The notes under the pieces: model-generated
Told to the model about the DNA's origin: nothing
Seen by the model: the letters and a program-made list of their open reading frames with translations, nothing else
The model's database searches: none
Program-made: the position numbers and the translations under genes
Part shown: positions 1-64,000 of the stretch, piece by piece
How the letters are laid out: the number at the start of each line of letters is the position of its first letter
Position numbering within the stretch: the stretch's first letter is position 1
DNA from: Cyclobacteriaceae bacterium
GTDB lineage: Bacteria; Bacteroidota; Bacteroidia; Cytophagales; Cyclobacteriaceae
Direction of reading: 5' to 3'
Assembly (NCBI GenBank): GCA_026129485.1
Contig: JAHCHY010000002.1
Location: forward strand, 186,001-250,000
Length of the DNA: 64,000 nt

Positions 1-21
1 ATTCACGATTAACGAATAACA
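1..21. repeat. Heptad-phased repeat tract (partial, at window edge)
   Basis: Three consecutive seven-base words fit ATTNACG or a close variant. The tract begins at or before the window edge and ends one base short of the arginase stop codon. It belongs to the period-7 tract class seen at eight other places in this window. Only part of it is visible, so the call leans on the other loci. Confidence 0.45.
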
Positions 22-22
22 C

Positions 23-985
23 CTACTCCGCCATCACCGGTCGGCCCATAATAGATTTTGCCGAGGCTTCGAGTATTTCAAATGCGCTTTCGGCCATGCG
101 GTTTTCGGTATCGAGTGTAGGGTTTACCTCCACAATTTCCCAGGCGCACACCCGGGCATCTTTACACAATTCGGCATTCAGTATCTTAGCCTCTTCTACG
201 GTTAATCCGTTTGGAACAGGTGTTCCCGTTCCGGTAGAAAACCGGCTGTCAATGCTATCCACATCAAACGATACATAAACCAGGTCGCAGTGATCCAGCA
301 TCTGCAAAGCTTTCTGCGCAATAGTTTCCGCGCCTGATTTTTTTACTTCTTCCACTTCAATAAAATTAATGTTGTGCTTATTGATGAGATAGTTCTCCGG
401 CTTTTCCAGATCGCGCACCGCTATGTACACGAGGTCTTCCGGTAATAGCTTGGCACCGGGCATACCCACGTTTTTGATCTGCTCCCAATAGTCAAGGGTT
501 TCACCGCGCGGATCGTTCACCTTACACTCCAGGTTATCGAAACCACAGGCCATAGCCAGCGGCATGCCGTGCATATTGCCCGATGGCGTGGTAAACGGTG
601 TATGAATATCGGCATGGGCATCAATCCAGATTACCCCCAACCGTTTTTTGGGATACGCTTTTTTTATCCCGGCAATAGTTCCGTAAGCGGTAGAATGGTC
701 GCCCGCCATAATCAACGGAAAGTAGTCGTCAAAAATCTGCTCGTACACTTCCAGGCATACGCGCTCCTCCATAATCAAAACCCCATCAATAAACTTGGCA
801 TAGGCGTGCTCGGCCCCGTCAAACAACAGCTCGTTTACGTTCTCTACTTCAATCGAATCGAACTTGCGGAAGAGGTCTGACTTCAAATCCAGGCTGGCTA
901 TTTTCATCGCTTCCACGCCCAGGCTGGCCCCCCGCGTACCGGCACCGATTTCGGACTTCACTTCGATGATCTTTATCTCTTTCAC
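23..985 (-). CDS. Arginase family ureohydrolase
   Basis: A 320-residue ureohydrolase, predicted cytoplasmic, that hydrolyses arginine to ornithine and urea. Visible manganese-site motifs are GDHS (95-98), DAHAD (122-126) and SFDVDSID (239-246). The SGNMHGMP block (135-142) is the arginine-binding loop typical of arginases rather than agmatinases, and GTGTPVPNG (252-260) and EVNP (286-289) complete the family signature. Length is normal. It is divergent from the arginine decarboxylase gene, so both arginine-consuming routes may be controlled from the shared 290-base spacer. Agmatinase activity cannot be excluded from sequence alone, and would make sense next to a decarboxylase, but the SGNxHG loop argues for arginase. 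Confidence 0.88.
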   Translation of the reverse strand: MKEIKIIEVKSEIGAGTRGASLGVEAMKIASLDLKSDLFRKFDSIEVENVNELLFDGAEHAYAKFIDGVLIMEERVCLEVYEQIFDDYFPLIMAGDHSTAYGTIAGIKKAYPKKRLGVIWIDAHADIHTPFTTPSGNMHGMPLAMACGFDNLECKVNDPRGETLDYWEQIKNVGMPGAKLLPEDLVYIAVRDLEKPENYLINKHNINFIEVEEVKKSGAETIAQKALQMLDHCDLVYVSFDVDSIDSRFSTGTGTPVPNGLTVEEAKILNAELCKDARVCAWEIVEVNPTLDTENRMAESAFEILEASAKSIMGRPVMAE

Positions 986-990
986 AGAAC

Positions 991-1018
991 TAAGAATTAT
1001 ATATTAAGAATTGGTTAA
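991..1018. repeat. Short heptad-phased tract upstream of arginase
   Basis: TAAGAAT occurs twice exactly 14 bases apart with an AT-only heptad between, and a looser fourth word follows. It lies just 5' of the arginase start on the minus strand. It is a weak member of the period-7 tract class. Confidence 0.35.
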
Positions 1019-1157
1019 TCGTAAAAAGCAGCCCAAAAAGCCGCAAATCCCCTGCCCTTCAGAAATCGGGCAAAGCATGAAGACCCGCAGGGACGGGGTT
1101 GAAAATCATGCGGGAAAGGTGATTAACCATACGGGTTTTGATCTGTTGCAAAGATGG

Positions 1158-1165
1158 CAAATTTA
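1158..1165 (-). promoter_or_regulatory. Candidate Bacteroidota -7 element for arginase
   Basis: Read on the minus strand this is TAAATTTG, a full match to the Bacteroidota -7 consensus TAnnTTTG. No clear TTG -33 box sits 19 bases upstream. It would give the arginase mRNA a leader of about 165 bases. Confidence 0.35.
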
Positions 1166-1190
1166 TCTCATTATTGCACCTCTTATTTTG

Positions 1191-1267
1191 GTTGATGGTT
1201 ACGCGTTGATTGTTGTTAGTTTAAAGAGCAGGCCAACAACCAGGAACAAACAACTAACAACTGCATG
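1191..1267. repeat. Heptad-phased inverted repeat tract between arginase and speA
   Basis: Eleven consecutive seven-base words. The first five begin with GTT, and the later ones follow CNAACAA or close variants, that is, the reverse-complement sense. GTTGTTAGTT (1212-1221) and AACTAACAAC (1252-1261) are perfect inverted copies. The tract ends five bases before the speA start codon, so the transcript 5' end could fold into a hairpin that covers the translation start. Confidence 0.7.
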
Positions 1268-1272
1268 AGTTA

Positions 1273-2673
1273 ATGAAGAGCTACCGTGACCTGATCGAGC
1301 AAACCTTTGAGTTTCCGCAAAAGGAATTTAAGGTTCGCGACCATGAATTGCTATTCAACGATGTGCCGCTGATGGACATCATCAGGCAGTACGGAACTCC
1401 GTTAAAGGTTACTTACCTGCCCCGCATCAGCGAAAACATCCGGTTTGCGCAGGCGACCTTTAACAATGCCATTGAGCGCTTCAAATACAACGGCAAATAC
1501 ACCTACTGCTATTGCACCAAATCATCGCATTACGATTTTGTTTTGGAAGAAGCGCTGAAGAATGATGTGCACATCGAAACTTCATCGGCCTTTGATATAC
1601 CGATTGTGCGTACGCTGTATGAGCGTGGTAAAATATCGAAGGAAACCTATATCATCTGCAACGGCTTCAAAATGCCGCAGTACCGGGAATACATTACCGA
1701 GCTGCTGAACGAAGAATTCAACTGTATTCCCATACTGGATAACCTGAGCGAGATTGACACTTACGAAAAGTATGTGAGCAAGCCTTACCAGGTGGGCATC
1801 CGGGTTGCAGCCGATGAAGAGCCCAAGTTTGAGTTTTACACCTCGCGCCTCGGCATCCGCTACAGCGATATTATTCCCTTATACAAGGAGAAAATCCAAC
1901 CCAGCAGCAAAGCTTCGCTTAAGATGCTGCATTTTTTCATCAACACGGGCATTAAGGACACCGCCTATTACTGGAGCGAATTAAGCCGCTTTATCTTCAA
2001 GTATTGCGAGCTGAAGAAAATATGCCCTACGCTGGATTCAATTGACATCGGGGGCGGTTTCCCGATCAAAACTTCACTCACCTTTCATTACGATTACAAG
2101 TACATGATTGAGCAGATCGTGGAAAACATCAAGTGGATTTGTGAAAAGAATAATGTACCGGTGCCCAATATCTTTACCGAGTTTGGCAGCTTTACGGTTG
2201 GCGAAAGCGGGGCGGTTCTCTATTCGATGGTAGATCAGAAGCTGCAGAACGATAAAGAGCTGTGGTACATGATCGATGGCTCGTTCATTACCCACCTGCC
2301 CGATGTGTGGGGACTGAACCAGAAATACATCCTGCTTTCCGTTAACAAGTGGGACGACCCTTACCATAAGGTGAACATTGGCGGCCTTACCTGCGACAGC
2401 CACGATTACTATAATTCAGAAGCCCATACCGGTGAGGTGTTCCTGCCGATGATTACCGATGAAGAGCCGCTTTACATCGGGTTCTTCCACACAGGTGCCT
2501 ACCAGGAGTCGCTGGGTGGTTACGGAGGTATTCAGCACTGTCTTATTCCTGCACCCAAACACGTGCTTATCAACCGCAATGAGGATGGCGAAATTACTAC
2601 CGAGCTTTTTGCGAAGGAGCAGTCCAGCCAGAGCATGATGAAATTGTTAGGCTACGAAGGCGAGGTAGAATAA
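1273..2673 (+). CDS. speA: Biosynthetic arginine decarboxylase (PLP fold III)
   Basis: A 466-residue PLP-dependent enzyme that decarboxylates arginine to agmatine, the entry to polyamine synthesis; cytoplasmic. The alanine-racemase-type barrel carries the likely PLP lysine at K83 (YCTKSS). Phosphate-binding GGGFP is at 260-264, the TEFGSFTVGESG stretch (302-313) matches the EPGR-like region, and the LTCDSHD (372-378) and HTGAYQ (406-411) blocks are in the C-terminal beta domain. It is much shorter than the E. coli SpeA (over 600 residues) and matches the short Bacteroidota form. An ATG eight bases upstream leads straight into a stop, so 1273 is the start. It is divergent from arginase. No agmatine-processing gene follows, so the next polyamine step lies elsewhere. 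Confidence 0.85.
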   Translation: MKSYRDLIEQTFEFPQKEFKVRDHELLFNDVPLMDIIRQYGTPLKVTYLPRISENIRFAQATFNNAIERFKYNGKYTYCYCTKSSHYDFVLEEALKNDVHIETSSAFDIPIVRTLYERGKISKETYIICNGFKMPQYREYITELLNEEFNCIPILDNLSEIDTYEKYVSKPYQVGIRVAADEEPKFEFYTSRLGIRYSDIIPLYKEKIQPSSKASLKMLHFFINTGIKDTAYYWSELSRFIFKYCELKKICPTLDSIDIGGGFPIKTSLTFHYDYKYMIEQIVENIKWICEKNNVPVPNIFTEFGSFTVGESGAVLYSMVDQKLQNDKELWYMIDGSFITHLPDVWGLNQKYILLSVNKWDDPYHKVNIGGLTCDSHDYYNSEAHTGEVFLPMITDEEPLYIGFFHTGAYQESLGGYGGIQHCLIPAPKHVLINRNEDGEITTELFAKEQSSQSMMKLLGYEGEVE

Positions 2674-2727
2674 TTATTCTCAGCCCGAATCCAACCTTTG
2701 GCATTTGTTCTGTATCTTAACTGAAAG

Positions 2728-4101
2728 ATGCTGCAATACCCCATGCCATTATTTATCAAAAGTCTTTTTACTGGTTTCCTCCTTGTTTTGCTGATCAATG
2801 CCCAAAGCATTGCCCAGGAGCTATACACGGCACGCGGCTTCTGGCAGGAAACCAAAAAAGAAACTTACCGCAAAATTGCCGATCGCAAGCTGAAGGGCGA
2901 TTCGCTAACGGTTGCCGAGGCCGCTTACCTGGAAGACTATGAAAAATACCTGACTGCTTATTACGAGCGTTTGCCGGAAGAAGAAAAACGCAAGTATCAG
3001 CAGCAAAAAGCGCAGTGGGATCTTGAACAGCATACCCCGGCACAACAAACCTATACGCCTGATTTTGAATTGCGCACCCGCGACCGGCTGATAAACGGAG
3101 TGTATGGCGCATACTATGGCATAAGCATAGTGGCGGGTACAGAAGCCACCGGCCCTGCCGCTGCCGGAATAATTCCCATTACTGCCGGGCTTTGGCAGTT
3201 AGGTCCCGTAATCAATAAGAAAAAATATGAAGGTATTAATGCCAGTACGATCCGCGCGGGCAACTCGGGGCGTTTCTTGGGCTTATTCAACGGTGCTTTC
3301 CTGGGAATAGCCATTGCCGGAGACAATGATGCCGCAGGCAACACAGCGCTGATCTTTTCTTCAGCAGGCAGTATTGCTTTGGGCGAGATTGCATTTCAAA
3401 CTCAAAAAAGAAGAAACTTTTCAGAAGGGCACATTGAAATAATGCGGCATTACGGTTTCCTGGGGCCGTTTGTATCCGGAATGGTATTAGCCTCAGGCGA
3501 AACCAGCGATAACCATGCTATCGGGGCCGGCTTACTGGCTGGCGGCATAGGCGGGTTGGTAATCGGGCATAACGTAGCGCAGAAATATGATTACACGCAA
3601 GGCGATGTGGACGTGATCAGCACGCTTTCACTAATTAGTGCCGGGTTAGGCTTTGCTGTTGCGGCTGAAGGAATTGATGGCGATGGCGGCCCCGGGTTGT
3701 TTTTGCTGCCTGCCGTTACGGCTATTTCAGGCACTTTATTGGGTCAGAAATCGGTAAAAGGCATTCACATCACCAAATCGCAAGGCAACATTATTTCGTT
3801 TGCTGCGGGTGGAGCCGCCCTGGTGGGTATAGGCTTAATGGTAGTTGCCGAAGCAGAATCGGGTTTGCTGGTGATTGGCGTACCTTCCTTGTTTGCATTA
3901 GCTGCACACCGGGCCATGTTCAGCTCATACAAAAAACAAAACCTGGCTGAAATAAAGCTGGGGCAATCCGCCAGCAAGCGTGTGAGATTTTCCATGCAGG
4001 TAGCACCTGAAAATTACTTTACCAATAAACGGGCAGGAGAAAAAATTGTGCAAACCGGCCACCTGTCCAACCCCATTGTAAAGCTCAGGCTAAAGTTTTA
4101 A
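2728..4101 (+). CDS. Exported or membrane protein of unknown function, glycine-rich hydrophobic repeats
   Basis: I do not recognise the family. The 457-residue product opens with a likely signal peptide ending near the AQE at about residue 30; an alternative ATG lies at 2743. A charged, mostly helical segment (about 35-110) rich in Tyr, Glu, Lys and Gln follows. From about 115 to 425 come five or six hydrophobic Gly/Ala-rich stretches separated by short polar turns, each in the style of an FxGxxxGxxxAG segment. The pattern suggests repeated membrane or barrel-like units. Its stop codon overlaps that of the convergent phosphatase gene by four bases. Codon usage looks like the neighbours, so it appears to be a genuine resident gene. 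Confidence 0.75.
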   Translation: MLQYPMPLFIKSLFTGFLLVLLINAQSIAQELYTARGFWQETKKETYRKIADRKLKGDSLTVAEAAYLEDYEKYLTAYYERLPEEEKRKYQQQKAQWDLEQHTPAQQTYTPDFELRTRDRLINGVYGAYYGISIVAGTEATGPAAAGIIPITAGLWQLGPVINKKKYEGINASTIRAGNSGRFLGLFNGAFLGIAIAGDNDAAGNTALIFSSAGSIALGEIAFQTQKRRNFSEGHIEIMRHYGFLGPFVSGMVLASGETSDNHAIGAGLLAGGIGGLVIGHNVAQKYDYTQGDVDVISTLSLISAGLGFAVAAEGIDGDGGPGLFLLPAVTAISGTLLGQKSVKGIHITKSQGNIISFAAGGAALVGIGLMVVAEAESGLLVIGVPSLFALAAHRAMFSSYKKQNLAEIKLGQSASKRVRFSMQVAPENYFTNKRAGEKIVQTGHLSNPIVKLRLKF

Positions 4102-4613
4102 TCGCCTCTCAGAATCCGGTGTGCCGCTTCAAGCAAGCTATCCACCTGGTAATCGGCCTTGTTTTCAGGCTCTACTTCGTTCCCGATCTGAATGGTTTTG
4201 ATGCCAAGCTTTCGTGCCGGAACAATATCCCTTCCCCGGTCACCCACCATCCATGAAGCTGAAACATCAATTGAAAAACGGGCAATGGCTTTTTCAAACA
4301 TGAGCGTGCCCGGCTTGCGGCCCAGCGATTCGGTAACCGATGGATGGTAGGGACAAAAGTAAAAATGATCGATGCTGTTGCCTGATACCTGCTGAAAGTA
4401 CCGGTGGCAGGCTTCCATTTGTTCCCGCGTATAAATTCCTTGTGCAATACCCGATTGATTGGTAACCACAACCAGACGAAAGCCGGCCGCTTTCAGCAAG
4501 CGGGTAGCCTCAAGCACACCTGGCAGAATTTCAAAAGCTTCAACCCGGTAGGTGTATTGCGGGTTGTCTTTGTTCAGCACACCATCACGATCTAAAAAAA
4601 CACATTTATTCAT
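4098..4613 (-). CDS. gmhB: HAD phosphatase, D,D-heptose 1,7-bisphosphate phosphatase-like
   Basis: A 171-residue HAD-superfamily phosphatase of the GmhB/HisB-N type, expected to remove the C7 phosphate of heptose bisphosphate for LPS core or S-layer glycan precursors. Motif I is DRDGVLN (8-14), motif II TNQSG (51-55), the motif III lysine lies in RKPG (99-102) and motif IV is GDRGRD (124-129). The start at 4613 (MNKCVFLDRDG) places motif I eight residues in, as is usual; an ATG 45 bases further upstream adds an atypical tail. E. coli GmhB has a zinc loop with Cys-x-His plus a Cys-x-Cys pair before RKP. Here only C87 and H90 remain, and the loop is short. Other small-phosphate HAD substrates are possible. 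Confidence 0.75.
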   Translation of the reverse strand: MNKCVFLDRDGVLNKDNPQYTYRVEAFEILPGVLEATRLLKAAGFRLVVVTNQSGIAQGIYTREQMEACHRYFQQVSGNSIDHFYFCPYHPSVTESLGRKPGTLMFEKAIARFSIDVSASWMVGDRGRDIVPARKLGIKTIQIGNEVEPENKADYQVDSLLEAAHRILRGD

Positions 4614-4730
4614 ATTTACCGTTTCCCGATGAACTTCAATGATAAGGCATTCTGCCAACTGAAACCAGTAATTGGCCTGATTTTCAGTCCCTGTTGGCGG
4701 CCTGTGGATTGTTTGACAGCCTGTTTTATT

Positions 4731-4738
4731 TAGTTTTG
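4731..4738 (+). promoter_or_regulatory. Candidate -7 element (TAGTTTTG) for the polyprenol glycosyltransferase
   Basis: A full match to TAnnTTTG. It lies inside the longest reading frame of the downstream glycosyltransferase but upstream of the TTG at 4775. This argues that translation begins at or after 4775 rather than at the ATG at 4694. A TTG at 4713-4715 is spaced 15 bases away, shorter than the usual 19. Confidence 0.4.
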
Positions 4739-4774
4739 TTAAACTGGGTAGTCTGCCCGGTTAAACCAAAGGCT

Positions 4775-5542
4775 TTGAACAACGCGATCGTTATTATACC
4801 CACCTATAATGAGAAGGAAAACATCACCATGATCATTGACACGGTGTTTTCCCTCCCCAAGGATTTTGATTTGCTGATTGTTGACGATAACTCGCCTGAT
4901 GGCACAGCCGGACTTGTACAGGAGCTTCAGAAAAATTACAATTTGGAAAACGAAACCCGTTTGCACTTAATGCAACGGCCCGGCAAGCAAGGTTTGGGTA
5001 CTGCCTACATACAGGGATTCAAGTATGCGCTGCAATGCGGGTATGATTTTATACTGCAAATGGATGCCGATTTTTCGCATAACCCGAAAGACCTCGTCAG
5101 CCTGTACCTGCATTGTGCCGAGTGGGGTAATGATCTGTCGATTGGTTCGCGTTATGCAACCGGGGTAAATGTAGTAAACTGGCCTATGGGCAGAGTGCTG
5201 CTATCATTTTTTGCCAGCAAGTATGTGCAGGTTGTTACCGGCATTCCGGTGCATGATACAACTGCCGGTTTTGTATGTTACCGGAGAAAAGTACTGGAAA
5301 CCATTCAGCTTGACCGGATCAGGTTTGTCGGTTATGCGTTCCAGATTGAGATGAAATTCCTTACGTGGAAATATGGATTCAGATTAAGCGAGGTTCCCAT
5401 TATTTTTACAGACCGCACCCGGGGCCAGAGCAAAATGTCGGTAGGTATTTTCAAGGAAGCATTCCTGGGAGTTATCCAGATGACGGTGCAAAGCTGGTTT
5501 AAGAAATACATTCCACAGCAGGCTCCTGACATACCGGTTTAA
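4775..5542 (+). CDS. Polyprenol monophosphomannose synthase-like GT2 glycosyltransferase
   Basis: A GT-A glycosyltransferase of the Dpm1 type that would transfer a sugar from a nucleotide donor to a polyprenyl phosphate at the inner face of the cytoplasmic membrane. Visible motifs are IIPTYNEKENI near the N-terminus, VDDNSPDGT, and the DxD-like QMDADFSHNP. The acceptor-side block with TTAGFVCYRRKVLE and RTRGQSKMS is typical of the family. No C-terminal membrane helix is seen, so this is the soluble Dpm1 form. The open frame extends back to an ATG at 4694, but that adds a non-conserved tail upstream of a promoter-like element. The TTG at 4775 gives 255 residues with the family's usual N-terminus. 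Confidence 0.8.
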   Translation: MNNAIVIIPTYNEKENITMIIDTVFSLPKDFDLLIVDDNSPDGTAGLVQELQKNYNLENETRLHLMQRPGKQGLGTAYIQGFKYALQCGYDFILQMDADFSHNPKDLVSLYLHCAEWGNDLSIGSRYATGVNVVNWPMGRVLLSFFASKYVQVVTGIPVHDTTAGFVCYRRKVLETIQLDRIRFVGYAFQIEMKFLTWKYGFRLSEVPIIFTDRTRGQSKMSVGIFKEAFLGVIQMTVQSWFKKYIPQQAPDIPV

Positions 5543-5565
5543 GATTTTAAACAGGTTCCATTTCG

Positions 5566-8070
5566 TTGAAATTCATATCAGGAAGCCGGTTTAAGTCGTT
5601 ACCTTTCGGTATGGCAGTGGGTGAAAAATCATTTCTTTCTCCCTTACGGGGAAAAATCATTGCGGCATTTCTGCTGGCGTGTGTGGCTATTGCCCTTGCT
5701 GTGGGTACCACGTACATCGGGTTCAACAGCTTGCTCAACCAGGTTGATCAGCTTACTGAGCCTAATGATAAGCTGCGTTCGCTTAACAGCCTCTTTGAGC
5801 AGATAACAAGGCTCGATCAGCAGCAACGGGCCGATGCCATCCGGAATCCCGGCAAGTCATACCGCGCTATCTTAAGAGAATCGAAACAGCTTACCGCCAC
5901 GCTTGATTCGCTCATTGCCATGCCGTGGACCAACCTCGCTCAGCCTACCCGGCTCGAAACCATGAAACGGATTGTAGCCAAACGCGATTATCTGCTGCTG
6001 GAATACCTGCGGCTGCGGTCTGAATTTATTTCCAATAAAAAATTCACACAACAATTAGATTCACTCTCGCTTATCCTTGCAGTGGCTAACCCGCTGCTGG
6101 ATAGTACCGTTACCACCAACCAGGTTAAAACCACCACCACTACTTATTTACCGGAAGAAAAACGAAATTTCCTCAACCGCTTATTCGGGAGTAAAAAGAA
6201 AGACAGCCTGAACGGAAGGGTGGAGATAAAAGAAGAAACGCTTACACGGGTTGATACGCTGGCTGTCGGACAGAAAGAAGATGCCCGCGAAGAAGTGGAA
6301 CGCATTATGAAACGGCTGGATGAAGACCAGCGCCTGCAAACCCAGGAGATGCTGCAGCGCGAGTTGCGGCTCATCAACACCAACATGGCATTAATCAACC
6401 AGTTGCTTTCCATTCTGCGCGAAGTCGAGAAGGAAGAGTTGTCTTTGTTTGAAAGTAAAAACAACGAGGCGGCATCATTGGTGAGCAAAAGTGTGGAGCG
6501 CATCAGCATTATCCTCGCTGTCTTTTTCCTGGTAGCGGCCGCCCTGGTATTTTTAATGTTGATTGATATTTCGCGCAGCAACTATTATCGTCTTCAATTA
6601 ACGCATGCAAAAGAAGAAGCAGAACGCCTGAGCCTGGTAAAGCAACGGTTCCTGGCCAACATGAGCCATGAGATCCGCACGCCCCTGCAATCCATCCTGG
6701 GCTTTTCCGAACAGCTCCACTCACAAAAAAACAACACCGAAGCCCTGCTTGCCATTCAGCAATCATCTGAGCACCTGCTGCACATTGTAGATGAAGTGCT
6801 CGACTACAGCCGCATCGAATCCGGGCAGCTCGTGCTGGACAAAAGCCCGCTGTGGCTGGATGAACTGGTGGATGAAGTGGCAACCGTTATTAATATCCAG
6901 GCGCGGCAAAAAAACCTGGATTTCCACGTTCATATCGACCCGATTGAATCGGCTGTGCTGGGCGATGCTTTCCGGCTAAAGCAGGTTTTTTATAACCTGC
7001 TGGGTAACGCTATCAAGTTTACGGCTAAGGGATCTATTACATTCAGCGCACACGTATTGCACCAAACCGGTACGCACATCCAAACTGAGTTCAGAATTTC
7101 CGATACAGGCAAAGGTATCCCGAAAGAAGAGCAGGAAATTATTTTTAACCAGTTTGAGCAAGGCGGCAGGAATATTCACCGGCAATACGGAGGCGCAGGG
7201 TTGGGATTATCCATTGTAAAAAAAATTATTGAACAGCAGCAAGGCGCTATTAAAGTAGAAAGCGAACGGGGTGCGGGCACTGTGTTTACGATTACTTTAA
7301 GTTTTGAAAAATCAAATGCACCCGAAGCTGCCCCTGTTCAGCATTCGGTAATCTCAACCTTTACCGGGCATGTATGGCTGGTGGATGATGATCCGTTGAT
7401 CCTGAAATTATGTTCGCTGATCTTAGAAAAGAGAGGAATTGCTTACACAGCCATACAAAGTCCGGTTGAAATGCTGGCGCAAGACCTGGCCGCACACGAT
7501 GTGGTGTTCCTCGACATCCGGATGCCGGGAATAAATGGTGTTGACCTGTGCAAGCAGCTACGTGAAAAAGTACCCGCACTCTACATTGTTGCCTTAACCG
7601 CACACCTGCTGCCTGACGAAAGAAAGTTTATTGTAGAGAGTGGCTTTAGCCGAATATTGCCCAAACCCTTCCGGGAAACGGAATTCATTGAGGCTTTAAA
7701 TCAGACACCGCAAGCGCTTGAATCTGAAACCGGGGTGGACCTGGCCGAGCTTGAAAAAATGACACATGGCGATAAGGTGCTGATGAATTCGATTGTGGAA
7801 GAGTTTATTGAAGAAACCCGAAAAAACCTGATGCAACTGGAGAAACGCATGCTGGATAAAGATGGCGCAGGCGCACGCGAAATCATTCACCAGTTAGCCG
7901 GCCGGGTGGGTCAGTTTGGCGCAAAGCCTTTAATGAAAGAATTGCAACGTATTGAACAATTACTTGTTGCAGGAACTGCATTGAGCGAGATTCGGGAATT
8001 GGGCGAGGTAGTGCAGCAGGTAAAGCAATTACAACAAGAACTTTCAAAAGGAGTTGAAGCTGCTACTTAG
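5566..8070 (+). CDS. Hybrid sensor histidine kinase with receiver and HPt domains
   Basis: An 834-residue membrane-bound phosphorelay protein. A short cytoplasmic start precedes TM1 (about 31-52). A periplasmic helical sensor region (about 55-310) follows, then TM2 (about 312-336). The HisKA domain has its phospho-accepting H368 in MSHEIRTP, and the HATPase domain has an N box (LLGNAIKF) and a G box (GGAGLGLSI). A REC domain with D650 in FLDIRMPG and a C-terminal HPt domain with H775 in HQLAGRVGQFG complete it. It therefore holds every phosphorelay step except an output domain. The convergent NtrC-type regulator, whose stop overlaps by four bases, is the obvious partner. M16 at 5611 is an alternative start. 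Confidence 0.9.
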   Translation: MKFISGSRFKSLPFGMAVGEKSFLSPLRGKIIAAFLLACVAIALAVGTTYIGFNSLLNQVDQLTEPNDKLRSLNSLFEQITRLDQQQRADAIRNPGKSYRAILRESKQLTATLDSLIAMPWTNLAQPTRLETMKRIVAKRDYLLLEYLRLRSEFISNKKFTQQLDSLSLILAVANPLLDSTVTTNQVKTTTTTYLPEEKRNFLNRLFGSKKKDSLNGRVEIKEETLTRVDTLAVGQKEDAREEVERIMKRLDEDQRLQTQEMLQRELRLINTNMALINQLLSILREVEKEELSLFESKNNEAASLVSKSVERISIILAVFFLVAAALVFLMLIDISRSNYYRLQLTHAKEEAERLSLVKQRFLANMSHEIRTPLQSILGFSEQLHSQKNNTEALLAIQQSSEHLLHIVDEVLDYSRIESGQLVLDKSPLWLDELVDEVATVINIQARQKNLDFHVHIDPIESAVLGDAFRLKQVFYNLLGNAIKFTAKGSITFSAHVLHQTGTHIQTEFRISDTGKGIPKEEQEIIFNQFEQGGRNIHRQYGGAGLGLSIVKKIIEQQQGAIKVESERGAGTVFTITLSFEKSNAPEAAPVQHSVISTFTGHVWLVDDDPLILKLCSLILEKRGIAYTAIQSPVEMLAQDLAAHDVVFLDIRMPGINGVDLCKQLREKVPALYIVALTAHLLPDERKFIVESGFSRILPKPFRETEFIEALNQTPQALESETGVDLAELEKMTHGDKVLMNSIVEEFIEETRKNLMQLEKRMLDKDGAGAREIIHQLAGRVGQFGAKPLMKELQRIEQLLVAGTALSEIRELGEVVQQVKQLQQELSKGVEAAT

Positions 8071-9410
8071 CCGGGAATGTTGTATTTCTCCATTTTTAAA
8101 TACAACGTTTTGCGGTCGATGTTAAGTAATCGTGCAGCCTTGGATTTGTTGTACCGCACATCGGCCAGGGTTTTGGTAATCAGGTCGCGTTCCTGCAATT
8201 CCTGGATCGCTTTCAGATCATAGGTATTGGTTTCCGTAACTACGCTTATGGAAGGTTTACTTGCAGCATGTACCATTTCAGGAGGCAGCGCCTGGACACC
8301 AATCTCCCCGGCCCCGGTAACCAGCACCGCACGCTTGATTATATTTTTCATTTCGCGCAGGTTACCCGGCCAATCGTACTTACGAAACAATTCAATTAGC
8401 CCGCTGCTAAAACCTGTGGCGTTCCGTTCAAGCTCTGCATTGGCCTGGTTCCGGAAGAAGTCCATGAACTCCGTCAGGTCATCAGCCCGGTTTCGCAAAG
8501 CCGGAACATGAAGCTTAAATTCGTTCAGCCTGTAATACAAGTCCTCGCGGAACATGCCGTTCTTCGCCTGCTCATGCAAATCATCGTTGGTAGCCGTAAT
8601 GATTCTTACATCAACCTGAATCTGTTTGGTTGTTCCCAGTGGCTGAATAATCCGCTCCTGGATAGCACGCAATAATTTCACCTGCACTTCATACGAAAGA
8701 TTGCCGACTTCATCCAGGAACAAAGTACCTCCGTCAGCCGCTACAAACTGTCCTTCCTTATCGCGCAAAGCGCCCGTAAATGCTCCCTTGGCATAACCAA
8801 ACAATTCGCTTGCGGCCAATTCTTTCGAAAGCGCTCCGCAGTCAACAGCAACAAAAGGCTTTTGTGCGCGGTTGCTGAGCTGATGAATGGAGCGGGCCAC
8901 CTGCTCTTTTCCGGTACCGCTTTCGCCCTGTATAATTACCGATAGATTGGTAGGCGCAACGAGGCTAACCTGCTGCTGCAACTGGCGGGCCACATCGCTG
9001 CTCCCGATCACAAACGGAAGTTGAACACTATGACCTGTATTTTCTTTCTTAACGGGTTTTGCAAGCGCTGATTTAATAAGCAGCAAAAGTTCATCCGGGT
9101 TCACGGGCTTCGTTATATACTCAAACGCCCCGGCCTTCATGGCCTTTACCGCGGTGCGTATGTCGGAGTAGCTCGTCATAATAATTACCGGAAGCTGTGG
9201 ATGATTATGCTTGATCTGTTCCAACACTTCCATACCCGTGCCATCCGGCAAGCGATAATCCAGCAATACGAGCTCAAGATCCCGTTTTGAAACAGCAGCC
9301 AATCCTTCTTTGGCGGTAGAGCAAGCTACTGCTTCGTAATTATTTTTCGTTAAAAAACCTTCCAGGATGCGTTGAAAGGTTCTGTCATCTTCAATCAGCA
9401 AGATCGCCAT
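8067..9410 (-). CDS. NtrC-family sigma-54-dependent response regulator
   Basis: A 447-residue transcription activator. The receiver domain (1-120) has acidic E7-D8-D9 and phosphorylation site D51 (LLDYRLPDG). The AAA+ domain has Walker A GESGTGKE, the sigma-54 contact loop GAFTGA and Walker B TLFLDEVG. A Fis-type helix-turn-helix lies at the C-terminus, in the region of NKSKAARLLNIDRKTLY. It would act with RpoN to open promoters once phosphorylated. The convergent hybrid kinase with an HPt domain is the likely phosphodonor. The gene is preceded on the same strand by the PepSY-like gene and a terminator-like hairpin, so it probably has its own promoter in the short spacer. Confidence 0.92.
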   Translation of the reverse strand: MAILLIEDDRTFQRILEGFLTKNNYEAVACSTAKEGLAAVSKRDLELVLLDYRLPDGTGMEVLEQIKHNHPQLPVIIMTSYSDIRTAVKAMKAGAFEYITKPVNPDELLLLIKSALAKPVKKENTGHSVQLPFVIGSSDVARQLQQQVSLVAPTNLSVIIQGESGTGKEQVARSIHQLSNRAQKPFVAVDCGALSKELAASELFGYAKGAFTGALRDKEGQFVAADGGTLFLDEVGNLSYEVQVKLLRAIQERIIQPLGTTKQIQVDVRIITATNDDLHEQAKNGMFREDLYYRLNEFKLHVPALRNRADDLTEFMDFFRNQANAELERNATGFSSGLIELFRKYDWPGNLREMKNIIKRAVLVTGAGEIGVQALPPEMVHAASKPSISVVTETNTYDLKAIQELQERDLITKTLADVRYNKSKAARLLNIDRKTLYLKMEKYNIPG

Positions 9411-9431
9411 ACTATAAAAATAAAAAAGAAA

Positions 9432-9447
9432 GCCGGAATTAACCGGC
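9432..9447 (-). terminator. Intrinsic terminator-like hairpin after the PepSY-like gene
   Basis: GCCGG and CCGGC form a five-base-pair stem around a six-base loop. On the minus strand a T-rich run (TTTCTTTTTT) follows. It lies between the PepSY-like gene and the downstream regulator gene. Confidence 0.6.
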
Positions 9448-9475
9448 CCTCCTGTATAAAAGGTAATCGATAAAT

Positions 9476-9769
9476 TTATTTAATCTCCTTACCGTCTTTG
9501 CTGAATTTCAGGGTTTTGGTTTCAACCTCGTTTTTTACTTTCAGTTCGTAATGATCTTTGGTCTTGTTATGATAAGCTTCCTCAACAGCCCATCCCTGAT
9601 AATCGGCCGAAGCCAAAGTTTGTTTTACTGCATCCGGAAGCTCATCGGTAGTGATTTTTACCAACTCATCCTGCAGTTCAACTACAACAATTGGGTTAAC
9701 AGATGCATAAGTGGTTTGCATAGCACCGGCAAACAACACAAGCGAAAGGATTGCAACTACTTTTTTCAT
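9476..9769 (-). CDS. Small exported PepSY-like protein
   Basis: A 97-residue protein with a clear signal peptide (MKKVVAILSLVLFAGAMQTTYA, cleavage near residue 22). The mature part is small and alternates strands and helix. It reads like one half of the PepSY-like, beta-lactamase-inhibitor-like fold common in periplasmic proteins of Bacteroidota: a helix with DELPDAVKQTL, then strands with GWAVEEAY and YELKVKN, and a lysine-rich end. The function of such proteins is not established. The start is unambiguous. A sigma-54-like element precedes it and the sigma-54 activator gene lies just downstream, so it is a plausible target. Confidence 0.75.
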   Translation of the reverse strand: MKKVVAILSLVLFAGAMQTTYASVNPIVVVELQDELVKITTDELPDAVKQTLASADYQGWAVEEAYHNKTKDHYELKVKNEVETKTLKFSKDGKEIK

Positions 9770-9816
9770 GACTTTTTGGTTTTAAGTTGAACAAATAAGT
9801 TTATGCCCGTTCTTCT

Positions 9817-9833
9817 TTCTATTCCCGTGCCAA
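9817..9833 (-). promoter_or_regulatory. Sigma-54-like promoter candidate upstream of the PepSY-like gene
   Basis: On the minus strand TTGGCACG is followed by four bases and TAGAA. The -24 part matches the TTGGCACG consensus fully. The -12 part has GA where the conserved GC of TTGCA is expected, so the match is incomplete. It sits about 48 bases upstream of the start codon. An NtrC-type activator is encoded next door. Confidence 0.3.
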
Positions 9834-9958
9834 CCCCGGGTTCAATTTCGAATCTTCCATTTCTTGCCTAAATCGCATATTTTGATTTTCAGCCCTGCAC
9901 TATGGGTGAAGAAACATTCAACAAATTGTGTAACCGTTACACGCCATATAAAAAACAA

Positions 9959-9984
9959 GCCCACCAGGCTTACACCCGGTGGGC
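9959..9984 (-). terminator. Intrinsic terminator after the coiled-coil lipoprotein gene
   Basis: GCCCACC and GGTGGGC form a perfect seven-base-pair stem. On the minus strand a T-rich run (TTGTTTTTTA) follows directly. It lies 21 bases past the stop codon of the minus-strand lipoprotein gene. Confidence 0.8.
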
Positions 9985-10005
9985 CGTGGTCGGCCAACCC
10001 CACAT

Positions 10006-10755
10006 TTAGCCAACCACTTTCTCTAACTCGTCAATTTTTGCTTTCGCCTCTTGCTTTCCGAGCGAGTAAGAGAGTTTGTAAAGTTCAAGCGCTTCACGCT
10101 GCGTATCTTTTTTCTTGCGCGGAGCCAGCTTGGTGCGCGCTGCCGCTGTTTCCAGCGCCTCACCTTGTGCATAGAGCAGGTCGGCCTGGGTTAAAGTAGA
10201 CTGTGTACTGATGTCTTTCACTTTTGTTTCCAACGCTACAATGTCTGATTCTCTAACTTTGATTACCTCCGCATTGTTTTGCAGCGCAGAATCTTTCTGC
10301 ACAATAGTTTGGGCCATGGTCTGGTTTTCAATTCTGAATTTCTCAACCTCAGCCTGAAGCAACGCTACCTGCGTAGTGCTGGCCTCAAGATCAGCTTTTA
10401 GCTTAGACACCATTTTTGAGTAGGCAGATGCATTGGATTTTGACTTTTTCAGGGAAGTTTCCAATTCAGTCAGCTTTACCTGAGTGTCTTTAATGTAGGA
10501 TTGAAGATTTTTCATACGGCCAGAGTAGTCCGTATAATTTGTTCCTTCAATCAGGCCTTCGCTCAGCAACGTGCGGTTAGCTTCGATTGAATCGAGCATC
10601 ACGCTTACCTGCTGAAGCTGATCGGCTGACTTTTGTGTTTCCTGTAGTTGTTCTTCGAGAGAAACCACACGGGCCTTTAATTCTTCGGTCTCTTTCATAT
10701 TACAACTGAAAAAGAGCGAAGCGGCAACTACGCCTAAAATGATTTGTCTTTTCAT
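10006..10755 (-). CDS. Coiled-coil lipoprotein of unknown function
   Basis: A 249-residue predicted lipoprotein. The signal peptide MKRQIILGVVAASLFFSC puts the lipidated cysteine at C18, just after the hydrophobic core. Residues of about 20-190 are heptad-rich in Glu, Lys, Leu and Gln with no prolines in long stretches, a strong coiled-coil prediction. The C-terminal part (about 195-245) resembles a single alpha-helical repeat with ALELYKLSYSLGKQEAK. No enzyme motif is visible. The ATG at 10755 is chosen because it begins the signal peptide; a further 12 codons upstream are polar and unlikely. A strong terminator follows, so the gene is probably monocistronic. Confidence 0.75.
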   Translation of the reverse strand: MKRQIILGVVAASLFFSCNMKETEELKARVVSLEEQLQETQKSADQLQQVSVMLDSIEANRTLLSEGLIEGTNYTDYSGRMKNLQSYIKDTQVKLTELETSLKKSKSNASAYSKMVSKLKADLEASTTQVALLQAEVEKFRIENQTMAQTIVQKDSALQNNAEVIKVRESDIVALETKVKDISTQSTLTQADLLYAQGEALETAAARTKLAPRKKKDTQREALELYKLSYSLGKQEAKAKIDELEKVVG

Positions 10756-10888
10756 GGCTGTTTCGTTTTTGTTTTGCGCAGGGTAATGCAAACAATCGGC
10801 TAAATCGTAAAAAGGCCTTGCTCACAGCTTAACATGCTGACAATCAGCAATCAGTAATTTTTACTGTGGTGTTCTGTTTTAAAAAATG

Positions 10889-10905
10889 TGTGGACAGACT
10901 CCACA
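10889..10905 (-). terminator. Intrinsic terminator after the LolC/E-like gene
   Basis: TGTGGA and TCCACA form a six-base-pair stem around five bases. On the minus strand a run of six T follows after two bases. A second small stem (CCACA/TGTGG) lies between it and the stop codon at 10919. Confidence 0.6.
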
Positions 10906-10918
10906 GGTTGTGGAAAAA

Positions 10919-12283
10919 TCAATCAAACCGGATAGCCTGAATGGGGTTGATACGGGAGATGTAGAGCGTTGGCAACAGCAGCACCATAAGCACCGTGCTG
11001 AATACTATTGCATTTAATACCAGCACGGTATCCCAACTCCATTGTACCGGCACATACTCCATGTAATAGTCGTGCGGATTAAGCGCAATGAGCTTAAATC
11101 TGTATTGCATGTAGCAAAGCCCAAGACCAATGGCATTTCCCCATACCAACCCGCGGGCAATCAGGTTCATGCCGCTATACAGAAATACATTACGCACCAG
11201 CTTATTTTGCGCCCCCATTGCCTTTAGAATGCCCACCATAGGTGTTCGCTCCATTACCAGGATCAGGATCACCGAGATCATGTTTACACAAACCACTACC
11301 AGGATAATCACCAAAAGAATTTTTACCTGGCGTTTGATCAAATCGAGCCACTCAAAAACCTGGATATATTTGTCGCGTACGGTTTCCAGGTACAGGTCGT
11401 AATCCATTGAATCACCGATCTGCCGGGCTGCTGATTCAAGGGCTGCGCGGTCGAAGTTGAATTTATAATCGTATAAAGCTCTCCAATATGCGAGCTGCGG
11501 ATTATCGATATCCGGGTTGCCAAAGATGGCATCGTGCACGTAATCCGAATAGGCTTTGTAATCTTCGCGCCAAAGCGAAAACGTATTGAAATGATTGAGA
11601 TTAACCTGGATTTCAAGACCACCGGCTATATACGGTGCCCAATCGTTCAGGCGCTGTACCAACCCGATATCGCCTATAATTACCTTGCTATCGAAATAAT
11701 CGGAAAGGTTTGTTTCATAAATGCCCACAACCTCCAGTCGCCTGAAGCGTGGCGGGTTTTGAAAAAAATGAACCGTAAGCTGGTCGCCCACTTTTGCATT
11801 AATCTTATCGGCAATCACTTTGCTGATCACCACCTCGTTTGCATAGCTTGAATCAGAAAAATGAATAAAACGCCCCTCCAGCAAGTTTGCCCGAAACCCT
11901 GTCGCATTAAAACTTTTACCTACACCCTTAAATACAATCCCCAGCACTTCGTCATCCGTTTTTACCAGCCCCGCCTTGTGCGCATACTCCTGCACGTGTG
12001 TTACAAAAGGAAACTGCGCTGGATTTTTATATAGCTCAATGCGGTAATCGAAAGACTGCTCCTCCACGGCATTGCTCATGGTAAACCGGGTAATGAGCAA
12101 ATGATTGCTGAAACTATAGATCTTGTCCTTAACCGCAGCCTGGAACCCCTGCATGATCAGGAACGACACAATAGCCGCAGCCAAACCGATGGCAATACTG
12201 ATTACGGCAATCTTGTGAATAACAGAAGAAAAGCTGTTGTCTTGCGCGTGGCGAATTCTTTTTGCTATGAAACGGGAAAGCAC
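10919..12283 (-). CDS. FtsX-like ABC transporter permease, LolC/LolE type
   Basis: A 454-residue inner-membrane permease of the MacB/LolCE superfamily. TM1 lies at about 25-45, after a positively charged N-terminus. A large periplasmic MacB-type core domain (about 50-310) follows, then three C-terminal TMs forming the FtsX domain with the typical MERTPMVGILKAMGA coupling helix. The best-known members extract lipoproteins from the inner membrane. The ATPase partner is not adjacent, which is common in this phylum. Translation starts with GTG at 12283, where the LSRFIAKRI start matches the family. It is divergent from the NamZ-like gene, with a 42-base spacer. Confidence 0.85.
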   Translation of the reverse strand: MLSRFIAKRIRHAQDNSFSSVIHKIAVISIAIGLAAAIVSFLIMQGFQAAVKDKIYSFSNHLLITRFTMSNAVEEQSFDYRIELYKNPAQFPFVTHVQEYAHKAGLVKTDDEVLGIVFKGVGKSFNATGFRANLLEGRFIHFSDSSYANEVVISKVIADKINAKVGDQLTVHFFQNPPRFRRLEVVGIYETNLSDYFDSKVIIGDIGLVQRLNDWAPYIAGGLEIQVNLNHFNTFSLWREDYKAYSDYVHDAIFGNPDIDNPQLAYWRALYDYKFNFDRAALESAARQIGDSMDYDLYLETVRDKYIQVFEWLDLIKRQVKILLVIILVVVCVNMISVILILVMERTPMVGILKAMGAQNKLVRNVFLYSGMNLIARGLVWGNAIGLGLCYMQYRFKLIALNPHDYYMEYVPVQWSWDTVLVLNAIVFSTVLMVLLLPTLYISRINPIQAIRFD

Positions 12284-12325
12284 CTTGTAATGCTTAATTT
12301 TATACTTTCGCCAAAATAAAAAGAA

Positions 12326-13498
12326 ATGATCAGGTTATTGGTATTGGCTTTCGTTTTGTTCGGCCTGGTTTCGTGCAAGGCGCAGCCCGCCCGGCAAAAA
12401 GCACAGGATAAACCAACGGTTTTAACCGGGGCCGACCAGGTTCATGACATTTTGCCCACGCTAAAAAACAAGCGGGTAGCCCTTACGGTGAACCATACTT
12501 CACTGATCGGCAGAACACACCTGGCCGATTCACTGAAAAGCCTCGGTGTGAACATCGTAAAAATATTCGGGCCGGAACATGGCTTTCGCGGAAATGCGGC
12601 CGATGGCGAGCTGGTAAGCGATAGCTTGGATTTAAAGACAGGCATTCCGTTGATTTCCCTTTACGGAAAAAGCAAAAAGCCAACCGCACAACAATTAGCC
12701 GATGTGGATGTGGTGGTGTTTGATATTCAGGATGTGGGCACACGGTTTTATACCTACATCGGTACCATGCACTATGTTATGGAGGCTTGTGCCGAATCAA
12801 ACAAAAAGATGATCATTCTCGACCGGCCCAACCCCAACGATTTTGTAGATGGACCGGTAAATGACAAACCTTTAAAATCTTTTGTGGCGATGCACACCAT
12901 ACCGATTGCGCATGGCTTAACCGTAGGCGAGCTGGCACAAATGATCAATGGCGAAGGCTGGTTATTAAATAAAGTAAAGTGTGATATTGAAATTATTCCC
13001 GTCAGAAACTGGAAACATGGCGAGCCTTACCTGTTACCCATTGGCCCCTCGCCTAACTTACCCAACAACCAGGCTATTCAGTTGTATCCTTCTATCTGTT
13101 TGTTTGAAGGAACAGTTATTAGTCTTGGCCGGGGCACTCCGTTTCCGTTCCAGGCGCTGGGCAGCCCCGAATTAAAAAACCTGGGTTTTACTTTTACACC
13201 GGTAACTATTAAGGGTGTAGCCGTAAAGCCTCCGCACGAAAACAAATTGTGCTACGGCATTGACCTGCGTAATGAAATACCTGCCCGAAAAATCGACCTG
13301 TCATACCTATTGAAGATGTACGCGCTTTATCCCGATAAGGAAAAGTTTTTTACATCCTATTTCGATTTACTGGCCGGTACACCTAAGCTAAAGCAGCAGA
13401 TTAAAGATGGGTTAACCGAAGAGCAGATTAGGACAAGCTGGCAGGAAGACTTAGATATATACAAAACTTTGCGAGCCAAATACCTGTTATACCCGTAA
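12326..13498 (+). CDS. DUF1343 / NamZ-like exo-beta-N-acetylmuramidase lipoprotein
   Basis: A 390-residue predicted lipoprotein (lipobox LVSC, C17) of the DUF1343 family. Bacillus subtilis NamZ (YbbC) of this family removes terminal N-acetylmuramic acid from peptidoglycan fragments. The Rossmann-like N-terminal half carries VNHTSLIG, FGPEHGFRG and DVGTRFYTYIGT. The central region has ILDRPNP, and SPNLP plus the LFEGTVISLGRGT block form the usual active-site wall. Length is normal. It was predicted to recycle cell-wall sugars in the periplasm. The neighbours are not other recycling genes, so the role rests on the family. The ATG at 12326 starts the signal peptide directly. Confidence 0.85.
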   Translation: MIRLLVLAFVLFGLVSCKAQPARQKAQDKPTVLTGADQVHDILPTLKNKRVALTVNHTSLIGRTHLADSLKSLGVNIVKIFGPEHGFRGNAADGELVSDSLDLKTGIPLISLYGKSKKPTAQQLADVDVVVFDIQDVGTRFYTYIGTMHYVMEACAESNKKMIILDRPNPNDFVDGPVNDKPLKSFVAMHTIPIAHGLTVGELAQMINGEGWLLNKVKCDIEIIPVRNWKHGEPYLLPIGPSPNLPNNQAIQLYPSICLFEGTVISLGRGTPFPFQALGSPELKNLGFTFTPVTIKGVAVKPPHENKLCYGIDLRNEIPARKIDLSYLLKMYALYPDKEKFFTSYFDLLAGTPKLKQQIKDGLTEEQIRTSWQEDLDIYKTLRAKYLLYP

Positions 13499-13540
13499 AT
13501 CGCTACCCGTACAACTCGAAAAATTATTTTAACTTTAAGC

Positions 13541-13717
13541 ATGGTTATAAAAATTTCCGCCAAATCGAAGCCTGAGGAAACAAAAAAAGCATTGGAACGC
13601 ATGGCTCGTGCACAAAAAAAACACAGGAAGAAGCTATCCGATTTTTATGGCAAACTTCCCGGTTTGTATGGTGACGGGCTGGAGTACCAAAAAAAGGTAA
13701 GAGATGAGTGGTCATAA
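13541..13717 (+). CDS. Putative antitoxin, short partner of the PIN toxin
   Basis: A 58-residue open frame, basic and helical, that overlaps the start of the PIN-domain gene by 14 bases. Overlap of this kind is the usual layout of type II toxin-antitoxin pairs, with the antitoxin first. The product is rich in Lys, Glu and Arg, with a LERMARAQKKHRKKL helix and an aromatic, acidic tail (LPGLYGDGLEYQKK). I see no clear ribbon-helix-helix or AbrB motif, so the DNA-binding class is undefined. The ATG lies 42 bases after the stop of the NamZ-like gene, in a gap otherwise without a gene. Confidence 0.65.
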   Translation: MVIKISAKSKPEETKKALERMARAQKKHRKKLSDFYGKLPGLYGDGLEYQKKVRDEWS

Positions 13718-14072
13718 ATATCTTGCGGATACTAATGCTTTTATCTTTCTGTTAAACCGGCATCCTGCAATAAAACCTGTGTTAGACAGCGAATGGAGTT
13801 ATTCGTTCATCACGGAAATAGAACTAAAAGGAAAAACCGGAATCACAACAAGTGAACTAAAGAAAGTAGCCGATTTATTATCATCCTGTACGAAAATCCC
13901 ATTTACCGAAGAAATAAGTCAGCATACTATCTCACTCAGGCAACAATATCGTATTAAAATTCCGGATGCTATTATTGCTGCAACCTCGCTTTATCGAAAC
14001 ATCCCATTGCTAACCTTCGATAAAGACTTTACTCTTATTAAATCGTTAGACATTATACTTTTAGAGCCTTAA
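13704..14072 (+). CDS. PIN-domain toxin (VapC-like ribonuclease)
   Basis: A 122-residue PIN-domain protein. Candidate metal ligands are D9 (YLADTNAFI), E38 or E40 (FITEIELKG), D88 (KIPDAIIAATSL) and D106 or D108 (TFDKDF), which are the four acidic positions expected in a VapC-type endoribonuclease. The length is normal. It overlaps the preceding 58-codon gene and ends four bases before nth, so it may read through into the repair gene. VapC toxins cut tRNA or rRNA and are held inactive by the partner. The target cannot be told from sequence. Confidence 0.82.
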   Translation: MSGHKYLADTNAFIFLLNRHPAIKPVLDSEWSYSFITEIELKGKTGITTSELKKVADLLSSCTKIPFTEEISQHTISLRQQYRIKIPDAIIAATSLYRNIPLLTFDKDFTLIKSLDIILLEP

Positions 14073-14076
14073 GGGC

Positions 14077-14712
14077 ATGACCCAATCCGAAAAAGTTACT
14101 GACATTCTTAAAATACTTAACAAGCTGTATCCTAACCCGCCTATACCGCTTGATCACAAAGATGCATACACGCTTCTGATTGCCGTATTGCTTTCGGCAC
14201 AATGCACCGATGTGCGTGTAAACAAAACCACGCCTTCACTTTTTAAGCTGGCAGACAATCCGTTTGATATGCTTAAGCTTTCAGCGGAAGAAATACGCGA
14301 GATCATTAAGCCGTGCGGATTATCACCTATGAAATCAAAAGGCATTTATGGCTTATCTAAAATTTTAGTTGAAAAATATAACGGTGAAGTGCCTGATACC
14401 TTTGAAGCGCTGGAAGCATTACCCGCAGTAGGTCATAAAACTGCATCGGTGGTAATGACACAGTGGTTTGGCATTCCGGCCTTTCCCGTGGACACACACA
14501 TTCACCGCCTTGCTTACCGATGGGGTTTAAGTAACGGTAAAAGTGTAGAGCAAACCGAAAAAGATTTAAAGCGCCTGATCCCGGAAAAGAAATGGAATAA
14601 GGTACACCTTCAGATCATTTACTTCGGTCGCGAATACTGTCCTGCACGAAATCATAACTGGCAAGCCTGCCCGATCTGTAAAAAGTATATGCGTAAGGAT
14701 TTGAGGGATTAG
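14077..14712 (+). CDS. nth: Endonuclease III with an atypical Fe-S loop
   Basis: A 211-residue DNA glycosylase/AP lyase for oxidised pyrimidines. The helix-hairpin-helix LPAVGHKTA carries catalytic K121, and D139 lies in FPVDTHIHR; both active-site residues are present. The E. coli enzyme ends with a C-x6-C-x2-C-x5-C iron-sulfur loop. Here the C-terminus has only three cysteines, C188, C198 and C201, in a C-x9-C-x2-C arrangement and no fourth, so a standard [4Fe-4S] cluster looks impossible. Enzymes of this superfamily without the cluster are known. It starts four bases after the PIN toxin stop. The 154-base gap before fmt shows nothing I can name. Confidence 0.9.
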   Translation: MTQSEKVTDILKILNKLYPNPPIPLDHKDAYTLLIAVLLSAQCTDVRVNKTTPSLFKLADNPFDMLKLSAEEIREIIKPCGLSPMKSKGIYGLSKILVEKYNGEVPDTFEALEALPAVGHKTASVVMTQWFGIPAFPVDTHIHRLAYRWGLSNGKSVEQTEKDLKRLIPEKKWNKVHLQIIYFGREYCPARNHNWQACPICKKYMRKDLRD

Positions 14713-14847
14713 AGCTTTAGAAATAATCCTTTGACCATACATTTAACGAACGGCTACAAATGCAGAAAGATTTAACAGGAGGTCGGTCAAACTATATTAG
14801 GCAACTGATTTTTTGTACGAGGTATTAATATTTTTCATTTAAGGGCT

Positions 14848-14855
14848 CATCTTTG
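14848..14855 (+). promoter_or_regulatory. Candidate -7 element for fmt
   Basis: CATCTTTG differs from the TAnnTTTG consensus at the first base only and lies 11 bases before the fmt start codon. No clear -33 box is seen. It would give a nearly leaderless transcript. Confidence 0.3.
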
Positions 14856-14866
14856 CGACCATACTT

Positions 14867-15784
14867 ATGAACACCCTCCGCATCATCTTTATGGGCACTC
14901 CTGAGTTTGCCGTGCCCAGCCTGGAAAAACTGGTTGAACACAACTTTAATGTAGTGGCGGTAATTACGGCACCCGATAAACCGCAGGGCCGGGGCCAAAA
15001 GCTGATGCCTTCTCCCGTAAAGGAAGCCGCGCTAAAGCATAACATACCCGTTCTGCAACCCGCCAACCTGAAAGCGGCTGCGTTTATTGAAGAGCTGAAA
15101 CGCTATAATGCCAACCTGCAAATTGTAGTGGCTTTCCGAATGCTGCCCGAAGTGGTTTGGGCCATGCCCGAATTGGGAACCTTTAACCTGCACGCATCAT
15201 TACTGCCGCAATACCGTGGCGCTGCTCCCATTAACTGGGCCATCATTAACGGTGAAAAGGAAACAGGTGTTACCACCTTCTTTTTAAAGCATGAGATAGA
15301 CACAGGCAGCATGATCTTTCAGGAAAAAGAAACCATCTACGAAAGCGACAATGCAGGCACACTTTATGAACGATTGATGCACAAGGGTTCGCAGCTTGTT
15401 CTGAAAACGGTAAAAGCCATTGAAGCCGGAAATTATCCAAGCGTACCGCAGGACATAAACGTTGAAATAAAACACGCTCCGAAAATTTTTAAGGAAACCT
15501 GTGAGATAAATTGGAATCATCCTGCAAAAAAGGTAGTGGACTTTGTGCGCGGGCTAAGCCCGTATCCCGGTGCATGGACAGTGCTGAACGGGAAGGCATA
15601 TAAAATCTTTAGTTGTAAGTCAACAGCCAACGGTCAACAGTCAACTGTGGACAGTGGACAGTGGGCAGTAAACGATGGGCTAAAAATTGAAGCAGCCGAT
15701 GGCTGGGTTTCAATACTTGAGCTTCAGCCGGAAGGGAAAAAGCGGATGACGGTGGAAGAGTTTTTAAGAGGTAATAAAGTTTGA
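14867..15784 (+). CDS. fmt: Methionyl-tRNA formyltransferase
   Basis: A 305-residue enzyme that formylates initiator Met-tRNA using 10-formyl-tetrahydrofolate. The catalytic domain shows FMGTPEFAVPSL at the N-terminus, the NLHASLLPQYRGAAPINWAI active-site stretch and the DTGSM block. The C-terminal OB-like tRNA-binding domain (about 205-305) ends with LQPEGKKRMTVEEFLRG. Its variable loop (about residues 252-268) is encoded by a stretch of consecutive seven-base words (15620-15668) that keeps the frame open. It is followed 64 bases on by folA, so two folate-linked genes sit together. Confidence 0.95.
   Translation: MNTLRIIFMGTPEFAVPSLEKLVEHNFNVVAVITAPDKPQGRGQKLMPSPVKEAALKHNIPVLQPANLKAAAFIEELKRYNANLQIVVAFRMLPEVVWAMPELGTFNLHASLLPQYRGAAPINWAIINGEKETGVTTFFLKHEIDTGSMIFQEKETIYESDNAGTLYERLMHKGSQLVLKTVKAIEAGNYPSVPQDINVEIKHAPKIFKETCEINWNHPAKKVVDFVRGLSPYPGAWTVLNGKAYKIFSCKSTANGQQSTVDSGQWAVNDGLKIEAADGWVSILELQPEGKKRMTVEEFLRGNKV
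15620..15668. repeat. Heptad-phased repeat inside fmt
   Basis: Seven consecutive seven-base words. The first four fit YCAACNG and the last three fit TGGRCAG. The two halves are related by inversion around the centre (TCAACAGT and ACTGTGGA). The array is 49 bases, lies in a loop of the tRNA-binding domain, and reads through without a stop. It resembles the intergenic period-7 tracts of this window. Confidence 0.7.
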
Positions 15785-15809
15785 TTTGAAAATTCGTTAA
15801 TTTGAAAAT
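15784..15809. repeat. Short direct repeat after fmt (period 8)
   Basis: ATTTGAAAAT occurs twice, 16 bases apart, and the words fall in eights. It begins at the last base of the fmt stop codon. It resembles the seven-base-word tracts but has a different period. Confidence 0.4.
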
Positions 15810-15848
15810 GAGTTTAGTGTTAGCCGCCTCTTTAGTTCTCATAAGAAA

Positions 15849-16349
15849 ATGATCATCTCCCTTATAGCGGCACTTTCTGAAAACCGCACGATCGGTAAAA
15901 ACAACGACCTTCCATGGCGTTTACCGGACGACATGAAGTATTTCATGGAAACTACCAAGGGGCATTATGTCATTATGGGCAGAAAAAATTATCAGTCGCT
16001 GCCCGAAAAATTCCGGCCGTTACCAAATCGCACCAACATTGTAATTACACGAAGCGCTGACTTTGCTGCCCCGGGCTGCCACGTAGTGCATAACCTGAAT
16101 GATGCGCTTGAATTTGCCCGAAAGGCCAACCAGCAGGAAGTATTTGTAATTGGTGGCGCAGAAATTTACAGGCTGAGCTTACCGTTTGCCAACCGGCTTT
16201 ATCTTACAGAAATTAAAGCTGCCGTTGAGGGCGATGCTTTTTTTCCGGAAGTGAATATACAACAATGGAAAGAGGTTTCGCGTAAACATCATGCAGCAGA
16301 CGGCAGGCATCTTTTTGCATTTGATTTCGTAGTATATGAAAGACTATAA
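15849..16349 (+). CDS. folA: Dihydrofolate reductase
   Basis: A 166-residue NADPH-dependent enzyme that regenerates tetrahydrofolate. [21 protein letters not shown] opens the fold (only part quoted as motif: IGKNNDLPW), followed by the substrate-binding acid in LPDDMKYF. The [10 protein letters not shown] and NIVITRS cofactor blocks and IGGAEIYRL near 100-110 complete the chromosomal DHFR signature. It follows fmt and precedes a small membrane protein by 11 bases, so the three genes plus the SDR may form one transcription unit. Confidence 0.95.
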
Positions 16350-16360
16350 CCCCCATCGCC

Positions 16361-16729
16361 ATGGAAAATCATAATCGTATTTTAGGTTTTATCTACATCA
16401 TCTCCGGTGCATTTCAAATCCTGATGATGATTCTGCTCTACACATTCTTAGGTGCATTTCTTCCTTTTTTGAGTAAAGAGGCCGGACCGGATGGGGCGTG
16501 GGTTTTTGATTGGCTTATCCCGTTTATCGGGATCATCGCCTTTGGTGTTATCCTTCTTTTTTCGATACCCGCCATTATTGCCGGTACAGGCTTATTGAAT
16601 CATAGAAAATGGGCGCTTACACTTGCGCTTATTTTAGGCATCTTTAAGCTGTTCTCTTTTCCGATCGGAACAGCGATTGGCGTTTATACCATCTGGGTAT
16701 ATGCTGAAAATACCAGGACAAAATCATGA
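16361..16729 (+). CDS. Small integral membrane protein of unknown function
   Basis: A 122-residue protein with three or four predicted membrane helices (about 7-35, 48-78, 84-115). No catalytic motif is visible. It reads like the generic four-helix membrane proteins often found beside metabolic genes in this phylum. Its stop overlaps the start of the next gene by four bases (ATGA), so translation of the two is coupled. The function cannot be inferred beyond a link to the adjacent dehydrogenase. Confidence 0.8.
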   Translation: MENHNRILGFIYIISGAFQILMMILLYTFLGAFLPFLSKEAGPDGAWVFDWLIPFIGIIAFGVILLFSIPAIIAGTGLLNHRKWALTLALILGIFKLFSFPIGTAIGVYTIWVYAENTRTKS

Positions 16730-17535
16730 AGTATTTCAGCGGCAAGGTAGTCTGGGTAACCGGTGCCTCATCAGGCATAGGCGAAGCGCTGGCTTATGAG
16801 CTTGCCCGGCAGGGAGCAAAATTGATTTTATCGGCCCGCAGAAAAGAAGAATTGGAACGAGTTAAAGGCAACTGCCCTATCGCTACACAAGGTCATGTAA
16901 AAATTCTGCCTTTGGATTTGAGCGAGCCCGCCACGCTCAGGCTTTGCACCGAGGCTGCCATCCAGCTATTTGGCCAGGTAGATATGCTCATCAACAATGG
17001 CGGCATCAGCCAGCACAGCCTGGCCAAAGAAACGCAACCCGAAGTAGATCGCAGAATTATGGAGGTGGATTACTTCGGAACTATAGCGCTGACCAAGTAT
17101 TTGTTACCTCATTTCCTCTCGCGCAAGGCCGGGCACATTGTTACCATCTCCAGCGTAATGGGGAAAATAGGCACTCCCTACCGATCGGGCTATGCAGCCG
17201 CCAAGCATGCCTTGCACGGATTTTTTGATTCATTGCGTGCCGAGCTGTGGAAAGACAGCAAGGAAATATACGTTACTATTATCTGCCCCGGCTGGATTAA
17301 AACCAACATTACCCTGCATGCCGTTACCGGAGATGGCAGCGCGCTGAACAAAATGGATGGCAGTACCCAAACCGGAATGCCTCCCGCTACCTTTGCCGTA
17401 AAAGCCCTGAAGGCTGTTGCCCGCAGAAAAGAAGAAGTTTACATCGGGGGCTTTAAGGAAACTTTTGCCGTTTACCTGAAACGTTTCTTACCCGGCACAT
17501 TCTCCCGCATAATCCGAAAAGCAAAAGTGCGTTAG
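16726..17535 (+). CDS. Short-chain dehydrogenase/reductase
   Basis: A 269-residue classical SDR. NAD(P)-binding TGASSGIG lies near residues 8-15, INNGG replaces the usual NNAG, and the catalytic Ser-Tyr-Lys set lies in ISSVMGK and GYAAAKHAL. A C-terminal basic and hydrophobic tail (about 245-269) resembles membrane-associated DHRS7-like members. The substrate cannot be told; lipids or steroid-like ketones are common for this subgroup. It overlaps the preceding membrane protein by four bases. A CCGG/CCGG mini-hairpin with a T run lies just after the stop (about 17537-17553) and may act as a terminator. Confidence 0.88.
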   Translation: MKYFSGKVVWVTGASSGIGEALAYELARQGAKLILSARRKEELERVKGNCPIATQGHVKILPLDLSEPATLRLCTEAAIQLFGQVDMLINNGGISQHSLAKETQPEVDRRIMEVDYFGTIALTKYLLPHFLSRKAGHIVTISSVMGKIGTPYRSGYAAAKHALHGFFDSLRAELWKDSKEIYVTIICPGWIKTNITLHAVTGDGSALNKMDGSTQTGMPPATFAVKALKAVARRKEEVYIGGFKETFAVYLKRFLPGTFSRIIRKAKVR

Positions 17536-17624
17536 CCCGGCAAACCGGTTTTTGTTCCTAACTGGTAAAGTTTTTTTGTGCAACCGATTTACCGGCATAA
17601 CAAATTTGCTAAGTTTACTTAGCT

Positions 17625-18962
17625 ATGCTACCCCCAGGCACTCTTCGCAAATTCGTTCTTGGAAAAAGTAATTTCATTCCCTCTCATTCCGAGTACAAGC
17701 GGGTATTGCTAACCGGGCAGCTTTGCGTCATCACTTTCTTTTTTTGCATCGGCTTCTTTTTTCTCGATCTCAGTAACAGTGTCTATCACGGTCTTGTTTA
17801 CCAGTTAGCGTGCGCTTTGCTGGCAGCCCTCAGCTTTGTGCTGAACCGGCTTCGCTTCTTTACGCCCGCCAAAATTACACTGGGGGTGGCGGTTAACTTT
17901 ACCATATTTATGTTTATCCAGGTAGAGCCTCAGGAAGTAGGGTTACACGTGTTCTTCATTCCGGCAGCGTTGGGTGCAATGGCTGCTTTCGGATACGAAG
18001 AAAGGGTTAAAAGCCTGATTATGGTGTTTCTGCCGGTTGGACTTTTTACGCTGGGGCAGCTTACTGATTTCAGCATTATTGAAAAGACATCGCACCGCAG
18101 CGATCTTGATCATCTCAACCTGCTGATAAACTTCGGAGGGGCGCTGCTGGCTTCCGTTCTGATCGTTTACTACCTTATCAGTGTAAACTTTCGCTCAGAA
18201 AAATCGCTGCTCGAAAATGAAAAGCAGATCAGTGAAAAAAATTCGGAACTGATCAAGCTGAATACCGAACTGGATCAATTCGTGTATAGCACATCGCACG
18301 ACCTGATGGCTCCGCTCAGCTCGGTACGCGGGCTTATTCACCTGGGCCGGGTAACAGAAGATACAAAAGAGCTTCGGGAGATCATCGAGATGATGGACGG
18401 GCGTGTAGATGATCTGCAAAAATTTATACGCGATATCTCCGATTACTCCCGCAACACGCGGCTCGATATTCAAAAGAAAAAAGTACTGGTAAGCAAGCTC
18501 ATTCGTACCATTCTTGAAAACCTGCGCTCGCATCCGCACACTGAAAAAGTAAAAATCGAGCTGGATGTAGCTGCTGATCTGGTTATTTACTCAGACCAAT
18601 CCCGTTTGCAGATCATACTCAGCAACCTGGTGGGCAATGCCATTAAATATATGGATCCCGCCAAGGAAAAGCCGACACTTAAAATAAGCGCCCGCTTGCG
18701 CGAAAGCCACATCCGGTTTATCGTGCAGGACAACGGGTTGGGCATTCCCCCCCGGCACATTCACAGGATTTTTGATATGTTTTACCAGGCCAATGAAAAA
18801 GCCGAAGGTTCCGGGCTGGGTCTTTACATCGTAAAACAGACTGTTGAAAAGCTAAAAGGCACTATCCTGGTAGCGTCTGAATACCAGTTAGGTTCTACCT
18901 TTACCGTTGTTATCCCGGTTTACAGCGAACCTGAATCAGGCATTGAAACACAAACCGGTTAA
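17625..18962 (+). CDS. Membrane sensor histidine kinase
   Basis: A 445-residue kinase. The N-terminal 190 residues hold six predicted membrane helices with very short loops, in the style of 6-TM sensory modules that read the membrane or small hydrophobic ligands. A short coiled coil leads to the HisKA domain with H225 (STSHDLMAPLSS). The HATPase domain shows NLVGNAIKY, DNGLGIPP and GSGLGLYIV. No receiver domain or response regulator is next to it. The following GH32 lipoprotein gene begins 22 bases after the stop and may be co-transcribed, but this does not prove a link. Confidence 0.88.
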   Translation: MLPPGTLRKFVLGKSNFIPSHSEYKRVLLTGQLCVITFFFCIGFFFLDLSNSVYHGLVYQLACALLAALSFVLNRLRFFTPAKITLGVAVNFTIFMFIQVEPQEVGLHVFFIPAALGAMAAFGYEERVKSLIMVFLPVGLFTLGQLTDFSIIEKTSHRSDLDHLNLLINFGGALLASVLIVYYLISVNFRSEKSLLENEKQISEKNSELIKLNTELDQFVYSTSHDLMAPLSSVRGLIHLGRVTEDTKELREIIEMMDGRVDDLQKFIRDISDYSRNTRLDIQKKKVLVSKLIRTILENLRSHPHTEKVKIELDVAADLVIYSDQSRLQIILSNLVGNAIKYMDPAKEKPTLKISARLRESHIRFIVQDNGLGIPPRHIHRIFDMFYQANEKAEGSGLGLYIVKQTVEKLKGTILVASEYQLGSTFTVVIPVYSEPESGIETQTG

Positions 18963-18984
18963 GCTCATACATCAATCATTGCTT

Positions 18985-20436
18985 ATGAAATATTTTGCCT
19001 TTTGTACCCTGCTTGCGCTGATCAGCTGCACACCTGAAAAGAACAATTCCATTGAACAATACCGGCCACTGGTACACTTTACTCCGCAAAAAAACTGGAC
19101 TAACGATCCGAACGGTTTGGTTTACATAGACGGAGAATATCACCTGTTCTTTCAGTACAATCCGTACGGAACAACCTGGGGACACATGAGCTGGGGCCAT
19201 GCGGTAAGCACTGACCTGGTGAACTGGAAAGAATTACCCATTGCTCTTGAAGAATACCTTGATCCCGCAACGGGCGACAGCACCATGATCTTTTCAGGTA
19301 CTGCGGTGGCTGATTTCAATAATATCCACAAGCTTTGCAACGAACCCAATTGCCTGGTGGCGATTTACACATCTCATGTTCATCGTGATAACCAGGGATT
19401 ACGCCAGCATCAAAGCCTGGCGTACAGTAACGACAAGGGCAGAACATGGAAACGCTACGGCAAAAACCCGGTACTGGATATTGAACGTAAAGACTTTCGC
19501 GATCCTAAAGTGTTCTGGTATCCGCAGCATGAAAAATGGGTGATGGCGCTGGTGGTACCTGATTTATTCAAAGTGCAGCTTTACGAATCAGAAGACCTGT
19601 TGCAGTGGAGCCTGATGAGTGAGTTTGGCCCTGCCGGTGATACGCTCCGCATCTGGGAATGTCCTGACTTATTTGAGCTGCCTGTTGAAGGTCAGCCCGG
19701 TAAAACTAAGTGGGTGCTTTCTTTATCCGGAAGCCATCCGGCAGGCCCTGCGTTTGTCGGGATGCAATATTTTGTTGGCGATTTTGACGGAACCAAGTTT
19801 ACCAGCGCACAAACACAACCGTTGTATGTTGATTTCGGAAAAGATTATTACGCGGGCATTGTATTTAACAATGTAAAAGACCGAACCATTATGCTGGGCT
19901 GGGTAAACAACTGGACGTATGCCAACCAGATTCCCACCGGTACATGGCGCGGTATGTTTTCCGTTCCCCGTCAGCTTGGGCTGAAAGAAACAACATCCGG
20001 CATGAGGCTTACACAACATCCGGTTAAGGAATGGGAAACGTTACGCACTCAAAAATTAAGTTCTGTTGATGAGCTAAAGTTACAAACCTTTGAGCTGGAG
20101 GTTGAGCTGAAAGAAGGCAGCGGAGTACATTTATTCAAATCAGGCAATGAGCAAACCACTATCGGCTTACGCGATGGGAAATTGTACATAGACAGAACGC
20201 AGTCCGGGCTTACGGATTTTCAAAAAGATTTTGCCAGTATAGAGTCTGTAATAATAGAACCCAAGCCCGATAAATTAAATATACGCATCATTGCCGACCA
20301 ATCGGTAATAGAGGTATTTACCGCAGACGGGCTTTATAGCATTACTGACCAGGTGTTCCCCACGCATGCTCAGCCCGGGGTGGAGCTATTCGGAAATGCC
20401 GAAGTAAAAAATGTCTGGGCATTGGGCCGGAAGTAA
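18985..20436 (+). CDS. GH32 fructan beta-fructosidase (levanase/inulinase-like) lipoprotein
   Basis: A 483-residue predicted lipoprotein (lipobox ending at C15) that would hydrolyse fructans or sucrose at the cell surface or periplasm. The five-bladed propeller has the nucleophile motif WTNDPNG (38-44; D41), the transition-state stabiliser FRDPK, and the acid/base glutamate in WECPDLFEL. The C-terminal beta-sandwich has the expected length. The ATG at 18985 is preferred because it starts the signal peptide; a longer frame begins at 18907 inside the kinase gene. No SusC/SusD pair or fructose importer lies nearby, so this is not a full fructan utilisation locus. Confidence 0.93.
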   Translation: MKYFAFCTLLALISCTPEKNNSIEQYRPLVHFTPQKNWTNDPNGLVYIDGEYHLFFQYNPYGTTWGHMSWGHAVSTDLVNWKELPIALEEYLDPATGDSTMIFSGTAVADFNNIHKLCNEPNCLVAIYTSHVHRDNQGLRQHQSLAYSNDKGRTWKRYGKNPVLDIERKDFRDPKVFWYPQHEKWVMALVVPDLFKVQLYESEDLLQWSLMSEFGPAGDTLRIWECPDLFELPVEGQPGKTKWVLSLSGSHPAGPAFVGMQYFVGDFDGTKFTSAQTQPLYVDFGKDYYAGIVFNNVKDRTIMLGWVNNWTYANQIPTGTWRGMFSVPRQLGLKETTSGMRLTQHPVKEWETLRTQKLSSVDELKLQTFELEVELKEGSGVHLFKSGNEQTTIGLRDGKLYIDRTQSGLTDFQKDFASIESVIIEPKPDKLNIRIIADQSVIEVFTADGLYSITDQVFPTHAQPGVELFGNAEVKNVWALGRK

Positions 20437-20454
20437 CCAGCGCGGTTAACTGCA

Positions 20455-20823
20455 TTACCTGGTTTTAACAATACCTTTCCGGTACAGGTCAAGCGCCTTT
20501 TGCAGAATGCTCCTGATTGTTTTGATGGGTAAATCTTTTTCAGGATCAACCCTGAAAATTTTCATGCGGGCACGGGCGCCTGCCTCTAACCTGGGATGAG
20601 TGAGGCGCTTTCCTTCAACAAAGAGCATGTATGGCTTGCCCGTCTTCTTGTCTGTCCATAGATAGCAGAACATTTTCTTCGCATAACAAAAGCATGGCAT
20701 TCCGTACTTCACCGTTTCCGTAATGCTTTCATCCTGGTCCAGAATAATGTCCCGCAAGGCCAGCAGGCAACTCTTGACAGGCTCCGGTTTGGTCAGGTAG
20801 AAATTATCAAGCTCGCGAATCAT
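20455..20823 (-). CDS. DUF1801 / YdhG-like small protein
   Basis: A 122-residue cytoplasmic protein of the DUF1801 type. The N-terminal helix has LALRDIILDQDESITETVKYGMPCF, of which ETVKYGMPCF is the hallmark, followed by short strands (FCYLWTDKK, PYMLFVEG). The lysine- and arginine-rich end matches the family's usual layout. Related proteins bind small ligands or iron, but the function here is unknown. It overlaps the upstream glycosyltransferase gene by four bases, so the two are translationally coupled. Its end is 18 bases from the convergent GH32 stop. Confidence 0.8.
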   Translation of the reverse strand: MIRELDNFYLTKPEPVKSCLLALRDIILDQDESITETVKYGMPCFCYAKKMFCYLWTDKKTGKPYMLFVEGKRLTHPRLEAGARARMKIFRVDPEKDLPIKTIRSILQKALDLYRKGIVKTR

Positions 20824-21980
20824 AATTTTTTAGTGTCAGGTATTAAATTACTATATATGCTGCAAAGCGTATTGTGCATTCGCTCCATCGAAAAAACCGA
20901 TTCTGCTTTTGTGCGTCCGGCCATGCCCATTATCTTACGTTGATGCGAATCCCGGAGCAAAGCGTTTAGCGCATCTGCCAACGCTATCGTATCCCGCTCC
21001 GGAACCAATAATCCGGTAACATGATGATCAACCTCGCGCGGAATACCGGCATGGTACGTGGAAACAACCGGCAGCTCCATAGCCATAGCTTCCAGCACAC
21101 CAACCGGCAAACCTTCACTATCGCCATTGGCCGCCACGCGGCTGTTCAACACAAATACATCTGCCTGTTGCATTAAATCTTTTACTTCTGCCGGTGATTT
21201 CCAGCCGTGAAAAATCACCTTCCGCTCAAGCTTGTTTTCGCTTACAAGTTGCCTGCACTGCTCTTCTTCCGGCCCTGTACCAACAACATCTAATTGAACC
21301 GGCCGGTCTGTCTTAAGCAATGCAAACGCACGAATCAAATCCGGAACTCCTTTCTTCTCAATTAGTCTGCCCACATGCAAAATGTGCCGTGTTGTGTTTT
21401 CAACTTTTGGCTTGGGATTAAACTGCTCCAGATTAATCCCGTAAGGCACCCATACTACTTTTTGTTTTTGCTCCTCCAAAAGCGGAAGCACATCGGCCAT
21501 AGCCGGGTTACACACCACAATGGAGGATGCATATTGAAACACTTTTTTTAACCCGTTGCGATAGGCACGCTTGCGCAGCATGTGCGATGCATCCATACCG
21601 TGAAATGAAACCACCAAAGGCAGCTTTAGCTTTTGAGCTACCGGTAAAATACGCACGGCACTAAAGCCAAACTGTGCATGCAACACATCCGGTCTGTGCA
21701 AGGCGATCTTTTCAGCCAGTTTTTTTATGGAAGCACCTTGATAATACCTGTCTACACCAAACAACGTGAGCATGTTGGAAACTATCCCATCCCACCAGGT
21801 GCGTTTAAACTGAATCTTTTCAAACGGGGTATTATCCATTCCGGTTGATTGCGGAAACCGCTTGGCCAGCAGCACAGCATCTATGTGCGGATTAACAGCC
21901 TGCTGATAAATAAAGGTTTCACTGCTGTTAAAAAAATGTGCGTGATAAAATAAAACTTTGGGTTTGGCTGTGCCGGTCAT
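20820..21980 (-). CDS. GT4 family glycosyltransferase
   Basis: A 386-residue GT-B enzyme. The N-terminal acceptor domain has VLHAQFGFSAVRILPVA and VVSFHGMDAS. The C-terminal donor domain shows ILHVGRLIEKKGV, and the EX7E-like catalytic stretch lies in SEGLPVGVLEAMAMELPVV (E-G-L-P-x-x-x-L-E-A). It is typical of enzymes building exopolysaccharide or LPS side chains from nucleotide sugars on the cytoplasmic side. It sits in a tight minus-strand series: VOC protein, membrane protein, GT4, DUF1801. Confidence 0.9.
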   Translation of the reverse strand: MTGTAKPKVLFYHAHFFNSSETFIYQQAVNPHIDAVLLAKRFPQSTGMDNTPFEKIQFKRTWWDGIVSNMLTLFGVDRYYQGASIKKLAEKIALHRPDVLHAQFGFSAVRILPVAQKLKLPLVVSFHGMDASHMLRKRAYRNGLKKVFQYASSIVVCNPAMADVLPLLEEQKQKVVWVPYGINLEQFNPKPKVENTTRHILHVGRLIEKKGVPDLIRAFALLKTDRPVQLDVVGTGPEEEQCRQLVSENKLERKVIFHGWKSPAEVKDLMQQADVFVLNSRVAANGDSEGLPVGVLEAMAMELPVVSTYHAGIPREVDHHVTGLLVPERDTIALADALNALLRDSHQRKIMGMAGRTKAESVFSMERMHNTLCSIYSNLIPDTKKL

Positions 21981-22004
21981 AAACCCGAAGGTAACAAGAA
22001 ATGA

Positions 22005-22391
22005 TCAACCTGCTGCGCTGCGCCAGTTCAATCGCACGCATAAAGCTGCTAGCCCTAAAAACGGAATGGTGGAAAGAGTAATTTTTACATTCAGGCTTAT
22101 CAGCCCGATAAAAAACAAGAACAGCATAAACATAGCCAGGCAAGCCAACGCCAATAAAGTAAGCTTGCGCGAGGGTTCATGCTGAAATAAGGTGTAAAGC
22201 ATAATCAACAGCCCGGCCAGCGGAATCAAAATAAAAGGGTGTAGCAATCCAACCAAGTCCCGGGACAAGGCAGAGAACAGTTCGGCAGCCGCCTGAAAAA
22301 CAAATGCGTGATTATCTGAGCCCCACTCTAAGTAACCCAAAAAGAATGTTACCACCAGCAAACCATTAATTACACGTTTGTTCCGCAGCAT
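22005..22391 (-). CDS. Small membrane protein of unknown function
   Basis: A 128-residue protein with four predicted membrane helices (about 8-24, 45-66, 76-97, 100-120). The loop with FVFQAAAELFSALSRDL is amphipathic. I recognise no family. It starts one base after the stop of the VOC gene and ends 24 bases before the GT4 gene, so it is part of the same transcription unit. Codon usage is like the neighbours. Confidence 0.75.
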   Translation of the reverse strand: MLRNKRVINGLLVVTFFLGYLEWGSDNHAFVFQAAAELFSALSRDLVGLLHPFILIPLAGLLIMLYTLFQHEPSRKLTLLALACLAMFMLFLFFIGLISLNVKITLSTIPFLGLAALCVRLNWRSAAG

Positions 22392-22392
22392 G

Positions 22393-22755
22393 TCAAGGCT
22401 CTGCTTTGAACTCCGGGTTGTAAATAAGCCCGATCACATTTTTCCACGGATCATAAACTGTGGCGGTTACAATATCACCACCCACGTTTGTCGGTTTTTC
22501 GTGAATGCCTGCACCTAACCCGATCAGCCGGTTGAACTCACTTTCAATGTCCTCCACTCCCCAGTAAGCAAGCACATTATCGGCCTTGGCCGCATCGCCT
22601 TCGTCCGGAATAAGACCCAGCTCATAGCCTTTAATGCTGAAGCCCACATAAAAAGGCTCGTCAAAATAAGGCTGAACCTGGAATACTTTGGCGTACCAGT
22701 TCTTTGCCTCAGCAAGATCGGGTACTTTGTAAATGGTGGTGCGTAAACCTAACAT
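22393..22755 (-). CDS. VOC (glyoxalase/bleomycin resistance) superfamily protein
   Basis: A 120-residue single-domain VOC protein. The beta-alpha-beta-beta-beta units are visible: LRTTIYKVPDL, then AKNWYAKVFQVQPYFDEPFY, and the second half with VEDIESEFNRLIGLGAG and VYDPWKNVIGLIYNP. A glutamate near GLIYNPEF may be the metal ligand. The family includes dioxygenases, lyases and binding proteins, so no reaction is assigned. It is the first gene of the four-gene minus-strand unit. Confidence 0.85.
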   Translation of the reverse strand: MLGLRTTIYKVPDLAEAKNWYAKVFQVQPYFDEPFYVGFSIKGYELGLIPDEGDAAKADNVLAYWGVEDIESEFNRLIGLGAGIHEKPTNVGGDIVTATVYDPWKNVIGLIYNPEFKAEP

Positions 22756-22792
22756 AGCTTAAATCGAATTATGGTAATACATCCGGCATAAA

Positions 22793-22862
22793 AGTAGGCA
22801 ATGGGCAATTAACAGTAGGCAAATCAGGCGCTTGCATCTTGCCTACTGCCCCGTTGCCTACT
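22793..22862. repeat. Heptad-phased inverted repeat after the first CHAT gene
   Basis: AGTAGGC recurs exactly 21 bases apart on the left arm, with variant heptads between, and GCCTACT-type words reappear on the right arm. Pairing gives an imperfect long hairpin. It lies between the end of the CHAT gene and the VOC gene, both on the minus strand, so it may end the CHAT transcript. One word on the right arm is eight bases long. Confidence 0.7.
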
Positions 22863-22924
22863 TCTCCAGTAAAATGTAAATAACAATTAAATATGAACTA
22901 AATAATAACCCCATTAACATAACC

Positions 22925-25708
22925 TTACATCCCCATCATCACAAACGCTCCCCAATAGTATGGCTCTTTATACTTGGTCATTAATTGAAGCTGCGCCTGC
23001 TTAAAGGCCTTTTGTTTGTTGCCTGTTTTACTCCAGTTTGTATAAAAGCTGGTCATGAGCTGCTGCGTGGCGGCATCATCCACTTTCCATAAGCTCATGA
23101 TCAATGCATTTGCACCCGCCACTAAGAAGGCACGCTGCAAGCCATACACACCTTCACCAGCCCGCACATCGCCCAGGCCGGTTTCACATGCGCTCAGGAT
23201 AATCAGGTCGGTTCCTTCTAATGAAAGGTTCATGGCTTCGTAAGCGGTCAACACACCGTTATCATTACTTTGCAGATCAACCGAATTGTTGTTCTGGCTT
23301 TGCACCCCGGCCAGGATCAGCCCCGAACGGAGTAACGGATTGTTCTTTGCATTTTCGGCATCAATGCCCATAGCATCGCCACCTTGCAAATCCGTATCGG
23401 CAAGAAAATAACCATGCGTGGCAATGTGCATGAGGGCAGGTGCCGATACAGCTTTCAGCGCAGCTTCACTGGCTTCGCGCTGCTCACGCTTTTCAACTTT
23501 GTACCCGTTGGCGCCCAGGATTTTATTAATACCATCTATTTCAACTTTGGTTCCAGGCAGGGCGACTGCGTTGCCTCCGTAATCCGGAAAGCCCAGCACA
23601 AATGCATCTTTCCTGCTGCCTGTGCTCTTCTTATCCTTAATGGCAATCAGGTCTTTCGAGTTGCCGATCACAACCACATCATACCGGTTCAGCACATAAT
23701 CTCCGTCCGGCTTTTTCAAAGTGTTAATGTTAACCTGGTTATACACACCATCGGGTGAGAGGTAAATGGTTTTCTTTCCGGCTAACACAGGATCGATCCT
23801 TTCCCAATATTGCGCATAGGAATATGCATCGTTCATCTGCTGCTGTACGGCATTCCGGTAGTATTTGGCATAACGGGTTTCTATTTCATTGCCATTTTCA
23901 AGCAACACCATACGCGGCTGCGAAATACCTTTAGTTGCCACCAACGCGAGATAGCGCGACTGATCGGTAAAATCCTTATCGAAGGTACGCACCCGGATCA
24001 GCTCCAGCACGGCTTCGGTATCCTGCAATCGTGAAGCTACGGTTGTCCAGGTTACCTGTTCCGATTCATAACCTCTTGCAAAATCGGTGGAGCGTTGTGA
24101 GAGGGAGCGTTCCAGCTCGTTAGCTGTTTTTTCCAGCGCAGCCAAATCAATCTTCTGGTTTTTCAGCTCCTCTTTGGAAAGCGAATAGTAACGTGCCAGC
24201 GCTTCTTTCTGGCCAATCCACGAAACATAATCTTTTATCAATACTTCATTGCCACTGGCCAGTATGGCTTTCTTGATCTTATTTGTGGAGTTAAGTAATA
24301 ACGCTTTGGTAGCGATCTGGTAGTTAAATACATCAACCCATACTTCAGGCATTACAGCACCTGCCTCAATGGCGTAATTATAAAATCGTTGGAAACGCGG
24401 CTGCAGAATATCCCAGTACTTGGTTTTTTCAGTTTCGCTCATCGGGGCGAAATAGTGATTGATAAAATCCAGCGACCTGCTGCACGCGCCCTGTAAAAAC
24501 GGATAAGCCCGTGCGAGGTCGCCTTTCTTCCAGTATAAAATACCGGCAGCTTCCAGCGATTTCACATAGTCGGGATGATTTTCGCCAAGTGTGCGCTGCC
24601 GGATGCCCAATGCGCTGGTCAGTGCGGTTTCAGCTTCTGCCATGCGGCCCTGCAAACGATAAAATGTTCCGAGATCGGTTTGCACTTTTGCATAAGCCGG
24701 GTTCTCTGTTGTGAATTTCCGTTTATATACATCCGCAGCCTTCAACAGCAAAGGTTCTACCTGATCCATCTTGCCCATCTGCACATATAACAAGCTTAGC
24801 TGGTTAAGCAGGTTCGCATACTCAGGATTATTTTTCTGGCCCCGGTTTTCAAATACTTTGCGGATGGCATGAAACTCCGTTTCGGCCTGGGCAAGATTAC
24901 CGGATAGCTGGTACAGCAGCGCAAGGTTAGAGCTGAACTTGCGATTATCGAACGACTTCTTACCCTGTAACGTACGCTTGTTGGATGCTTCCAAAGCCAC
25001 AAGCGATTGCTTCATCAGCTCAATAGCCTCGGGGTAGCGTCCCATTACCTGGTACAGCATGGCTTTGTTGTTCAGCACAATGGCATGTTGTAAGCTATTA
25101 GCTCCCACTTTGGCAGCAAGGCTCGATAACGACTCGTTGAACATTTGCTCGGCCTCATTATAATGGCCCAGCAACTGGCGCAGCTTGGCCATGCTGTTAA
25201 GGTTGGCTGCATACGCCACACTTTTTTTGCCGAGGCGTTCACTTTCGGCAAGCGCATAGCTGATAAACTCTTCTGCATCCAGCGTACGTCCCTGTATCAG
25301 GTACATTACACCCATGTTTGAAATGCAACGGATATAGCTGATGTCGCGGGTCAGGTTGTAAGCTTCCATAAAGCCTTTTGCATTATTGAATGCAAGCTCT
25401 GCAACACGGTACCAGCGCATGTTATAATAATCCACTGCCCAGTTAACTGTATCGCTTGCTATTTCAGGCAACGTACGCTGGTTTTTGGGCTTCATGGAAT
25501 AAAAGCCTTTGGTCCATGCTTCCCCTTTTTGCTGCACATCAATAAAGCTGGAGTTATCATTTACCGACATGGCAAACTGAAAGTCGATGGAATCAAGCTG
25601 CGCTTTTTTCTCAGATCCGACATCAGCCAGGGCCTTGGTAAGCCAATCGTCCTGCGCATAGGCGATATTTACGCTGACGGTGAAGAGAATAAGGGTTAGG
25701 GTTTTCAT
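22925..25708 (-). CDS. Exported TPR-CHAT protein (caspase-like), copy 1
   Basis: A 927-residue protein with a signal peptide (cleavage near AYAQ, residue 19). A helical region with many TPR units (about 80-420) follows, then a linker, and a C-terminal CHAT domain (about 600-927). The caspase-like dyad is visible as H765 (HIATHGYF) and C841 (LSACETGLGDV), followed by the GVYGLQRAFLVAGA and SLWKVDD blocks. CHAT proteases known from other systems cleave protein partners after an activation signal; here the substrate is unknown. It is a paralogue of the gene upstream. Their C-termini are nearly identical (YYWGAFVMMGM), so they arose by duplication. The exported location is unlike CRISPR-linked CHAT proteases. 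Confidence 0.88.
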   Translation of the reverse strand: MKTLTLILFTVSVNIAYAQDDWLTKALADVGSEKKAQLDSIDFQFAMSVNDNSSFIDVQQKGEAWTKGFYSMKPKNQRTLPEIASDTVNWAVDYYNMRWYRVAELAFNNAKGFMEAYNLTRDISYIRCISNMGVMYLIQGRTLDAEEFISYALAESERLGKKSVAYAANLNSMAKLRQLLGHYNEAEQMFNESLSSLAAKVGANSLQHAIVLNNKAMLYQVMGRYPEAIELMKQSLVALEASNKRTLQGKKSFDNRKFSSNLALLYQLSGNLAQAETEFHAIRKVFENRGQKNNPEYANLLNQLSLLYVQMGKMDQVEPLLLKAADVYKRKFTTENPAYAKVQTDLGTFYRLQGRMAEAETALTSALGIRQRTLGENHPDYVKSLEAAGILYWKKGDLARAYPFLQGACSRSLDFINHYFAPMSETEKTKYWDILQPRFQRFYNYAIEAGAVMPEVWVDVFNYQIATKALLLNSTNKIKKAILASGNEVLIKDYVSWIGQKEALARYYSLSKEELKNQKIDLAALEKTANELERSLSQRSTDFARGYESEQVTWTTVASRLQDTEAVLELIRVRTFDKDFTDQSRYLALVATKGISQPRMVLLENGNEIETRYAKYYRNAVQQQMNDAYSYAQYWERIDPVLAGKKTIYLSPDGVYNQVNINTLKKPDGDYVLNRYDVVVIGNSKDLIAIKDKKSTGSRKDAFVLGFPDYGGNAVALPGTKVEIDGINKILGANGYKVEKREQREASEAALKAVSAPALMHIATHGYFLADTDLQGGDAMGIDAENAKNNPLLRSGLILAGVQSQNNNSVDLQSNDNGVLTAYEAMNLSLEGTDLIILSACETGLGDVRAGEGVYGLQRAFLVAGANALIMSLWKVDDAATQQLMTSFYTNWSKTGNKQKAFKQAQLQLMTKYKEPYYWGAFVMMGM

Positions 25709-25745
25709 ACAGCTTAAAGGTTGGAACTGTAACTATATAATTGAA

Positions 25746-25770
25746 AGGTTTCGACAGGCTCAACCTGACA
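25746..25770. repeat. Short intergenic hairpin of a common bacterial type
   Basis: The stretch TTTCGACAGGCTCAACCTG with flanking bases can pair CAGG with CCTG around CTCAA. Phrases close to this occur between genes in many bacterial genomes. It lies between the two CHAT genes. Confidence 0.4.
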
Positions 25771-25834
25771 CCTCTATATTTTTAAGATCACTTCCAGCGA
25801 TCCGAATTTACCAAAAGTAAAATCATATCGCTTC

Positions 25835-25855
25835 CCACATAATCATGTGGTTTTT
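25835..25855 (+). terminator. Hairpin with T run between the CHAT genes
   Basis: CCACAT and ATGTGG pair around AATC, and five T follow on the plus strand. The flanking genes run on the minus strand, so this is oriented against their transcription. It may end an antisense transcript or serve as a plain hairpin. Confidence 0.35.
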
Positions 25856-25920
25856 CTTACGCAGAAACACCAGGAATTCTGATAAGGATGGTTGCGATAT
25901 GGTTATCACATACAAGCTCA

Positions 25921-28737
25921 TCACATCCCCATCATCACAAACGCACCCCAATAGTACGGGTCTTTATACTTTGTCATCAACTGAAGCTGCGCCTGCTTAA
26001 AGGCTTTCGCCTTGCTGCTGCCTTTGGAAAGGTTCGTGTAAAAATTAGTCATTAATGCCTGTGTGGCTGCGTCATCCACTTTCCACAAGCTCATGACCAT
26101 AGCTTTTGCACCGGCTACGATAAACGCACGTTGCAAACCATACACACCTTCGCCTGCACGCACATCTCCCAAGCCTGTTTCGCAGGCGCTTAGTACAATC
26201 AGGTCGGTACCTTCGAGGGGAAGGTTCATGGCCTCATACGCAGTAAGCACCCCGTTATCATTGCTCTCTAAGTTCGGAACAGCTTCACCTTTTAAGGTAA
26301 GCGATGCACCTGCCAGTAATAGTCCCGATCGCAACAACGGGTTTTGCCTGGCATTTTCATGATGTACCCCTGCTGCAGCCTGCTCTACATCGGCCTGAAA
26401 ATATCCGTGCGTAGCAATATGCACAATGGACTGGCCTTTTAAAGATTTAATGGCGGCTTCGGTGGCGGCCTTTTGCAGGTAAGGTGTAGTCTGATAGCCT
26501 CCTGCTTTCAGTATTCTTGAAATATTATCAATCTCTGTTTTAGTGCCGGGCAAAGCGCTTACCGCATCGCCACCATAATCCGGGAAGCCGAGCAGGAAAG
26601 CATTCTTCTTTGATGCAACTGCTTTTTGATTTTTAAGCGTTAATACATCTTTGGAATTGCCGATCATGATCAGGTCATACCGGTTAAGCAGGTAGTCGCC
26701 ATCCGGTTTTTTTAAGGTGTTCAGGCTAACCTGGTTATATACACCATCGGCCGAAATGTAAAGTATTTTCTTCCCGGCAACGGCAGGTTCTACACGGGCC
26801 CAGAACTGATCGTAGGAATACGAATCGGCTTGCTTGTTTTGAATAGCATTACGGTAAAATTTTGCATAACGGGTTTCCAACTGGTTGCCGTTGTCCAGCA
26901 CAACTAATTTGGGTGAAGCAGCGCCTTTGACAAGCACCAGGGCAGCATATTTTGAATCAGTTGTAAAATCTTTATCGTAAGCGCGAATGCGAATAAATTC
27001 TACTACAGCTTCCTGGTCGTTCAATGCGTTAGCTATCTGCGCAAAGCTTGTCTTATCGGCCGCATAGCCTTGCGAGAAGTCTGTTGATCGTTGTGAAAGC
27101 GAACGCTCCATATCGTTGGCTTCGCGCTCCAATGCAGTCAGGTCTATATTCTGGTTAGTAAGGTCTTCTTTGGAAAGCGAATACAATCGTGCAAGCGTTT
27201 CTTTTTTATCCAGCCAGGCTAAGTAGTCCTTGATAAGATCGTTGTTGCCGCTGGCCAGGATAGCCTTCTTGATTTTGTTGGTCGAGTTTAGCAGCAAACC
27301 TTTTGTAGCCATCTGGTAATCATACAGGGTTTGAAGCACGGCAGGGTTGGCAGCGCTGGCATCGAGGCAATAGTTGTAGAATCGCTGAAAGCGGGGCTGC
27401 AGCACATCCCAGTATTTTGTTTTCTCGGCCTCGCTCATCGGGGGAAAATACTGGTTGATAAAATCGATGGATTTATCCATCGCCACTTTGTAGCTGGCAT
27501 CGGCTTTTGGCAGGTCGCCCTTCTTCCAATACAGGATGGCCAAATCTTCCTGCGCCTTTACATAATCCGGGTGATTGGTATTAAGCGCAGTAGCATTGAT
27601 ATTCAAGGCCCTTGTCAAATTATCTTCCGCTTCTGCAAAGCGCTCCTGCATGCGATAGAAATTACCGAGGTCGTTAAGCACTTTAGCGTAGTTGGGATTT
27701 TCTTTTCCAAAACGGCTCAGGTAAATCTGGGCTGCCTCTTTCAGATAACCTTCCACCTTATCCAGCTTGTTCATCTGGATGTATAGCAACCCGAGGTTGT
27801 TCAGCACACCGGCATAAAATGTTTTATCACCGAGCAGCTTCAGCGATTTTTCTAACTTCAGATAAACAGCCTCGGCTTCAGCAAGCTTTCCCTGCTCCTG
27901 GTACAGCAACGCAAGATTGGATTGAAACCCAACCTGGTTTCGTTTACTCTTGCTGTTTATTTTTTCAAGAATACTGATGGCGGTATTAAGCCCGGCTACA
28001 GCCTGATCCAACCGCCCAACTTCATAGAAGAATATCGCCTGGTTGTTCAGCACCACGGCATACTCCTGGCTTTCTTTCCCCCACTGCTTTTCTACTGCCT
28101 GCAAAGCCTCACGAAAATAATTTTCCGCTTCATTGAATCGTGCTGTTTCTTGGTACAATACAGCAAGGTTGTTTAACGATGATGCCCCTGCTTTGCTATC
28201 GCGCCCCAATGATTGTTCGCGTAAAGCCAGTCCTTCTGTTGCAAAATATTCAGCAGCGTTAAACCGGCCCATCGTGGCATATAACAAACCCAGATCGGCA
28301 TGTACTTTACTATAGTTTATATTCTCCGTTAAACCGGTAGTTTCGTATGCGAGCTTCGCTTCGAGGAAAGAAACTTCGGCCAGCCTGTACCTGCGGGCCT
28401 GGTAAAAATTCTCGGCCTGGTCTAAAATGGAGCGGCATCTTTCGGCAGCAGTAATATCGCTTTCCTTTTTCAGGTATTTATTGGAGGCCATATATGCCGA
28501 ACGTGCCGCTATCTCATCCGCATCCAGCACATTCATCATACCCGAGTTGTCAATAACGGTAATGGCATAATTAAAATCGGTAGAGTCTAATCTATCCCGT
28601 GCAGCGTCCGCCTTTTCGGCCGCTTTGCCTTTTGCCAGGTCTTTACTTTTTTGAACAACCTTGTTCTTCAGGTTCTGAATCTGACTGTATCCCGCAAGCG
28701 GGGCCATCAACATCATAACTAAAATTATTTGCCTCAT
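25921..28737 (-). CDS. Exported TPR-CHAT protein (caspase-like), copy 2
   Basis: A 938-residue paralogue of the following CHAT protein. The signal peptide ends near GYSQ (residue 19), then an Ala/Lys/Asp-rich helix, TPR units (about 100-430), a linker, and the CHAT domain (about 610-938) with H777 (HIATHGYF) and C852 (LSACETG). Both catalytic positions are intact, so both copies are probably active proteases. It starts 15 bases after the stop of the isomerase-like gene and so is probably co-transcribed with it. A 212-base gap separates it from copy 1. Confidence 0.88.
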   Translation of the reverse strand: MRQIILVMMLMAPLAGYSQIQNLKNKVVQKSKDLAKGKAAEKADAARDRLDSTDFNYAITVIDNSGMMNVLDADEIAARSAYMASNKYLKKESDITAAERCRSILDQAENFYQARRYRLAEVSFLEAKLAYETTGLTENINYSKVHADLGLLYATMGRFNAAEYFATEGLALREQSLGRDSKAGASSLNNLAVLYQETARFNEAENYFREALQAVEKQWGKESQEYAVVLNNQAIFFYEVGRLDQAVAGLNTAISILEKINSKSKRNQVGFQSNLALLYQEQGKLAEAEAVYLKLEKSLKLLGDKTFYAGVLNNLGLLYIQMNKLDKVEGYLKEAAQIYLSRFGKENPNYAKVLNDLGNFYRMQERFAEAEDNLTRALNINATALNTNHPDYVKAQEDLAILYWKKGDLPKADASYKVAMDKSIDFINQYFPPMSEAEKTKYWDVLQPRFQRFYNYCLDASAANPAVLQTLYDYQMATKGLLLNSTNKIKKAILASGNNDLIKDYLAWLDKKETLARLYSLSKEDLTNQNIDLTALEREANDMERSLSQRSTDFSQGYAADKTSFAQIANALNDQEAVVEFIRIRAYDKDFTTDSKYAALVLVKGAASPKLVVLDNGNQLETRYAKFYRNAIQNKQADSYSYDQFWARVEPAVAGKKILYISADGVYNQVSLNTLKKPDGDYLLNRYDLIMIGNSKDVLTLKNQKAVASKKNAFLLGFPDYGGDAVSALPGTKTEIDNISRILKAGGYQTTPYLQKAATEAAIKSLKGQSIVHIATHGYFQADVEQAAAGVHHENARQNPLLRSGLLLAGASLTLKGEAVPNLESNDNGVLTAYEAMNLPLEGTDLIVLSACETGLGDVRAGEGVYGLQRAFIVAGAKAMVMSLWKVDDAATQALMTNFYTNLSKGSSKAKAFKQAQLQLMTKYKDPYYWGAFVMMGM

Positions 28738-28752
28738 AGCTTTTATTGGTTC

Positions 28753-29685
28753 TTAAAATGAATCACTCTCGCGGTAAGCCTGGATCAATGCCAACTCTCC
28801 TTCCTTACCTTCTTTGGCATTGCCATGTTCCATCCCCACCACTCCCTTATAGCCTTTATTATAAATGTGCTTGAAAATGTTCTTATAATTAATCTCCCCG
28901 GTAGTGGGTTCCTTGCGGCCCGGGTTATCGCCCACCTGGAAATAGGCAATCTCATCCCAGCAGGCATCTATATTATTAATCAGGTTGCCCTCGTTACGCT
29001 GCATGTGGTAGGCATCGTACAAAATTTTGCAGGCGGGGCTATTCACTGCCTTGCAAAGTTCGTAGGTCTGATCGGAGTAGCGCATAAACAATTCCGGTGT
29101 ATCGCTCAATGGTTCCAGTACCATAATTAAACCATGCGGCTCAAAAATTTCAGCGCCTCTGCGCAAAGCATCCACTACATTACCGGTTTGAATCCCAATG
29201 GGCAACCTGCGTTCATAAAAACCGGGCACCACTGTCATCCACTTTGCATTTACACGTTTAGCTGCTTCCACCGAAGCCTTGCATGTTTTAACAAAGTTGT
29301 CTGTGAACTCGGCCTTACCGGTAGTAAGCGAAACTTTCCAGTTATCACCGCCATCCACTACAAATACGCCCATCGTCATATTCAGTTGCGCCAAAGTTTT
29401 ACCGATACGCTCCTGGTATGCTACCGGTCTGCCAAGCAAACCGTTGTCTTCAATGGAGCGGAATCCCTGGTCAGCCATGAATTTGATCTGGTCGATAAAA
29501 TCAGCGCCAGCATGATTTTTAAACATACCGTCATGCGGGGCATAATCAAGCTTGAACGGTTTACCCGCGACCGGCTTTTTTTCAGGCCCTGCTACCTGCT
29601 GAAATAGTAACCCCGGGGCAGCCGTCAAACCGGCCAGTAAGGAAGTTCTTTTTACAAATTCTCTCCGGGTGTGTGTGGATTTCAT
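28753..29685 (-). CDS. Tat-exported TIM-barrel sugar isomerase/epimerase-like protein
   Basis: A 310-residue protein with a Tat signal peptide (THTRREFVKRTSLLAGLTA) and a xylose-isomerase-like TIM barrel, close to hydroxypyruvate isomerase. Visible metal-site candidates are E in MVLEPLSDTP, D in ILYDAYHMQ, H in the same block, and E in GMEHG near the C-terminus. The Tat route suggests a folded, metal-loaded periplasmic enzyme. The substrate is unknown. The first 20 residues are nearly the same as those of the Gfo/Idh protein 2.4 kb away. The CHAT gene follows after 15 bases. Confidence 0.85.
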   Translation of the reverse strand: MKSTHTRREFVKRTSLLAGLTAAPGLLFQQVAGPEKKPVAGKPFKLDYAPHDGMFKNHAGADFIDQIKFMADQGFRSIEDNGLLGRPVAYQERIGKTLAQLNMTMGVFVVDGGDNWKVSLTTGKAEFTDNFVKTCKASVEAAKRVNAKWMTVVPGFYERRLPIGIQTGNVVDALRRGAEIFEPHGLIMVLEPLSDTPELFMRYSDQTYELCKAVNSPACKILYDAYHMQRNEGNLINNIDACWDEIAYFQVGDNPGRKEPTTGEINYKNIFKHIYNKGYKGVVGMEHGNAKEGKEGELALIQAYRESDSF

Positions 29686-29689
29686 AATC

Positions 29690-29759
29690 GGCTACTGGTT
29701 GCTGGTTTCTTGTTGCTGGTTTTCGCTGCCAGGAACCAGCAGCGAGTAGCCAGCAACTA
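29690..29759. repeat. Heptad-phased inverted repeat between divergent genes
   Basis: Ten consecutive seven-base words. The left words follow GGTTNCT or close forms, and the right words contain CCA with GNAGCCA-like forms. GGCTACT (29690-29696) and AGTAGCC (29745-29751) are perfect inverted copies. It lies 5 bases from the isomerase start codon and between two diverging genes, so it is not a terminator. Confidence 0.75.
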
Positions 29760-29822
29760 CTTACAGGCTCAAGTTAAAAACATTATCTTAAAATTACGCT
29801 CAAATACAAACACCGGTTTAAC

Positions 29823-31025
29823 TTGCTGCCGATGAAAATCTATCGAAACCTTGCGGCTGCCGTTGTGGATGCCCTGGGCGAAATTTTTCTTAACAAGAAA
29901 TATGCCGACAAGGTGATTGAAAAGGTTTTGAAGAGCAATCCCAAATGGGGTGCGCGCGACAGGCGGTTTATTGCCGAAACCACGTACGATATTGTGCGTT
30001 GGCACCGGCTGTTTAAAACCGTGGCTCCTGCTGCCGATGATGATTTCTGGAAGCTGTTAGGCGTGTGGTGCACCTGGAAACAGGCCGAGCTACCGGCATG
30101 GACTGAATTTCAAAACCTTAACCGAAAGAAAATATTAGCCGCTTTTGACGAGGTAAAATCAGACCGGAAAACCCGGGAATCCATACCTGATTGGTTAGAT
30201 GAATTGGGTGCTGCTGAATTAGGCCCTTTATGGGATACCGAGCTGGCGGCCTTAAACACCGAAGCGCCCGTTGTATTACGCGCCAACACGTTAAAAATTT
30301 CGCGCGAAGCGTTACAGCAACAGTTAGCTGATGATTCGGTTGAATCAAAAGCTCCACGCGATTTCCCTGATGCACTGATATTAAAGCAACGACAAAATAT
30401 TTTCGGCCGGCCGCAATTCAAAGATGGCCTGTTTGAAGTGCAGGATGCCGGATCGCAACTGATCGCACCTTTTCTACAGGCTGAGCCCGGCCATCGTGTG
30501 ATAGACGCTTGCGCGGGAGGCGGTGGCAAAACACTGCACCTTGCCGCGCTCATGAAAAACAAAGGGCGTATTATAGCGATGGACACCGAAGGCTGGAAAT
30601 TAGAAGAATTGAAAAAGCGTGCACGCAGGGCCGGTGCGGCCAATATTGAAACGCGCATAATCGAATCGTCCAAAACCATTAAGCGGTTAGAAAGTTCGGC
30701 AGACCGGTTGCTATTAGACGTACCGTGCTCAGGCCTGGGTGTGCTAAAACGAAACCCCGATGCCAAATGGAAGCTGTCGCTGGATTTTGTTAACCGGGTA
30801 AAAGAATTACAGCAACAGGTATTAACAGATTACAGCGCTATGGTAAAACCGGGCGGACTGCTGGTGTATTCAACGTGCAGCTTGCTGCCATCTGAAAATG
30901 AAAAGCAGGTTGAGAGATTTCTGAACGCACAAAACAATTCGTTTGAGCTGCTGGATCAAAAAAGCATCCGGCCTTCAGCAGGGTTTGACGGGTTTTATAT
31001 GGCATTGCTAAAGAGAAAAGCTTAA
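29823..31025 (+). CDS. RsmB/NOP2-type RNA m5C methyltransferase
   Basis: A 400-residue SAM-dependent RNA cytosine-C5 methyltransferase. The N-terminal NusB-like helical part (about 1-140) has NPKWGARDRRFIAETTYD. The Rossmann core shows DACAGGGGKTLHLAA (SAM binding), then DVPCSGLGVLKRNPD with the second catalytic cysteine, and YSTCSLLPSENE with the attacking cysteine. It probably modifies 16S rRNA like RsmB, but other rRNA or tRNA targets are possible. ATG 29832 (MKIYRN) is a near alternative to the start at 29823. A period-7 repeat overlaps the stop codon. Confidence 0.88.
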   Translation: MLPMKIYRNLAAAVVDALGEIFLNKKYADKVIEKVLKSNPKWGARDRRFIAETTYDIVRWHRLFKTVAPAADDDFWKLLGVWCTWKQAELPAWTEFQNLNRKKILAAFDEVKSDRKTRESIPDWLDELGAAELGPLWDTELAALNTEAPVVLRANTLKISREALQQQLADDSVESKAPRDFPDALILKQRQNIFGRPQFKDGLFEVQDAGSQLIAPFLQAEPGHRVIDACAGGGGKTLHLAALMKNKGRIIAMDTEGWKLEELKKRARRAGAANIETRIIESSKTIKRLESSADRLLLDVPCSGLGVLKRNPDAKWKLSLDFVNRVKELQQQVLTDYSAMVKPGGLLVYSTCSLLPSENEKQVERFLNAQNNSFELLDQKSIRPSAGFDGFYMALLKRKA

Positions 31026-31072
31026 AGCAAAAAGTTGTTTGGCTTTAAGCTTTCTGCTTTATAGCTTTAAGC
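31020..31072. repeat. Heptad-phased repeat overlapping the methyltransferase stop
   Basis: GCTTTAA, GCTTTCT and GCTTTAT follow one another directly, and a further GCTTTAA comes after one extra base. The reverse sense (GCTTAAAGC) opens the tract and includes the stop codon. The arms pair into a hairpin, so it may also end the transcript. Confidence 0.7.
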
Positions 31073-31087
31073 ATTTCGCATTTTTTC

Positions 31088-32026
31088 ATGATTCGCTTTT
31101 TCATATCCATCGTACTGCTATTCTGGTTCAACGACCTTCATCCCCAGGATTTCAAAACCTACAATCAGTCCATACCCGGCACTTCGGTAACCTTTAGAAT
31201 GGCAGCTATTCCGGCAGGGAAGTTCAGGATCGGAAGCCCGGCTACAGAACGCGGACGGCAGGATGATGAAGGCCCTCAGAAAGAGATACAACTATCTCCG
31301 TTCTGGATGGGTGTTAAGGAAGTAACCTTTGCCGAGTGGGATTTATACTTTAAAGACAACTCGCTTCTGCAAAGCAAAACCATTGACGGGGTAACCCGCG
31401 CTACGCCTCAATATATTGACTTAACGTGGGGTATGGGCCGCGATGCGAAACATCCTGCCAACAGCATGAGCCACACCGCAGCCGTGATGTACTGCAAGTG
31501 GCTGTATAGCAAAACCGGGATCTTTTTCAGGCTGCCCACCGAAGCCGAGTGGGAATATGCCTGCCGGGCCGGGAGCGAAACCGCTTACCCGTTTGGTAAC
31601 GATGCGGCCGGCTTGCGCGAACATAGTTACTTTGAAGACAACAGCAATGGTAAATTTCATCTTGTAGGTCAGCTTAAGCCCAATGCCTGGGGCTTGTACG
31701 ATATGCTGGGCAACTTAAGCGAGTGGACAATCGATCAATACGATGCTGCTTACTATTCAAAAATAGCCGACAAAAATCCCTCCACCACACCCGCATCCAA
31801 GCATCCCAAAACCGTGAAGGGAGGCTCGTACTTAGACGATGCCAGCGAGCTGCGTTGCGCCAACCGGATTGCCTCGCATACCAACTGGAACATACGCGAT
31901 CCGCAAATCCCCAAAAGCAAGTGGTGGCTAACCGATGGCATGTTTGTAGGCTTTCGCGTGGTGCGACCACTCGTACAACCTTCCAAAGAAGAGATTGAGA
32001 AGTTTTATAACTTGTACTTGAAATAG
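31088..32026 (+). CDS. Exported FGE-sulfatase (SUMF1)-like protein, non-canonical
   Basis: A 312-residue protein with a signal peptide (about 1-19) and a formylglycine-generating-enzyme-like C-type lectin fold: MAAIPAGKFRIGSP, VTFAEWDLYF, RLPTEAEWEYACRAG, LGNLSEWTID and a GFRVVRP end. True FGEs end in GFRC and use a cysteine pair for copper. Here the terminal cysteine is V (GFRVV) and the pattern is that of the larger SUMF1-like family with binding or structural roles. It is probably periplasmic or surface-bound. No sulfatase gene is nearby. It may share a transcript with the Gfo/Idh gene across a repeat tract. Confidence 0.85.
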   Translation: MIRFFISIVLLFWFNDLHPQDFKTYNQSIPGTSVTFRMAAIPAGKFRIGSPATERGRQDDEGPQKEIQLSPFWMGVKEVTFAEWDLYFKDNSLLQSKTIDGVTRATPQYIDLTWGMGRDAKHPANSMSHTAAVMYCKWLYSKTGIFFRLPTEAEWEYACRAGSETAYPFGNDAAGLREHSYFEDNSNGKFHLVGQLKPNAWGLYDMLGNLSEWTIDQYDAAYYSKIADKNPSTTPASKHPKTVKGGSYLDDASELRCANRIASHTNWNIRDPQIPKSKWWLTDGMFVGFRVVRPLVQPSKEEIEKFYNLYLK

Positions 32027-32087
32027 TTTCTGGTTACGCGCTGCTGGTTCCTGGCAGTGTACAACAAGAAACCAGTAACCAGCAACC
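32025..32087. repeat. Heptad-phased inverted repeat abutting the Gfo/Idh start
   Basis: Nine consecutive seven-base words. The first four follow NGTTNCT or near forms, and the last three are exact AGNAACC units in a row (32067-32087). The two arms are inverted relatives. The tract begins at the last two bases of the upstream stop and ends five bases before the next ATG. Confidence 0.8.
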
Positions 32088-32091
32088 AATT

Positions 32092-33420
32092 ATGAAACCT
32101 ACCCACACCCGCAGAGAGTTTGTAAAGAAAACCTCGCTGATAGCCGGAACGCTGGCTACCCTGCCCTTCGTATCGAAATCGCAGCATGTAAACACCTCCG
32201 TAGATGATGCCATCAAGGTTGCCCTGGTCGGCTGTGGCGATCGCGGTACGGGGGCCGCCATGCAGGCTTTGCTCACCAAACAAAATGTAAAGCTGGTGGC
32301 TATGGCCGATGCATTTCGCGATCGTATTGATCGATGCTTTAATGCATTAACCGATTCCGAAAATGAAGATGGAAATGTTTCTGACCGCGTGGCCGTGCCC
32401 GAAGAAAACAAGTTTGTCGGTTTTGATGCATACAAAAAAGCTATTCCATTAGCTGATGTGGTGATCTTAACCACACCACCCGGCTTCCGCCCTATTCATT
32501 TTGAAGAAGCTGTGCGCCTCGGCAAGCATGCGTTTATGGAGAAACCAGTAGCTACCGATCCGGCCGGAATTAAACGGATATTGGATGCAGCGATAATTGC
32601 CCGCCAGAAAAAATTGAATGTAGTCGTGGGCTTGCAACGACACTATCAAAATTCTTACCGGGAGTTATATAAAAAATTTAAAGACGGAGCCATCGGTGAT
32701 ATTGTATCTGCGCAAGCGTGGTGGAACAGCGAAGGCGTGTGGGTAAACCCGCGCAAGTACAACCAAACCGAAATGGAATACCAGATGCGCAACTGGTATT
32801 ACTTCAACTGGTTGTGTGGCGATCATATTGTAGAGCAACACATTCACAACATTGATGTGATCAACTGGTTTAAAGGAAGCTACCCGGTAAAAGCGCAAGG
32901 CATGGGTGGGCGCGAAGTGCGTAAAGGCAAGGACTTTGGCGAGATCTTCGATCATCATTATGTAGAGTTTACCTATGCCGATGGCACTATTTTAAACAGC
33001 CAGTGCCGCCACATTAAAGACACCATGAGCAAAGTGGATGAGCTTATTATAGGCACCAAAGGCAACATTTATTTTGGCGCTGCCAACATAACCGATCGCA
33101 AAGGCAAAGTGCTGTATCAATATGACCGTACCAAGGAAAACAATCCGTATCAAACCGAACACGATGAGTTGTTTGCTGCCATCGCCAAAAAAGAATACAA
33201 GTTTGATGATACCGGGAACGGGGCCCGCAGCACGATGACAGCCATACTGGGCCGGATGGCTACCTACTCCGGCAAAATAGTTGAGTTTGAAAAAGCGCTT
33301 AACTCAGGGTTAAGCTTAATGCCGGCACAATTTGACTTTAATGCATCGCCTCCTGTAGTTCCCAATGCTGATGGTCTGTACCCGGTAGCTGTGCCGGGTG
33401 TTACGAACTATAATTCATGA
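32092..33420 (+). CDS. Tat-exported Gfo/Idh/MocA family oxidoreductase
   Basis: A 442-residue NAD(P)-dependent oxidoreductase with a Tat signal (THTRREFVKKTSLIAG). The Rossmann nucleotide site is VALVGCGDRGTG, followed by the EKPVATDPAG block that carries the conserved lysine. The C-terminal alpha/beta domain has WYYFNWLCGDHIVEQHIHNIDVINW, where GDHIVEQHIHN is the usual substrate-side histidine stretch. Such proteins act on sugars or inositols, often with bound cofactor in the periplasm. Together with the Tat-exported isomerase-like gene nearby it suggests oxidised-sugar handling outside the cytoplasm. A clear terminator follows. Confidence 0.9.
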   Translation: MKPTHTRREFVKKTSLIAGTLATLPFVSKSQHVNTSVDDAIKVALVGCGDRGTGAAMQALLTKQNVKLVAMADAFRDRIDRCFNALTDSENEDGNVSDRVAVPEENKFVGFDAYKKAIPLADVVILTTPPGFRPIHFEEAVRLGKHAFMEKPVATDPAGIKRILDAAIIARQKKLNVVVGLQRHYQNSYRELYKKFKDGAIGDIVSAQAWWNSEGVWVNPRKYNQTEMEYQMRNWYYFNWLCGDHIVEQHIHNIDVINWFKGSYPVKAQGMGGREVRKGKDFGEIFDHHYVEFTYADGTILNSQCRHIKDTMSKVDELIIGTKGNIYFGAANITDRKGKVLYQYDRTKENNPYQTEHDELFAAIAKKEYKFDDTGNGARSTMTAILGRMATYSGKIVEFEKALNSGLSLMPAQFDFNASPPVVPNADGLYPVAVPGVTNYNS

Positions 33421-33449
33421 ACGCCACTTATAAAGTTCGCCTTATACAA

Positions 33450-33486
33450 TTCTCGAAAGATTCGCACCTTTCGGGAATTTTTGTTT
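33450..33486 (+). terminator. Intrinsic terminator after the Gfo/Idh gene
   Basis: TTCTCGAAAG (33450-33459) pairs with CTTTCGGGAA (33468-33477) in nine of ten positions, and a T-rich run follows. It ends the plus-strand transcript before plsC. Confidence 0.8.
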
Positions 33487-33499
33487 TAAGACTATTCAC

Positions 33500-34251
33500 G
33501 TGAAGTTCATTTCTGCTTTCTTTTCGAATCTTTACATTTTCTGGGTATTCTTAGTGTTTACCGTATTCATGCTCCTGTTTCTGCCGGGCATTATCCTGCC
33601 GGCTTTCTTCGGTCAGCACGCTGTTGCCGTTACCTATTTTTTTATGAAAACATGGAGCTGGGTTTTCAGCATGCTCACGTTTATCCGGTACGAAATTACC
33701 GGTCGTGAAAATATGGAACGAGGTAAAGCCTATATCTATGTAGCAACCACACTTCTTTCCTGGATTTACCCGGTGTGCCATGACCATACGCGGGCAGTTC
33801 AGACCATTGGCCAAAAAAGAACTATTGAAGCTACCGGTGTTCGGCTGGATCACCCGTGCTACCTGCGTGGTCGTGGATCGCAGCAGCAACGAAAGCCGCA
33901 AGAAGAAGGAGCGGTTGAAAGAAATACTCAATATGGGTATTAACATCCTTGTCTTTCCGGAAGGCACACAAAACCGTACAAAAAGAATTGCTGCAACCCT
34001 TTAAAGATGGCGCTTTCCGGATTGCGGCCGATACACAAAAACCTTTGTTGCCCATAGCGGTAGTTGGTGCCGGCAAGCTGATGCGGCCGGGCACAATCCA
34101 AATGCGGCCGGGGAAAATCAAAATTGTAGTCGGCCCCGAAATTTCGGTTGGTGCGGAAGAAGATACCCGCGCCTTAAAAGAAAAAACTTTTGCAACGCTG
34201 GAAACCATGCTGAAGAGCGTGCAGGGAAACAGGGAGGGATTGATGAAATGA
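33500..34251 (+). pseudogene. plsC: Frameshifted 1-acylglycerol-3-phosphate acyltransferase
   Basis: A PlsC-like lysophosphatidate acyltransferase broken into pieces. The GTG start at 33500 leads to an N-terminal hydrophobic part and GREN...YIYV. The frame must then shift by one near 33743 to read NHTSFLD (the HX4D catalytic motif), shift again near 33778 to read MTIRGQFRPLAKKEL onward through FPEGTQNRT (acceptor motif), and shift a third time in the five-A run at 33980-33984 to read ELLQPFKDGAFRIA to the end at 34251. Two steps look like lost bases, one like an extra A. All conserved motifs survive, so this is either a very young pseudogene or a cluster of sequence errors. An intact copy elsewhere would be expected, as the activity is normally essential. 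Confidence 0.8.
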
Positions 34252-34278
34252 TTTGTTAGCTTTAGGGTAACCTGGCTT

Positions 34279-34779
34279 ATGGATATGACACCCCCTCTCA
34301 AACACACGCTTACTTCGCTCAACCTGATTTACTTCGCATTAATTATCGTAATGGTTGGCTTTGCTACTTTTGTTTATGCGCAGATTGCCAGCGGAGAAGA
34401 AACACCGGAACACAATGCCGAGCTTGAAACACTCCTGCAATACATTGTGCTGGCTGTTGTACCTGCCGGTATGGGCATTGGATACATAGCTTTTAAGGCA
34501 GCATTGAAAGGCATTACACCCGATATGTCTTTAGCTGAGAAGCTGCAACGCTATCAAAGCGCTGTAATTATACGAGGTGCAGGCTTCGAAATGCCCGGCA
34601 TGCTTGCTTCAGCAGCGGCTTTTATTACCGGCAATATTTACTTTCTGCTATTCACAGCCGTAGTTGTGGTTTTGTTCCTGCTTTTCAGGCCTACCCTCAA
34701 CGCTGTTACCAACGATCTGCAGCTAACGGCTACTGAAAGAGCTGAGCTGGAGAGTAATCATCCTTTTACCAGGCGTTAA
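34279..34779 (+). CDS. Membrane protein of unknown function
   Basis: A 166-residue protein with four predicted membrane helices in two pairs (about 15-38, 50-72; then 95-118, 120-140). Between the pairs lies a charged amphipathic helix (SLAEKLQRYQSAVIIRG), and the tail ends in a polar TATERAELESNHPF. The pattern is common among uncharacterised Bacteroidota membrane proteins. No motif indicates function. It follows the broken plsC after 27 bases on the same strand. Confidence 0.75.
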   Translation: MDMTPPLKHTLTSLNLIYFALIIVMVGFATFVYAQIASGEETPEHNAELETLLQYIVLAVVPAGMGIGYIAFKAALKGITPDMSLAEKLQRYQSAVIIRGAGFEMPGMLASAAAFITGNIYFLLFTAVVVVLFLLFRPTLNAVTNDLQLTATERAELESNHPFTRR

Positions 34780-34794
34780 CATAGCGCTTCAGCC

Positions 34795-34806
34795 TAACAC
34801 GTGTTA
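34795..34806. promoter_or_regulatory. Perfect 12-base palindrome
   Basis: TAACACGTGTTA is fully palindromic and lies in the 231-base gap before the sorting-domain protein. GTTAAC occurs 20 bases upstream and at its right edge. It could be an operator, but no regulator is named by the sequence. The rest of the gap holds only a weak 35-codon frame. Confidence 0.3.
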
Positions 34807-34964
34807 ACTGTTTTCCGGGGTACAGGTCGGGGAGTTACTATCCGTATGGCTATCAATATCTTAGACTTAAAACCTTGCCGTACAAGAAATTTTATCTTCC
34901 AAAGAGATCGGTATTGTGGCGAACCGGCCAAAAGCGAAAAAATCATTAAATAATTACACTTTAA

Positions 34965-34994
34965 TTGAAAATTTAACCAAAAGTCGTAAGTTTC
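34965..34994 (+). promoter_or_regulatory. Bacteroidota promoter for the T9SS protein pair
   Basis: TTG (34965-34967), a spacer of exactly 19 bases, then TAAGTTTC (34987-34994), which differs from TAnnTTTG only at the last base. The start codon lies 16 bases further on. Spacing and both boxes fit the published Bacteroidota consensus. Confidence 0.6.
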
Positions 34995-35010
34995 TATTTC
35001 CTAAATACTT

Positions 35011-35481
35011 ATGAGATCGAAACTTACCTGTATGTTACTGCTGCTGGCACCCGTGCTGGGGCTTGCACAGGCCCGGCAACAAGTTACTAACCTGGCCGGC
35101 TTTGATATTTCGGTAAGCAATTTTATCCTGACAAGCTCGATTGGCGAAACTGCCGTAATCACCCTTCAAGCTTCAGACGTAATTCTTACTCAAGGTTTTC
35201 TGCAACCAGAGCTATTGCCCTGTAAGGAACTGGAGTTCGACTACTATCCCAACCCGGTAAGAAGTGAAATAACCATTACCGCGCAAGGTTGCGATGTAAA
35301 GATCTCGCACATGCAGCTATACGACACCTTTGGCCGCTACATCACTACGGCAAGGCCTGACAAAAGCAATGTGGTGCAATTAGGTGATCTGAGTGCCGGT
35401 GTGCTTTTCATGAAAGTGTTTCTCCATAATAACGAAACCAAAACCATCAAAATAATAAAAGTGGGCACCGACTATGATTAG
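35011..35481 (+). CDS. Small exported protein with type IX sorting domain
   Basis: A 156-residue protein. A signal peptide (about 1-20, ending LGLAQA) is followed by a short strand-rich segment (about 25-70), then a C-terminal type A sorting domain: FDYYPNPV (76-83), a LYDTFGRYI strand and the closing VFLHNNETKTIKIIKV. This domain sends proteins through the type IX system to the cell surface. The mature part outside the tag is very short, so it may be a surface adaptor rather than an enzyme. Its end overlaps the start of the next gene by eight bases, so the two are coupled. Confidence 0.88.
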   Translation: MRSKLTCMLLLLAPVLGLAQARQQVTNLAGFDISVSNFILTSSIGETAVITLQASDVILTQGFLQPELLPCKELEFDYYPNPVRSEITITAQGCDVKISHMQLYDTFGRYITTARPDKSNVVQLGDLSAGVLFMKVFLHNNETKTIKIIKVGTDYD

Positions 35482-36730
35482 ACTTTTACTCCCCCCAGTC
35501 CTGGCTATACTTGTTTCTTTACCTGCATCTGCGCAGGCACCCAAGGGTATTAACTACCAGGGTGTGGCGCGCGATAACGAAGGCAAGCCCATTGCCTCCA
35601 AAAGCATTTCTGTTCGCATCAGTATTATTCAAAGCTCACCACAAGGCACAGCAGAATATGTTGAAACCCATAATCCACAGACCAATCCTTTCGGACTCTT
35701 TACCTTAGTGATTGGCCAGGGAAATGTAACGGCAGGCAGCTTTGCATTTGTAAGCTGGGCGGTTGGTAACAAGTGGTTACAGATTGAAATTGATCCCACA
35801 GGCGGAAATTCCTATCAATTAGCCGGAAGCCAGCAATTGATGAGCGTGCCTTACGCCTTTTATGCCGAATATTCCGGCAACAATAGCTTAACAGCCGGCA
35901 CTGGTATAGCTATTGCTAACGGTGTGATCAGCAATACGGGTGATGCCGACAACAGTTCTACCAACGAATTAATTACCGGTGCAACATTAACAGCCGACAA
36001 AAAATTGCGCATTACCGATGCCGGTGGAACAAAAGAAGTCGACTTAAGCAACGTTGATAATCAAAGCCTGACCTTAAGCGGTAACACATTAACCATAAGC
36101 GGTGGCAACAGTGTAAACATCGGATCGGTGAATACCGATAATCAGACACTTGCCTATAATGCAACCAATAACAACCTGGCCATTTCAGGCGGCAATAACG
36201 TTACCATTACCACCACGCTGGCGCAGGCGTTAACCAACAATCCCAATGCGGGTGGCATTCGTATTCAGAACATAGGCACACCTGCCGCCACTGCCGATGC
36301 CACAACCAAGGGTTATGTGGATACTTCTATCGCCACTGCCATAGCTACCAATTATGCTTTTAAAAGCAGCTTTAATTTTCAAAACCCGGTGGGTGTATTT
36401 AATGATTCCCCGGTAACCCTTACCGATGTGTTTGATGATTTTAATGTAGTTGCTTCCAACCGGTTTACTGCACCGGTAGCCGGTGTGTATTCATTTACGG
36501 TTACGGGTACCTCCTCTTTAGGAGGGATACCGGTAAAACTAAAAGTTACTTCAGGAACAACATCGCTTTACGATATCAAGCGAGCCGTGGGATATCCGGT
36601 AGTAACCATCATCAATTACAACGATTCCAACATTTATAAATTAAATGCAGGTGATACCGTTGAGGTGGTGGTAACGAGCTTATTGGTTGGCGAACGCGTG
36701 GAAGGAATATTCTTCGGGAGCAAGCTATAA
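35474..36730 (+). CDS. Exported C1q-like surface protein with Asn/Thr-rich repeats
   Basis: A 418-residue protein with a signal peptide (about 1-20). An N-terminal beta domain (INYQGVARDNEGKPI to MSVPYAFYAEY, about 25-135) is typical of surface proteins of this phylum. A low-complexity region (about 140-270) has repeated NTDNQxL and SGGN-type motifs. A stalk helix with ATKGYVDT (about 275-295) follows, then a C-terminal C1q/TNF-like jelly roll with RFTAPVAGVYSFTV and LNAGDTVEVVV. Such proteins form trimers and often act as adhesins or fibres. It is the second gene after the T9SS-tagged small protein but has no sorting domain itself, so attachment could depend on its neighbour. Confidence 0.8.
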   Translation: MIRLLLPPVLAILVSLPASAQAPKGINYQGVARDNEGKPIASKSISVRISIIQSSPQGTAEYVETHNPQTNPFGLFTLVIGQGNVTAGSFAFVSWAVGNKWLQIEIDPTGGNSYQLAGSQQLMSVPYAFYAEYSGNNSLTAGTGIAIANGVISNTGDADNSSTNELITGATLTADKKLRITDAGGTKEVDLSNVDNQSLTLSGNTLTISGGNSVNIGSVNTDNQTLAYNATNNNLAISGGNNVTITTTLAQALTNNPNAGGIRIQNIGTPAATADATTKGYVDTSIATAIATNYAFKSSFNFQNPVGVFNDSPVTLTDVFDDFNVVASNRFTAPVAGVYSFTVTGTSSLGGIPVKLKVTSGTTSLYDIKRAVGYPVVTIINYNDSNIYKLNAGDTVEVVVTSLLVGERVEGIFFGSKL

Positions 36731-37354
36731 CGGTACGTAAATCACTTTCTTGGTTTCAAAAAATTCTTCCCTGAAGTAGTCCGTAAGGTTGTACACGCTG
36801 TACGGCCGTTTAAGCTCACCCATTTCTTCCTCCAGATCCCCTCCCTTCAGGTACAGAATGCCATTGTCCAGGTTATGAATGGATTCAGGTTTTACTTTAT
36901 TATGAACCCAGCCGTAAAACTCCTTCATACGGGTAACCGCCCGGCTTACCACAAAATCGTACTTACCCTTTAGCTGCTCAGCCCTCGCCTGTTCGGCTTT
37001 TACATTCTTTAAACCCAGCGCTTTTGCAATTTCTGTTACTACGGTAATCTTTTTGCCAATCGAATCCACCAGGTGAAAACGGGTTTCCGGAAACAGGATT
37101 GCCAACGGTATTCCCGGAAAGCCGCCCCCGGTTCCTACATCCAGCACTTCAGCCCCGGGCTTAAACGAAACTACCTTCGCAATCGCTAATGAGTGCAGCA
37201 CATGGTTTATATAAATATTGTCAATATCCTTGCGGGAGATCACATTGATTTTATCATTCCACTCTTTATATAAGCCGGTCAGCTTCTCAAACTGGGCTAC
37301 CTGGTTTTGAGTAAGGCCAGGAAAATATTGCCTGATAAGTTCAACGCCTGTCAT
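36725..37354 (-). CDS. rsmG: 16S rRNA (guanine-527-N7)-methyltransferase
   Basis: A 209-residue SAM-dependent methyltransferase (GidB/RsmG). DVGTGGGFPGIPLAI forms the SAM site (about 70-84), FHLVDSIGKKI follows, and FVVSRAVTRM carries the family's substrate-side residues. Length is normal. The gene ends six bases inside the convergent C1q-like gene. A perfect TATCTTTG element lies 18 bases upstream of the start. Confidence 0.95.
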   Translation of the reverse strand: MTGVELIRQYFPGLTQNQVAQFEKLTGLYKEWNDKINVISRKDIDNIYINHVLHSLAIAKVVSFKPGAEVLDVGTGGGFPGIPLAILFPETRFHLVDSIGKKITVVTEIAKALGLKNVKAEQARAEQLKGKYDFVVSRAVTRMKEFYGWVHNKVKPESIHNLDNGILYLKGGDLEEEMGELKRPYSVYNLTDYFREEFFETKKVIYVPL

Positions 37355-37371
37355 ACGGGTGTAATTACAGG

Positions 37372-37379
37372 CAAAGATA
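37372..37379 (-). promoter_or_regulatory. -7 element for rsmG
   Basis: On the minus strand this is TATCTTTG, a full match to TAnnTTTG, with the rsmG start 18 bases downstream. No TTG is seen at the ideal -33 position. Confidence 0.5.
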
Positions 37380-37467
37380 AGTCATCGCCTTCATCCATTC
37401 ATAAAGCCAGCTCGCGTAAGGGTTTGGTCGGGCTGCCACTGGCCTTAACCTGACGTTAAAAAAGGAT

Positions 37468-37475
37468 TATATTTG
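37468..37475 (+). promoter_or_regulatory. -7 element next to a small exported protein gene
   Basis: TATATTTG fully matches TAnnTTTG and ends five bases before the ATG at 37481. This would give a leaderless or nearly leaderless mRNA. Confidence 0.4.
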
Positions 37476-37480
37476 TAATC

Positions 37481-37816
37481 ATGAAAATCATCCGGTTAAC
37501 AAAACAAATATGGGCTACAGCACTGTTGCCCGTTATTTTTGTCCTGGTTGCATTTTCTTCTATACAGGATACCGGAGGAACACGCGCCTCGAACGGGAAG
37601 CCGGTCGTCCACATCAGCCAGGCTTACGTAGTTACGGTACGCGATCATACCGAAAACGCCCCGATCAACCCGGTGCGCAACCACGACTTCATTATTACCA
37701 ACTGGCAACGGGCCTGCCTGCAATTGACAACCTCCATCCGCAAAAAGGGAGCCCTTCATATCCCGGTCAACAGCTTCCATGTATTTTATTCGGTAGTTAC
37801 CATTAACGCACCCTGA
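37481..37816 (+). CDS. Small exported or anchored hypothetical protein
   Basis: A 111-residue frame whose N-terminus (MKIIRLTKQIWATALLPVIF) looks like a signal peptide or anchor, with an abrupt polar change at about residue 28. The rest holds mixed strands with no family I recognise. A second plus-strand frame overlaps it but lacks a signal sequence. A promoter-like TATATTTG precedes it. Coding status is plausible, not certain. Confidence 0.5.
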   Translation: MKIIRLTKQIWATALLPVIFVLVAFSSIQDTGGTRASNGKPVVHISQAYVVTVRDHTENAPINPVRNHDFIITNWQRACLQLTTSIRKKGALHIPVNSFHVFYSVVTINAP

Positions 37817-37840
37817 GCGCGCTAATTCCTCCTTTTTAAG

Positions 37841-37857
37841 TTCCGCCAGCTACAGGC
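37841..37857. other. Small hairpin in the gap before the antiporter
   Basis: CCGCC and GGCGG can pair around seven bases, with no T run on either side. The gap 37817-38132 (316 bases) holds this hairpin, a 31-codon frame and the inverted-repeat element at 38038-38104; I see nothing else in it. Confidence 0.3.
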
Positions 37858-37933
37858 GGCATTCACCAGTATCAATTTATTAATTACCACGGGCGCGGGA
37901 ACAATATACCGTGCCTCGTTAACTACGCTTTAT

Positions 37934-38029
37934 ATGAAAGAATTTTTTGAACACGTAAAAAGACTTTGGTTTATCATTTTAATGGGAGCGCTCCTTTTGG
38001 CGCTTTTTATTATCTTGAAACTCTCTTAA
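37934..38029 (+). CDS. Putative 31-residue single-span membrane peptide
   Basis: An ATG frame of 31 codons with a basic, amphipathic start (MKEFFEHVKRLW) and one strongly hydrophobic segment of about 15 residues. It ends with LKLS. The shape is that of a small membrane peptide. No homologue can be claimed. It is upstream of the inverted-repeat element and of the antiporter gene. Confidence 0.4.
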   Translation: MKEFFEHVKRLWFIILMGALLLALFIILKLS

Positions 38030-38037
38030 AACCCGAA

Positions 38038-38104
38038 AAGAGGCTGTCTCAAAAGTGTATCCACTGTCAGGCTGACAATGAACTGATTTTTGATACAGCC
38101 TCTT
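38038..38104. mobile_element. MITE-like or terminator-like inverted-repeat element
   Basis: Nineteen-base arms (38038-38056 and 38086-38104) match as inverted copies in 17 of 19 positions. They begin AAGAGGCTGT, a phrase like the ends of several transposon families with GGCTGTCTCAAAA termini. A nested TGTCAG/CTGACA hairpin lies in the centre. At 67 bases it has no coding capacity. It could be a miniature transposon remnant, or a strong intergenic hairpin that ends plus-strand transcription. Confidence 0.55.
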
Positions 38105-38132
38105 AAAAAAATTATAAAATGAACCCGCTAAC

Positions 38133-39605
38133 GTGACGTTAACAGCCGAGAACATATTACTATTAGGGTCAATCCTGCTTTTTGCCAGCATCATTGCCAG
38201 TAAAACCTCATTCAAGTTCGGTATCCCCACCCTTATTCTCTTTTTAATTGTGGGTATGCTGGCCGGGTCTGAGGGGCCCGGAAAGATTTATTTCGATGAC
38301 CCCAAGATTGCTCAGTTTATGGGTGTGGTTGCGCTTACCTTTATCCTGTTTTCCGGTGGACTTGACACCAAGCTGGAAAGCATTAAGCCGGTTCTCAAAA
38401 ATGGCCTTGTGCTATCAACTATAGGGGTGCTGGTTACAGCTGTAACGGTTGGAGTTTTCACGGCCTATGTACTTAATTTTTCAATTATTGAAGGTATGCT
38501 GCTGGGGGCTATCGTATCCTCCACCGATGCTGCAGCCGTATTTTCAATTTTGCGAACAAGAAATGTCGGATTAAAAGGCAATCTCCGCCCGCTGCTTGAG
38601 TTTGAAAGCGGCAGCAACGACCCGATGGCCTACTTCCTCACCATCAGCTTTATCGAGCTGGTCATACATCCTGAAACATCCATTGCGCTCATGATTCCCA
38701 AATTCGTGAAAGGAATGGTGCTTGGCGCGATATGCGGATACGGGGGTGGCCGCCTGATGGTGTATGTGATTAACCGGATAAACCTGGATGTGGCAGGACT
38801 GTACCCCGTGTTAACTATTTCGTTGATGTTCTTTATTTTTTCGTTTACCGATGCCATCGGGGGTAACGGGTTCCTGGCTATTTACGGAGCCGGTATAATC
38901 CTTGGTAATGCCAACATCATTCATAAGAAAAGCCTGATCAAATTTTTTGACGGGATTGCCTGGCTCATGCAGATAGTAATGTTCCTCGCGCTGGGAATGC
39001 TGGTTTATCCTTCCAAAATAACCCCGATTATTGGCGAGGGTATCCTGATCTCCCTGTTCCTGATTGTAGTGGCAAGGCCATTGGCTGTGTTCCTGATGCT
39101 TATCCGGTCAAAGGATCTGAATTTCCGAAAAAAGCTCTTTATCTCCTGGGTAGGATTACGGGGCGCTGCTCCTATTGTATTCGCAACATACCCGTTGATT
39201 GCTGGTGTACACTATGCAGATGTAATTTTCAATCTTGTATTTTTTATATCGGTAACATCAGTTGTACTGCAGGGCTCCACGCTTTCGCTGATGGCCAAAT
39301 GGCTGCACGTAGGCGTACCCGAAAAAGTTAAACGAAAATTCCCGCTTGACCTTGAATTGAAAGACGGATCGAAATCGGAGCTGATTGAGCTGGATATTCC
39401 GGAAGCTTCTGTAGCCGTGGGCAAACAAATTGTTCAGCTGAAGCTTCCCAAATCATCGCTCATTGTGCTAATACACCGGCAGGATAAATACGTTACACCC
39501 AGCGGTGAAACGGAAGTTCAGGCTAATGATCACCTGCTTATTCTGGCCGATAACAAAGAGGCAAGAGCTAAAATATATGATAGCTTCGGCCTGCAGCTCG
39601 AATGA
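38133..39605 (+). CDS. CPA1-type K+/H+ (or Na+/H+) antiporter with RCK_C domain
   Basis: A 490-residue transporter of the CvrA/NhaP2 kind. About 13 membrane helices span residues 5-395, with GILVTAVTVG, SSTDAAAVFSILR and ESGSNDPMAYFL carrying the ion-binding acidic residues (the ND pair). The C-terminal soluble part (about 400-490) is a TrkA_C/RCK_C regulatory domain with VAVGKQIVQLKLP and LLILADNKE. It exchanges monovalent cations against protons at the inner membrane. Translation begins with GTG at 38133; the ATG 14 bases upstream runs into a stop after five codons. It overlaps crcB by four bases. Confidence 0.9.
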   Translation: MTLTAENILLLGSILLFASIIASKTSFKFGIPTLILFLIVGMLAGSEGPGKIYFDDPKIAQFMGVVALTFILFSGGLDTKLESIKPVLKNGLVLSTIGVLVTAVTVGVFTAYVLNFSIIEGMLLGAIVSSTDAAAVFSILRTRNVGLKGNLRPLLEFESGSNDPMAYFLTISFIELVIHPETSIALMIPKFVKGMVLGAICGYGGGRLMVYVINRINLDVAGLYPVLTISLMFFIFSFTDAIGGNGFLAIYGAGIILGNANIIHKKSLIKFFDGIAWLMQIVMFLALGMLVYPSKITPIIGEGILISLFLIVVARPLAVFLMLIRSKDLNFRKKLFISWVGLRGAAPIVFATYPLIAGVHYADVIFNLVFFISVTSVVLQGSTLSLMAKWLHVGVPEKVKRKFPLDLELKDGSKSELIELDIPEASVAVGKQIVQLKLPKSSLIVLIHRQDKYVTPSGETEVQANDHLLILADNKEARAKIYDSFGLQLE

Positions 39606-39973
39606 AAGCTTTCCTGTTAGTCGGCCTTGGCGGATTTATCGGCAGCATATGCCGGTATGCTACTTCGCTTTTATTTGTCCGCGTACCATCCGGGTTTGCC
39701 TGGGGCACCTGGACAGCCAATATTGCGGGTTGCTTAATAATCGGTATTATCTACGGGTTCTCGGAAAAATTTGAATGGCTTACCCCGGAATGGAGATTAT
39801 TTCTTGCCACCGGCTTTTGCGGAGGATACACCACTTTTTCTGCCTTTGCCTATGAAAACCTGGAATTATTAGAAGCCGGTAATTACTGGACATTTTCTGT
39901 CTATAGCATTTCCAGCTTTGCCGTTGGCTTGCTGGCTGTGGCTGCGGGAGTATTTCTTACCAAAATACTGTAG
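39602..39973 (+). CDS. crcB: Fluoride ion channel CrcB/Fluc
   Basis: A 123-residue four-helix membrane protein that exports fluoride as a dual-topology dimer. GGFIGSICRY, GTWTANIAGC (with the signature asparagine) and TGFCGGYTTFSAFAYE (pore and central sodium site) are all present. Its ATG overlaps the antiporter stop (ATGA), so fluoride efflux and cation/proton exchange are coupled in expression. No fluoride riboswitch is visible upstream of the pair. Confidence 0.95.
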   Translation: MKAFLLVGLGGFIGSICRYATSLLFVRVPSGFAWGTWTANIAGCLIIGIIYGFSEKFEWLTPEWRLFLATGFCGGYTTFSAFAYENLELLEAGNYWTFSVYSISSFAVGLLAVAAGVFLTKIL

Positions 39974-39978
39974 CTGAT

Positions 39979-40941
39979 TTACTGTTGCTGCTGCATTTGC
40001 ATGTATGCCATATAGGAATTGCGCGGCATATCTTCTTCAAGGGTGCTGCCACTGGTAAATGTAGGCGATAAGCTGGCCAGCTGATCGTCTGAAAAAGCTT
40101 TGGTGCCAAACTGAACGGTAACTTCCAGCTTATGCTCATTCGCACCCTTATAAGTTCCCTTCACGGGCGTACAATCACTAAAATTTCTTCCGGAAGCCAG
40201 GCGCACATGGCGCTCACCTGCAATACACTTATTGGTCGGGTCGAAACCCACCCAGCCCGTATCAGGCAACCAGGCTTCGGCCCAGGCATGTGTCGCTCCT
40301 TCGCCACGCCACTCACTATCACCCGGGCAAATATAACCGCTGATGTAACGGGCCGGCACACCCATTAAGCGAAGCATATATAACAGCAGGTGCGCAAAAT
40401 CCTGGCAGACACCGGCCCGCAGGTTCCACAATTCATCTACACTGGTTTCTATGCTGGTTACTCCTTTTTTGTAGGTAAAATTATCATAGATGTAATTCGA
40501 CAGGTCAGCAATCGTATCCAGCGGATGCTGCACTTTACCCAGGATCTCGTGCACAGCTTCCTGTATTTCGCGCTGACTTTTTGCTTCTTCGGCTTTCAGA
40601 AAATCGTGGTACAGCAGTTGAATTTCATCGCTGTGGGTTCTTTTCCACACCTCCGATGGCTCCAATGATTTTACAGGCTGCGGCTTGTTCTTCATTTCAA
40701 CTGCCAGTATACTGTCAATCGAAAGCTCGGTATGCGGTGCAACAACCGTAAAAAAACCTGTTCGGTTACCGAAATAATCGCGGATGGTGTGTATGGTCGG
40801 GTTTGGCGAAATCCTGAGCTGATGTTCACTCACCTGCTGAAACTCATCATTAACCGGATACAGCTTAACCTGGTTGGCCGAGTCAATAACCTGACCTGAA
40901 TAAATGTAATGTGTTTTATGTCGGATGTAAAACAACGGCAT
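39979..40941 (-). CDS. Transglutaminase-like cysteine protease family protein
   Basis: A 320-residue cytoplasmic protein. The N-terminal beta domain (about 1-110, with IRHKTHYIYSGQV) is followed by a transglutaminase core whose Cys-His-Asp triad is visible in AGVCQDFAHL, ATHAWAEAWLP and GFDPTN. A short C-terminal strand region follows, with a QMQQQQ end. It is the third gene of a set with an alpha-E protein and a circularly permuted ATP-grasp protein; the trio recurs in many bacteria and is predicted to make or break peptide bonds. The substrate is unknown. It ends five bases from the convergent crcB stop. Confidence 0.9.
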   Translation of the reverse strand: MPLFYIRHKTHYIYSGQVIDSANQVKLYPVNDEFQQVSEHQLRISPNPTIHTIRDYFGNRTGFFTVVAPHTELSIDSILAVEMKNKPQPVKSLEPSEVWKRTHSDEIQLLYHDFLKAEEAKSQREIQEAVHEILGKVQHPLDTIADLSNYIYDNFTYKKGVTSIETSVDELWNLRAGVCQDFAHLLLYMLRLMGVPARYISGYICPGDSEWRGEGATHAWAEAWLPDTGWVGFDPTNKCIAGERHVRLASGRNFSDCTPVKGTYKGANEHKLEVTVQFGTKAFSDDQLASLSPTFTSGSTLEEDMPRNSYMAYMQMQQQQ

Positions 40942-40950
40942 AGTAGCGAT

Positions 40951-41871
40951 TTATGAATATCCAAAATAAAAACCAGCAAGCTTCTGGCCTAATGATTTAA
41001 TTTCAATTCGGGTGCTTTCAATCAAGGGCTTGATTCCTTCAACGGTTGGCCGGGCAGGCATACCATACCTTAAGTTACTGAGGGCGCGCCCCAACAAAAA
41101 TTCAAGCTCCTTATAGTGCTCCGGTAACGAAATCGTATCTAAATTTTTGAAGTAGCGCTCAACCCGCAACAGGCAATAAAACACGGAGTGCGGAAACTGC
41201 ACATTTGAAATTACCTGGTGCAGCACGCTCTCGGTCGTTAATGTATTACGATAGAACTTGGTGTGGAACTCGTAGCCGGAGAGCGAGTACAACAGGTATT
41301 TCCACTGCACCATTTCATTATCGTTCGTTTCAAGTTCCTTCAGCTTCAGCTCCAGAATATCCAGGCTGCGCAGCAATCGTTCAATGTATTTACCAATGTT
41401 CAGAAATGTATAGCCCTCGCCCCGGTTCATGGTTATGTCCACCGTTCCGTAAAACAGGGTGCTCTCCCGCAGCAGGTTATCAAATGCTGTAACCGGATCG
41501 CCATGCAGAAGCAGGTATTCGGTGTGCTTATCGCGAATGAGGTGATAATAATCATTCATGCTCTGCCACACCTCTTTGGTTACATAATCCTGAACCGACC
41601 GGGCATTTTCGCGGGCCCGCACAATGTTGGTAATTACAGACGTATCATTTTCCTTATTCAGCAGCAGGTGATGCAAAGCTTCGCGGTAAGCAAGCTTAAC
41701 ATCTGTTTTTTGCGCGGTGGCGCCAAGCCCGTCAATCCAGAGCTGCCAGTCAAAATTCTGGATTTCATCCTGCGAAGCGATATAGTTGGTACGAAGCGCA
41801 CGCAAAATGTTATCTGTCCGCTCCATGTAGCGGGCCATCCAGAAAACAGCATCGGCAACTCGGCTTAACAT
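40951..41871 (-). CDS. Alpha-E domain protein (DUF403)
   Basis: A 306-residue all-helical protein of the alpha-E family, recognised by the start MLSRVADAVFWMARYMERTDNILRALR (motif VFWMARYMER). It has no signal peptide or membrane span. The fold is predicted from comparative genomics to work together with ATP-grasp and transglutaminase partners, possibly as a scaffold. It starts 7 bases after the ATP-grasp stop and ends 9 bases before the transglutaminase start, so the three are clearly one operon. Confidence 0.92.
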   Translation of the reverse strand: MLSRVADAVFWMARYMERTDNILRALRTNYIASQDEIQNFDWQLWIDGLGATAQKTDVKLAYREALHHLLLNKENDTSVITNIVRARENARSVQDYVTKEVWQSMNDYYHLIRDKHTEYLLLHGDPVTAFDNLLRESTLFYGTVDITMNRGEGYTFLNIGKYIERLLRSLDILELKLKELETNDNEMVQWKYLLYSLSGYEFHTKFYRNTLTTESVLHQVISNVQFPHSVFYCLLRVERYFKNLDTISLPEHYKELEFLLGRALSNLRYGMPARPTVEGIKPLIESTRIEIKSLGQKLAGFYFGYS

Positions 41872-41878
41872 ATCAGCA

Positions 41879-43324
41879 TCAACTTAATATCCAGGTATCT
41901 TTGCTTCCTCCACCCTGCGAAGAATTTACAACCAGCGAGCCTTCCCGCAAGGCCACACGGGTTAAACCACCGGGCACAATTTCAATTCCCTGCGGGCCAT
42001 ACAACGCGAACGGACGCAGATCAACATGCCTCGGCTGAATCTTGTTATTAATAAAACAAGGTACTGACGACAAGCTGATAATAGGCTGGGCAATAAACTG
42101 TCTTGGGTTTTTCTCAACTTCTTTTTTATAATCGCCTACCTGCTGCTCCGTTGCAGCGCTGCCCATCAGCATTCCATAGCCTCCACTCTCGTTGGTTTTC
42201 TTAATTACCATTTTAGCGATATTCCCAAATACATGCTTAAAATGATCGGGGTTTTCCATCGCGTAGGTAGGCACAGTCTTTAATATCGGCTCTTCGTTCA
42301 GGTAGTACTTAATCATATCCGGCACAAACGGATATACCGCTTTATCGTCAGCCACACCATTGCCCGGTGCATTCACAATGGCCACATTACCTTTACGATA
42401 GGCATAATACAAACCCGATACACCCAATATGCTGCCTGGATTAAAGACCAGCGGATCAATAAAATCATCATCCACTCTCCGGTAAATAACATCTACCTGC
42501 TTTAGCCCGGCCGTGGTTTTCATATACACTTTGGCATTATCAACCACCAGGTCGCGCCCCTCCACCAGCTCAATACCCATCAATCGCGCAAGCGTGGTGT
42601 GCTCAAAGTAGGCCGAGTTATAAATACCCGGTGTCAGCAATACCACAGTAGGTTGACTTTTTTGCCGGTTGCTGATGGCTAATAAGTTTTTCAGCAGCAG
42701 GTCCGGGTAATCCTTTACCGACCGGACATTATTGCGCGGCACCAGTCCCGGAAAGACCCGGTACGTCATGTTCCGGTTCTCCAGCATATACGAAACGCCT
42801 GACGGAGTTCGAAGATTATCTTCCAAAACATAGAATGAGCCATCGCTGTCGCGGATCAGGTCGATACCCGATATATGCGTATAAATGTTGAAAGGCACAT
42901 CTACATTCACCATCTCGCGCAGGAAATTCGGGCAGGAATGAACCAGCGAAGGCGGGATCACTCCGTCTTTTATAATAAACTGGTCGTGATAAATATCCTT
43001 CAGAAAAATATTAAGCGCCTTGATGCGCTGCTTTATACCGGCTTCAATATGCTGCCATTCCGTAGCTGTAATAATGCGGGGAATGATATCGAACGGGAAA
43101 ATTTTTTCAATGCCTTCACCATCGTTGTACACGGTAAACGTTACGCCCTGGCTCATGAAAAGCTTTTTAGCCAGCTCATCTTTACGCGAAAGCTCGGCTG
43201 GCGATACCTGGCTCAGGGAATCAAAAAAAACCTGGTAATGATTTCGGATCTCATCCTGCACGCACATTTCGTCCCAAATGTTTGGCCGGGTAGTATATTC
43301 AGCAAGCAGGGAAGCAAAAGACAT
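41879..43324 (-). CDS. Circularly permuted ATP-grasp protein (type 2)
   Basis: A 481-residue protein of the DUF404/DUF407 class. Blocks visible are QGVTFTVYNDGEGIEKIFPFD near the N-terminus (FDIIPRII follows), YVLEDNLRTPSGVSYMLENR with the likely Mg/ATP residues, and VIYRRVDDDFIDP. VIKKTNESGGYGMLMG is the permuted glycine-rich ATP loop, and the closing RVALREGSLVVNSSQGGGSKDTW is a family signature. Such enzymes probably ligate amine and carboxylate groups of peptides. It leads the three-gene operon with alpha-E and transglutaminase genes. The exact product is not known for any close relative I can name. Confidence 0.92.
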   Translation of the reverse strand: MSFASLLAEYTTRPNIWDEMCVQDEIRNHYQVFFDSLSQVSPAELSRKDELAKKLFMSQGVTFTVYNDGEGIEKIFPFDIIPRIITATEWQHIEAGIKQRIKALNIFLKDIYHDQFIIKDGVIPPSLVHSCPNFLREMVNVDVPFNIYTHISGIDLIRDSDGSFYVLEDNLRTPSGVSYMLENRNMTYRVFPGLVPRNNVRSVKDYPDLLLKNLLAISNRQKSQPTVVLLTPGIYNSAYFEHTTLARLMGIELVEGRDLVVDNAKVYMKTTAGLKQVDVIYRRVDDDFIDPLVFNPGSILGVSGLYYAYRKGNVAIVNAPGNGVADDKAVYPFVPDMIKYYLNEEPILKTVPTYAMENPDHFKHVFGNIAKMVIKKTNESGGYGMLMGSAATEQQVGDYKKEVEKNPRQFIAQPIISLSSVPCFINNKIQPRHVDLRPFALYGPQGIEIVPGGLTRVALREGSLVVNSSQGGGSKDTWILS

Positions 43325-43404
43325 TGCTTAAATATACTAATGCCTTTTAAGGAATCAATAAACCATACCGATATGTTTGGTGAAAACGATTGCGTGGTAA
43401 AAAA

Positions 43405-43432
43405 GAATGCCGGGTACCCCTACCCGGCATTC
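43405..43432 (-). terminator. Strong intrinsic terminator after the TonB receptor gene
   Basis: A perfect 12-base-pair stem (GAATGCCGGGTA with its complement) around CCCC. On the minus strand six T follow immediately. It ends the operon of the outer-membrane protein, haloperoxidase-like lipoprotein and TonB receptor. Confidence 0.9.
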
Positions 43433-43472
43433 AACCCTAAAACAACAAAAAAAAACTAAACAACAATTTCTA

Positions 43473-45650
43473 TCATATCTTAAACCCAACTGATACAACC
43501 AGCGATCTTCCATCTGACGGCCAGATACCCGGACCGGGATAGAAAGAAGGACGCTTGGTGAAGTAAGACTTGTTGGTAATATTATTTACGTTTACACGTA
43601 CCGTAACCTGCTTGATAAAGAAGGTGGAGTTAAAATCCAGCAAACCATAGCCCGGCACCAGGCCAACCGCACCGTTGGCAGATGGTGTAACGGTGTTGAG
43701 GGCATCGGCATACGTTTCGTCCACATAGCTATACAGTAACGACATGCTTCCAAACGCTGAGCGAAGGGTTACCCCGTTACGTGTTATTACTCCCGGAACA
43801 CTTTCCAGCTTATTGCCGGATATATCCACGTTGTTTTCGCCTGAGCGGATGTATGCATGGGTATAACGGCCATTGAAGAACGCGGTGGATGTGAACACGG
43901 AAATCGCTACCCGCTTATACAACGGAGCCACATATTCCGTATAGATCTCCGCCCCTGTAGTAGCCGAATTGCCGATGTTAGTGCGGTACAGGTAAAACTG
44001 GTCGGCTTCATCGCGTATGGCCTGCGCACCTAACCGGTTATTATACTGTACATGAAATACCCCGACATCCCAATGCAGGCTCCGGGAATTTCCACGAAAG
44101 CCCGCTTCGAGGTTGTAACCATAGGCATCTTTCAGGTTTTTGTCAGCACGCTCGTAAACAGATGCCGGCACAATGTCTTTAAAGATAACCGGGCGATACG
44201 CCTGCGACCAGCCTGCATAAAGCGATCCCTGCTTTAACGAATACTGCGCATTTAAGCCCAGCAATGGAAACTCGTGCAAAATAGTATTGGGTACATCATC
44301 CGCATCGTAATAGGAGATAATACCCGTCATACGGGATTGACCTGACTCGTAGCGTAAGCCGGGCGTAACCGAAAATGCTTTTGTTAGCTGAAATTTATTT
44401 TCAACAAACAAGGCCACGTTGGTTGACTTCAGGTGCATGTTGCGCCCAAACACCGGGTCGGTAAGAGAAAGATCGAAATCCGTACCGGTTGTTCCCCTGC
44501 CTTGCTGCCTCCGGTGCAAATCATTGTTGAAATATTGAACACCGGCTATCAGCTTGCTTTCCAGGCCGCGCAGCGTATAGCTATGCAACATACGCAGCTC
44601 CGATGTGTAGCTGTTGAAATTATCAATATCAACCTGGCGAGCCGCATACTGATTCGTTACCGGGTCAATCACATCCTGCACATCGGCCGGGCGATCGAAC
44701 ATCACGCTGTTCCGATAGCCCAGCACAGCCGAGGTAAGCCACGTTATTTTAGTGCGCTTACCCAAATCCCAGTCTGCCCGGAATGAGGGAACATAAATTT
44801 CAGGATTGAAGTAATTGCGTGAACGTGTTGACTGACGGGGATCCTGGGCAAACTGCGCATCCGTTAATGCCCCGGGAATATGATAAATGTAATTCGACCG
44901 GCTCAGCTCAGCGGTAAATTTCAGATTTTCAACCGGTGCGTAGGTCAGTTGTACCGACTGCGCATCGTATTCTGTTTCACTGTTCTTACGGTATCCTTCC
45001 GAAACCCGTTTCGCATAGTAGGTAGTGTACTGGAACTTGCCTATTGTGCCGCTTGCCGCAATGTATGAAGTAACCAGCCCGTACGATCCAACCGATGTAA
45101 TGCTCTCAAGTCCAAATGCACGGGTACTATCCGGGGATTTGGTTACATAATTAAGCATGCCGCCAAACTGGGCGCCATATTGAAGAGAACCTGTTCCCCT
45201 CACCAGCTCAATCCTGTCAACCGCTTCCATGGGAATGCTGTAATGACTGGCCGGGTACCCGTAAATATCGGAGTTGGTGATGGAACCGTTTCTGCGGATG
45301 TTGAACTCCCAGCCACGGTGCGGATCAAGCCCGCGTGTGGAAATATTCATCTGGTTGCCGCTGCCATCCATATCATACACAAATACACCGGGCACTTTGG
45401 CAAAAATCTGCCGACCGGTTTTTTCTGCGATGTTGGCATTGGTACCTCCTAAATTGATCACTTCATTTTTTTTACCCGACCATAGATTGGTACCCGGAGA
45501 TTCGGACAACCTGTTTACATCCAGGAGTCTTTTATCTCTCACCTCTACCTCGCTGAGCTTACGTGTACGCAATGAATCTTCCTGTGCCCGGGTAGAAAAT
45601 GACACGAATAGAAATAGAATAAGCAGAACCGGAAAATACCTCTTAATCAT
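43473..45650 (-). CDS. TonB-dependent receptor, FecA-like
   Basis: A 725-residue outer-membrane receptor. The signal peptide (about 1-23, ending RAQ) is followed by a plug domain (about 50-180) with KVPGVFVYDMDGSGNQMNISTRGLDP and RIELVRGTGSLQYGAQFGGMLNYVTKSP. A 22-strand barrel runs to the terminal aromatic VVSVGFKI. The plug is like Fe(3+)-dicitrate receptor FecA of this phylum, though ligand identity cannot be proven. No carboxypeptidase-like N-terminal domain and no FecIR genes are adjacent. The ATG at 45650 starts a good signal peptide and overlaps the upstream gene's stop by eight bases; earlier ATGs at 45659 and 45683 are less likely. Confidence 0.9.
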   Translation of the reverse strand: MIKRYFPVLLILFLFVSFSTRAQEDSLRTRKLSEVEVRDKRLLDVNRLSESPGTNLWSGKKNEVINLGGTNANIAEKTGRQIFAKVPGVFVYDMDGSGNQMNISTRGLDPHRGWEFNIRRNGSITNSDIYGYPASHYSIPMEAVDRIELVRGTGSLQYGAQFGGMLNYVTKSPDSTRAFGLESITSVGSYGLVTSYIAASGTIGKFQYTTYYAKRVSEGYRKNSETEYDAQSVQLTYAPVENLKFTAELSRSNYIYHIPGALTDAQFAQDPRQSTRSRNYFNPEIYVPSFRADWDLGKRTKITWLTSAVLGYRNSVMFDRPADVQDVIDPVTNQYAARQVDIDNFNSYTSELRMLHSYTLRGLESKLIAGVQYFNNDLHRRQQGRGTTGTDFDLSLTDPVFGRNMHLKSTNVALFVENKFQLTKAFSVTPGLRYESGQSRMTGIISYYDADDVPNTILHEFPLLGLNAQYSLKQGSLYAGWSQAYRPVIFKDIVPASVYERADKNLKDAYGYNLEAGFRGNSRSLHWDVGVFHVQYNNRLGAQAIRDEADQFYLYRTNIGNSATTGAEIYTEYVAPLYKRVAISVFTSTAFFNGRYTHAYIRSGENNVDISGNKLESVPGVITRNGVTLRSAFGSMSLLYSYVDETYADALNTVTPSANGAVGLVPGYGLLDFNSTFFIKQVTVRVNVNNITNKSYFTKRPSFYPGPGIWPSDGRSLVVSVGFKI

Positions 45651-47187
45651 CTGCGCCATCGTTTTGAGCCCTTGTAATTGCATAAGCAGCCACTTCCTTT
45701 CCTTGCGTTATTCCGCTTTCAGAATCAAACCGGTAGTGGATGCCCCCGTATATCCGGGATTCGGCAGCCTCCCTCGCCCATGCACGTACAGCATTTGCTT
45801 CGGCCGGGAATATGTAAGCCAATACTTCCGCGGCAGCACCTGAAAATGTGCTGTGCCCCGAAGGATAGCTTGGAAAGTTGGGAGTGCCCAGTATGGTTTT
45901 AAATCCGTTTATGGTTTGTATGGGGCGCGGATAATGGTAATAGTATTTCGAATCCCAGCAGGCGATACCTGCATCCATTACGGCCATGTTGAGGTAGGCA
46001 AACGTACGGGCAGCGCGCAACGGATTCATTTCATATTTAATGATGTATTCTTTGGTGCGCCTGTTCCAGTGACCGGGAGGTGTATATGTTCCCAAACCAT
46101 CCGACCACCAGTTGGCTATCTTACGCTGACCTTCTGTAACGTTCCTGGCAAAGTTGTTCAGCTCTTTGGCATCGGTCTCAAATTGTACGCTTCCGGGGGC
46201 CGGGGGTACTGCAATCCGAACATCTTCTACATTGGGCACATTCCACATGGTTACCTGCCCGAACAAGGGTGTAAGTCCAACCGGGCGAACCGGGCTTTCC
46301 ATGTTATCCCATGACCAGCCGAAACGATCGAAGGCGGCCTGCTTGATTGCATCGGATACAGGCCGTGGCGTCTGCGCTGCGCTCATCTTATCGGTTGAGG
46401 CGCGTGCCAATGCTGCTGTTTTAACAGCGGTTCCGATTGTTTTACCGGCTTCAATATCGCTGGTGGTGTTGGAACCGGACCATACTAAACTGCTCAGGTG
46501 CTCTTCTGCTTTCGCATCCAGGTAATCATGCTCCAGCGGGAACATGGCTTTCAGCACATCGCGCGATACAACAGCAATAACAGCACCATCGCTTGGGTAA
46601 GAGGGTAAGGTATTCTTCTTGTAGGCATACTGAATACCGGCATCTGTTACATACGGGGCAGGGCGGTTGTACTCGTATTTATAATGCCAGGCCGTTATCA
46701 ATCCATCAAATTGCGCCACACTCAGGTATGCCAGCATACGGCTGGTATAGGGCGGGTGCGCAAACGGAAATGGTGGCGGCCCTTGCGGGTTAGCAGCCGT
46801 TGGTAATGTATAGGTGCCATCCGGATTGGGAGGAGGAATAAGATTGTATTTGGCGGCAAGCTCCAGGGCTATTTCATTCCAGCGGATCAACGGGTTGTTG
46901 GTCCAGTACTCCACCGCATCGGCCTGGTTTCCGGTTAAGCTCTGTGTGGCCGATTTAAGCGCACTCAGCTCAGCCAAGTATTCGGCAGAGCTTACTGCTG
47001 CAGGCGCAGCAACGGCAATATCGGTTGCGCTTGATAATAAGATGGGCTGCCAGCTTCCACCGTCAACATCCAAATCAGTAAATTCATAAGAACTGAAATT
47101 GAAACTTGTCGGGAGTTCGTTTTCGCAACTGGTTACTGATGCTACAATCAATGCCAGGCTTAGACTAATTGCTATTATCTTTTTCAT
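45643..47187 (-). CDS. Vanadium haloperoxidase/PAP2-like lipoprotein
   Basis: A 514-residue predicted lipoprotein (VTSC, C21). It belongs to the vanadium-dependent haloperoxidase and type 2 acid phosphatase superfamily. The motif set is complete: RPAPYV in the first half, PSYPSDGA (an earlier, degenerate copy) and then the true PSYPSGHS, and SRIYGGIHYRFD, which matches SRxxxxxHxxxD. The first half repeats a weak version of the core. It may be a phosphatase or peroxidase outside the cytoplasm. Its partners here, an outer-membrane protein and a TonB receptor, suggest a substrate released or imported at the surface. Confidence 0.88.
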   Translation of the reverse strand: MKKIIAISLSLALIVASVTSCENELPTSFNFSSYEFTDLDVDGGSWQPILLSSATDIAVAAPAAVSSAEYLAELSALKSATQSLTGNQADAVEYWTNNPLIRWNEIALELAAKYNLIPPPNPDGTYTLPTAANPQGPPPFPFAHPPYTSRMLAYLSVAQFDGLITAWHYKYEYNRPAPYVTDAGIQYAYKKNTLPSYPSDGAVIAVVSRDVLKAMFPLEHDYLDAKAEEHLSSLVWSGSNTTSDIEAGKTIGTAVKTAALARASTDKMSAAQTPRPVSDAIKQAAFDRFGWSWDNMESPVRPVGLTPLFGQVTMWNVPNVEDVRIAVPPAPGSVQFETDAKELNNFARNVTEGQRKIANWWSDGLGTYTPPGHWNRRTKEYIIKYEMNPLRAARTFAYLNMAVMDAGIACWDSKYYYHYPRPIQTINGFKTILGTPNFPSYPSGHSTFSGAAAEVLAYIFPAEANAVRAWAREAAESRIYGGIHYRFDSESGITQGKEVAAYAITRAQNDGADD

Positions 47188-47205
47188 AGTAGGATGGTGG
47201 TTAGA

Positions 47206-48123
47206 TCAAAATGTAAATTGATAAGTTATTCCTCCGCCAAAGCCGGTTGTCTTACCCATGTTCCTACCTTCCAGCACCTGGTTATAAGATGCCATCAGGC
47301 TGAAACCTTTAAGCGGTTCTATTGATTTAAAATAATATTGAGCGAAAAAGCCAGCCTGTGTAACCTCCATTTTGTTGGTAGGCTGAGGCATGTTCCACCT
47401 GCGGATATCATCTCCATCCACACAATTCAGAATATTATAGGATGCTTCTAAACGAAGGTTATGCTTCAACGCCCAGCCGCCCAGTATAGCCTGGTAATTT
47501 ACAGCGCTGGGCACATCCATAAATGTGGTATAGTAGCTGCCATTTGCATAATAATAAGGTCTTTCTGCTTCGGTTTGCCCGCGCCATACATAAGCTGCTG
47601 AAGCACGCACGTATATCTTTTTGTTGAATTCATATTGCCCGATCACACGGCCGGTAACTTCCTGCGTGCCCAGGCCCAGGCTGTATGGCATATAATCCGA
47701 CAAGTAGTTCGTCATAGGTGTGCCGAACTGAGCAACTGCAAGCGCTGAAACCCGGTGCTTGCCAAAATCTTTCTTAAAGGCTTCGTATTTTACTGCCACG
47801 TTCACATCCTGAAGTCCCTGCACCCCGGCCAACTGGCCACCGGTTGATTTGGTGCTTACATAAGGAATCGAAAGCAACACGTTCAGCTTGCCTGTTATTC
47901 CGTACGCAATCATAGGCATGTAGGTAGCGCGTGTAAATGTGCCTATGTTCTCGTTGGTAATAAGGGTGGCGCCTTCCCAGTATTGATCCCAGGTGCCCTG
48001 GTCGTACATAAAGGCAAAGCATATCTCCTTTTTATTCATCATAATGGCATCGGAGAATGTCTGGCTGAGCGTAATCGTGGCAAAGCCCAGGCAGAATACG
48101 GGTAACAGTAGAATTTTTTTCAT
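47206..48123 (-). CDS. Exported outer-membrane beta-barrel-like protein
   Basis: A 305-residue protein with a signal peptide (about 1-20, ending LSQ). The rest is made of alternating strands with aromatic edges, and it closes with FGGGITYQFTF, the terminal aromatic pattern of outer-membrane barrels. The NVAVKYEAFKKDFGKHRVSALAVAQFG segment resembles the phenol-degradation-locus type of porin-like proteins. I cannot name the ligand. It is the first gene of a three-gene minus-strand operon, 18 bases before the haloperoxidase-like gene. The 141-base leader holds two hairpins. Confidence 0.8.
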   Translation of the reverse strand: MKKILLLPVFCLGFATITLSQTFSDAIMMNKKEICFAFMYDQGTWDQYWEGATLITNENIGTFTRATYMPMIAYGITGKLNVLLSIPYVSTKSTGGQLAGVQGLQDVNVAVKYEAFKKDFGKHRVSALAVAQFGTPMTNYLSDYMPYSLGLGTQEVTGRVIGQYEFNKKIYVRASAAYVWRGQTEAERPYYYANGSYYTTFMDVPSAVNYQAILGGWALKHNLRLEASYNILNCVDGDDIRRWNMPQPTNKMEVTQAGFFAQYYFKSIEPLKGFSLMASYNQVLEGRNMGKTTGFGGGITYQFTF

Positions 48124-48182
48124 GCGGAATTAATTATTGGTTTTAGGGTTATTGTTCAATTGTTTTGGAAACACATGAAACG

Positions 48183-48205
48183 GAGTTGCCATAGGCAACG
48201 GCTCC
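48183..48205 (-). promoter_or_regulatory. Structured leader hairpin upstream of the outer-membrane protein operon
   Basis: GTTGCC and GGCAAC pair perfectly around three bases, with GGA/TCC extending the stem past a two- or three-base bulge. A CTGCA/TGCAG pair with a larger loop lies just 5' on the minus strand. No T run follows at once, so this looks more like a folded leader than a terminator. It does not match a riboswitch class I can name. Confidence 0.4.
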
Positions 48206-48264
48206 TGCACACTGCTTAGCTTGCAGGTGCAGACAGGGTCTTTACAAGACTTGCTTAAATTAAA

Positions 48265-48804
48265 TCAAGCCCGGGGAGGCGGACTGGTTGACTGGGAAGC
48301 CCAGGAAGTTAATGATACCGGGATATCGCTTTGCACAACAGCATAGCTCCAGCCTGCGTTACGGGATTGTAACACGGTAGTGGTTGCGATATAATCCTTG
48401 ATCAGGTTTTGTAAGGTTTTGGATTGACTCTTTTCTGAGGCGGGCTTGTCCGAAAATGATTTTACATATTCAGCCAGCGCTTGCTTAATATCTTTCGAGG
48501 TTTGGTCTTTGATGCAGACTATATAAAGTGTATCACTTTGCAGCCTCTGCTTTACCATCCGGTAGGTTTCGCCTTCGTGCTCAAATTCGCCATCTACGCG
48601 GGTAAACTCCCTGGAATCTGTAGCATAAGGCACGGTAAGCGGCACTTTAATCGTAACCTCGTGCTGTCGCTCATACTCGTCTGAATCGAATTGCGCCAGG
48701 AGATTTTGCTTGTTTTTTGCCTGTAAGCCCACCAAAACGCCATAGTATCCCAGCACATTGAGCAGGAACAGGAATAGCATACATATAGCGAAAAGGCGCT
48801 TCAC
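48265..48804 (-). CDS. Membrane-anchored protein of unknown function
   Basis: A 179-residue protein with one N-terminal membrane helix (about 5-25) and a periplasmic part rich in charged residues (about 28-165). It has a strand-rich stretch with VTIKVPLTVPYATDSREF and a helical stretch with SKDIKQALAEYVKSFS. It closes with a Ser/Pro-rich tail. I do not recognise the family. It is 141 bases upstream of the outer-membrane protein gene on the same strand and could be part of that unit. Confidence 0.7.
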   Translation of the reverse strand: MKRLFAICMLFLFLLNVLGYYGVLVGLQAKNKQNLLAQFDSDEYERQHEVTIKVPLTVPYATDSREFTRVDGEFEHEGETYRMVKQRLQSDTLYIVCIKDQTSKDIKQALAEYVKSFSDKPASEKSQSKTLQNLIKDYIATTTVLQSRNAGWSYAVVQSDIPVSLTSWASQSTSPPPRA

Positions 48805-48862
48805 AGCCGAAAAGTAACAAATAGTTTGGTTCCTGCAAACCGTTGCAAAAATTTTAGCCTGT

Positions 48863-48875
48863 AAAGGAGGTGATC
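48863..48875. other. 13-base match to the 16S rRNA 3' tail and its complement
   Basis: AAAGGAGGTGATC on the plus strand is the exact complement of the common 16S 3' end (GATCACCTCCTTT), which is what the minus-strand transcript carries here. No plus-strand gene starts within a useful distance. It lies in the 81-base gap between the sigma factor and the next minus-strand gene. Confidence 0.5.
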
Positions 48876-48885
48876 AACTGGCGGA

Positions 48886-49500
48886 TCAGATATGCTCTTT
48901 TTTGTTTTTCACCAGGTCGTACATAAGCTCGCGCGCGCGATGCAGCTGGGCCTTAACTGTACCCAACGGGGCTTCGAGCTCGGCTGCAATTTCCTCGTAG
49001 CTTAGCTCATGAAAATACCGGAGGCGCACGAGCTTCTGATATTTGCCCGGAAGCATGTTTACAAACACCTGTATCAGCTCTTCCTTCTGGGCTTTAATGG
49101 CTTCGTCCTGGGGATTGAGGTTGGCGTCATCTTCCACATCAATGCTTACCGATTGCCCGTCATCATCCGTAAATGTGTTTTGAATACTAAGCGTATTCAG
49201 CTTTTTCTTCCGGATAAAGTCGATGGTATTGTTGGTGGCAATACGAAACAGCCACGTGCTGAAGGTGAAATCTTTTTTAAACCGGGCCAGGCTGCGAAAT
49301 GCTTTGGAAAACGACTCCATGGTAAGATCTTCGGCATCGTCTATGTTGCGCACCATTTTTAATATCATATGGTACACCGGGCGTTTATACCGCTGCAAAA
49401 GCCTCGCGTAAGCCTTATCGTCTCCGGCCACAGCCATATCGATCAGCTTAAAATCTTCCAGCGCCTTGGATGAAAACCGGCTTTCTTCTAATTCTTCCAT
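48886..49500 (-). CDS. ECF-type RNA polymerase sigma factor
   Basis: A 204-residue sigma-70 family ECF factor. Region 2 shows YARLLQRYKRPVYHMILKMVRN and DAEDLTMESFSKAFRSL with FSTWLFRIATNNTIDFIRKKK. A flexible acidic linker follows, then region 4 with YQKLVRLRYFHELSYEEIAAELEAPLGTVKAQLHRAREL. No anti-sigma gene is next to it. The ATG at 49500 (MEELEESRF) is chosen; the longer frame runs into the glycosyltransferase gene, with which it overlaps by 13 bases. This conserved sigma type in Bacteroidota is often a general rather than specialised factor. Confidence 0.93.
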   Translation of the reverse strand: MEELEESRFSSKALEDFKLIDMAVAGDDKAYARLLQRYKRPVYHMILKMVRNIDDAEDLTMESFSKAFRSLARFKKDFTFSTWLFRIATNNTIDFIRKKKLNTLSIQNTFTDDDGQSVSIDVEDDANLNPQDEAIKAQKEELIQVFVNMLPGKYQKLVRLRYFHELSYEEIAAELEAPLGTVKAQLHRARELMYDLVKNKKEHI

Positions 49501-50585
49501 CGTAATTGTTTCGCAACTAACGCCCGCAGGCCGGTTACAAGATAATAAAAGCCAAAAATAAAATCTAAAAAGGGCACTTGCCACACTTCAACGTGTATTT
49601 CTGTTTTGCGCGCCAGCGTCTTTAACAAAACCATGAGTATCAACAGCCTGACTAAAAATACACCGGTCAGCAGAAAAATATTATCAGCCATTAAAGCGGG
49701 CACCAGCATAAGCCAGGCAGCGAGCCAGGTAACCATAAACAAGCCCAGTATAAGCTTGTCGCCTATGCGATAATACCGGCCGGCAGCGAGGTGCCTCCGC
49801 TTCTGATGCAGAAATTCTTTCCAGCCGGTTGCCGGTTTTGAGAATACGATACAACCGGGTGTAGCTATTGCCACGGTGTTTTTACGATTGGCATACTGGT
49901 TTACAAACAGGTCATCATCTCCACCCGTCACATGCTGATGTGTAATGAATCCTTTACCCGCCAGGAACTTCGATTTTTTATAAGAGAGATTGCGGCCGAC
50001 CCCCATATACGGATGCCCCAGCCATGCAAACCCGAGGTACTGGACAGCCGTAAGCAGCGCTTCAAACCAGATAAAGGTATTTAACCAACCTTTCTTTTTT
50101 TGGTAAGGCGAAAAACCCAACACGATTTCTGTTTCCGGCTTATAGGCAGATGCCATTATCCTCGCCCACTGGTTGCTGGCCGGGCGGCAATCCGCATCCG
50201 TAAAAAGCAGGTGCTCATACCGGGCTGCTTTTATACCGAGGGTGAGAGCATATTTTTTTCCACTGATGTGATCGGGCTTATGCTGCACCCGCACGATACG
50301 CAGGTTACGGTGCTGCTGAACGGTTTCGCGCAGGTAATCATACGTGCCGTCATTGCAACGATCTTCCACTACAATTACCTCAAACTCCGGATGATCCTGG
50401 CTGAGCAATGCCGGCACCAGCTCACGCAGGTTTTCCTCTTCATCGTGCGCACAAACAATAATGGATATTGGTTGCGGTTCACCAGCAGGTTTAACTTTCT
50501 TTCGGAGAAAAGCGAACAGCAACAAGCAAAGGTACGCCACCTGCACGCCAACCACCGCAAGAAAAACAACAGCAACTAAACTCAA
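49488..50585 (-). CDS. Membrane glycosyltransferase, GT2 family
   Basis: A GT-A enzyme of about 365 residues with a hydrophobic start. SIIVCAHDEEENLRELVPALL, VVEDRCNDGT, FTDADCRP (the DxD) and QKRRHLAAGRYY give a complete GT2 signature, and three C-terminal membrane helices follow. It may build or export an extracellular polysaccharide. The frame can be read from 50720, but a perfect -7 promoter box lies at 50606-50613 and the family's N-terminus fits a TTG at 50585. GTG or ATG codons further upstream (50648) would precede the promoter. It overlaps the sigma factor gene by 13 bases. Confidence 0.8.
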   Translation of the reverse strand: MSLVAVVFLAVVGVQVAYLCLLLFAFLRKKVKPAGEPQPISIIVCAHDEEENLRELVPALLSQDHPEFEVIVVEDRCNDGTYDYLRETVQQHRNLRIVRVQHKPDHISGKKYALTLGIKAARYEHLLFTDADCRPASNQWARIMASAYKPETEIVLGFSPYQKKKGWLNTFIWFEALLTAVQYLGFAWLGHPYMGVGRNLSYKKSKFLAGKGFITHQHVTGGDDDLFVNQYANRKNTVAIATPGCIVFSKPATGWKEFLHQKRRHLAAGRYYRIGDKLILGLFMVTWLAAWLMLVPALMADNIFLLTGVFLVRLLILMVLLKTLARKTEIHVEVWQVPFLDFIFGFYYLVTGLRALVAKQLRWKN

Positions 50586-50605
50586 TGAAAATTTTTTAAA
50601 CCCGA

Positions 50606-50613
50606 CAAAGATA
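50606..50613 (-). promoter_or_regulatory. -7 element for the glycosyltransferase-sigma factor unit
   Basis: On the minus strand this is TATCTTTG, a full match to TAnnTTTG, the same word as the rsmG element. It lies 21 bases before the TTG at 50585. No good -33 box is seen. Confidence 0.5.
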
Positions 50614-50719
50614 AAGGCTTCACCCAAATGAGCGGTATGATTAACCATTACGTTACCGGAAAAAGCGATAAGCCTGCTGCATTTGCACGCCCAAAACCCT
50701 AACCCTAACTTGCAGCCCA

Positions 50720-51850
50720 ATGAAATTTACTCTTTCGGCAACCGATTTGCACTCCAAAGCCCGTGCAGGCATAATAACAACCGATCATGGCGAAATACCC
50801 ACACCTATTTTTATGCCGGTGGGTACGGCAGGCTCGGTAAAAGCGGTGCATCAGCGCGAGCTGGAACATGACATTGACGCTAAGATCATCCTGGGTAATA
50901 CCTACCATTTATACCTGCGGCCGGGGCTTTCGCTTCTCGAAAAAGCCGGGGGGCTGCATTCGTTTATCGGCTGGCAACGTCCTGTTCTTACTGATAGTGG
51001 CGGCTACCAGGTTTATTCATTGGGCGACAATCGGAAGATTACGGAAGAAGGTGTGATCTTCAAATCGCACATAGATGGTTCGCGGCATGTGTTTACGCCA
51101 GAGGGCGTAATGGACATTGAGCGCACCATCGGGGCTGATATTATTATGGCGTTTGATGAGTGTACACCCTATCCATGCGAATATGACTATGCCAAAAAAT
51201 CGATGGGGCTTACGCACCGCTGGCTGGAGCGGTGCGTAAAACGGGTGAGTGAAACTGAAGGAAAGTACGGTTATTCGCAAGCTTTATTCCCGATTGTGCA
51301 GGGCAGCGTGTACAAAGATCTCCGCACGCAGTCGGCCGAGTTTATTGCAAGCCAGTACCAACCCGGCAATGCCATTGGCGGGTTATCGGTAGGTGAGCCG
51401 CACGAAATGATGTACGAGATGACCGACCTGGTTTGCGGCATCTTACCGGCAGACAAGCCCCGCTACCTGATGGGTGTGGGCACGCCCGAAAATATCCTGG
51501 AATGTATTGCATTGGGGATTGATATGTTTGATTGTGTGATGCCCACCCGAAATGCCCGCAACGGTATGTTGTTTACCACGCAGGGCATTATCAACATCCG
51601 CAATGAAAAATGGAAAGATGATCTTTCTCCCATCGATCCTGAATCAGGTGATTACGTAAGCTCGTTTTATTCAAAGGCCTACCTGCGCCACCTGATCATC
51701 TCAAAAGAAATTTTAGGCGCACAAATTGCTTCTATCCATAACCTTGCATTCTATCTTTGGCTGGTGAAACAAGCCCGGCAGCAGATCCTGGAAGGCACAT
51801 TCAGCACCTGGAAAAACCGTATGGTAAAAATTGTATCGCAGCGCTTGTAA
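50720..51850 (+). CDS. tgt: tRNA-guanine(34) transglycosylase lacking the zinc cysteines
   Basis: A 376-residue enzyme that swaps guanine for preQ1 in anticodons of Asp, Asn, His and Tyr tRNAs. The barrel motifs are present: LTDSGGYQVYSL, IMAFDECTPYP, GGLSVGEPHEMMYE and MPTRNARNG, with the catalytic aspartates in LTDSGG and MFDCVMPTRN. In the E. coli enzyme the C-x-C-x2-C zinc loop follows PIDP. Here the same place reads PESGDYVSSFYSKAYL (307-322), with no cysteine at all, while the histidine in SIHNLAFY remains. So zinc coordination as known must be absent. The fold is otherwise complete. Confidence 0.93.
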   Translation: MKFTLSATDLHSKARAGIITTDHGEIPTPIFMPVGTAGSVKAVHQRELEHDIDAKIILGNTYHLYLRPGLSLLEKAGGLHSFIGWQRPVLTDSGGYQVYSLGDNRKITEEGVIFKSHIDGSRHVFTPEGVMDIERTIGADIIMAFDECTPYPCEYDYAKKSMGLTHRWLERCVKRVSETEGKYGYSQALFPIVQGSVYKDLRTQSAEFIASQYQPGNAIGGLSVGEPHEMMYEMTDLVCGILPADKPRYLMGVGTPENILECIALGIDMFDCVMPTRNARNGMLFTTQGIINIRNEKWKDDLSPIDPESGDYVSSFYSKAYLRHLIISKEILGAQIASIHNLAFYLWLVKQARQQILEGTFSTWKNRMVKIVSQRL

Positions 51851-51859
51851 ATTTTGGGC

Positions 51860-52960
51860 ATGACCATTTTAGACCGGTATATCATCAAGAAAATCCTGGC
51901 TACATTTTTTTACGTGGTGCTGATACTGGTGGCCATTATTACCGTAATTGATGTAACTGAAAAGATCGACAAGTTTGTTGTCAACAACCTGAGCACGCCC
52001 CGCATATTGGGTTATTATGGTGATTTCATTCCGTGGATTGCCGGCCTTATTGCGCCCATTACGGTTTTCATCACCATTGTGTACGTTACTTCGCGCATGG
52101 CCGCACATACCGAAATCATCGCCATGCTCAGCAGCGGCATCAGCTTCAGAAGATTGCTGGTTCCGTACTTTATTGCTGCATTTATTATTGCTGCCCTCAG
52201 CTTTTACCTGAACGGCTGGGTGATTCCGAAATCGAACCGCGAGCGGATAGAGTTCGAGCTGCAGTATTTCAAGAAGAACAACATGACGAGCCGGTCTAAC
52301 ATTCACATGCAGATTGAACCTGACGTTTATCTCTTTCTTCAGAGCTTCAGCAGCCAAACGAATTTCGGCCACCAGTTTACACTGGAACGGTTTGACAGCA
52401 ACCGGCTGGTTGAAAAGCTCACTGCCGAAAACATTCAATGGGATACCACCAAAAACAAATGGACCCTGCGCTACTGGAAACACAAACCGGTAGACAGCAT
52501 CTTCAGGATTCATAAGAGCGGTACCCCTATACAATTAGCCACGCGGGGCGATGCTCTGGACACCACGCTTACCGTTACACCAAAAGATTTTGAAGCTACC
52601 GATCGTGGTTACGATGGCATGACGCTGGATGAGCTTACCGAGCAGATCGAGAAGATGCGCTTTCGCGGAAGCACAGGGGTAGAGATTTATGAAACCGAGA
52701 AGCAAATCCGGTACGCCACTCCGTTTACCATATTTGTGTTGGTGTTTATGGGCGTGCTGGTATCCTCGCGCAAGAGCCGGGGTGGCACCGGTTTTCAGAT
52801 CGCGTTGGGATTTTTACTTTCATTCATCTTCATTTTGTTTTTTACCATGACACGCACCTTTGCCGAAACAGGCTCGCTACCGCCTTTCCTGGCAGCCTGG
52901 TTGCCCAACGGTGTATTTGTGCTGATTTCGATGGGCATGTATAAATACGTTCCGCGGTGA
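51860..52960 (+). CDS. LptF/LptG family permease
   Basis: A 366-residue inner-membrane protein of the YjgP/YjgQ family that, as a partner of LptB and LptC, moves LPS out of the inner membrane. Two N-terminal helices with TILDRYIIKKILATFF, a long periplasmic jelly-roll-like region (about 130-270) and four C-terminal helices are seen. Only one copy is present here; a paralogue would be expected elsewhere. The ATG at 51860 gives the family start; the frame opens two codons earlier with TTG. The stop overlaps the next gene's GTG by four bases. Confidence 0.88.
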   Translation: MTILDRYIIKKILATFFYVVLILVAIITVIDVTEKIDKFVVNNLSTPRILGYYGDFIPWIAGLIAPITVFITIVYVTSRMAAHTEIIAMLSSGISFRRLLVPYFIAAFIIAALSFYLNGWVIPKSNRERIEFELQYFKKNNMTSRSNIHMQIEPDVYLFLQSFSSQTNFGHQFTLERFDSNRLVEKLTAENIQWDTTKNKWTLRYWKHKPVDSIFRIHKSGTPIQLATRGDALDTTLTVTPKDFEATDRGYDGMTLDELTEQIEKMRFRGSTGVEIYETEKQIRYATPFTIFVLVFMGVLVSSRKSRGGTGFQIALGFLLSFIFILFFTMTRTFAETGSLPPFLAAWLPNGVFVLISMGMYKYVPR

Positions 52961-53856
52961 TTGCCACAACACGAGATTACTTTCATCTTCACTTCCTGGT
53001 TTTCTTATGGGGATTTACTGCCGTGCTGGGTAAGCTCATCACGCTTCCCTCGGTAGAAATGGTTTTTTACCGCACCCTGCTGGCGGCAGCCGGTATGGGC
53101 GTGGTTATGCTGTTGCTTAAAAAGCCATTCGGTATTCCAACACCCCTGTTGGTAAAAGTTTTTGCCACCAGCATCATTGTAGCCATTCACTGGATTGCCT
53201 TTTTTGTTTCCGGAAAAATTTCCAATCCGTCCACCAGCCTCGTTGGCTTTGCGACCTGCTCGTTCTGGGCTGCCATATTGGAGCCGCTTCTTAAACGAAA
53301 AAAAATTGCCTGGCTTGAAATCGCACTTGGTATTGTGGTGCTGATCGGCCTGGGGATTATTCTCGCATTCGACTTCAAGCATCCGTTGGGATTGCTGTTG
53401 GGCATCATCTCCGGTTTAACGGCCGCGTGGTTCAGCATCATCAACTCCAAGCTGGTGCACCGGGTAAATGCTTATGCCATTACTTTCTACGAGATGCTGG
53501 GCGCTTGCGTACTTATCCTGCTGTTTATGCCACTTTATGTCCGACTCCCGGTGGTAGATCGGCTGAATCTTATTCCTACCCCAAGTGATTGGTTTTACAT
53601 TGCCATCATGGCATGGGCGTGCTCGGTGTATGCTTTCTCGGCATCCATCAACCTTTCAAAAAGGATTTCTGTTTTTATGATCCAGCTTGCACTGAACCTG
53701 GAACCACTATACGGCATTATACTGGCATTGCTGGTATTTGGTCAGCAGGAAGTCATGAGCTGGCAATTTTACCTGGGTACCGCAATCGTGCTCAGCGCTG
53801 TAATTATCTATCCCATCTTAAAAAACAAAGCTCAGGCAAACGTACCTGCCCAGTAA
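52957..53856 (+). CDS. EamA/DMT superfamily transporter
   Basis: A 299-residue protein with ten predicted membrane helices in two EamA repeats. The first repeat shows FLWGFTAVLGKLITLPS, the second AYAITFYEMLGACVLILLF, and LNLEPLYGIILALLVFGQ is a usual late motif. Such proteins export or import amino acids, nucleobases or other metabolites; the substrate is unknown. It starts with GTG inside the LptF/G stop and ends 25 bases into the convergent ispE. Confidence 0.88.
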   Translation: MIATTRDYFHLHFLVFLWGFTAVLGKLITLPSVEMVFYRTLLAAAGMGVVMLLLKKPFGIPTPLLVKVFATSIIVAIHWIAFFVSGKISNPSTSLVGFATCSFWAAILEPLLKRKKIAWLEIALGIVVLIGLGIILAFDFKHPLGLLLGIISGLTAAWFSIINSKLVHRVNAYAITFYEMLGACVLILLFMPLYVRLPVVDRLNLIPTPSDWFYIAIMAWACSVYAFSASINLSKRISVFMIQLALNLEPLYGIILALLVFGQQEVMSWQFYLGTAIVLSAVIIYPILKNKAQANVPAQ

Positions 53857-54641
53857 TCGACATCCGCAAACTGAGTATTCAAATCTACCGGTGCATTAAA
53901 AATGCCAAACACCGAAGCGCCCGATCCGCTCATACAGGCATAAGCGGCACCGTTTTCATAAAGCCGCGCTTTCAATCCGGCAATCACCGGGAAGCTTCTG
54001 AATACAGGTACTTCAAAATCATTAACCAATTTTTCGCGCCAGCTTTCCAAAGGCATTTGCAAAACTGATTTCAGACTTTGTGCAGGTTTTGAAGGAACTA
54101 TCCCGGCATACGCTTCGGCAGTGGATACATGGACACCGGGTTTTACCAATACGATATATTTTCCTTTTAAACTTACCGGGGCCTGCGAAAGCATTTCACC
54201 GCGCCCCCCGGCCAGCATGGGCTGATCCTGCAGAAAGAAAGTACAATCGCTTCCCAATTGTACGGCATAACTTTTTAATTGCTCCTGCGAAAGATTCAAT
54301 TGAAAAAGTGAATTGAGCAGGCGCAACGTAAACGCAGCATCGGCAGAACCTCCTCCCACGCCTGCACCCATCGGTATAATTTTGTGCAGGTAAATTTTTA
54401 CCGGGTGCAGGTTAAAGTCATTTGCCAGCAGGCGGTAGGCTTTTACGCACAGGTTCTGATCGGCTTCGCCCGGAACAGGTAAGCCCGAGGTGGTGAAGGC
54501 AAATGCATCGGCTTTGATCACCTCCAGAATATCGGTGCGGGGTACAGGGTAAAAACAGGTCTCTATAGTATGATACCCATCGCTTCGCTTCTCCACCACA
54601 TGAAGACCGAGATTGATTTTGCAATGGGGAAAAGAAACCAT
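53832..54641 (-). CDS. ispE: 4-diphosphocytidyl-2-C-methyl-D-erythritol kinase
   Basis: A 269-residue GHMP kinase of the non-mevalonate isoprenoid pathway. The N-terminal block has FPHCKINLGLHVVEKRSDGYH, the ATP loop is IPMGAGVGGGSADAAFTLRLL, and the catalytic aspartate lies near ADAA. The C-terminal half has GGRGEMLSQAP and YACMSGSGASVFGIF. Length is normal. It overlaps the convergent DMT gene by 25 bases. The gap to fabI holds a period-7 repeat. Confidence 0.93.
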   Translation of the reverse strand: MVSFPHCKINLGLHVVEKRSDGYHTIETCFYPVPRTDILEVIKADAFAFTTSGLPVPGEADQNLCVKAYRLLANDFNLHPVKIYLHKIIPMGAGVGGGSADAAFTLRLLNSLFQLNLSQEQLKSYAVQLGSDCTFFLQDQPMLAGGRGEMLSQAPVSLKGKYIVLVKPGVHVSTAEAYAGIVPSKPAQSLKSVLQMPLESWREKLVNDFEVPVFRSFPVIAGLKARLYENGAAYACMSGSGASVFGIFNAPVDLNTQFADVDYWAGTFA

Positions 54642-54647
54642 TTAAGA

Positions 54648-54682
54648 GTTGCTGGTTGCCGGCTGCTGGTTGTCAGACCAAC
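54648..54682. repeat. Heptad-phased repeat between fabI and ispE
   Basis: Five consecutive seven-base words. The first four fit GYTGCYG or GTTGTCA, and the fifth, GACCAAC, with the next bases reverses the sense. It is short but phased exactly, and it lies between two co-directional minus-strand genes. Confidence 0.65.
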
Positions 54683-54693
54683 AGCTCATTAAA

Positions 54694-55503
54694 CTATTTC
54701 GTCAGGCGTTCAATCAGATTATTGGTAATACCCGATGAAGAGAATCCGCCATCGTGCATCAGGTTTTGCATGGTTACCATACGGGTATAATCCGAGAACA
54801 TCACAGCAATGTAGTTGGCGCAATCTTCTGCGGAAGCGTTACCTAATGGCGACATCATGTCTGCAAAATCAAAGAATACATCAAACCCGGAGATACCGGT
54901 ACCTGCCGTTGTTTTGGTGGGTGATTGCGAAATCGTATTCACCCGCACTTTCTTTTTGGTTCCATACCGCTGGCCATAGCTACGCGCAATAGATTCCAGC
55001 ATGGCTTTGGCCTGCGCCATATCGGTATAATCGGGGTATGCGCGTTGTGCGGCAATGTAGCTTAACCCGACTACCGAAGCCCACTCGTTCAGCGCATCTA
55101 ATTTTTCCGATGTTTGCAAAACTTTATGAAAAGATAAAGCTGATATGTCCAGTGTTTTCAGGTACCACTCGTAATTCATGTCGCCATACTCTTTGCCTTT
55201 GCGGATGTTGGGGCTCATACCAATGGAGTGCAGCACAAAATCTAATTTACCGCCCAACGCTTCCATCGATTTGGAGAACAGGTTATTCAGATCTGCTTCG
55301 GAAGTGGCATCGGCAGGAATGACCTGCGCATTACACGCTTCAGCCAGCTTATTAATCGTGCCCAGACGCATGGCAATAGGCGCGTTTGTCAACGTAAATT
55401 CTCCACCCTCTTCTTTTACTTTCAATGCAGTTTTCCAGGCGATAGAGTTTTCATCCAAAGCTCCGAAGATGATTCCTTTTTTTCCTTTAAGCAGATTGGC
55501 CAT
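54694..55503 (-). CDS. fabI: Enoyl-[acyl-carrier-protein] reductase (NADH)
   Basis: A 269-residue SDR-fold enzyme for the last step of fatty-acid elongation. The N-terminal nucleotide block is GIIFGALDENSIAW. The FabI-type catalytic pair is Tyr and Lys spaced by six residues (YTDMAQAK) with the earlier Tyr in the same stretch, and TISQSPTKTTAGTGISGF is the substrate-side loop. It is the only fatty-acid gene seen here. It is divergent from nuoH with a 197-base gap that holds a TTGAG/CTCAA inverted repeat. Confidence 0.95.
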   Translation of the reverse strand: MANLLKGKKGIIFGALDENSIAWKTALKVKEEGGEFTLTNAPIAMRLGTINKLAEACNAQVIPADATSEADLNNLFSKSMEALGGKLDFVLHSIGMSPNIRKGKEYGDMNYEWYLKTLDISALSFHKVLQTSEKLDALNEWASVVGLSYIAAQRAYPDYTDMAQAKAMLESIARSYGQRYGTKKKVRVNTISQSPTKTTAGTGISGFDVFFDFADMMSPLGNASAEDCANYIAVMFSDYTRMVTMQNLMHDGGFSSSGITNNLIERLTK

Positions 55504-55647
55504 GTGCAGTACGATTTAAAAGTTTGGGCAATATTACAAATTTCCTGTGCATTGCCAGCAAGCCGGAAGCAGGGTGCACCTGCAACAATATCCGTCCTCG
55601 AATTAAAACCGCTAAAATCTATATGGATGTATGATTTTTGCTTTTTG

Positions 55648-55664
55648 TTGAGTTTATATCTCAA
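55648..55664. promoter_or_regulatory. Inverted repeat between fabI and nuoH
   Basis: TTGAG and CTCAA are exact inverted copies seven bases apart, 37 bases before the nuoH GTG. It could be an operator for the complex I operon or for fabI. There is no further support. Confidence 0.3.
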
Positions 55665-55700
55665 ATAAAAAGAGAACTTTAAGGCTCATAACCAAAGGCT

Positions 55701-56783
55701 GTGCTAACCACACTCGTGTTCATATTACCTTTCCTGGTATTCTATACCATTATGGTGGTCTATGCCGAACGGAAGATCTCAGCCTTTATCCAGGATAGAC
55801 TGGGCCCGATGGAAGTGGGTTATTACGGCTTGCTCCAGACCGTAGCCGACCTCGCTAAGCTGCTTCAGAAAGAAGACCTCGTTCCGGCAACGGCCAACCG
55901 GTTTCTCTTTAAAGCTGCACCGGTAATCATTTTCGTTCCCATCTTTTCAGGATTTAGTGTGCTGCCGCTTTCAGCCGGCTGGAGCGTTGGGTTTTCATCG
56001 GCTTTGTTTTTCCTGCTCGCCATTATCTCGCTGGATGTAATCGGGATTGTAATTGCCGGTTGGGCATCTAACAACAAGTACAGCATGCTGGGCACCATGC
56101 GTTCCGTTGCCCAGATTATCTCCTATGAAGTTCCGCTAAGCATTTCCATACTGTGCGTATGCATCCTGGCACAATCACTCGACCTGCAGGAAATTTCTTT
56201 TCAGCAGGGAATATTAAGCAACAACACCGTTGTTCCGCTTTTGGGTATAAAAGGATTACCCGATGTAGCGGCTGCAGGTGGTATGCTTACCTGGAATGTG
56301 TTTCGCATGCCCGTTTTATTTGTTGCCTGGATTATCTTTTTCATAGCCTCACTGGCCGAGAGCAACCGCGCGCCTTTCGATCTTCCTGAGGCGGAGTCTG
56401 AGCTGGTGGCCGGCTATCAGACGGAGTATTCCGGGTTCAGGTGGGCTGTGATCATGTTAGCTGAATATGCCATGATGCTGTTAGTGAGCTTTGTGGGTGT
56501 TATTCTTTTTTGGGGAAGCTGGAACACACCGCTGCCCAATATCGGGGCGGTACGCCTGGCCGACTGGACTACCGGGCAGCCCGGATCAATCTCCATACAC
56601 CTCTGGGGTATTTTCTGGCTGGTACTTAAAACATGTATAATGGTTGCCTTGCAGATATGGGTGCGATGGACCTACCCGCGTGTTCGGATAGATCAACTAA
56701 CTTCATTAAGTTGGAAGTTTCTTACCCCTATTGCTTTTATATTGCTGATGATTTGCGCATTGTGGAAACTTTGGTTGCTGTGA
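55701..56783 (+). CDS. nuoH: NADH-quinone oxidoreductase subunit H
   Basis: A 360-residue membrane subunit of complex I that forms the quinone channel. Eight or nine helices are seen. VVYAERKISAFIQDRLGP and the LAESNRAPFDLPEAESELVAGYQTEYSG block (with the E/D-rich loop at the quinone site) are family hallmarks, and GTMRSVAQIISYEVPLS is also typical. The GTG at 55701 is the start. It opens a gene set that continues with a kinase and then nuoI to nuoN. The hydrophilic-arm genes nuoA-G are not in the window upstream. Confidence 0.95.
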   Translation: MLTTLVFILPFLVFYTIMVVYAERKISAFIQDRLGPMEVGYYGLLQTVADLAKLLQKEDLVPATANRFLFKAAPVIIFVPIFSGFSVLPLSAGWSVGFSSALFFLLAIISLDVIGIVIAGWASNNKYSMLGTMRSVAQIISYEVPLSISILCVCILAQSLDLQEISFQQGILSNNTVVPLLGIKGLPDVAAAGGMLTWNVFRMPVLFVAWIIFFIASLAESNRAPFDLPEAESELVAGYQTEYSGFRWAVIMLAEYAMMLLVSFVGVILFWGSWNTPLPNIGAVRLADWTTGQPGSISIHLWGIFWLVLKTCIMVALQIWVRWTYPRVRIDQLTSLSWKFLTPIAFILLMICALWKLWLL

Positions 56784-56784
56784 A

Positions 56785-58806
56785 ATGATGAGAAAATTTT
56801 TTAGCCAGGTAATAATTTCCGGTCTGATTGCTGCAACACCGGCTCTCGCCCAGGAAAATCCGGATAGCCTCGAAATTGTACTTCGAAACACTACAAACGA
56901 TTCCGTACGATTCAATGTAATACTCGACCTTTCAAAAAAATACCAGTACAAGAACTTCGTAAAAGCAGAGCAATTCTCTGACCAGGCGCTGGCCATTGCC
57001 GAAAGTAAAAACTGGCACTGGGCTAAAGTAGCCGCCTATTCGCAGAAAGGATTCCTGGCCACCATTAGCGGAGACTACACCAGCGCCATCAAATTCGACA
57101 ACCAGAATTTACAGCTTGTGGTTGGCCAACGCGACAGCGCTGCCATAGCCGAATCCCTGAATTTCCTGGGTAATGATTACAGCGATTTGGGTAAGTATGA
57201 TGAGGCGTACTACTACTTCACACAATCGTACCGCGTGGCAAGAGCCATACAAGATTCGTTGAAGATGACCATTGCGATTTATAACATCGGCACTGTGCTT
57301 ACGGAACTGGGGCAGTTTGACCTCGCGCTGGATCATTTTTCTGTGGCTACCGGAATTAGCCAGGCCATTGGCGATAATGACGGGCTGCCTTACAACCAGG
57401 ATGCCGTGGGCGATGTATTTCTACGCAAGAAGGATTATGAAAAGGCAGAAGATAACTTATTGAAAGCCCTGAAAAATACCAAAGCCCGCAAGCTTACGGT
57501 ACTGGAGCCGCGCGTGCTCAAGCACCTGGCCCGGCTTTATTTTGAAACAAAACAATTTGATAAGGCCCTCGCGATATACGATTCTGCCACACGGATTTAC
57601 CAAAGCACCAGCAACGAGTTTGGCGTTGCAGAAGTGGATCTTGGGATAAGCGAGATCCTGATTGAGCAGGAGCTGTTTGACCCGGCACAGAAAAAAATTG
57701 AGAGCAGCCTGGCAACGGCTAAAAGTTTCAATGCCGGTAAAATGAGCATCGATTGTTACAAATTACTTTCCGTGCTGGCCGAACGAAAGGGCGATTACAA
57801 AGCTGCGCTGGGTTATCATAAAAACTACAAGCAACTGGAAGATTCCTTGTTTAGCCAGGATATGGTGGAAAAGATTTTTCATGATCAACTGCGGTTTAGA
57901 ACCGAAACCAAAGATTTTGAAATTGCAACCCTGAGTAAGGCCCGATCCGACCAGGAAGAAGAGATCAGGCGGGAGGAGTTTTTAAGAAACATCCTGGTCG
58001 TGGTTTTTTCATTAACCGTTATCATGTTGTTTACGGTTTATCGTAGTGGTCAACGCAGAATCCAGATCAACAAGCTGCTGATCGAGCACCAGGAAGAAAT
58101 CAAGAAACGAAACGATGAGCTGGAGCAGCTTAACCAGGTAAAAGACAAGTTTTTCTCCATCATTTCGCACGACCTGCGATCTCCCCTGAACGCGCTTTCC
58201 GGCATTCTTAACCTGATGGAAAAAGATAGCATCTCACGGGAAGAGTTTTCAAATCTTACCAAAGAATTGCGTACGCAATTCAACCATACGCGAACGCTCA
58301 TCAACAACCTGCTGGATTGGGCCTTGTTGCAGATGGATAAGCTCAAGATCCAACAGGAAAAAGTAGAGCTATCCAAGCTGGTTGACGAGAACTTCAATCT
58401 CCTCGCTTCCATGCACCTGAAAGATATGAAGCTGATTAACCGGGTTCCGGCCAATACATTCGGCTGGGGCGACATGAATATGATTAACCTCGTGCTCCGG
58501 AACCTGATTCTGAATGCCGTTAAATTTTCAAAGCCCGGGGGCGATATTGAAATTTCCGCCACCGAAAAAGAAGGTTGGATTACAATGGCTGTGCGCGACT
58601 TTGGTGTTGGTATTCAACCGGAAGTGCAGCGTATATTGTTTGAAAAAACAATGGGCTACAGCACACGCGGCACGGCAAACGAAAAAGGTACCGGCCTGGG
58701 CCTTATTCTATGCAAAGAGTTTGTAGAAAAAAACGGGGGCGCTATCTGGCTGGAAAGCGAAGTGGGTAAAGGCAGCACTTTTTACTTTACGCTTCGCAAG
58801 GCATAG
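56785..58806 (+). CDS. TPR-containing sensor histidine kinase within the complex I operon
   Basis: A 673-residue kinase. A signal peptide (about 1-22, ending ALAQ) is followed by tetratricopeptide units (about 60-370) outside the membrane, then one membrane helix (about 402-424) and a short coiled coil. The HisKA domain has H462 (IISHDLRSPLN). The HATPase domain shows NLILNAVKF, RDFGVGIQP and GTGLGLILCKEF. No receiver domain is attached. It begins one base after the nuoH stop, so translation must be coupled. The next gene, nuoI, follows 76 bases on. TPR-HK fusions are common in this phylum; placing one inside the nuo operon is the odd part. Confidence 0.9.
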   Translation: MMRKFFSQVIISGLIAATPALAQENPDSLEIVLRNTTNDSVRFNVILDLSKKYQYKNFVKAEQFSDQALAIAESKNWHWAKVAAYSQKGFLATISGDYTSAIKFDNQNLQLVVGQRDSAAIAESLNFLGNDYSDLGKYDEAYYYFTQSYRVARAIQDSLKMTIAIYNIGTVLTELGQFDLALDHFSVATGISQAIGDNDGLPYNQDAVGDVFLRKKDYEKAEDNLLKALKNTKARKLTVLEPRVLKHLARLYFETKQFDKALAIYDSATRIYQSTSNEFGVAEVDLGISEILIEQELFDPAQKKIESSLATAKSFNAGKMSIDCYKLLSVLAERKGDYKAALGYHKNYKQLEDSLFSQDMVEKIFHDQLRFRTETKDFEIATLSKARSDQEEEIRREEFLRNILVVVFSLTVIMLFTVYRSGQRRIQINKLLIEHQEEIKKRNDELEQLNQVKDKFFSIISHDLRSPLNALSGILNLMEKDSISREEFSNLTKELRTQFNHTRTLINNLLDWALLQMDKLKIQQEKVELSKLVDENFNLLASMHLKDMKLINRVPANTFGWGDMNMINLVLRNLILNAVKFSKPGGDIEISATEKEGWITMAVRDFGVGIQPEVQRILFEKTMGYSTRGTANEKGTGLGLILCKEFVEKNGGAIWLESEVGKGSTFYFTLRKA

Positions 58807-58827
58807 CTGCCGTAATCATTTTAGCCG

Positions 58828-58835
58828 TATTTTTG
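58828..58835 (+). promoter_or_regulatory. -7 element before nuoI
   Basis: TATTTTTG fully matches TAnnTTTG and lies 47 bases before the nuoI ATG. It suggests that nuoI-N can be transcribed apart from nuoH and the kinase. No clear -33 box is visible. Confidence 0.45.
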
Positions 58836-58882
58836 TTTCCGGAAGAAGGATGCGGTAAAACGCACGCATCTGTCCCAACTGC

Positions 58883-59536
58883 ATGCAAAAAGAACAGTCT
58901 TACTGGAACAGCATTCGCACGGCCGTTAAAACATTAACGCACGGACTGTCTTTGACATTTAAGCACATGGTACGCGCCCGCAAAAGCAGTAAAACATTTG
59001 CCATTACGCAACCCGGGTATTTTGAAGATCAGCAAGGTATAGCTACGGTTCAGTATCCGCATGAAACTATTCCGGTACCCGATAACGGGCGATACAAGCT
59101 GCACAACGAAATTGACGATTGCATTGTGTGCGATAAGTGCGCAAAGATCTGCCCGGTAAACTGCATTACGATTGAGCCCATCCGCTCGCCCGGGGAATTT
59201 GGTAAAACATCAGACGGAACACCGAAACGTATTTATGCTGCCGTATTTGATATTGACATGGCCAAGTGTTGCTTTTGCGGATTGTGTACCACCGTTTGCC
59301 CCACCGAATGCCTGACCATGACAAAAGAGTATGATTTCGCTACGTTTGATGTTACCACGCATAACTTCGGTTTTGGAAATATGCGTGTAGCCGAAATTGA
59401 ACAACGCAAAAAAGAATGGGCCGATCATCAGCAAAGCAAGGCACAGGCAATCACAACCGGCACACCCGCACCGGCAAAACCGGTTATGGCTAAACCTAAA
59501 TTCAAGCCACCTACAACACCACCCGCTAATTCATGA
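58883..59536 (+). CDS. nuoI: NADH-quinone oxidoreductase subunit I
   Basis: A 217-residue iron-sulfur subunit. Two C-x2-C-x2-C-x3-C blocks for the [4Fe-4S] clusters N6a and N6b are intact: CIVCDKCAKICP and CCFCGLCTTVCP. A membrane-associating helix lies near the N-terminus (LTHGLSLTFKHM). The C-terminal Ala/Pro/Lys-rich tail (about 185-217) is long for the family and low in complexity. It overlaps nuoJ by four bases. Confidence 0.95.
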   Translation: MQKEQSYWNSIRTAVKTLTHGLSLTFKHMVRARKSSKTFAITQPGYFEDQQGIATVQYPHETIPVPDNGRYKLHNEIDDCIVCDKCAKICPVNCITIEPIRSPGEFGKTSDGTPKRIYAAVFDIDMAKCCFCGLCTTVCPTECLTMTKEYDFATFDVTTHNFGFGNMRVAEIEQRKKEWADHQQSKAQAITTGTPAPAKPVMAKPKFKPPTTPPANS

Positions 59537-60039
59537 TGGAGCAGGCGGTGTTGTACATATTAGCAGGTGTGGCGGCAGCAAGTGCAATAGCTATAGTGTT
59601 TGTGCGCCATGTATTTTATGCCGCATTGATGCTGCTGGCCTGTTTGCTTGCGCTGGCCGGTATCTACGGCATTATGCAGGCAGGTTTTCTCGCCATCACC
59701 CAGGTATTGATTTACGCGGGCGGTGTGCTCGTGCTGATTGTATTTGCCATCGTGGTAACCAACCGGGTTGCCGGCAAATCATTACAGGTGGAATCGCAGC
59801 ACCGATTTGCCGGCTTTCTCATCGCGGCAGCTATCGCCCGGGTTTTGGCATGGGGCTATCATCAAACGGAATTTTTAGTAAACAACCATAGCCAGATTGG
59901 CAAAGAATTAAAGCCGCTTGGTGAAACCCTGTTTACAAGCTATGCGGCACCATTCGAAATCGGAGGCGTGCTATTGCTTGTTTGCCTCGTTGGCGCAGCG
60001 TTTACGGCATCATCATTCAAAAAATCTGCACATGACTGA
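59533..60039 (+). CDS. nuoJ: NADH-quinone oxidoreductase subunit J
   Basis: A 168-residue membrane subunit with five predicted helices. The family block LAGIYGIMQAGFLAITQVLIYAGGVLVLIVFAIVV (in part, ITQVLIYAGGVLVL) and the polar tail are present. Its ATG overlaps the nuoI stop, and its end overlaps nuoK by eight bases, so the operon is tightly coupled. Confidence 0.93.
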   Translation: MMEQAVLYILAGVAAASAIAIVFVRHVFYAALMLLACLLALAGIYGIMQAGFLAITQVLIYAGGVLVLIVFAIVVTNRVAGKSLQVESQHRFAGFLIAAAIARVLAWGYHQTEFLVNNHSQIGKELKPLGETLFTSYAAPFEIGGVLLLVCLVGAAFTASSFKKSAHD

Positions 60040-60343
60040 TATTGATTTTCTGTTTTATTTAAGCGTGCTCTTGTTCTGCTGCGGACTGCTGATTGTATTC
60101 ACCAAAAAAAATGCGTTGCTCATCCTGATGGGAATTGAGCTGATGTTAAATGCAGCAAACCTCAATCTCGTTGTATTCAATCGTCAGCAAGCCGGATTGG
60201 ATGGCCAGCTATTCGCCTTGTTTGTAATCCTGGTTGCCGTATGCGAAGCTGTCGTAGGCATTGCCATTATTCTGCGGGTGTATCATTATTATAAATCGGC
60301 TGTGCCCGACCGGGTAAGTGAGCTGAAAGAAGAGAACCGATGA
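60032..60343 (+). CDS. nuoK: NADH-quinone oxidoreductase subunit K
   Basis: A 103-residue three-helix membrane subunit. LLILMGIELMLNAANLNLV carries the conserved glutamate of helix 2 and VAVCEAVVGIAIILRVY that of helix 3, both needed for proton pumping. The ATG at 60032 gives the normal family length. The frame extends upstream to 59918, but that part is the nuoJ tail in another frame. Confidence 0.95.
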   Translation: MTDIDFLFYLSVLLFCCGLLIVFTKKNALLILMGIELMLNAANLNLVVFNRQQAGLDGQLFALFVILVAVCEAVVGIAIILRVYHYYKSAVPDRVSELKEENR

Positions 60344-62217
60344 GCGAAACGATTACCATACCGGTTCTGCTTGTTACGCTGATTATTCCGTTGGCATCGG
60401 GAATCCTTGCTTTTGCTGTTAAGGGTGAGCTCGGTCGGCTTGTTCCGATCGTAAGCTCGGTCTTATTGCTGGCCGCATATATTGTGATCTTATTTCCATT
60501 GCTTTCCGGCACGCAACTAACCGAACAGTTTTCTGTGCCCTGGCTTTCAACCGGCAACCATATCATCCGCATCGGAATAGTATCAACTCCTGTAACACGG
60601 CTAATGGCAACGGTTGTGTTGTTCGTTTCCGCTATGGTACACATCTTTTCCATAGGCTATATGGCCGGTGAAAAAAATACCGGGCGCTACTTCGGGTTTC
60701 TGGGGTTGTTCACCTTCGCCATGCTGGGTTTGGTGTGGAGCGCCAATTTGCTCATTACATTTTGTTTCTGGGAGCTGGTGGGCTTTTGCTCGTACCGGCT
60801 TATTGCACACGCGCACGAAAAGCCCATTGCCGCTTATGCCGCCACCAAAGCTTTTCTCTTAACAAAAGCCGGAGACATCGGGTTTCTGATCGGGCTTATG
60901 ATTTTGTGGACACAAAGCGGAACACTGGAGCTTGCAGCCGTTACCACTACTCCGGGAACCTGGAGCACGATAGCAGGCATTTGCATTTTTGCCGGTGTGG
61001 TGGGCAAGTCGGCACAGTTTCCGTTGTTCAACTGGTTGCCCGATGCCATGCAGGGGCCAACCCCGGTATCGGCCCTGATACATGCGGCCACTATGGTAGC
61101 GGCCGGAATTTTTGTTTTGGTCCAGGTTGTTCCGGTATTTACGCCCGACACGCGGTTGATCATGACGGGTGTTGGCGTGGTGTCTTCGCTGGCAGGAGCT
61201 GCGGGCGCCTGGCTCGTTACCGACATCAAAAAAATCCTGGCTTATTCTACCATCTCGCAGTTAGGCTTTATGATTCTTGCGCTCGGGCTGGGCGAAGTAT
61301 CGGGGGCATTTACGCACCTGCTGCATCATGCTTTTTTTAAAGCCGGTTTGTTCCTGGCAGCAGGCTCTGTTATTCATGCCATGCACCGGGCCGCGCAGCA
61401 TCAACCCGGCTTTGATGTGCAGGACATTCGCAACCTCGGCAGCTTACGAAAGCAGATGCCGGCAACGTTTACCGGGTTTGCAATATGTGCGGCAGCATTG
61501 GCAGGCTTACCCGGCACGGCAGGCTATATCTCAAAAGAAATCATTCTGCACGCAGCGCAACAGCAAAACTTATGGTGGCTGAATGTAGCCGTATGGGCGA
61601 TTGTGTTTGCTACACCGTTATACATATTCCGGTTGTTATGGTTTACTTTCTTAAAACCTGCATCGCACAACCTGACCGTACAGGAAGCCCCGTGGGTCAT
61701 GCGACTGCCGGTGCTGTTGCTGGCAGCAGGATCGCTTACCTTTTTGTTTCGGAACGGGCATCTCAACTCATTCGCCTCACAGATTTTACAAACCGATTTA
61801 ACCGTACCCGCAGGTATCGTTATCGGTTCTTTAATGGTTACGGTCGCTTCGCTATTAATAGGTTGGCTAACCCGAAATGCCAAAGCGCCTGCAACCGATT
61901 TTCTCATTCAAACTTTTCTGGATGGTTTAAACCTGCTGCTTGTACGGTTTATTCTTTTTATAGCCACATTGGCCCGCAGCTTCGATAAAAAATGGATAGA
62001 CCGGTTTATTCATATACTGGCTTATGGCAAAGTAGCTCTTGCGCACATGGCTGGCTTTACGGATAAATACGTGGTGGACGGCACCGTGCATGGGGTAACC
62101 CTTGCAGCACGTGGGCTGGGTGGAATAACCCGGTCGGTGGCGAACGGAAAAATTCAAAGCTATTTACTGTGGGCAATAGCCGGCTTACTTATTTTTATAA
62201 CCTGGATGCTTTACTGA
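60340..62217 (+). CDS. nuoL: NADH-quinone oxidoreductase subunit L
   Basis: A 625-residue antiporter-like subunit. The core (about 60-410) has VLFVSAMVHIFSIGYMAGE, ITFCFWELVGFCSYRLIAHAHEKP with the key glutamate, FPLFNWLPDAMQGPTPVSALIHAATMVAAG with the conserved proton-path histidine and lysine region, and IKKILAYSTISQLGFMILALG. The C-terminal amphipathic long helix and anchor follow (about 520-625). It overlaps nuoK by four bases and nuoM by one base. Confidence 0.96.
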   Translation: MSETITIPVLLVTLIIPLASGILAFAVKGELGRLVPIVSSVLLLAAYIVILFPLLSGTQLTEQFSVPWLSTGNHIIRIGIVSTPVTRLMATVVLFVSAMVHIFSIGYMAGEKNTGRYFGFLGLFTFAMLGLVWSANLLITFCFWELVGFCSYRLIAHAHEKPIAAYAATKAFLLTKAGDIGFLIGLMILWTQSGTLELAAVTTTPGTWSTIAGICIFAGVVGKSAQFPLFNWLPDAMQGPTPVSALIHAATMVAAGIFVLVQVVPVFTPDTRLIMTGVGVVSSLAGAAGAWLVTDIKKILAYSTISQLGFMILALGLGEVSGAFTHLLHHAFFKAGLFLAAGSVIHAMHRAAQHQPGFDVQDIRNLGSLRKQMPATFTGFAICAAALAGLPGTAGYISKEIILHAAQQQNLWWLNVAVWAIVFATPLYIFRLLWFTFLKPASHNLTVQEAPWVMRLPVLLLAAGSLTFLFRNGHLNSFASQILQTDLTVPAGIVIGSLMVTVASLLIGWLTRNAKAPATDFLIQTFLDGLNLLLVRFILFIATLARSFDKKWIDRFIHILAYGKVALAHMAGFTDKYVVDGTVHGVTLAARGLGGITRSVANGKIQSYLLWAIAGLLIFITWMLY

Positions 62218-63797
62218 TGCCGTATCTTTCGTTATTGATTTTTATTCCTGTTGCCGCTGCGCTGGCAACCTTGCTTATACCGGCCCGGTACACTCGTGCA
62301 TTTCCATGGATTACCCTTGGGGTCAATATGCTTCAACTGATCATCTTCATAGCCATGACCCTCCATTTCAGCAGTGGCGAAGGGTTACAATTCGCTGAGC
62401 AACATGCGTGGATCTCGCTTTCGCTGAATACCTGGGGCGAGCTTCAGGCCGAATACTTGGTTGCTGTGGATGGTTTAAGCTTTCCGTTGGTTGGCTTAAG
62501 TGTGCTCATCATGCTGATCGCCACAATCTCATCCTGGAATGTTTCCCGAAGCCGTAAAGGATATTTTGCGCTGCTGCTGATTTTAAATGGCGCTATCATC
62601 GGCAGCTTTTGCGCGCTCGACTTCCTGCTGTTTTATGTCTTCTTTGAGTTCATGCTATTGCCGATGTATTTCCTGATCGGGATCTGGGGTGGGCCAAAGC
62701 GCGAATATGCTTCTATCAAATTTTTTCTTTACACGTTGTTAGGCTCTATTCTCATTCTGATTGTCATGATAGGTTTGTACCTCTCCGTTCAATCGCCCGA
62801 AAGGGCAAATGAAGTGGTGCATACCTTTAACGTGCTGCACATGCAGCATCTCGAAAATTTTATTCCGGGCTCCTGGCTGGATGCCACCTCCACAGGTACG
62901 TGGCGCTTGTGGGCCTTCGCTCTTTTGTTTGTCGGCTTTGCCATCAAGCTGCCGGCTGTTCCGTTTCACACGTGGTTGCCCGATGCGCACGTGGAAGCGC
63001 CCACAGCTATCTCGGTTATTCTGGCTGCGCTGCTTCTGAAGATCGGGGGCTATGGTATTTTAAGGTTTGTGTACCCGGTATTCCCGGATGGTGCCGTTTA
63101 CTTCAGCGATTGGGTGGCCGGTATAGGTGTAGTTTCTATTATATATGGAGCATTGAATGCGTTGGCCAGCAAAGATCTGAAACGACTTATTGCGTATTCA
63201 TCGGTTTCGCACATGGGTTTTGTCTTGCTGGGCATTGCATCGGCCACTACGGAAGGAGTTGCCGGGGCAATATACCAGATGGTTAGTCATGGTATAATTT
63301 CAGCCATGCTGTTTTTGATTGCCGGTGTTTTGTATGATCGTACACACGATCGGCTGATCGAAAACTATTCGGGCCTTGCATCGCACATGAAGCATTACAC
63401 GGCTTTTGTGCTGATTGCATTTTTTGCTTCGCTGGGCCTGCCCGGCTTTGCAGGCTTTATTGGCGAAGTGCTCATCTTCTTTGGTGCATTTCAATCGCAC
63501 AGCTATAACAACCTTGTTCCGCTCTGGATGCCTGTGGTAGCTACATTAGGGCTATTGTTAGGTGCTGCCTATTACCTGTGGACTATTCAGCGCATGTTCT
63601 TTGGAACATTTGCAGTAAGAGCCAGTTATGCCGAGCTGAATGACCTGACCGCACGCGAGTATGCTATGTTATTGCCATTAGCGGTTGCCGCTTTATTGTT
63701 TGGAATATTGCCGCAGCTTCTGCTCGACTTCATCAACCCTTTTGCCGAAACATTTACCGGCACCTGGTTTTCGTTAGGGATAAATACCAATCCGTAA
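62217..63797 (+). CDS. nuoM: NADH-quinone oxidoreductase subunit M
   Basis: A 526-residue antiporter-like subunit with about 14 helices. The LLFYVFFEFMLLPMYFLIGIWGG stretch holds the conserved glutamate, AIKLPAVPFHTWLPDAHVEAPTAISVILAALLLKIGGYG the lysine and the proton path, and KDLKRLIAYSSVSHMGFVLLG the next conserved lysine. The ATG at 62217 overlaps the nuoL stop (TGATG); a longer frame begins at 62169 but has no family match. Confidence 0.96.
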   Translation: MPYLSLLIFIPVAAALATLLIPARYTRAFPWITLGVNMLQLIIFIAMTLHFSSGEGLQFAEQHAWISLSLNTWGELQAEYLVAVDGLSFPLVGLSVLIMLIATISSWNVSRSRKGYFALLLILNGAIIGSFCALDFLLFYVFFEFMLLPMYFLIGIWGGPKREYASIKFFLYTLLGSILILIVMIGLYLSVQSPERANEVVHTFNVLHMQHLENFIPGSWLDATSTGTWRLWAFALLFVGFAIKLPAVPFHTWLPDAHVEAPTAISVILAALLLKIGGYGILRFVYPVFPDGAVYFSDWVAGIGVVSIIYGALNALASKDLKRLIAYSSVSHMGFVLLGIASATTEGVAGAIYQMVSHGIISAMLFLIAGVLYDRTHDRLIENYSGLASHMKHYTAFVLIAFFASLGLPGFAGFIGEVLIFFGAFQSHSYNNLVPLWMPVVATLGLLLGAAYYLWTIQRMFFGTFAVRASYAELNDLTAREYAMLLPLAVAALLFGILPQLLLDFINPFAETFTGTWFSLGINTNP

Positions 63798-63801
63798 CGC
63801 T

Positions 63802-64000
63802 ATGAACCAACCGGTTTCCATGATACCCGACCTGTTGCAAATTATACCGGAAGTACTCCTGGCCGGTTCTGTCTGCCTAACCTTACTATTGGGCTTGTTC
63901 GTAAAAAAGAACAGGTCGGTATTGCTTGCGGTAGTAGCTGCAACGGTTTTTATTGTAGCCGGCATATATATTCTTACAAGCTGGCCGCACAAACCCGAAG
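63802..64000 (+). CDS. nuoN: NADH-quinone oxidoreductase subunit N (5' part, cut by window end)
   Basis: The first 66 codons of a hydrophobic protein begin four bases after the nuoM stop. MNQPVSMIPDLLQIIPEVLLAG followed by two hydrophobic segments is the normal start of NuoN (LLQIIPEVLLAG). The rest lies beyond the window. Gene order nuoL-M-N supports the call. Confidence 0.85.
   Translation, partial: MNQPVSMIPDLLQIIPEVLLAGSVCLTLLLGLFVKKNRSVLLAVVAATVFIVAGIYILTSWPHKPE

Follow-up and report, generated by a model that had tools for sequence, protein, structure and literature searches.

Degenerate heptanucleotide tracts in a Cyclobacteriaceae clade: a proposed variant of heptameric repeats, palindromic and lineage-specific

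The 64,000 nt of Cyclobacteriaceae DNA analysed here (the window) contain nine places that the original prediction read as intergenic runs of near-identical seven-base words. This raises the question of whether the period is real and, if so, what kind of repeat these tracts represent. We compared lags 4–12 at each place with dinucleotide shuffles as the null. The heptad reading held at eight of the nine places (1-21, 1191-1267, 15620-15668, 22793-22862, 29690-29759, 31020-31072, 32025-32087, and 54648-54682), where lag 7 was the top lag and the best-of-any-lag p was ≤0.01. It failed at 991-1018, where p was 0.19 at lag 7 and 0.75 for the best of any lag, and this place was rejected as a chance arrangement.

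A scan of 864 kb in 41 stretches, the window among them, covered 382 spacers totalling 61.5 kb and revealed a lag-7 excess in spacers, with 15 tracts of score ≥10 compared with 0.7 in shuffled sequence. Multiples of seven followed at lag 14 (14 tracts, 0.3 shuffled) and lag 21 (5 tracts, 0.1 shuffled), with none at lag 28, while the other lags from 3 to 30 gave 0–5 tracts each (five at lag 15, three each at lags 8 and 12). One of the analyses took in 40 of the 41 loci and left out L057. Across the genus, a base-period-7 tract was present in 35 of 192 distinct spacers flanking six genes, and base periods of 4, 5, 6, 8, 9, 10, and 11 accounted for 0, 4, 0, 1, 1, 2, and 2 of the same spacers. Ten random stretches from the genus held two lag-7 tracts (none when shuffled) with no rise in the lag-7 fraction (z 0.7), ten order-level stretches held one (0.8 shuffled), and twenty family-to-phylum stretches held three (none shuffled). 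Lag 7 was unremarkable in coding DNA (three tracts of score 11 versus 4, 5, 7, and 6 at lags 12, 15, 18, and 21), and 150 kb of Escherichia coli K-12 gave 0, 1, and 2 tracts of score ≥8 at lags 7, 14, and 21 (0.8, 0.2, and 0.4 shuffled). The shuffles and the comparison with other lags rule out chance as the origin of the period.

Except for the tract inside fmt, which lies on the plus strand, none of the window tracts is assigned a strand. The edge tract (1-21) reads ATTCACG, ATTAACG, and AATAACA, with 11 of 14 lag-7 matches and a best-of-any-lag p of 0.002; a complementary CGTTAATC stands directly upstream, beyond the window edge, in the letters of L164. At locus A (1191-1267), GTTGTTA/GTTGATG heptads stand together with an arm in reverse complement, and the tract lies upstream of a decarboxylase-like gene (1273-2673) at a distance of 5 nt. 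The word class AACAACT of locus A is shared with L259, its tract is recognisable by eye in the relatives G009, G144, G023, and G008, and in the window its RNA fold z is only −0.8. Locus B (15618-15669) consists of AGTYRAC heptads with a lag-7 score of 22.5 and TRF rows, and encodes approximately residues 252-268 of methionyl-tRNA formyltransferase (fmt). Among the passing places, the predicted intergenic position required correction at this one (15620-15668), which is coding. The heptads of locus B are also present in L141 and L142 and, by eye, decayed in some others.

Locus C (22793-22862) was accepted by the per-place shuffle test and carries AGTAGGC heptads with their reverse complements. 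Its spacer has a fold z of −3.9, it resembles by eye the AATAGGC word class found at three loci, and its top lag-7 score of only 6.0 left it out of the 28 scored tracts. The same test supports loci D (29690-29759) and F (32025-32087), both with GTTRCT heptads in two arms, and locus G (54648-54682), with GTTGCTG heptads and different word families in the corresponding spacer of other species. Locus D has a fold z of −5.5; by eye, orthologous tracts occur in G009, G144, and G008, are decayed in G013 and G023, and are absent in G031. Locus F is flanked by an FGE-sulfatase-like gene (31088-32026) and a GFO/IDH/MocA-like gene (32092-33420). Locus E (31020-31072), supported by the shuffle test and TRF-type rows, is built of GCTTTAA heptads (fold z −0.8), a word family also seen by eye in G031.

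The sequence had been thought to differ at every locus, with nothing but the period in common, and this is contradicted by our results. Of the 28 tract spacers, 17 hold a word that recurs exactly at a different locus, when 1.3 were expected and seven was the maximum in 200 letter shuffles. The GTTRCT pattern GGTTRCTGGTTRCTGG, searched with up to one mismatch, gave 22 matches over 16 places in the window's genome (G000) and 23, 31, 31, 12, and 9 in G009, G144, G008, G013, and G023, with some matches overlapping within one tract. The reversed pattern gave 0–1 matches in these six genomes, and GGTTRCTGGTTRCTGG itself gave 0–2 in G031, G019, G030, G016, G086, and G116, outside the clade. GTTRCT words thus occupy many separate places across a six-species clade; the clade counts include orthologues of single loci and are not all independent. 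One genome holds several word families, and other families can occupy orthologous spacers in different species. At five loci where G000 has a GTTRCT tract, 7 of 51 GTTRCT-free spacers carried a tract, compared with 3 of 75 at four sides not picked for a tract (p 0.09), which is suggestive of a site effect whereby orthologous spacers draw tracts of other families.

Comparison between relatives suggests that the words are kept at some loci and decay at others. Locus F is 0.87–0.91 identical while fourfold sites are 0.41–0.53 identical in nine pairs, namely all those among G009, G144, G013, G023, and G008 except G013/G023. The window's F copy is only 0.66–0.75 identical to its relatives, within the aligner baseline of 0.63–0.79 given by G spacers without a common tract, and the window's D copy reaches 0.70–0.78, including 0.70 to the tract-free G031. 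Because neither copy rises above the tract-free baseline, we claim conservation of F for the five relatives only. Between G013 and G023, locus F differs in length by 7 nt in each arm, and the six-sequence alignment has gaps of 7 and 14 columns. The prediction that orthologous spacers gain and lose whole heptads is therefore supported at one locus in one close pair. Of six further candidate places in this pair, two had identical tracts and one showed a few substitutions; at another the coding tract was unchanged and the adjoining spacer remodelled, the fifth was a coding match due to chance, and the last was non-orthologous. A blast indel census of the same pair returned no 7-nt indel in spacers, with locus F split there into other gaps, and was compromised by single-nucleotide gaps (106 in spacers, 116 in coding DNA) that are probably read errors. 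At locus D the pair shows a paired change from GCAGG/CCTGT to ACTGG/CCAGC, and no clean case of a filled and empty site was found in a close genome pair.

Words common to separate loci and kept at F above the fourfold level in five relatives would suit arrays of binding sites for a putative sequence-specific, heptad-reading DNA-binding protein. We consider such arrays rather unlikely, as the words are degenerate, several families coexist per genome, families differ at orthologous spacers, and heptads also occur in a coding loop. At the opposite extreme, each locus may have arisen by independent neutral slippage, with nothing in common between loci. A heptameric excess was reported in many bacteria in 2007 and attributed, as a hypothesis only, to polymerase slippage (Mrazek 2007, as cited in PMC4679880 and PMC4692102). 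The recurrence of words between loci and the conservation of F among the five relatives nevertheless make this the least credible of the explanations considered.

The tracts were predicted to fold through reverse-complement words, and inverted arms are indeed seen, for example at loci A, C, D, and F. In two-armed GTTRCT clusters GTT comes first in 21 of 21 cases, orthologues included; of 95 GTTRCT clusters, 44 are '+' only and 30 '−' only, and heptads in both arms characterise many tracts rather than all (hairpin score floor 26). The 5' arm is G-rich in 32 of 37 tract hairpins (C-rich in three, two ties), a bias with no like among 68 non-tract hairpins (34 versus 30, four ties). Hairpins without the exact GTTRCT string show a trend only (13 versus 5, two ties, p 0.10); this set omitted tract scores of 6.5–9, used the same floor of 26, and in its part intended for other genomes still contained some loci of the GTTRCT clade (L340-L345, L361, L365). 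The hairpin polarity, arm, and G-U tests covered spacers of 35 to 260 nt, and spacers with N were dropped.

Such folding could reflect cis-acting RNA hairpins that serve in the 5' UTR, between cistrons, or as terminators and are selected for pairing in the transcript. In favour of this explanation, 15 tract spacers fold better than their shuffles, with a median z of −3.6 versus −0.5 for 150 of 208 non-tract spacers, F is conserved among five relatives, and the change at D is paired. However, no excess of G-U was found in 33 tract hairpins from 51 same-strand tract spacers (sense-strand G-U 33 versus A-C 45; hairpin score floor 24, tract scores of 6.5–8 omitted), whereas 67 non-tract hairpins gave 120 versus 91. 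At locus D, the entire spacers in G013 and G023 show no folding beyond that of shuffles (z 0.0 and 0.4). Across 16 loci of the GTTRCT family, arms complement other loci (30.5) as well as their own partner (31.5). Local inverted duplication of arms was rejected on the same figures, as the signal obtained when all families were pooled in a set of 30 hairpins (33.25 within a locus, 22.25 between loci, and 16.5 with the halves shuffled) is gone within the family. Nor does position point to the transcript: a preference for start codons, apparent in the window, was not upheld by 51 same-strand tract spacers (27 nearer a start, 24 nearer a stop; tract scores of 6.5–8 again omitted), 9 of 64 tract spacers are convergent, and tracts also exist in coding loops. 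The tract positions thus do not support the effects on expression that they had been taken to imply, and transcript-level selection is unlikely to account for the tracts. Within the window, no Rfam family reached its gathering score and no tRNA or tmRNA was found.

REP/BIME elements with RAYT transposases are also dispersed intergenic palindromes. The tracts are similarly dispersed between genes, palindromic, and clade-specific, with constant polarity in the GTTRCT family, and could accordingly be REP/MITE-like palindromes mobilised by a transposase. In contrast to REP/BIME elements, heptad number varies and loops differ between loci when judged by eye. No match to PF01797 (Y1_Tnp) was found in G000, which is 98% complete, in a transposase search that covered the Y1 type, while G031, G019, G030, and G016 have Y1_Tnp with only 0–2 GTTRCT matches. 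Nine relatives have 28 Y1 loci between them, none with a lag-7 tract of score 10, and no filled and empty site was seen. A RAYT origin is thus not supported, as Y1_Tnp was not found in G000 and its presence elsewhere does not track the tracts, and mobilisation by a transposase is distinctly unlikely.

The closest parallels are found among known heptameric repeats. Cyanobacterial STRRs are exact tandem copies, and CAACAGT is one of their words. The predicted likeness to STRRs is borne out by a seven-base unit over-represented in spacers and by several words per genome. Exact tandems are rare here, unlike in STRRs: the six words tried yielded a single exact dimer, of GTTGCTG, over 864 kb, and an exact period-7 run of at least 14 letters occurs in 17 of 382 spacers, the longest having 18 letters. 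For Calothrix, PMC4692102 names three tandem heptanucleotides. The P6b stem of the Nostoc tRNA-Leu(UAA) intron, as described in PMC3488679 and PMC4476775, contains Class I (TDNGATT) and Class II (NNTGAGT) repeats. It resembles our tracts in the degenerate heptads of both hairpin arms (here in many tracts, not all), in 7-nt indels that occur on each side of the stem (here at locus F between G013 and G023 only), and in a word class that changes at one site between related lineages. As presented there, P6b is a single locus in a cyanobacterial group I intron RNA; here many Cytophagales spacers are involved, the window tracts are not group I intron RNA by the Rfam search, and the G-U test gave no sign of selection at the RNA level.

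In Xanthomonas and Nostoc, the GGGAATC or GGGGA(C/T)T repeats (Rehm 2015, PMC4692102) are likewise dispersed, mostly non-coding heptads with inverted copies, scarce between divergent genes and flanked by the same genes in relatives with varying lengths. Those are G-quadruplex words, whereas the 864 kb contain no GGGAATC and no GGGGATT dimers, and a G3 quadruplex motif occurs in only 1 of 382 spacers. The expectation that Bacteroidota have no described counterpart is contradicted by TAACTGA repeats, which occur in Beggiatoaceae, Cyanobacteria, and five Bacteroidetes, three of these last with other heptamers alongside (MacGregor 2015, PMC4679880). These are also heptad arrays in spacers; in BOGUAY they are described there as one exact word near start codons, in contrast to the unbiased positions found here, and exact TAACTGA dimers number zero in 864 kb.

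Overall, we regard the tracts as a variant of heptameric repeats that is palindromic and specific to the lineage. Specifically, we propose, at about even odds (approximately 0.50, reduced from 0.55 because the window's F copy lies within the aligner baseline), that they belong to the STRR/P6b type of heptanucleotide repeat, with degenerate units often set in two facing arms and shaped by slippage and inter-locus copying. Heptads would be gained and lost through slippage in a 7-nt register during replication or repair, and word families would spread between loci by ectopic exchange or gene conversion. A constraint on the DNA, rather than on an RNA fold, may preserve recognisable words at certain loci, with decay elsewhere, as in fmt or at locus D in G013. 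Any effects on expression would be incidental and dependent on the locus.

It is also conceivable, and quite improbable in our estimation, that a trans-acting activity specific to the word family of each lineage writes and rewrites the tracts. We raise this idea because of the common words, the inward GTTRCT arms, the swaps of family at orthologous spacers, and the arm match across loci; inward-facing arms are arranged like a pair of telomere-type repeats in a head-to-head junction. Such a writer may add templated sequence to the ends of broken DNA, or may be a heptad-reading factor coevolving with its words, and if it exists it would represent a novel class of repeat system in bacteria.

For slippage with inter-locus copying, this clade offers words that are common to loci, vary among related species, and occupy orthologous sites, and copying can thus be tested by comparative genomics. 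The fmt tract presents seven-base words as a source of repeats in a protein loop. Finally, the tracts raise the question of what keeps such a sequence approximately 90% identical in some lineages despite saturated fourfold sites.

The window's own genome (G000; a 4.08 Mb draft in 40 contigs, of which the window is G000:C12:186001-250000) carries a seven-base period that is a property of the genome. Across 41 sampled stretches (864 kb including the window), whose 382 spacers total 61.5 kb, 15 spacer tracts of near-copy seven-base words (heptads) scored at least 10 at lag 7, compared with 0.7 in shuffled sequences. At the same cut-off, 14 tracts were found at lag 14, 5 at lag 21, and 0–5 at each lag other than multiples of 7. 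The original prediction, which had proposed this comparison of lags and shuffles, is borne out here, as it is for eight of the nine places that it named as heptad tracts (best lag 7, above shuffles). The ninth, 991-1018, was ruled out (shuffles not beaten). The places had also been called intergenic, which fails for 15620-15668, where the DNA codes for residues 252-268 of methionyl-tRNA formyltransferase (fmt). As a separate observation, the approximately 200 nt at 986-1190 look conserved and separate an arginase-family gene (-) from a decarboxylase-like gene (+). This whole spacer is 0.79–0.89 identical in five genomes, the fourfold sites of the flanking genes being 0.34–0.59 identical. No Rfam match to 986-1190 reached the gathering score, and a leader RNA or regulatory region is possible.

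In the coding ORFs of the same sample (797 kb), three lag-7 tracts scored at least 11, and lags 12, 15, 18, and 21 each exceeded this number. The three lie in fmt, in the sampled stretch L006, and at an N-terminus in L011 whose start may be misassigned. Heptad tracts span a start codon in L294 (~9744) and L011 (12831-12862), where the N-terminal residues, read by eye or from the longest ORF, are MPSNQQSTTKYDVYG and MPTASNQQPVTNQPATRYD.

Across the genus, base-period-7 tracts occur in 35 of 192 distinct spacers flanking six genes, a set mostly picked because G000 carries a tract there; base periods 4, 5, 6, 8, 9, 10, and 11 gave 0, 4, 0, 1, 1, 2, and 2. For four gene sides picked without regard to tracts, the count was 3 of 75 spacers. 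Contigs around one gene in relatives held 15 lag-7 tracts across 24 loci of Cytophagales type and 11 across 13 Chitinophagaceae loci; lags other than multiples of 7 gave 0–5. Random stretches yielded 2 lag-7 tracts against 0 in shuffles for the genus (n=10; lag-7 fraction not elevated, z 0.7), 1 against 0.8 for the order (n=10), and 3 against 0 from family to phylum (n=20). In 150 kb of E. coli at score 8, there were zero lag-7 tracts, one at lag 14, and two at lag 21. Among named genomes, the closest matches of one protein are uncultured Cytophagales/Cyclobacteriaceae genomes.

The sequence had been thought to differ at every locus, and this is contradicted by a GTTRCT-type word family that matches at many places and in relatives. 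A canonical word is common to another locus in 17 of 28 tract spacers of the G000 sample (two of the 28 being near-copies 2.7 kb apart in L249), while letter-shuffled words gave a mean of 1.3 sharing spacers and a maximum of 7 in 200 trials. With at most one mismatch, the pattern GGTTRCTGGTTRCTGG matches 22 times in G000, at 16 places, and 23, 31, 31, 12, and 9 times in the related genomes G009, G144, G008, G013, and G023, respectively. Only 0–2 matches were found in G031, G019, G030, G016, G086, and G116, and the reversed pattern gave 0–1 in every genome tried. Since matches are many in six genomes and 0–2 in six others, the family is a property of a clade.

Synteny with six relatives extends over most of the window. 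By eye, the tract at 32025-32087 (locus F) is present in G009, G144, G013, G023, and G008 and missing from G031. Whole-heptad steps, which the original prediction expected in orthologous spacers, were seen at this one locus: G013 and G023 (91.3% identical) differ by seven bases in each arm, and the six-sequence alignment has gaps of 7 and 14 columns. Excluding the G013/G023 pair (0.90), locus F spacer identity is 0.87–0.91 over the nine pairs of these five relatives, against 0.41–0.53 at fourfold sites of the two flanking genes. The window's copy is only 0.66–0.75 identical to theirs. Because locus G spacers (54648-54682) without a common tract reach 0.63–0.79, the aligner baseline, the window's copy falls inside this baseline and the five relatives lie above it; locus F is conserved in those relatives and the window copy is not. 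At locus D (29690-29759), G013 and G023 differ, by eye, by about nine substitutions, all within the tract and one a paired change, and the rest of the spacer has none. Clear AGTYRAC heptads occur in 3 of 30 fmt sequences (window, L141, and L142), several others looking decayed by eye. Among six more candidate places compared in G013 and G023, the tract was identical at two and had a few substitutions at one; at another, a coding tract was identical and the adjoining spacer remodelled. Two were set aside, one as a chance coding match and one as non-orthologous.

Orthologous spacers carry differing word families, as assigned by eye. At the 3' spacer of an aldehyde-dehydrogenase (Pfam) gene, followed by a proline-racemase-type gene in 9/9 species, the words are GTTRCT in G000, G008, G013, G023, and G026, GCAGTAA in G009, G144, and G031, and GATACTG in G019. 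The biotin-carrier/biotin-carboxylase spacer has GTTRCT in G000, G013, G008, and G144, and, more weakly at scores of 7.5 and 8, AATTTTG in G009 and G031. Locus G has the same SDR neighbour in 23/23 species, and its tracts at score 9 use GTTRCT in the window, G009, and G144, GTTGTTA in G033, AAATTTC in G030, GTTAATC in G005, and other words in G034. We infer that slippage and copying between loci shape the tracts.

Tract spacers have a median folding z of -3.6 (n=15), versus -0.5 for 150 of 208 non-tract spacers. Counting orthologues of one locus, both arms are present in 21 of 95 GTTRCT clusters (112 sequences), always in the order GTTRCT then AGYAAC (21/21); 44 have the first arm alone and 30 the second. 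In the clade set, the first arm of tract hairpins is G-rich in 32 of 37 (C-rich 3, ties 2), versus 34 G-rich and 30 C-rich among 68 non-tract hairpins (ties 4). Tract hairpins without exact GTTRCT in the remaining sequences, a few of them from the clade, gave 13 versus 5 (ties 2, n=20, p 0.10), and therefore no general polarity rule is established. If the fold were important in RNA, G-U pairs should exceed A-C oppositions on the sense strand. This excess was absent from tract hairpins (33 versus 45), while non-tract hairpins had 120 versus 91. Across 16 GTTRCT loci, an arm's complementarity is 31.5 with its own partner and 30.5 with opposite arms from elsewhere in the family; these being about equal, the fold is a consequence of common words. 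Tracts are under-represented in divergent spacers (4/64 versus 104/506; p 0.023 in a three-class test) and favour neither the start side (27 of 51) nor the stop side (24 of 51). The suggested effect on expression is thus not supported. A dedicated enzyme had also been suggested; Y1 transposases were not found in G000, are present in relatives with few or zero GTTRCT matches, and have a lag-7 tract scoring 10 at 0/28 loci.

Several other features were observed. The palindrome CCCGATAGCTATCGGG lies within heptad tracts at loci D and F of G144 (stretch L022), and as CCCGATAGCCATCGGG at locus F of L026; no copy of its core turned up in the 864 kb sampled from G000. An inverted repeat, AAGAGGCTGTCTCAAAAGT ... 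ACAGCCTCTT, at 38038-38104 has similar copies in one G031 spacer and inside the G009 heptad tract by the aldehyde-dehydrogenase gene. At 37934-38029 (+), in the long spacer ahead of the gene at 38133-39605, a 31-residue ORF, MKEFFEHVKRLWFIILMGALLLALFIILKLS, is near-identical in G009, G144, G031, and G013 and frame-shifted in G023; it resembles a small membrane protein missed by the annotation. The adjoining genes at 22925-25708 and 25921-28737 (927 and 938 codons) are probably tandem paralogues, judging from 54–55% identity to each other's orthologues.

In the literature searched, which covers few subscription papers, no account of Cytophagales word families or palindromic heptad tracts was found. 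According to PMC3488679 and PMC4476775, the Nostoc P6b stem has degenerate heptads in both arms, with seven-nucleotide indels on both sides and word classes that can shift to another, which makes it the nearest known system in behaviour. PMC4692102 describes heptameric repeats of Xanthomonas and Nostoc that are scarce between divergent genes and for which it found no regulatory role. PMC4679880 reports TAACTGA repeats, in five Bacteroidetes among others. We judge the tracts to be a variant of the heptameric repeats known from bacteria, one that is degenerate, specific to the lineage, and often palindromic.
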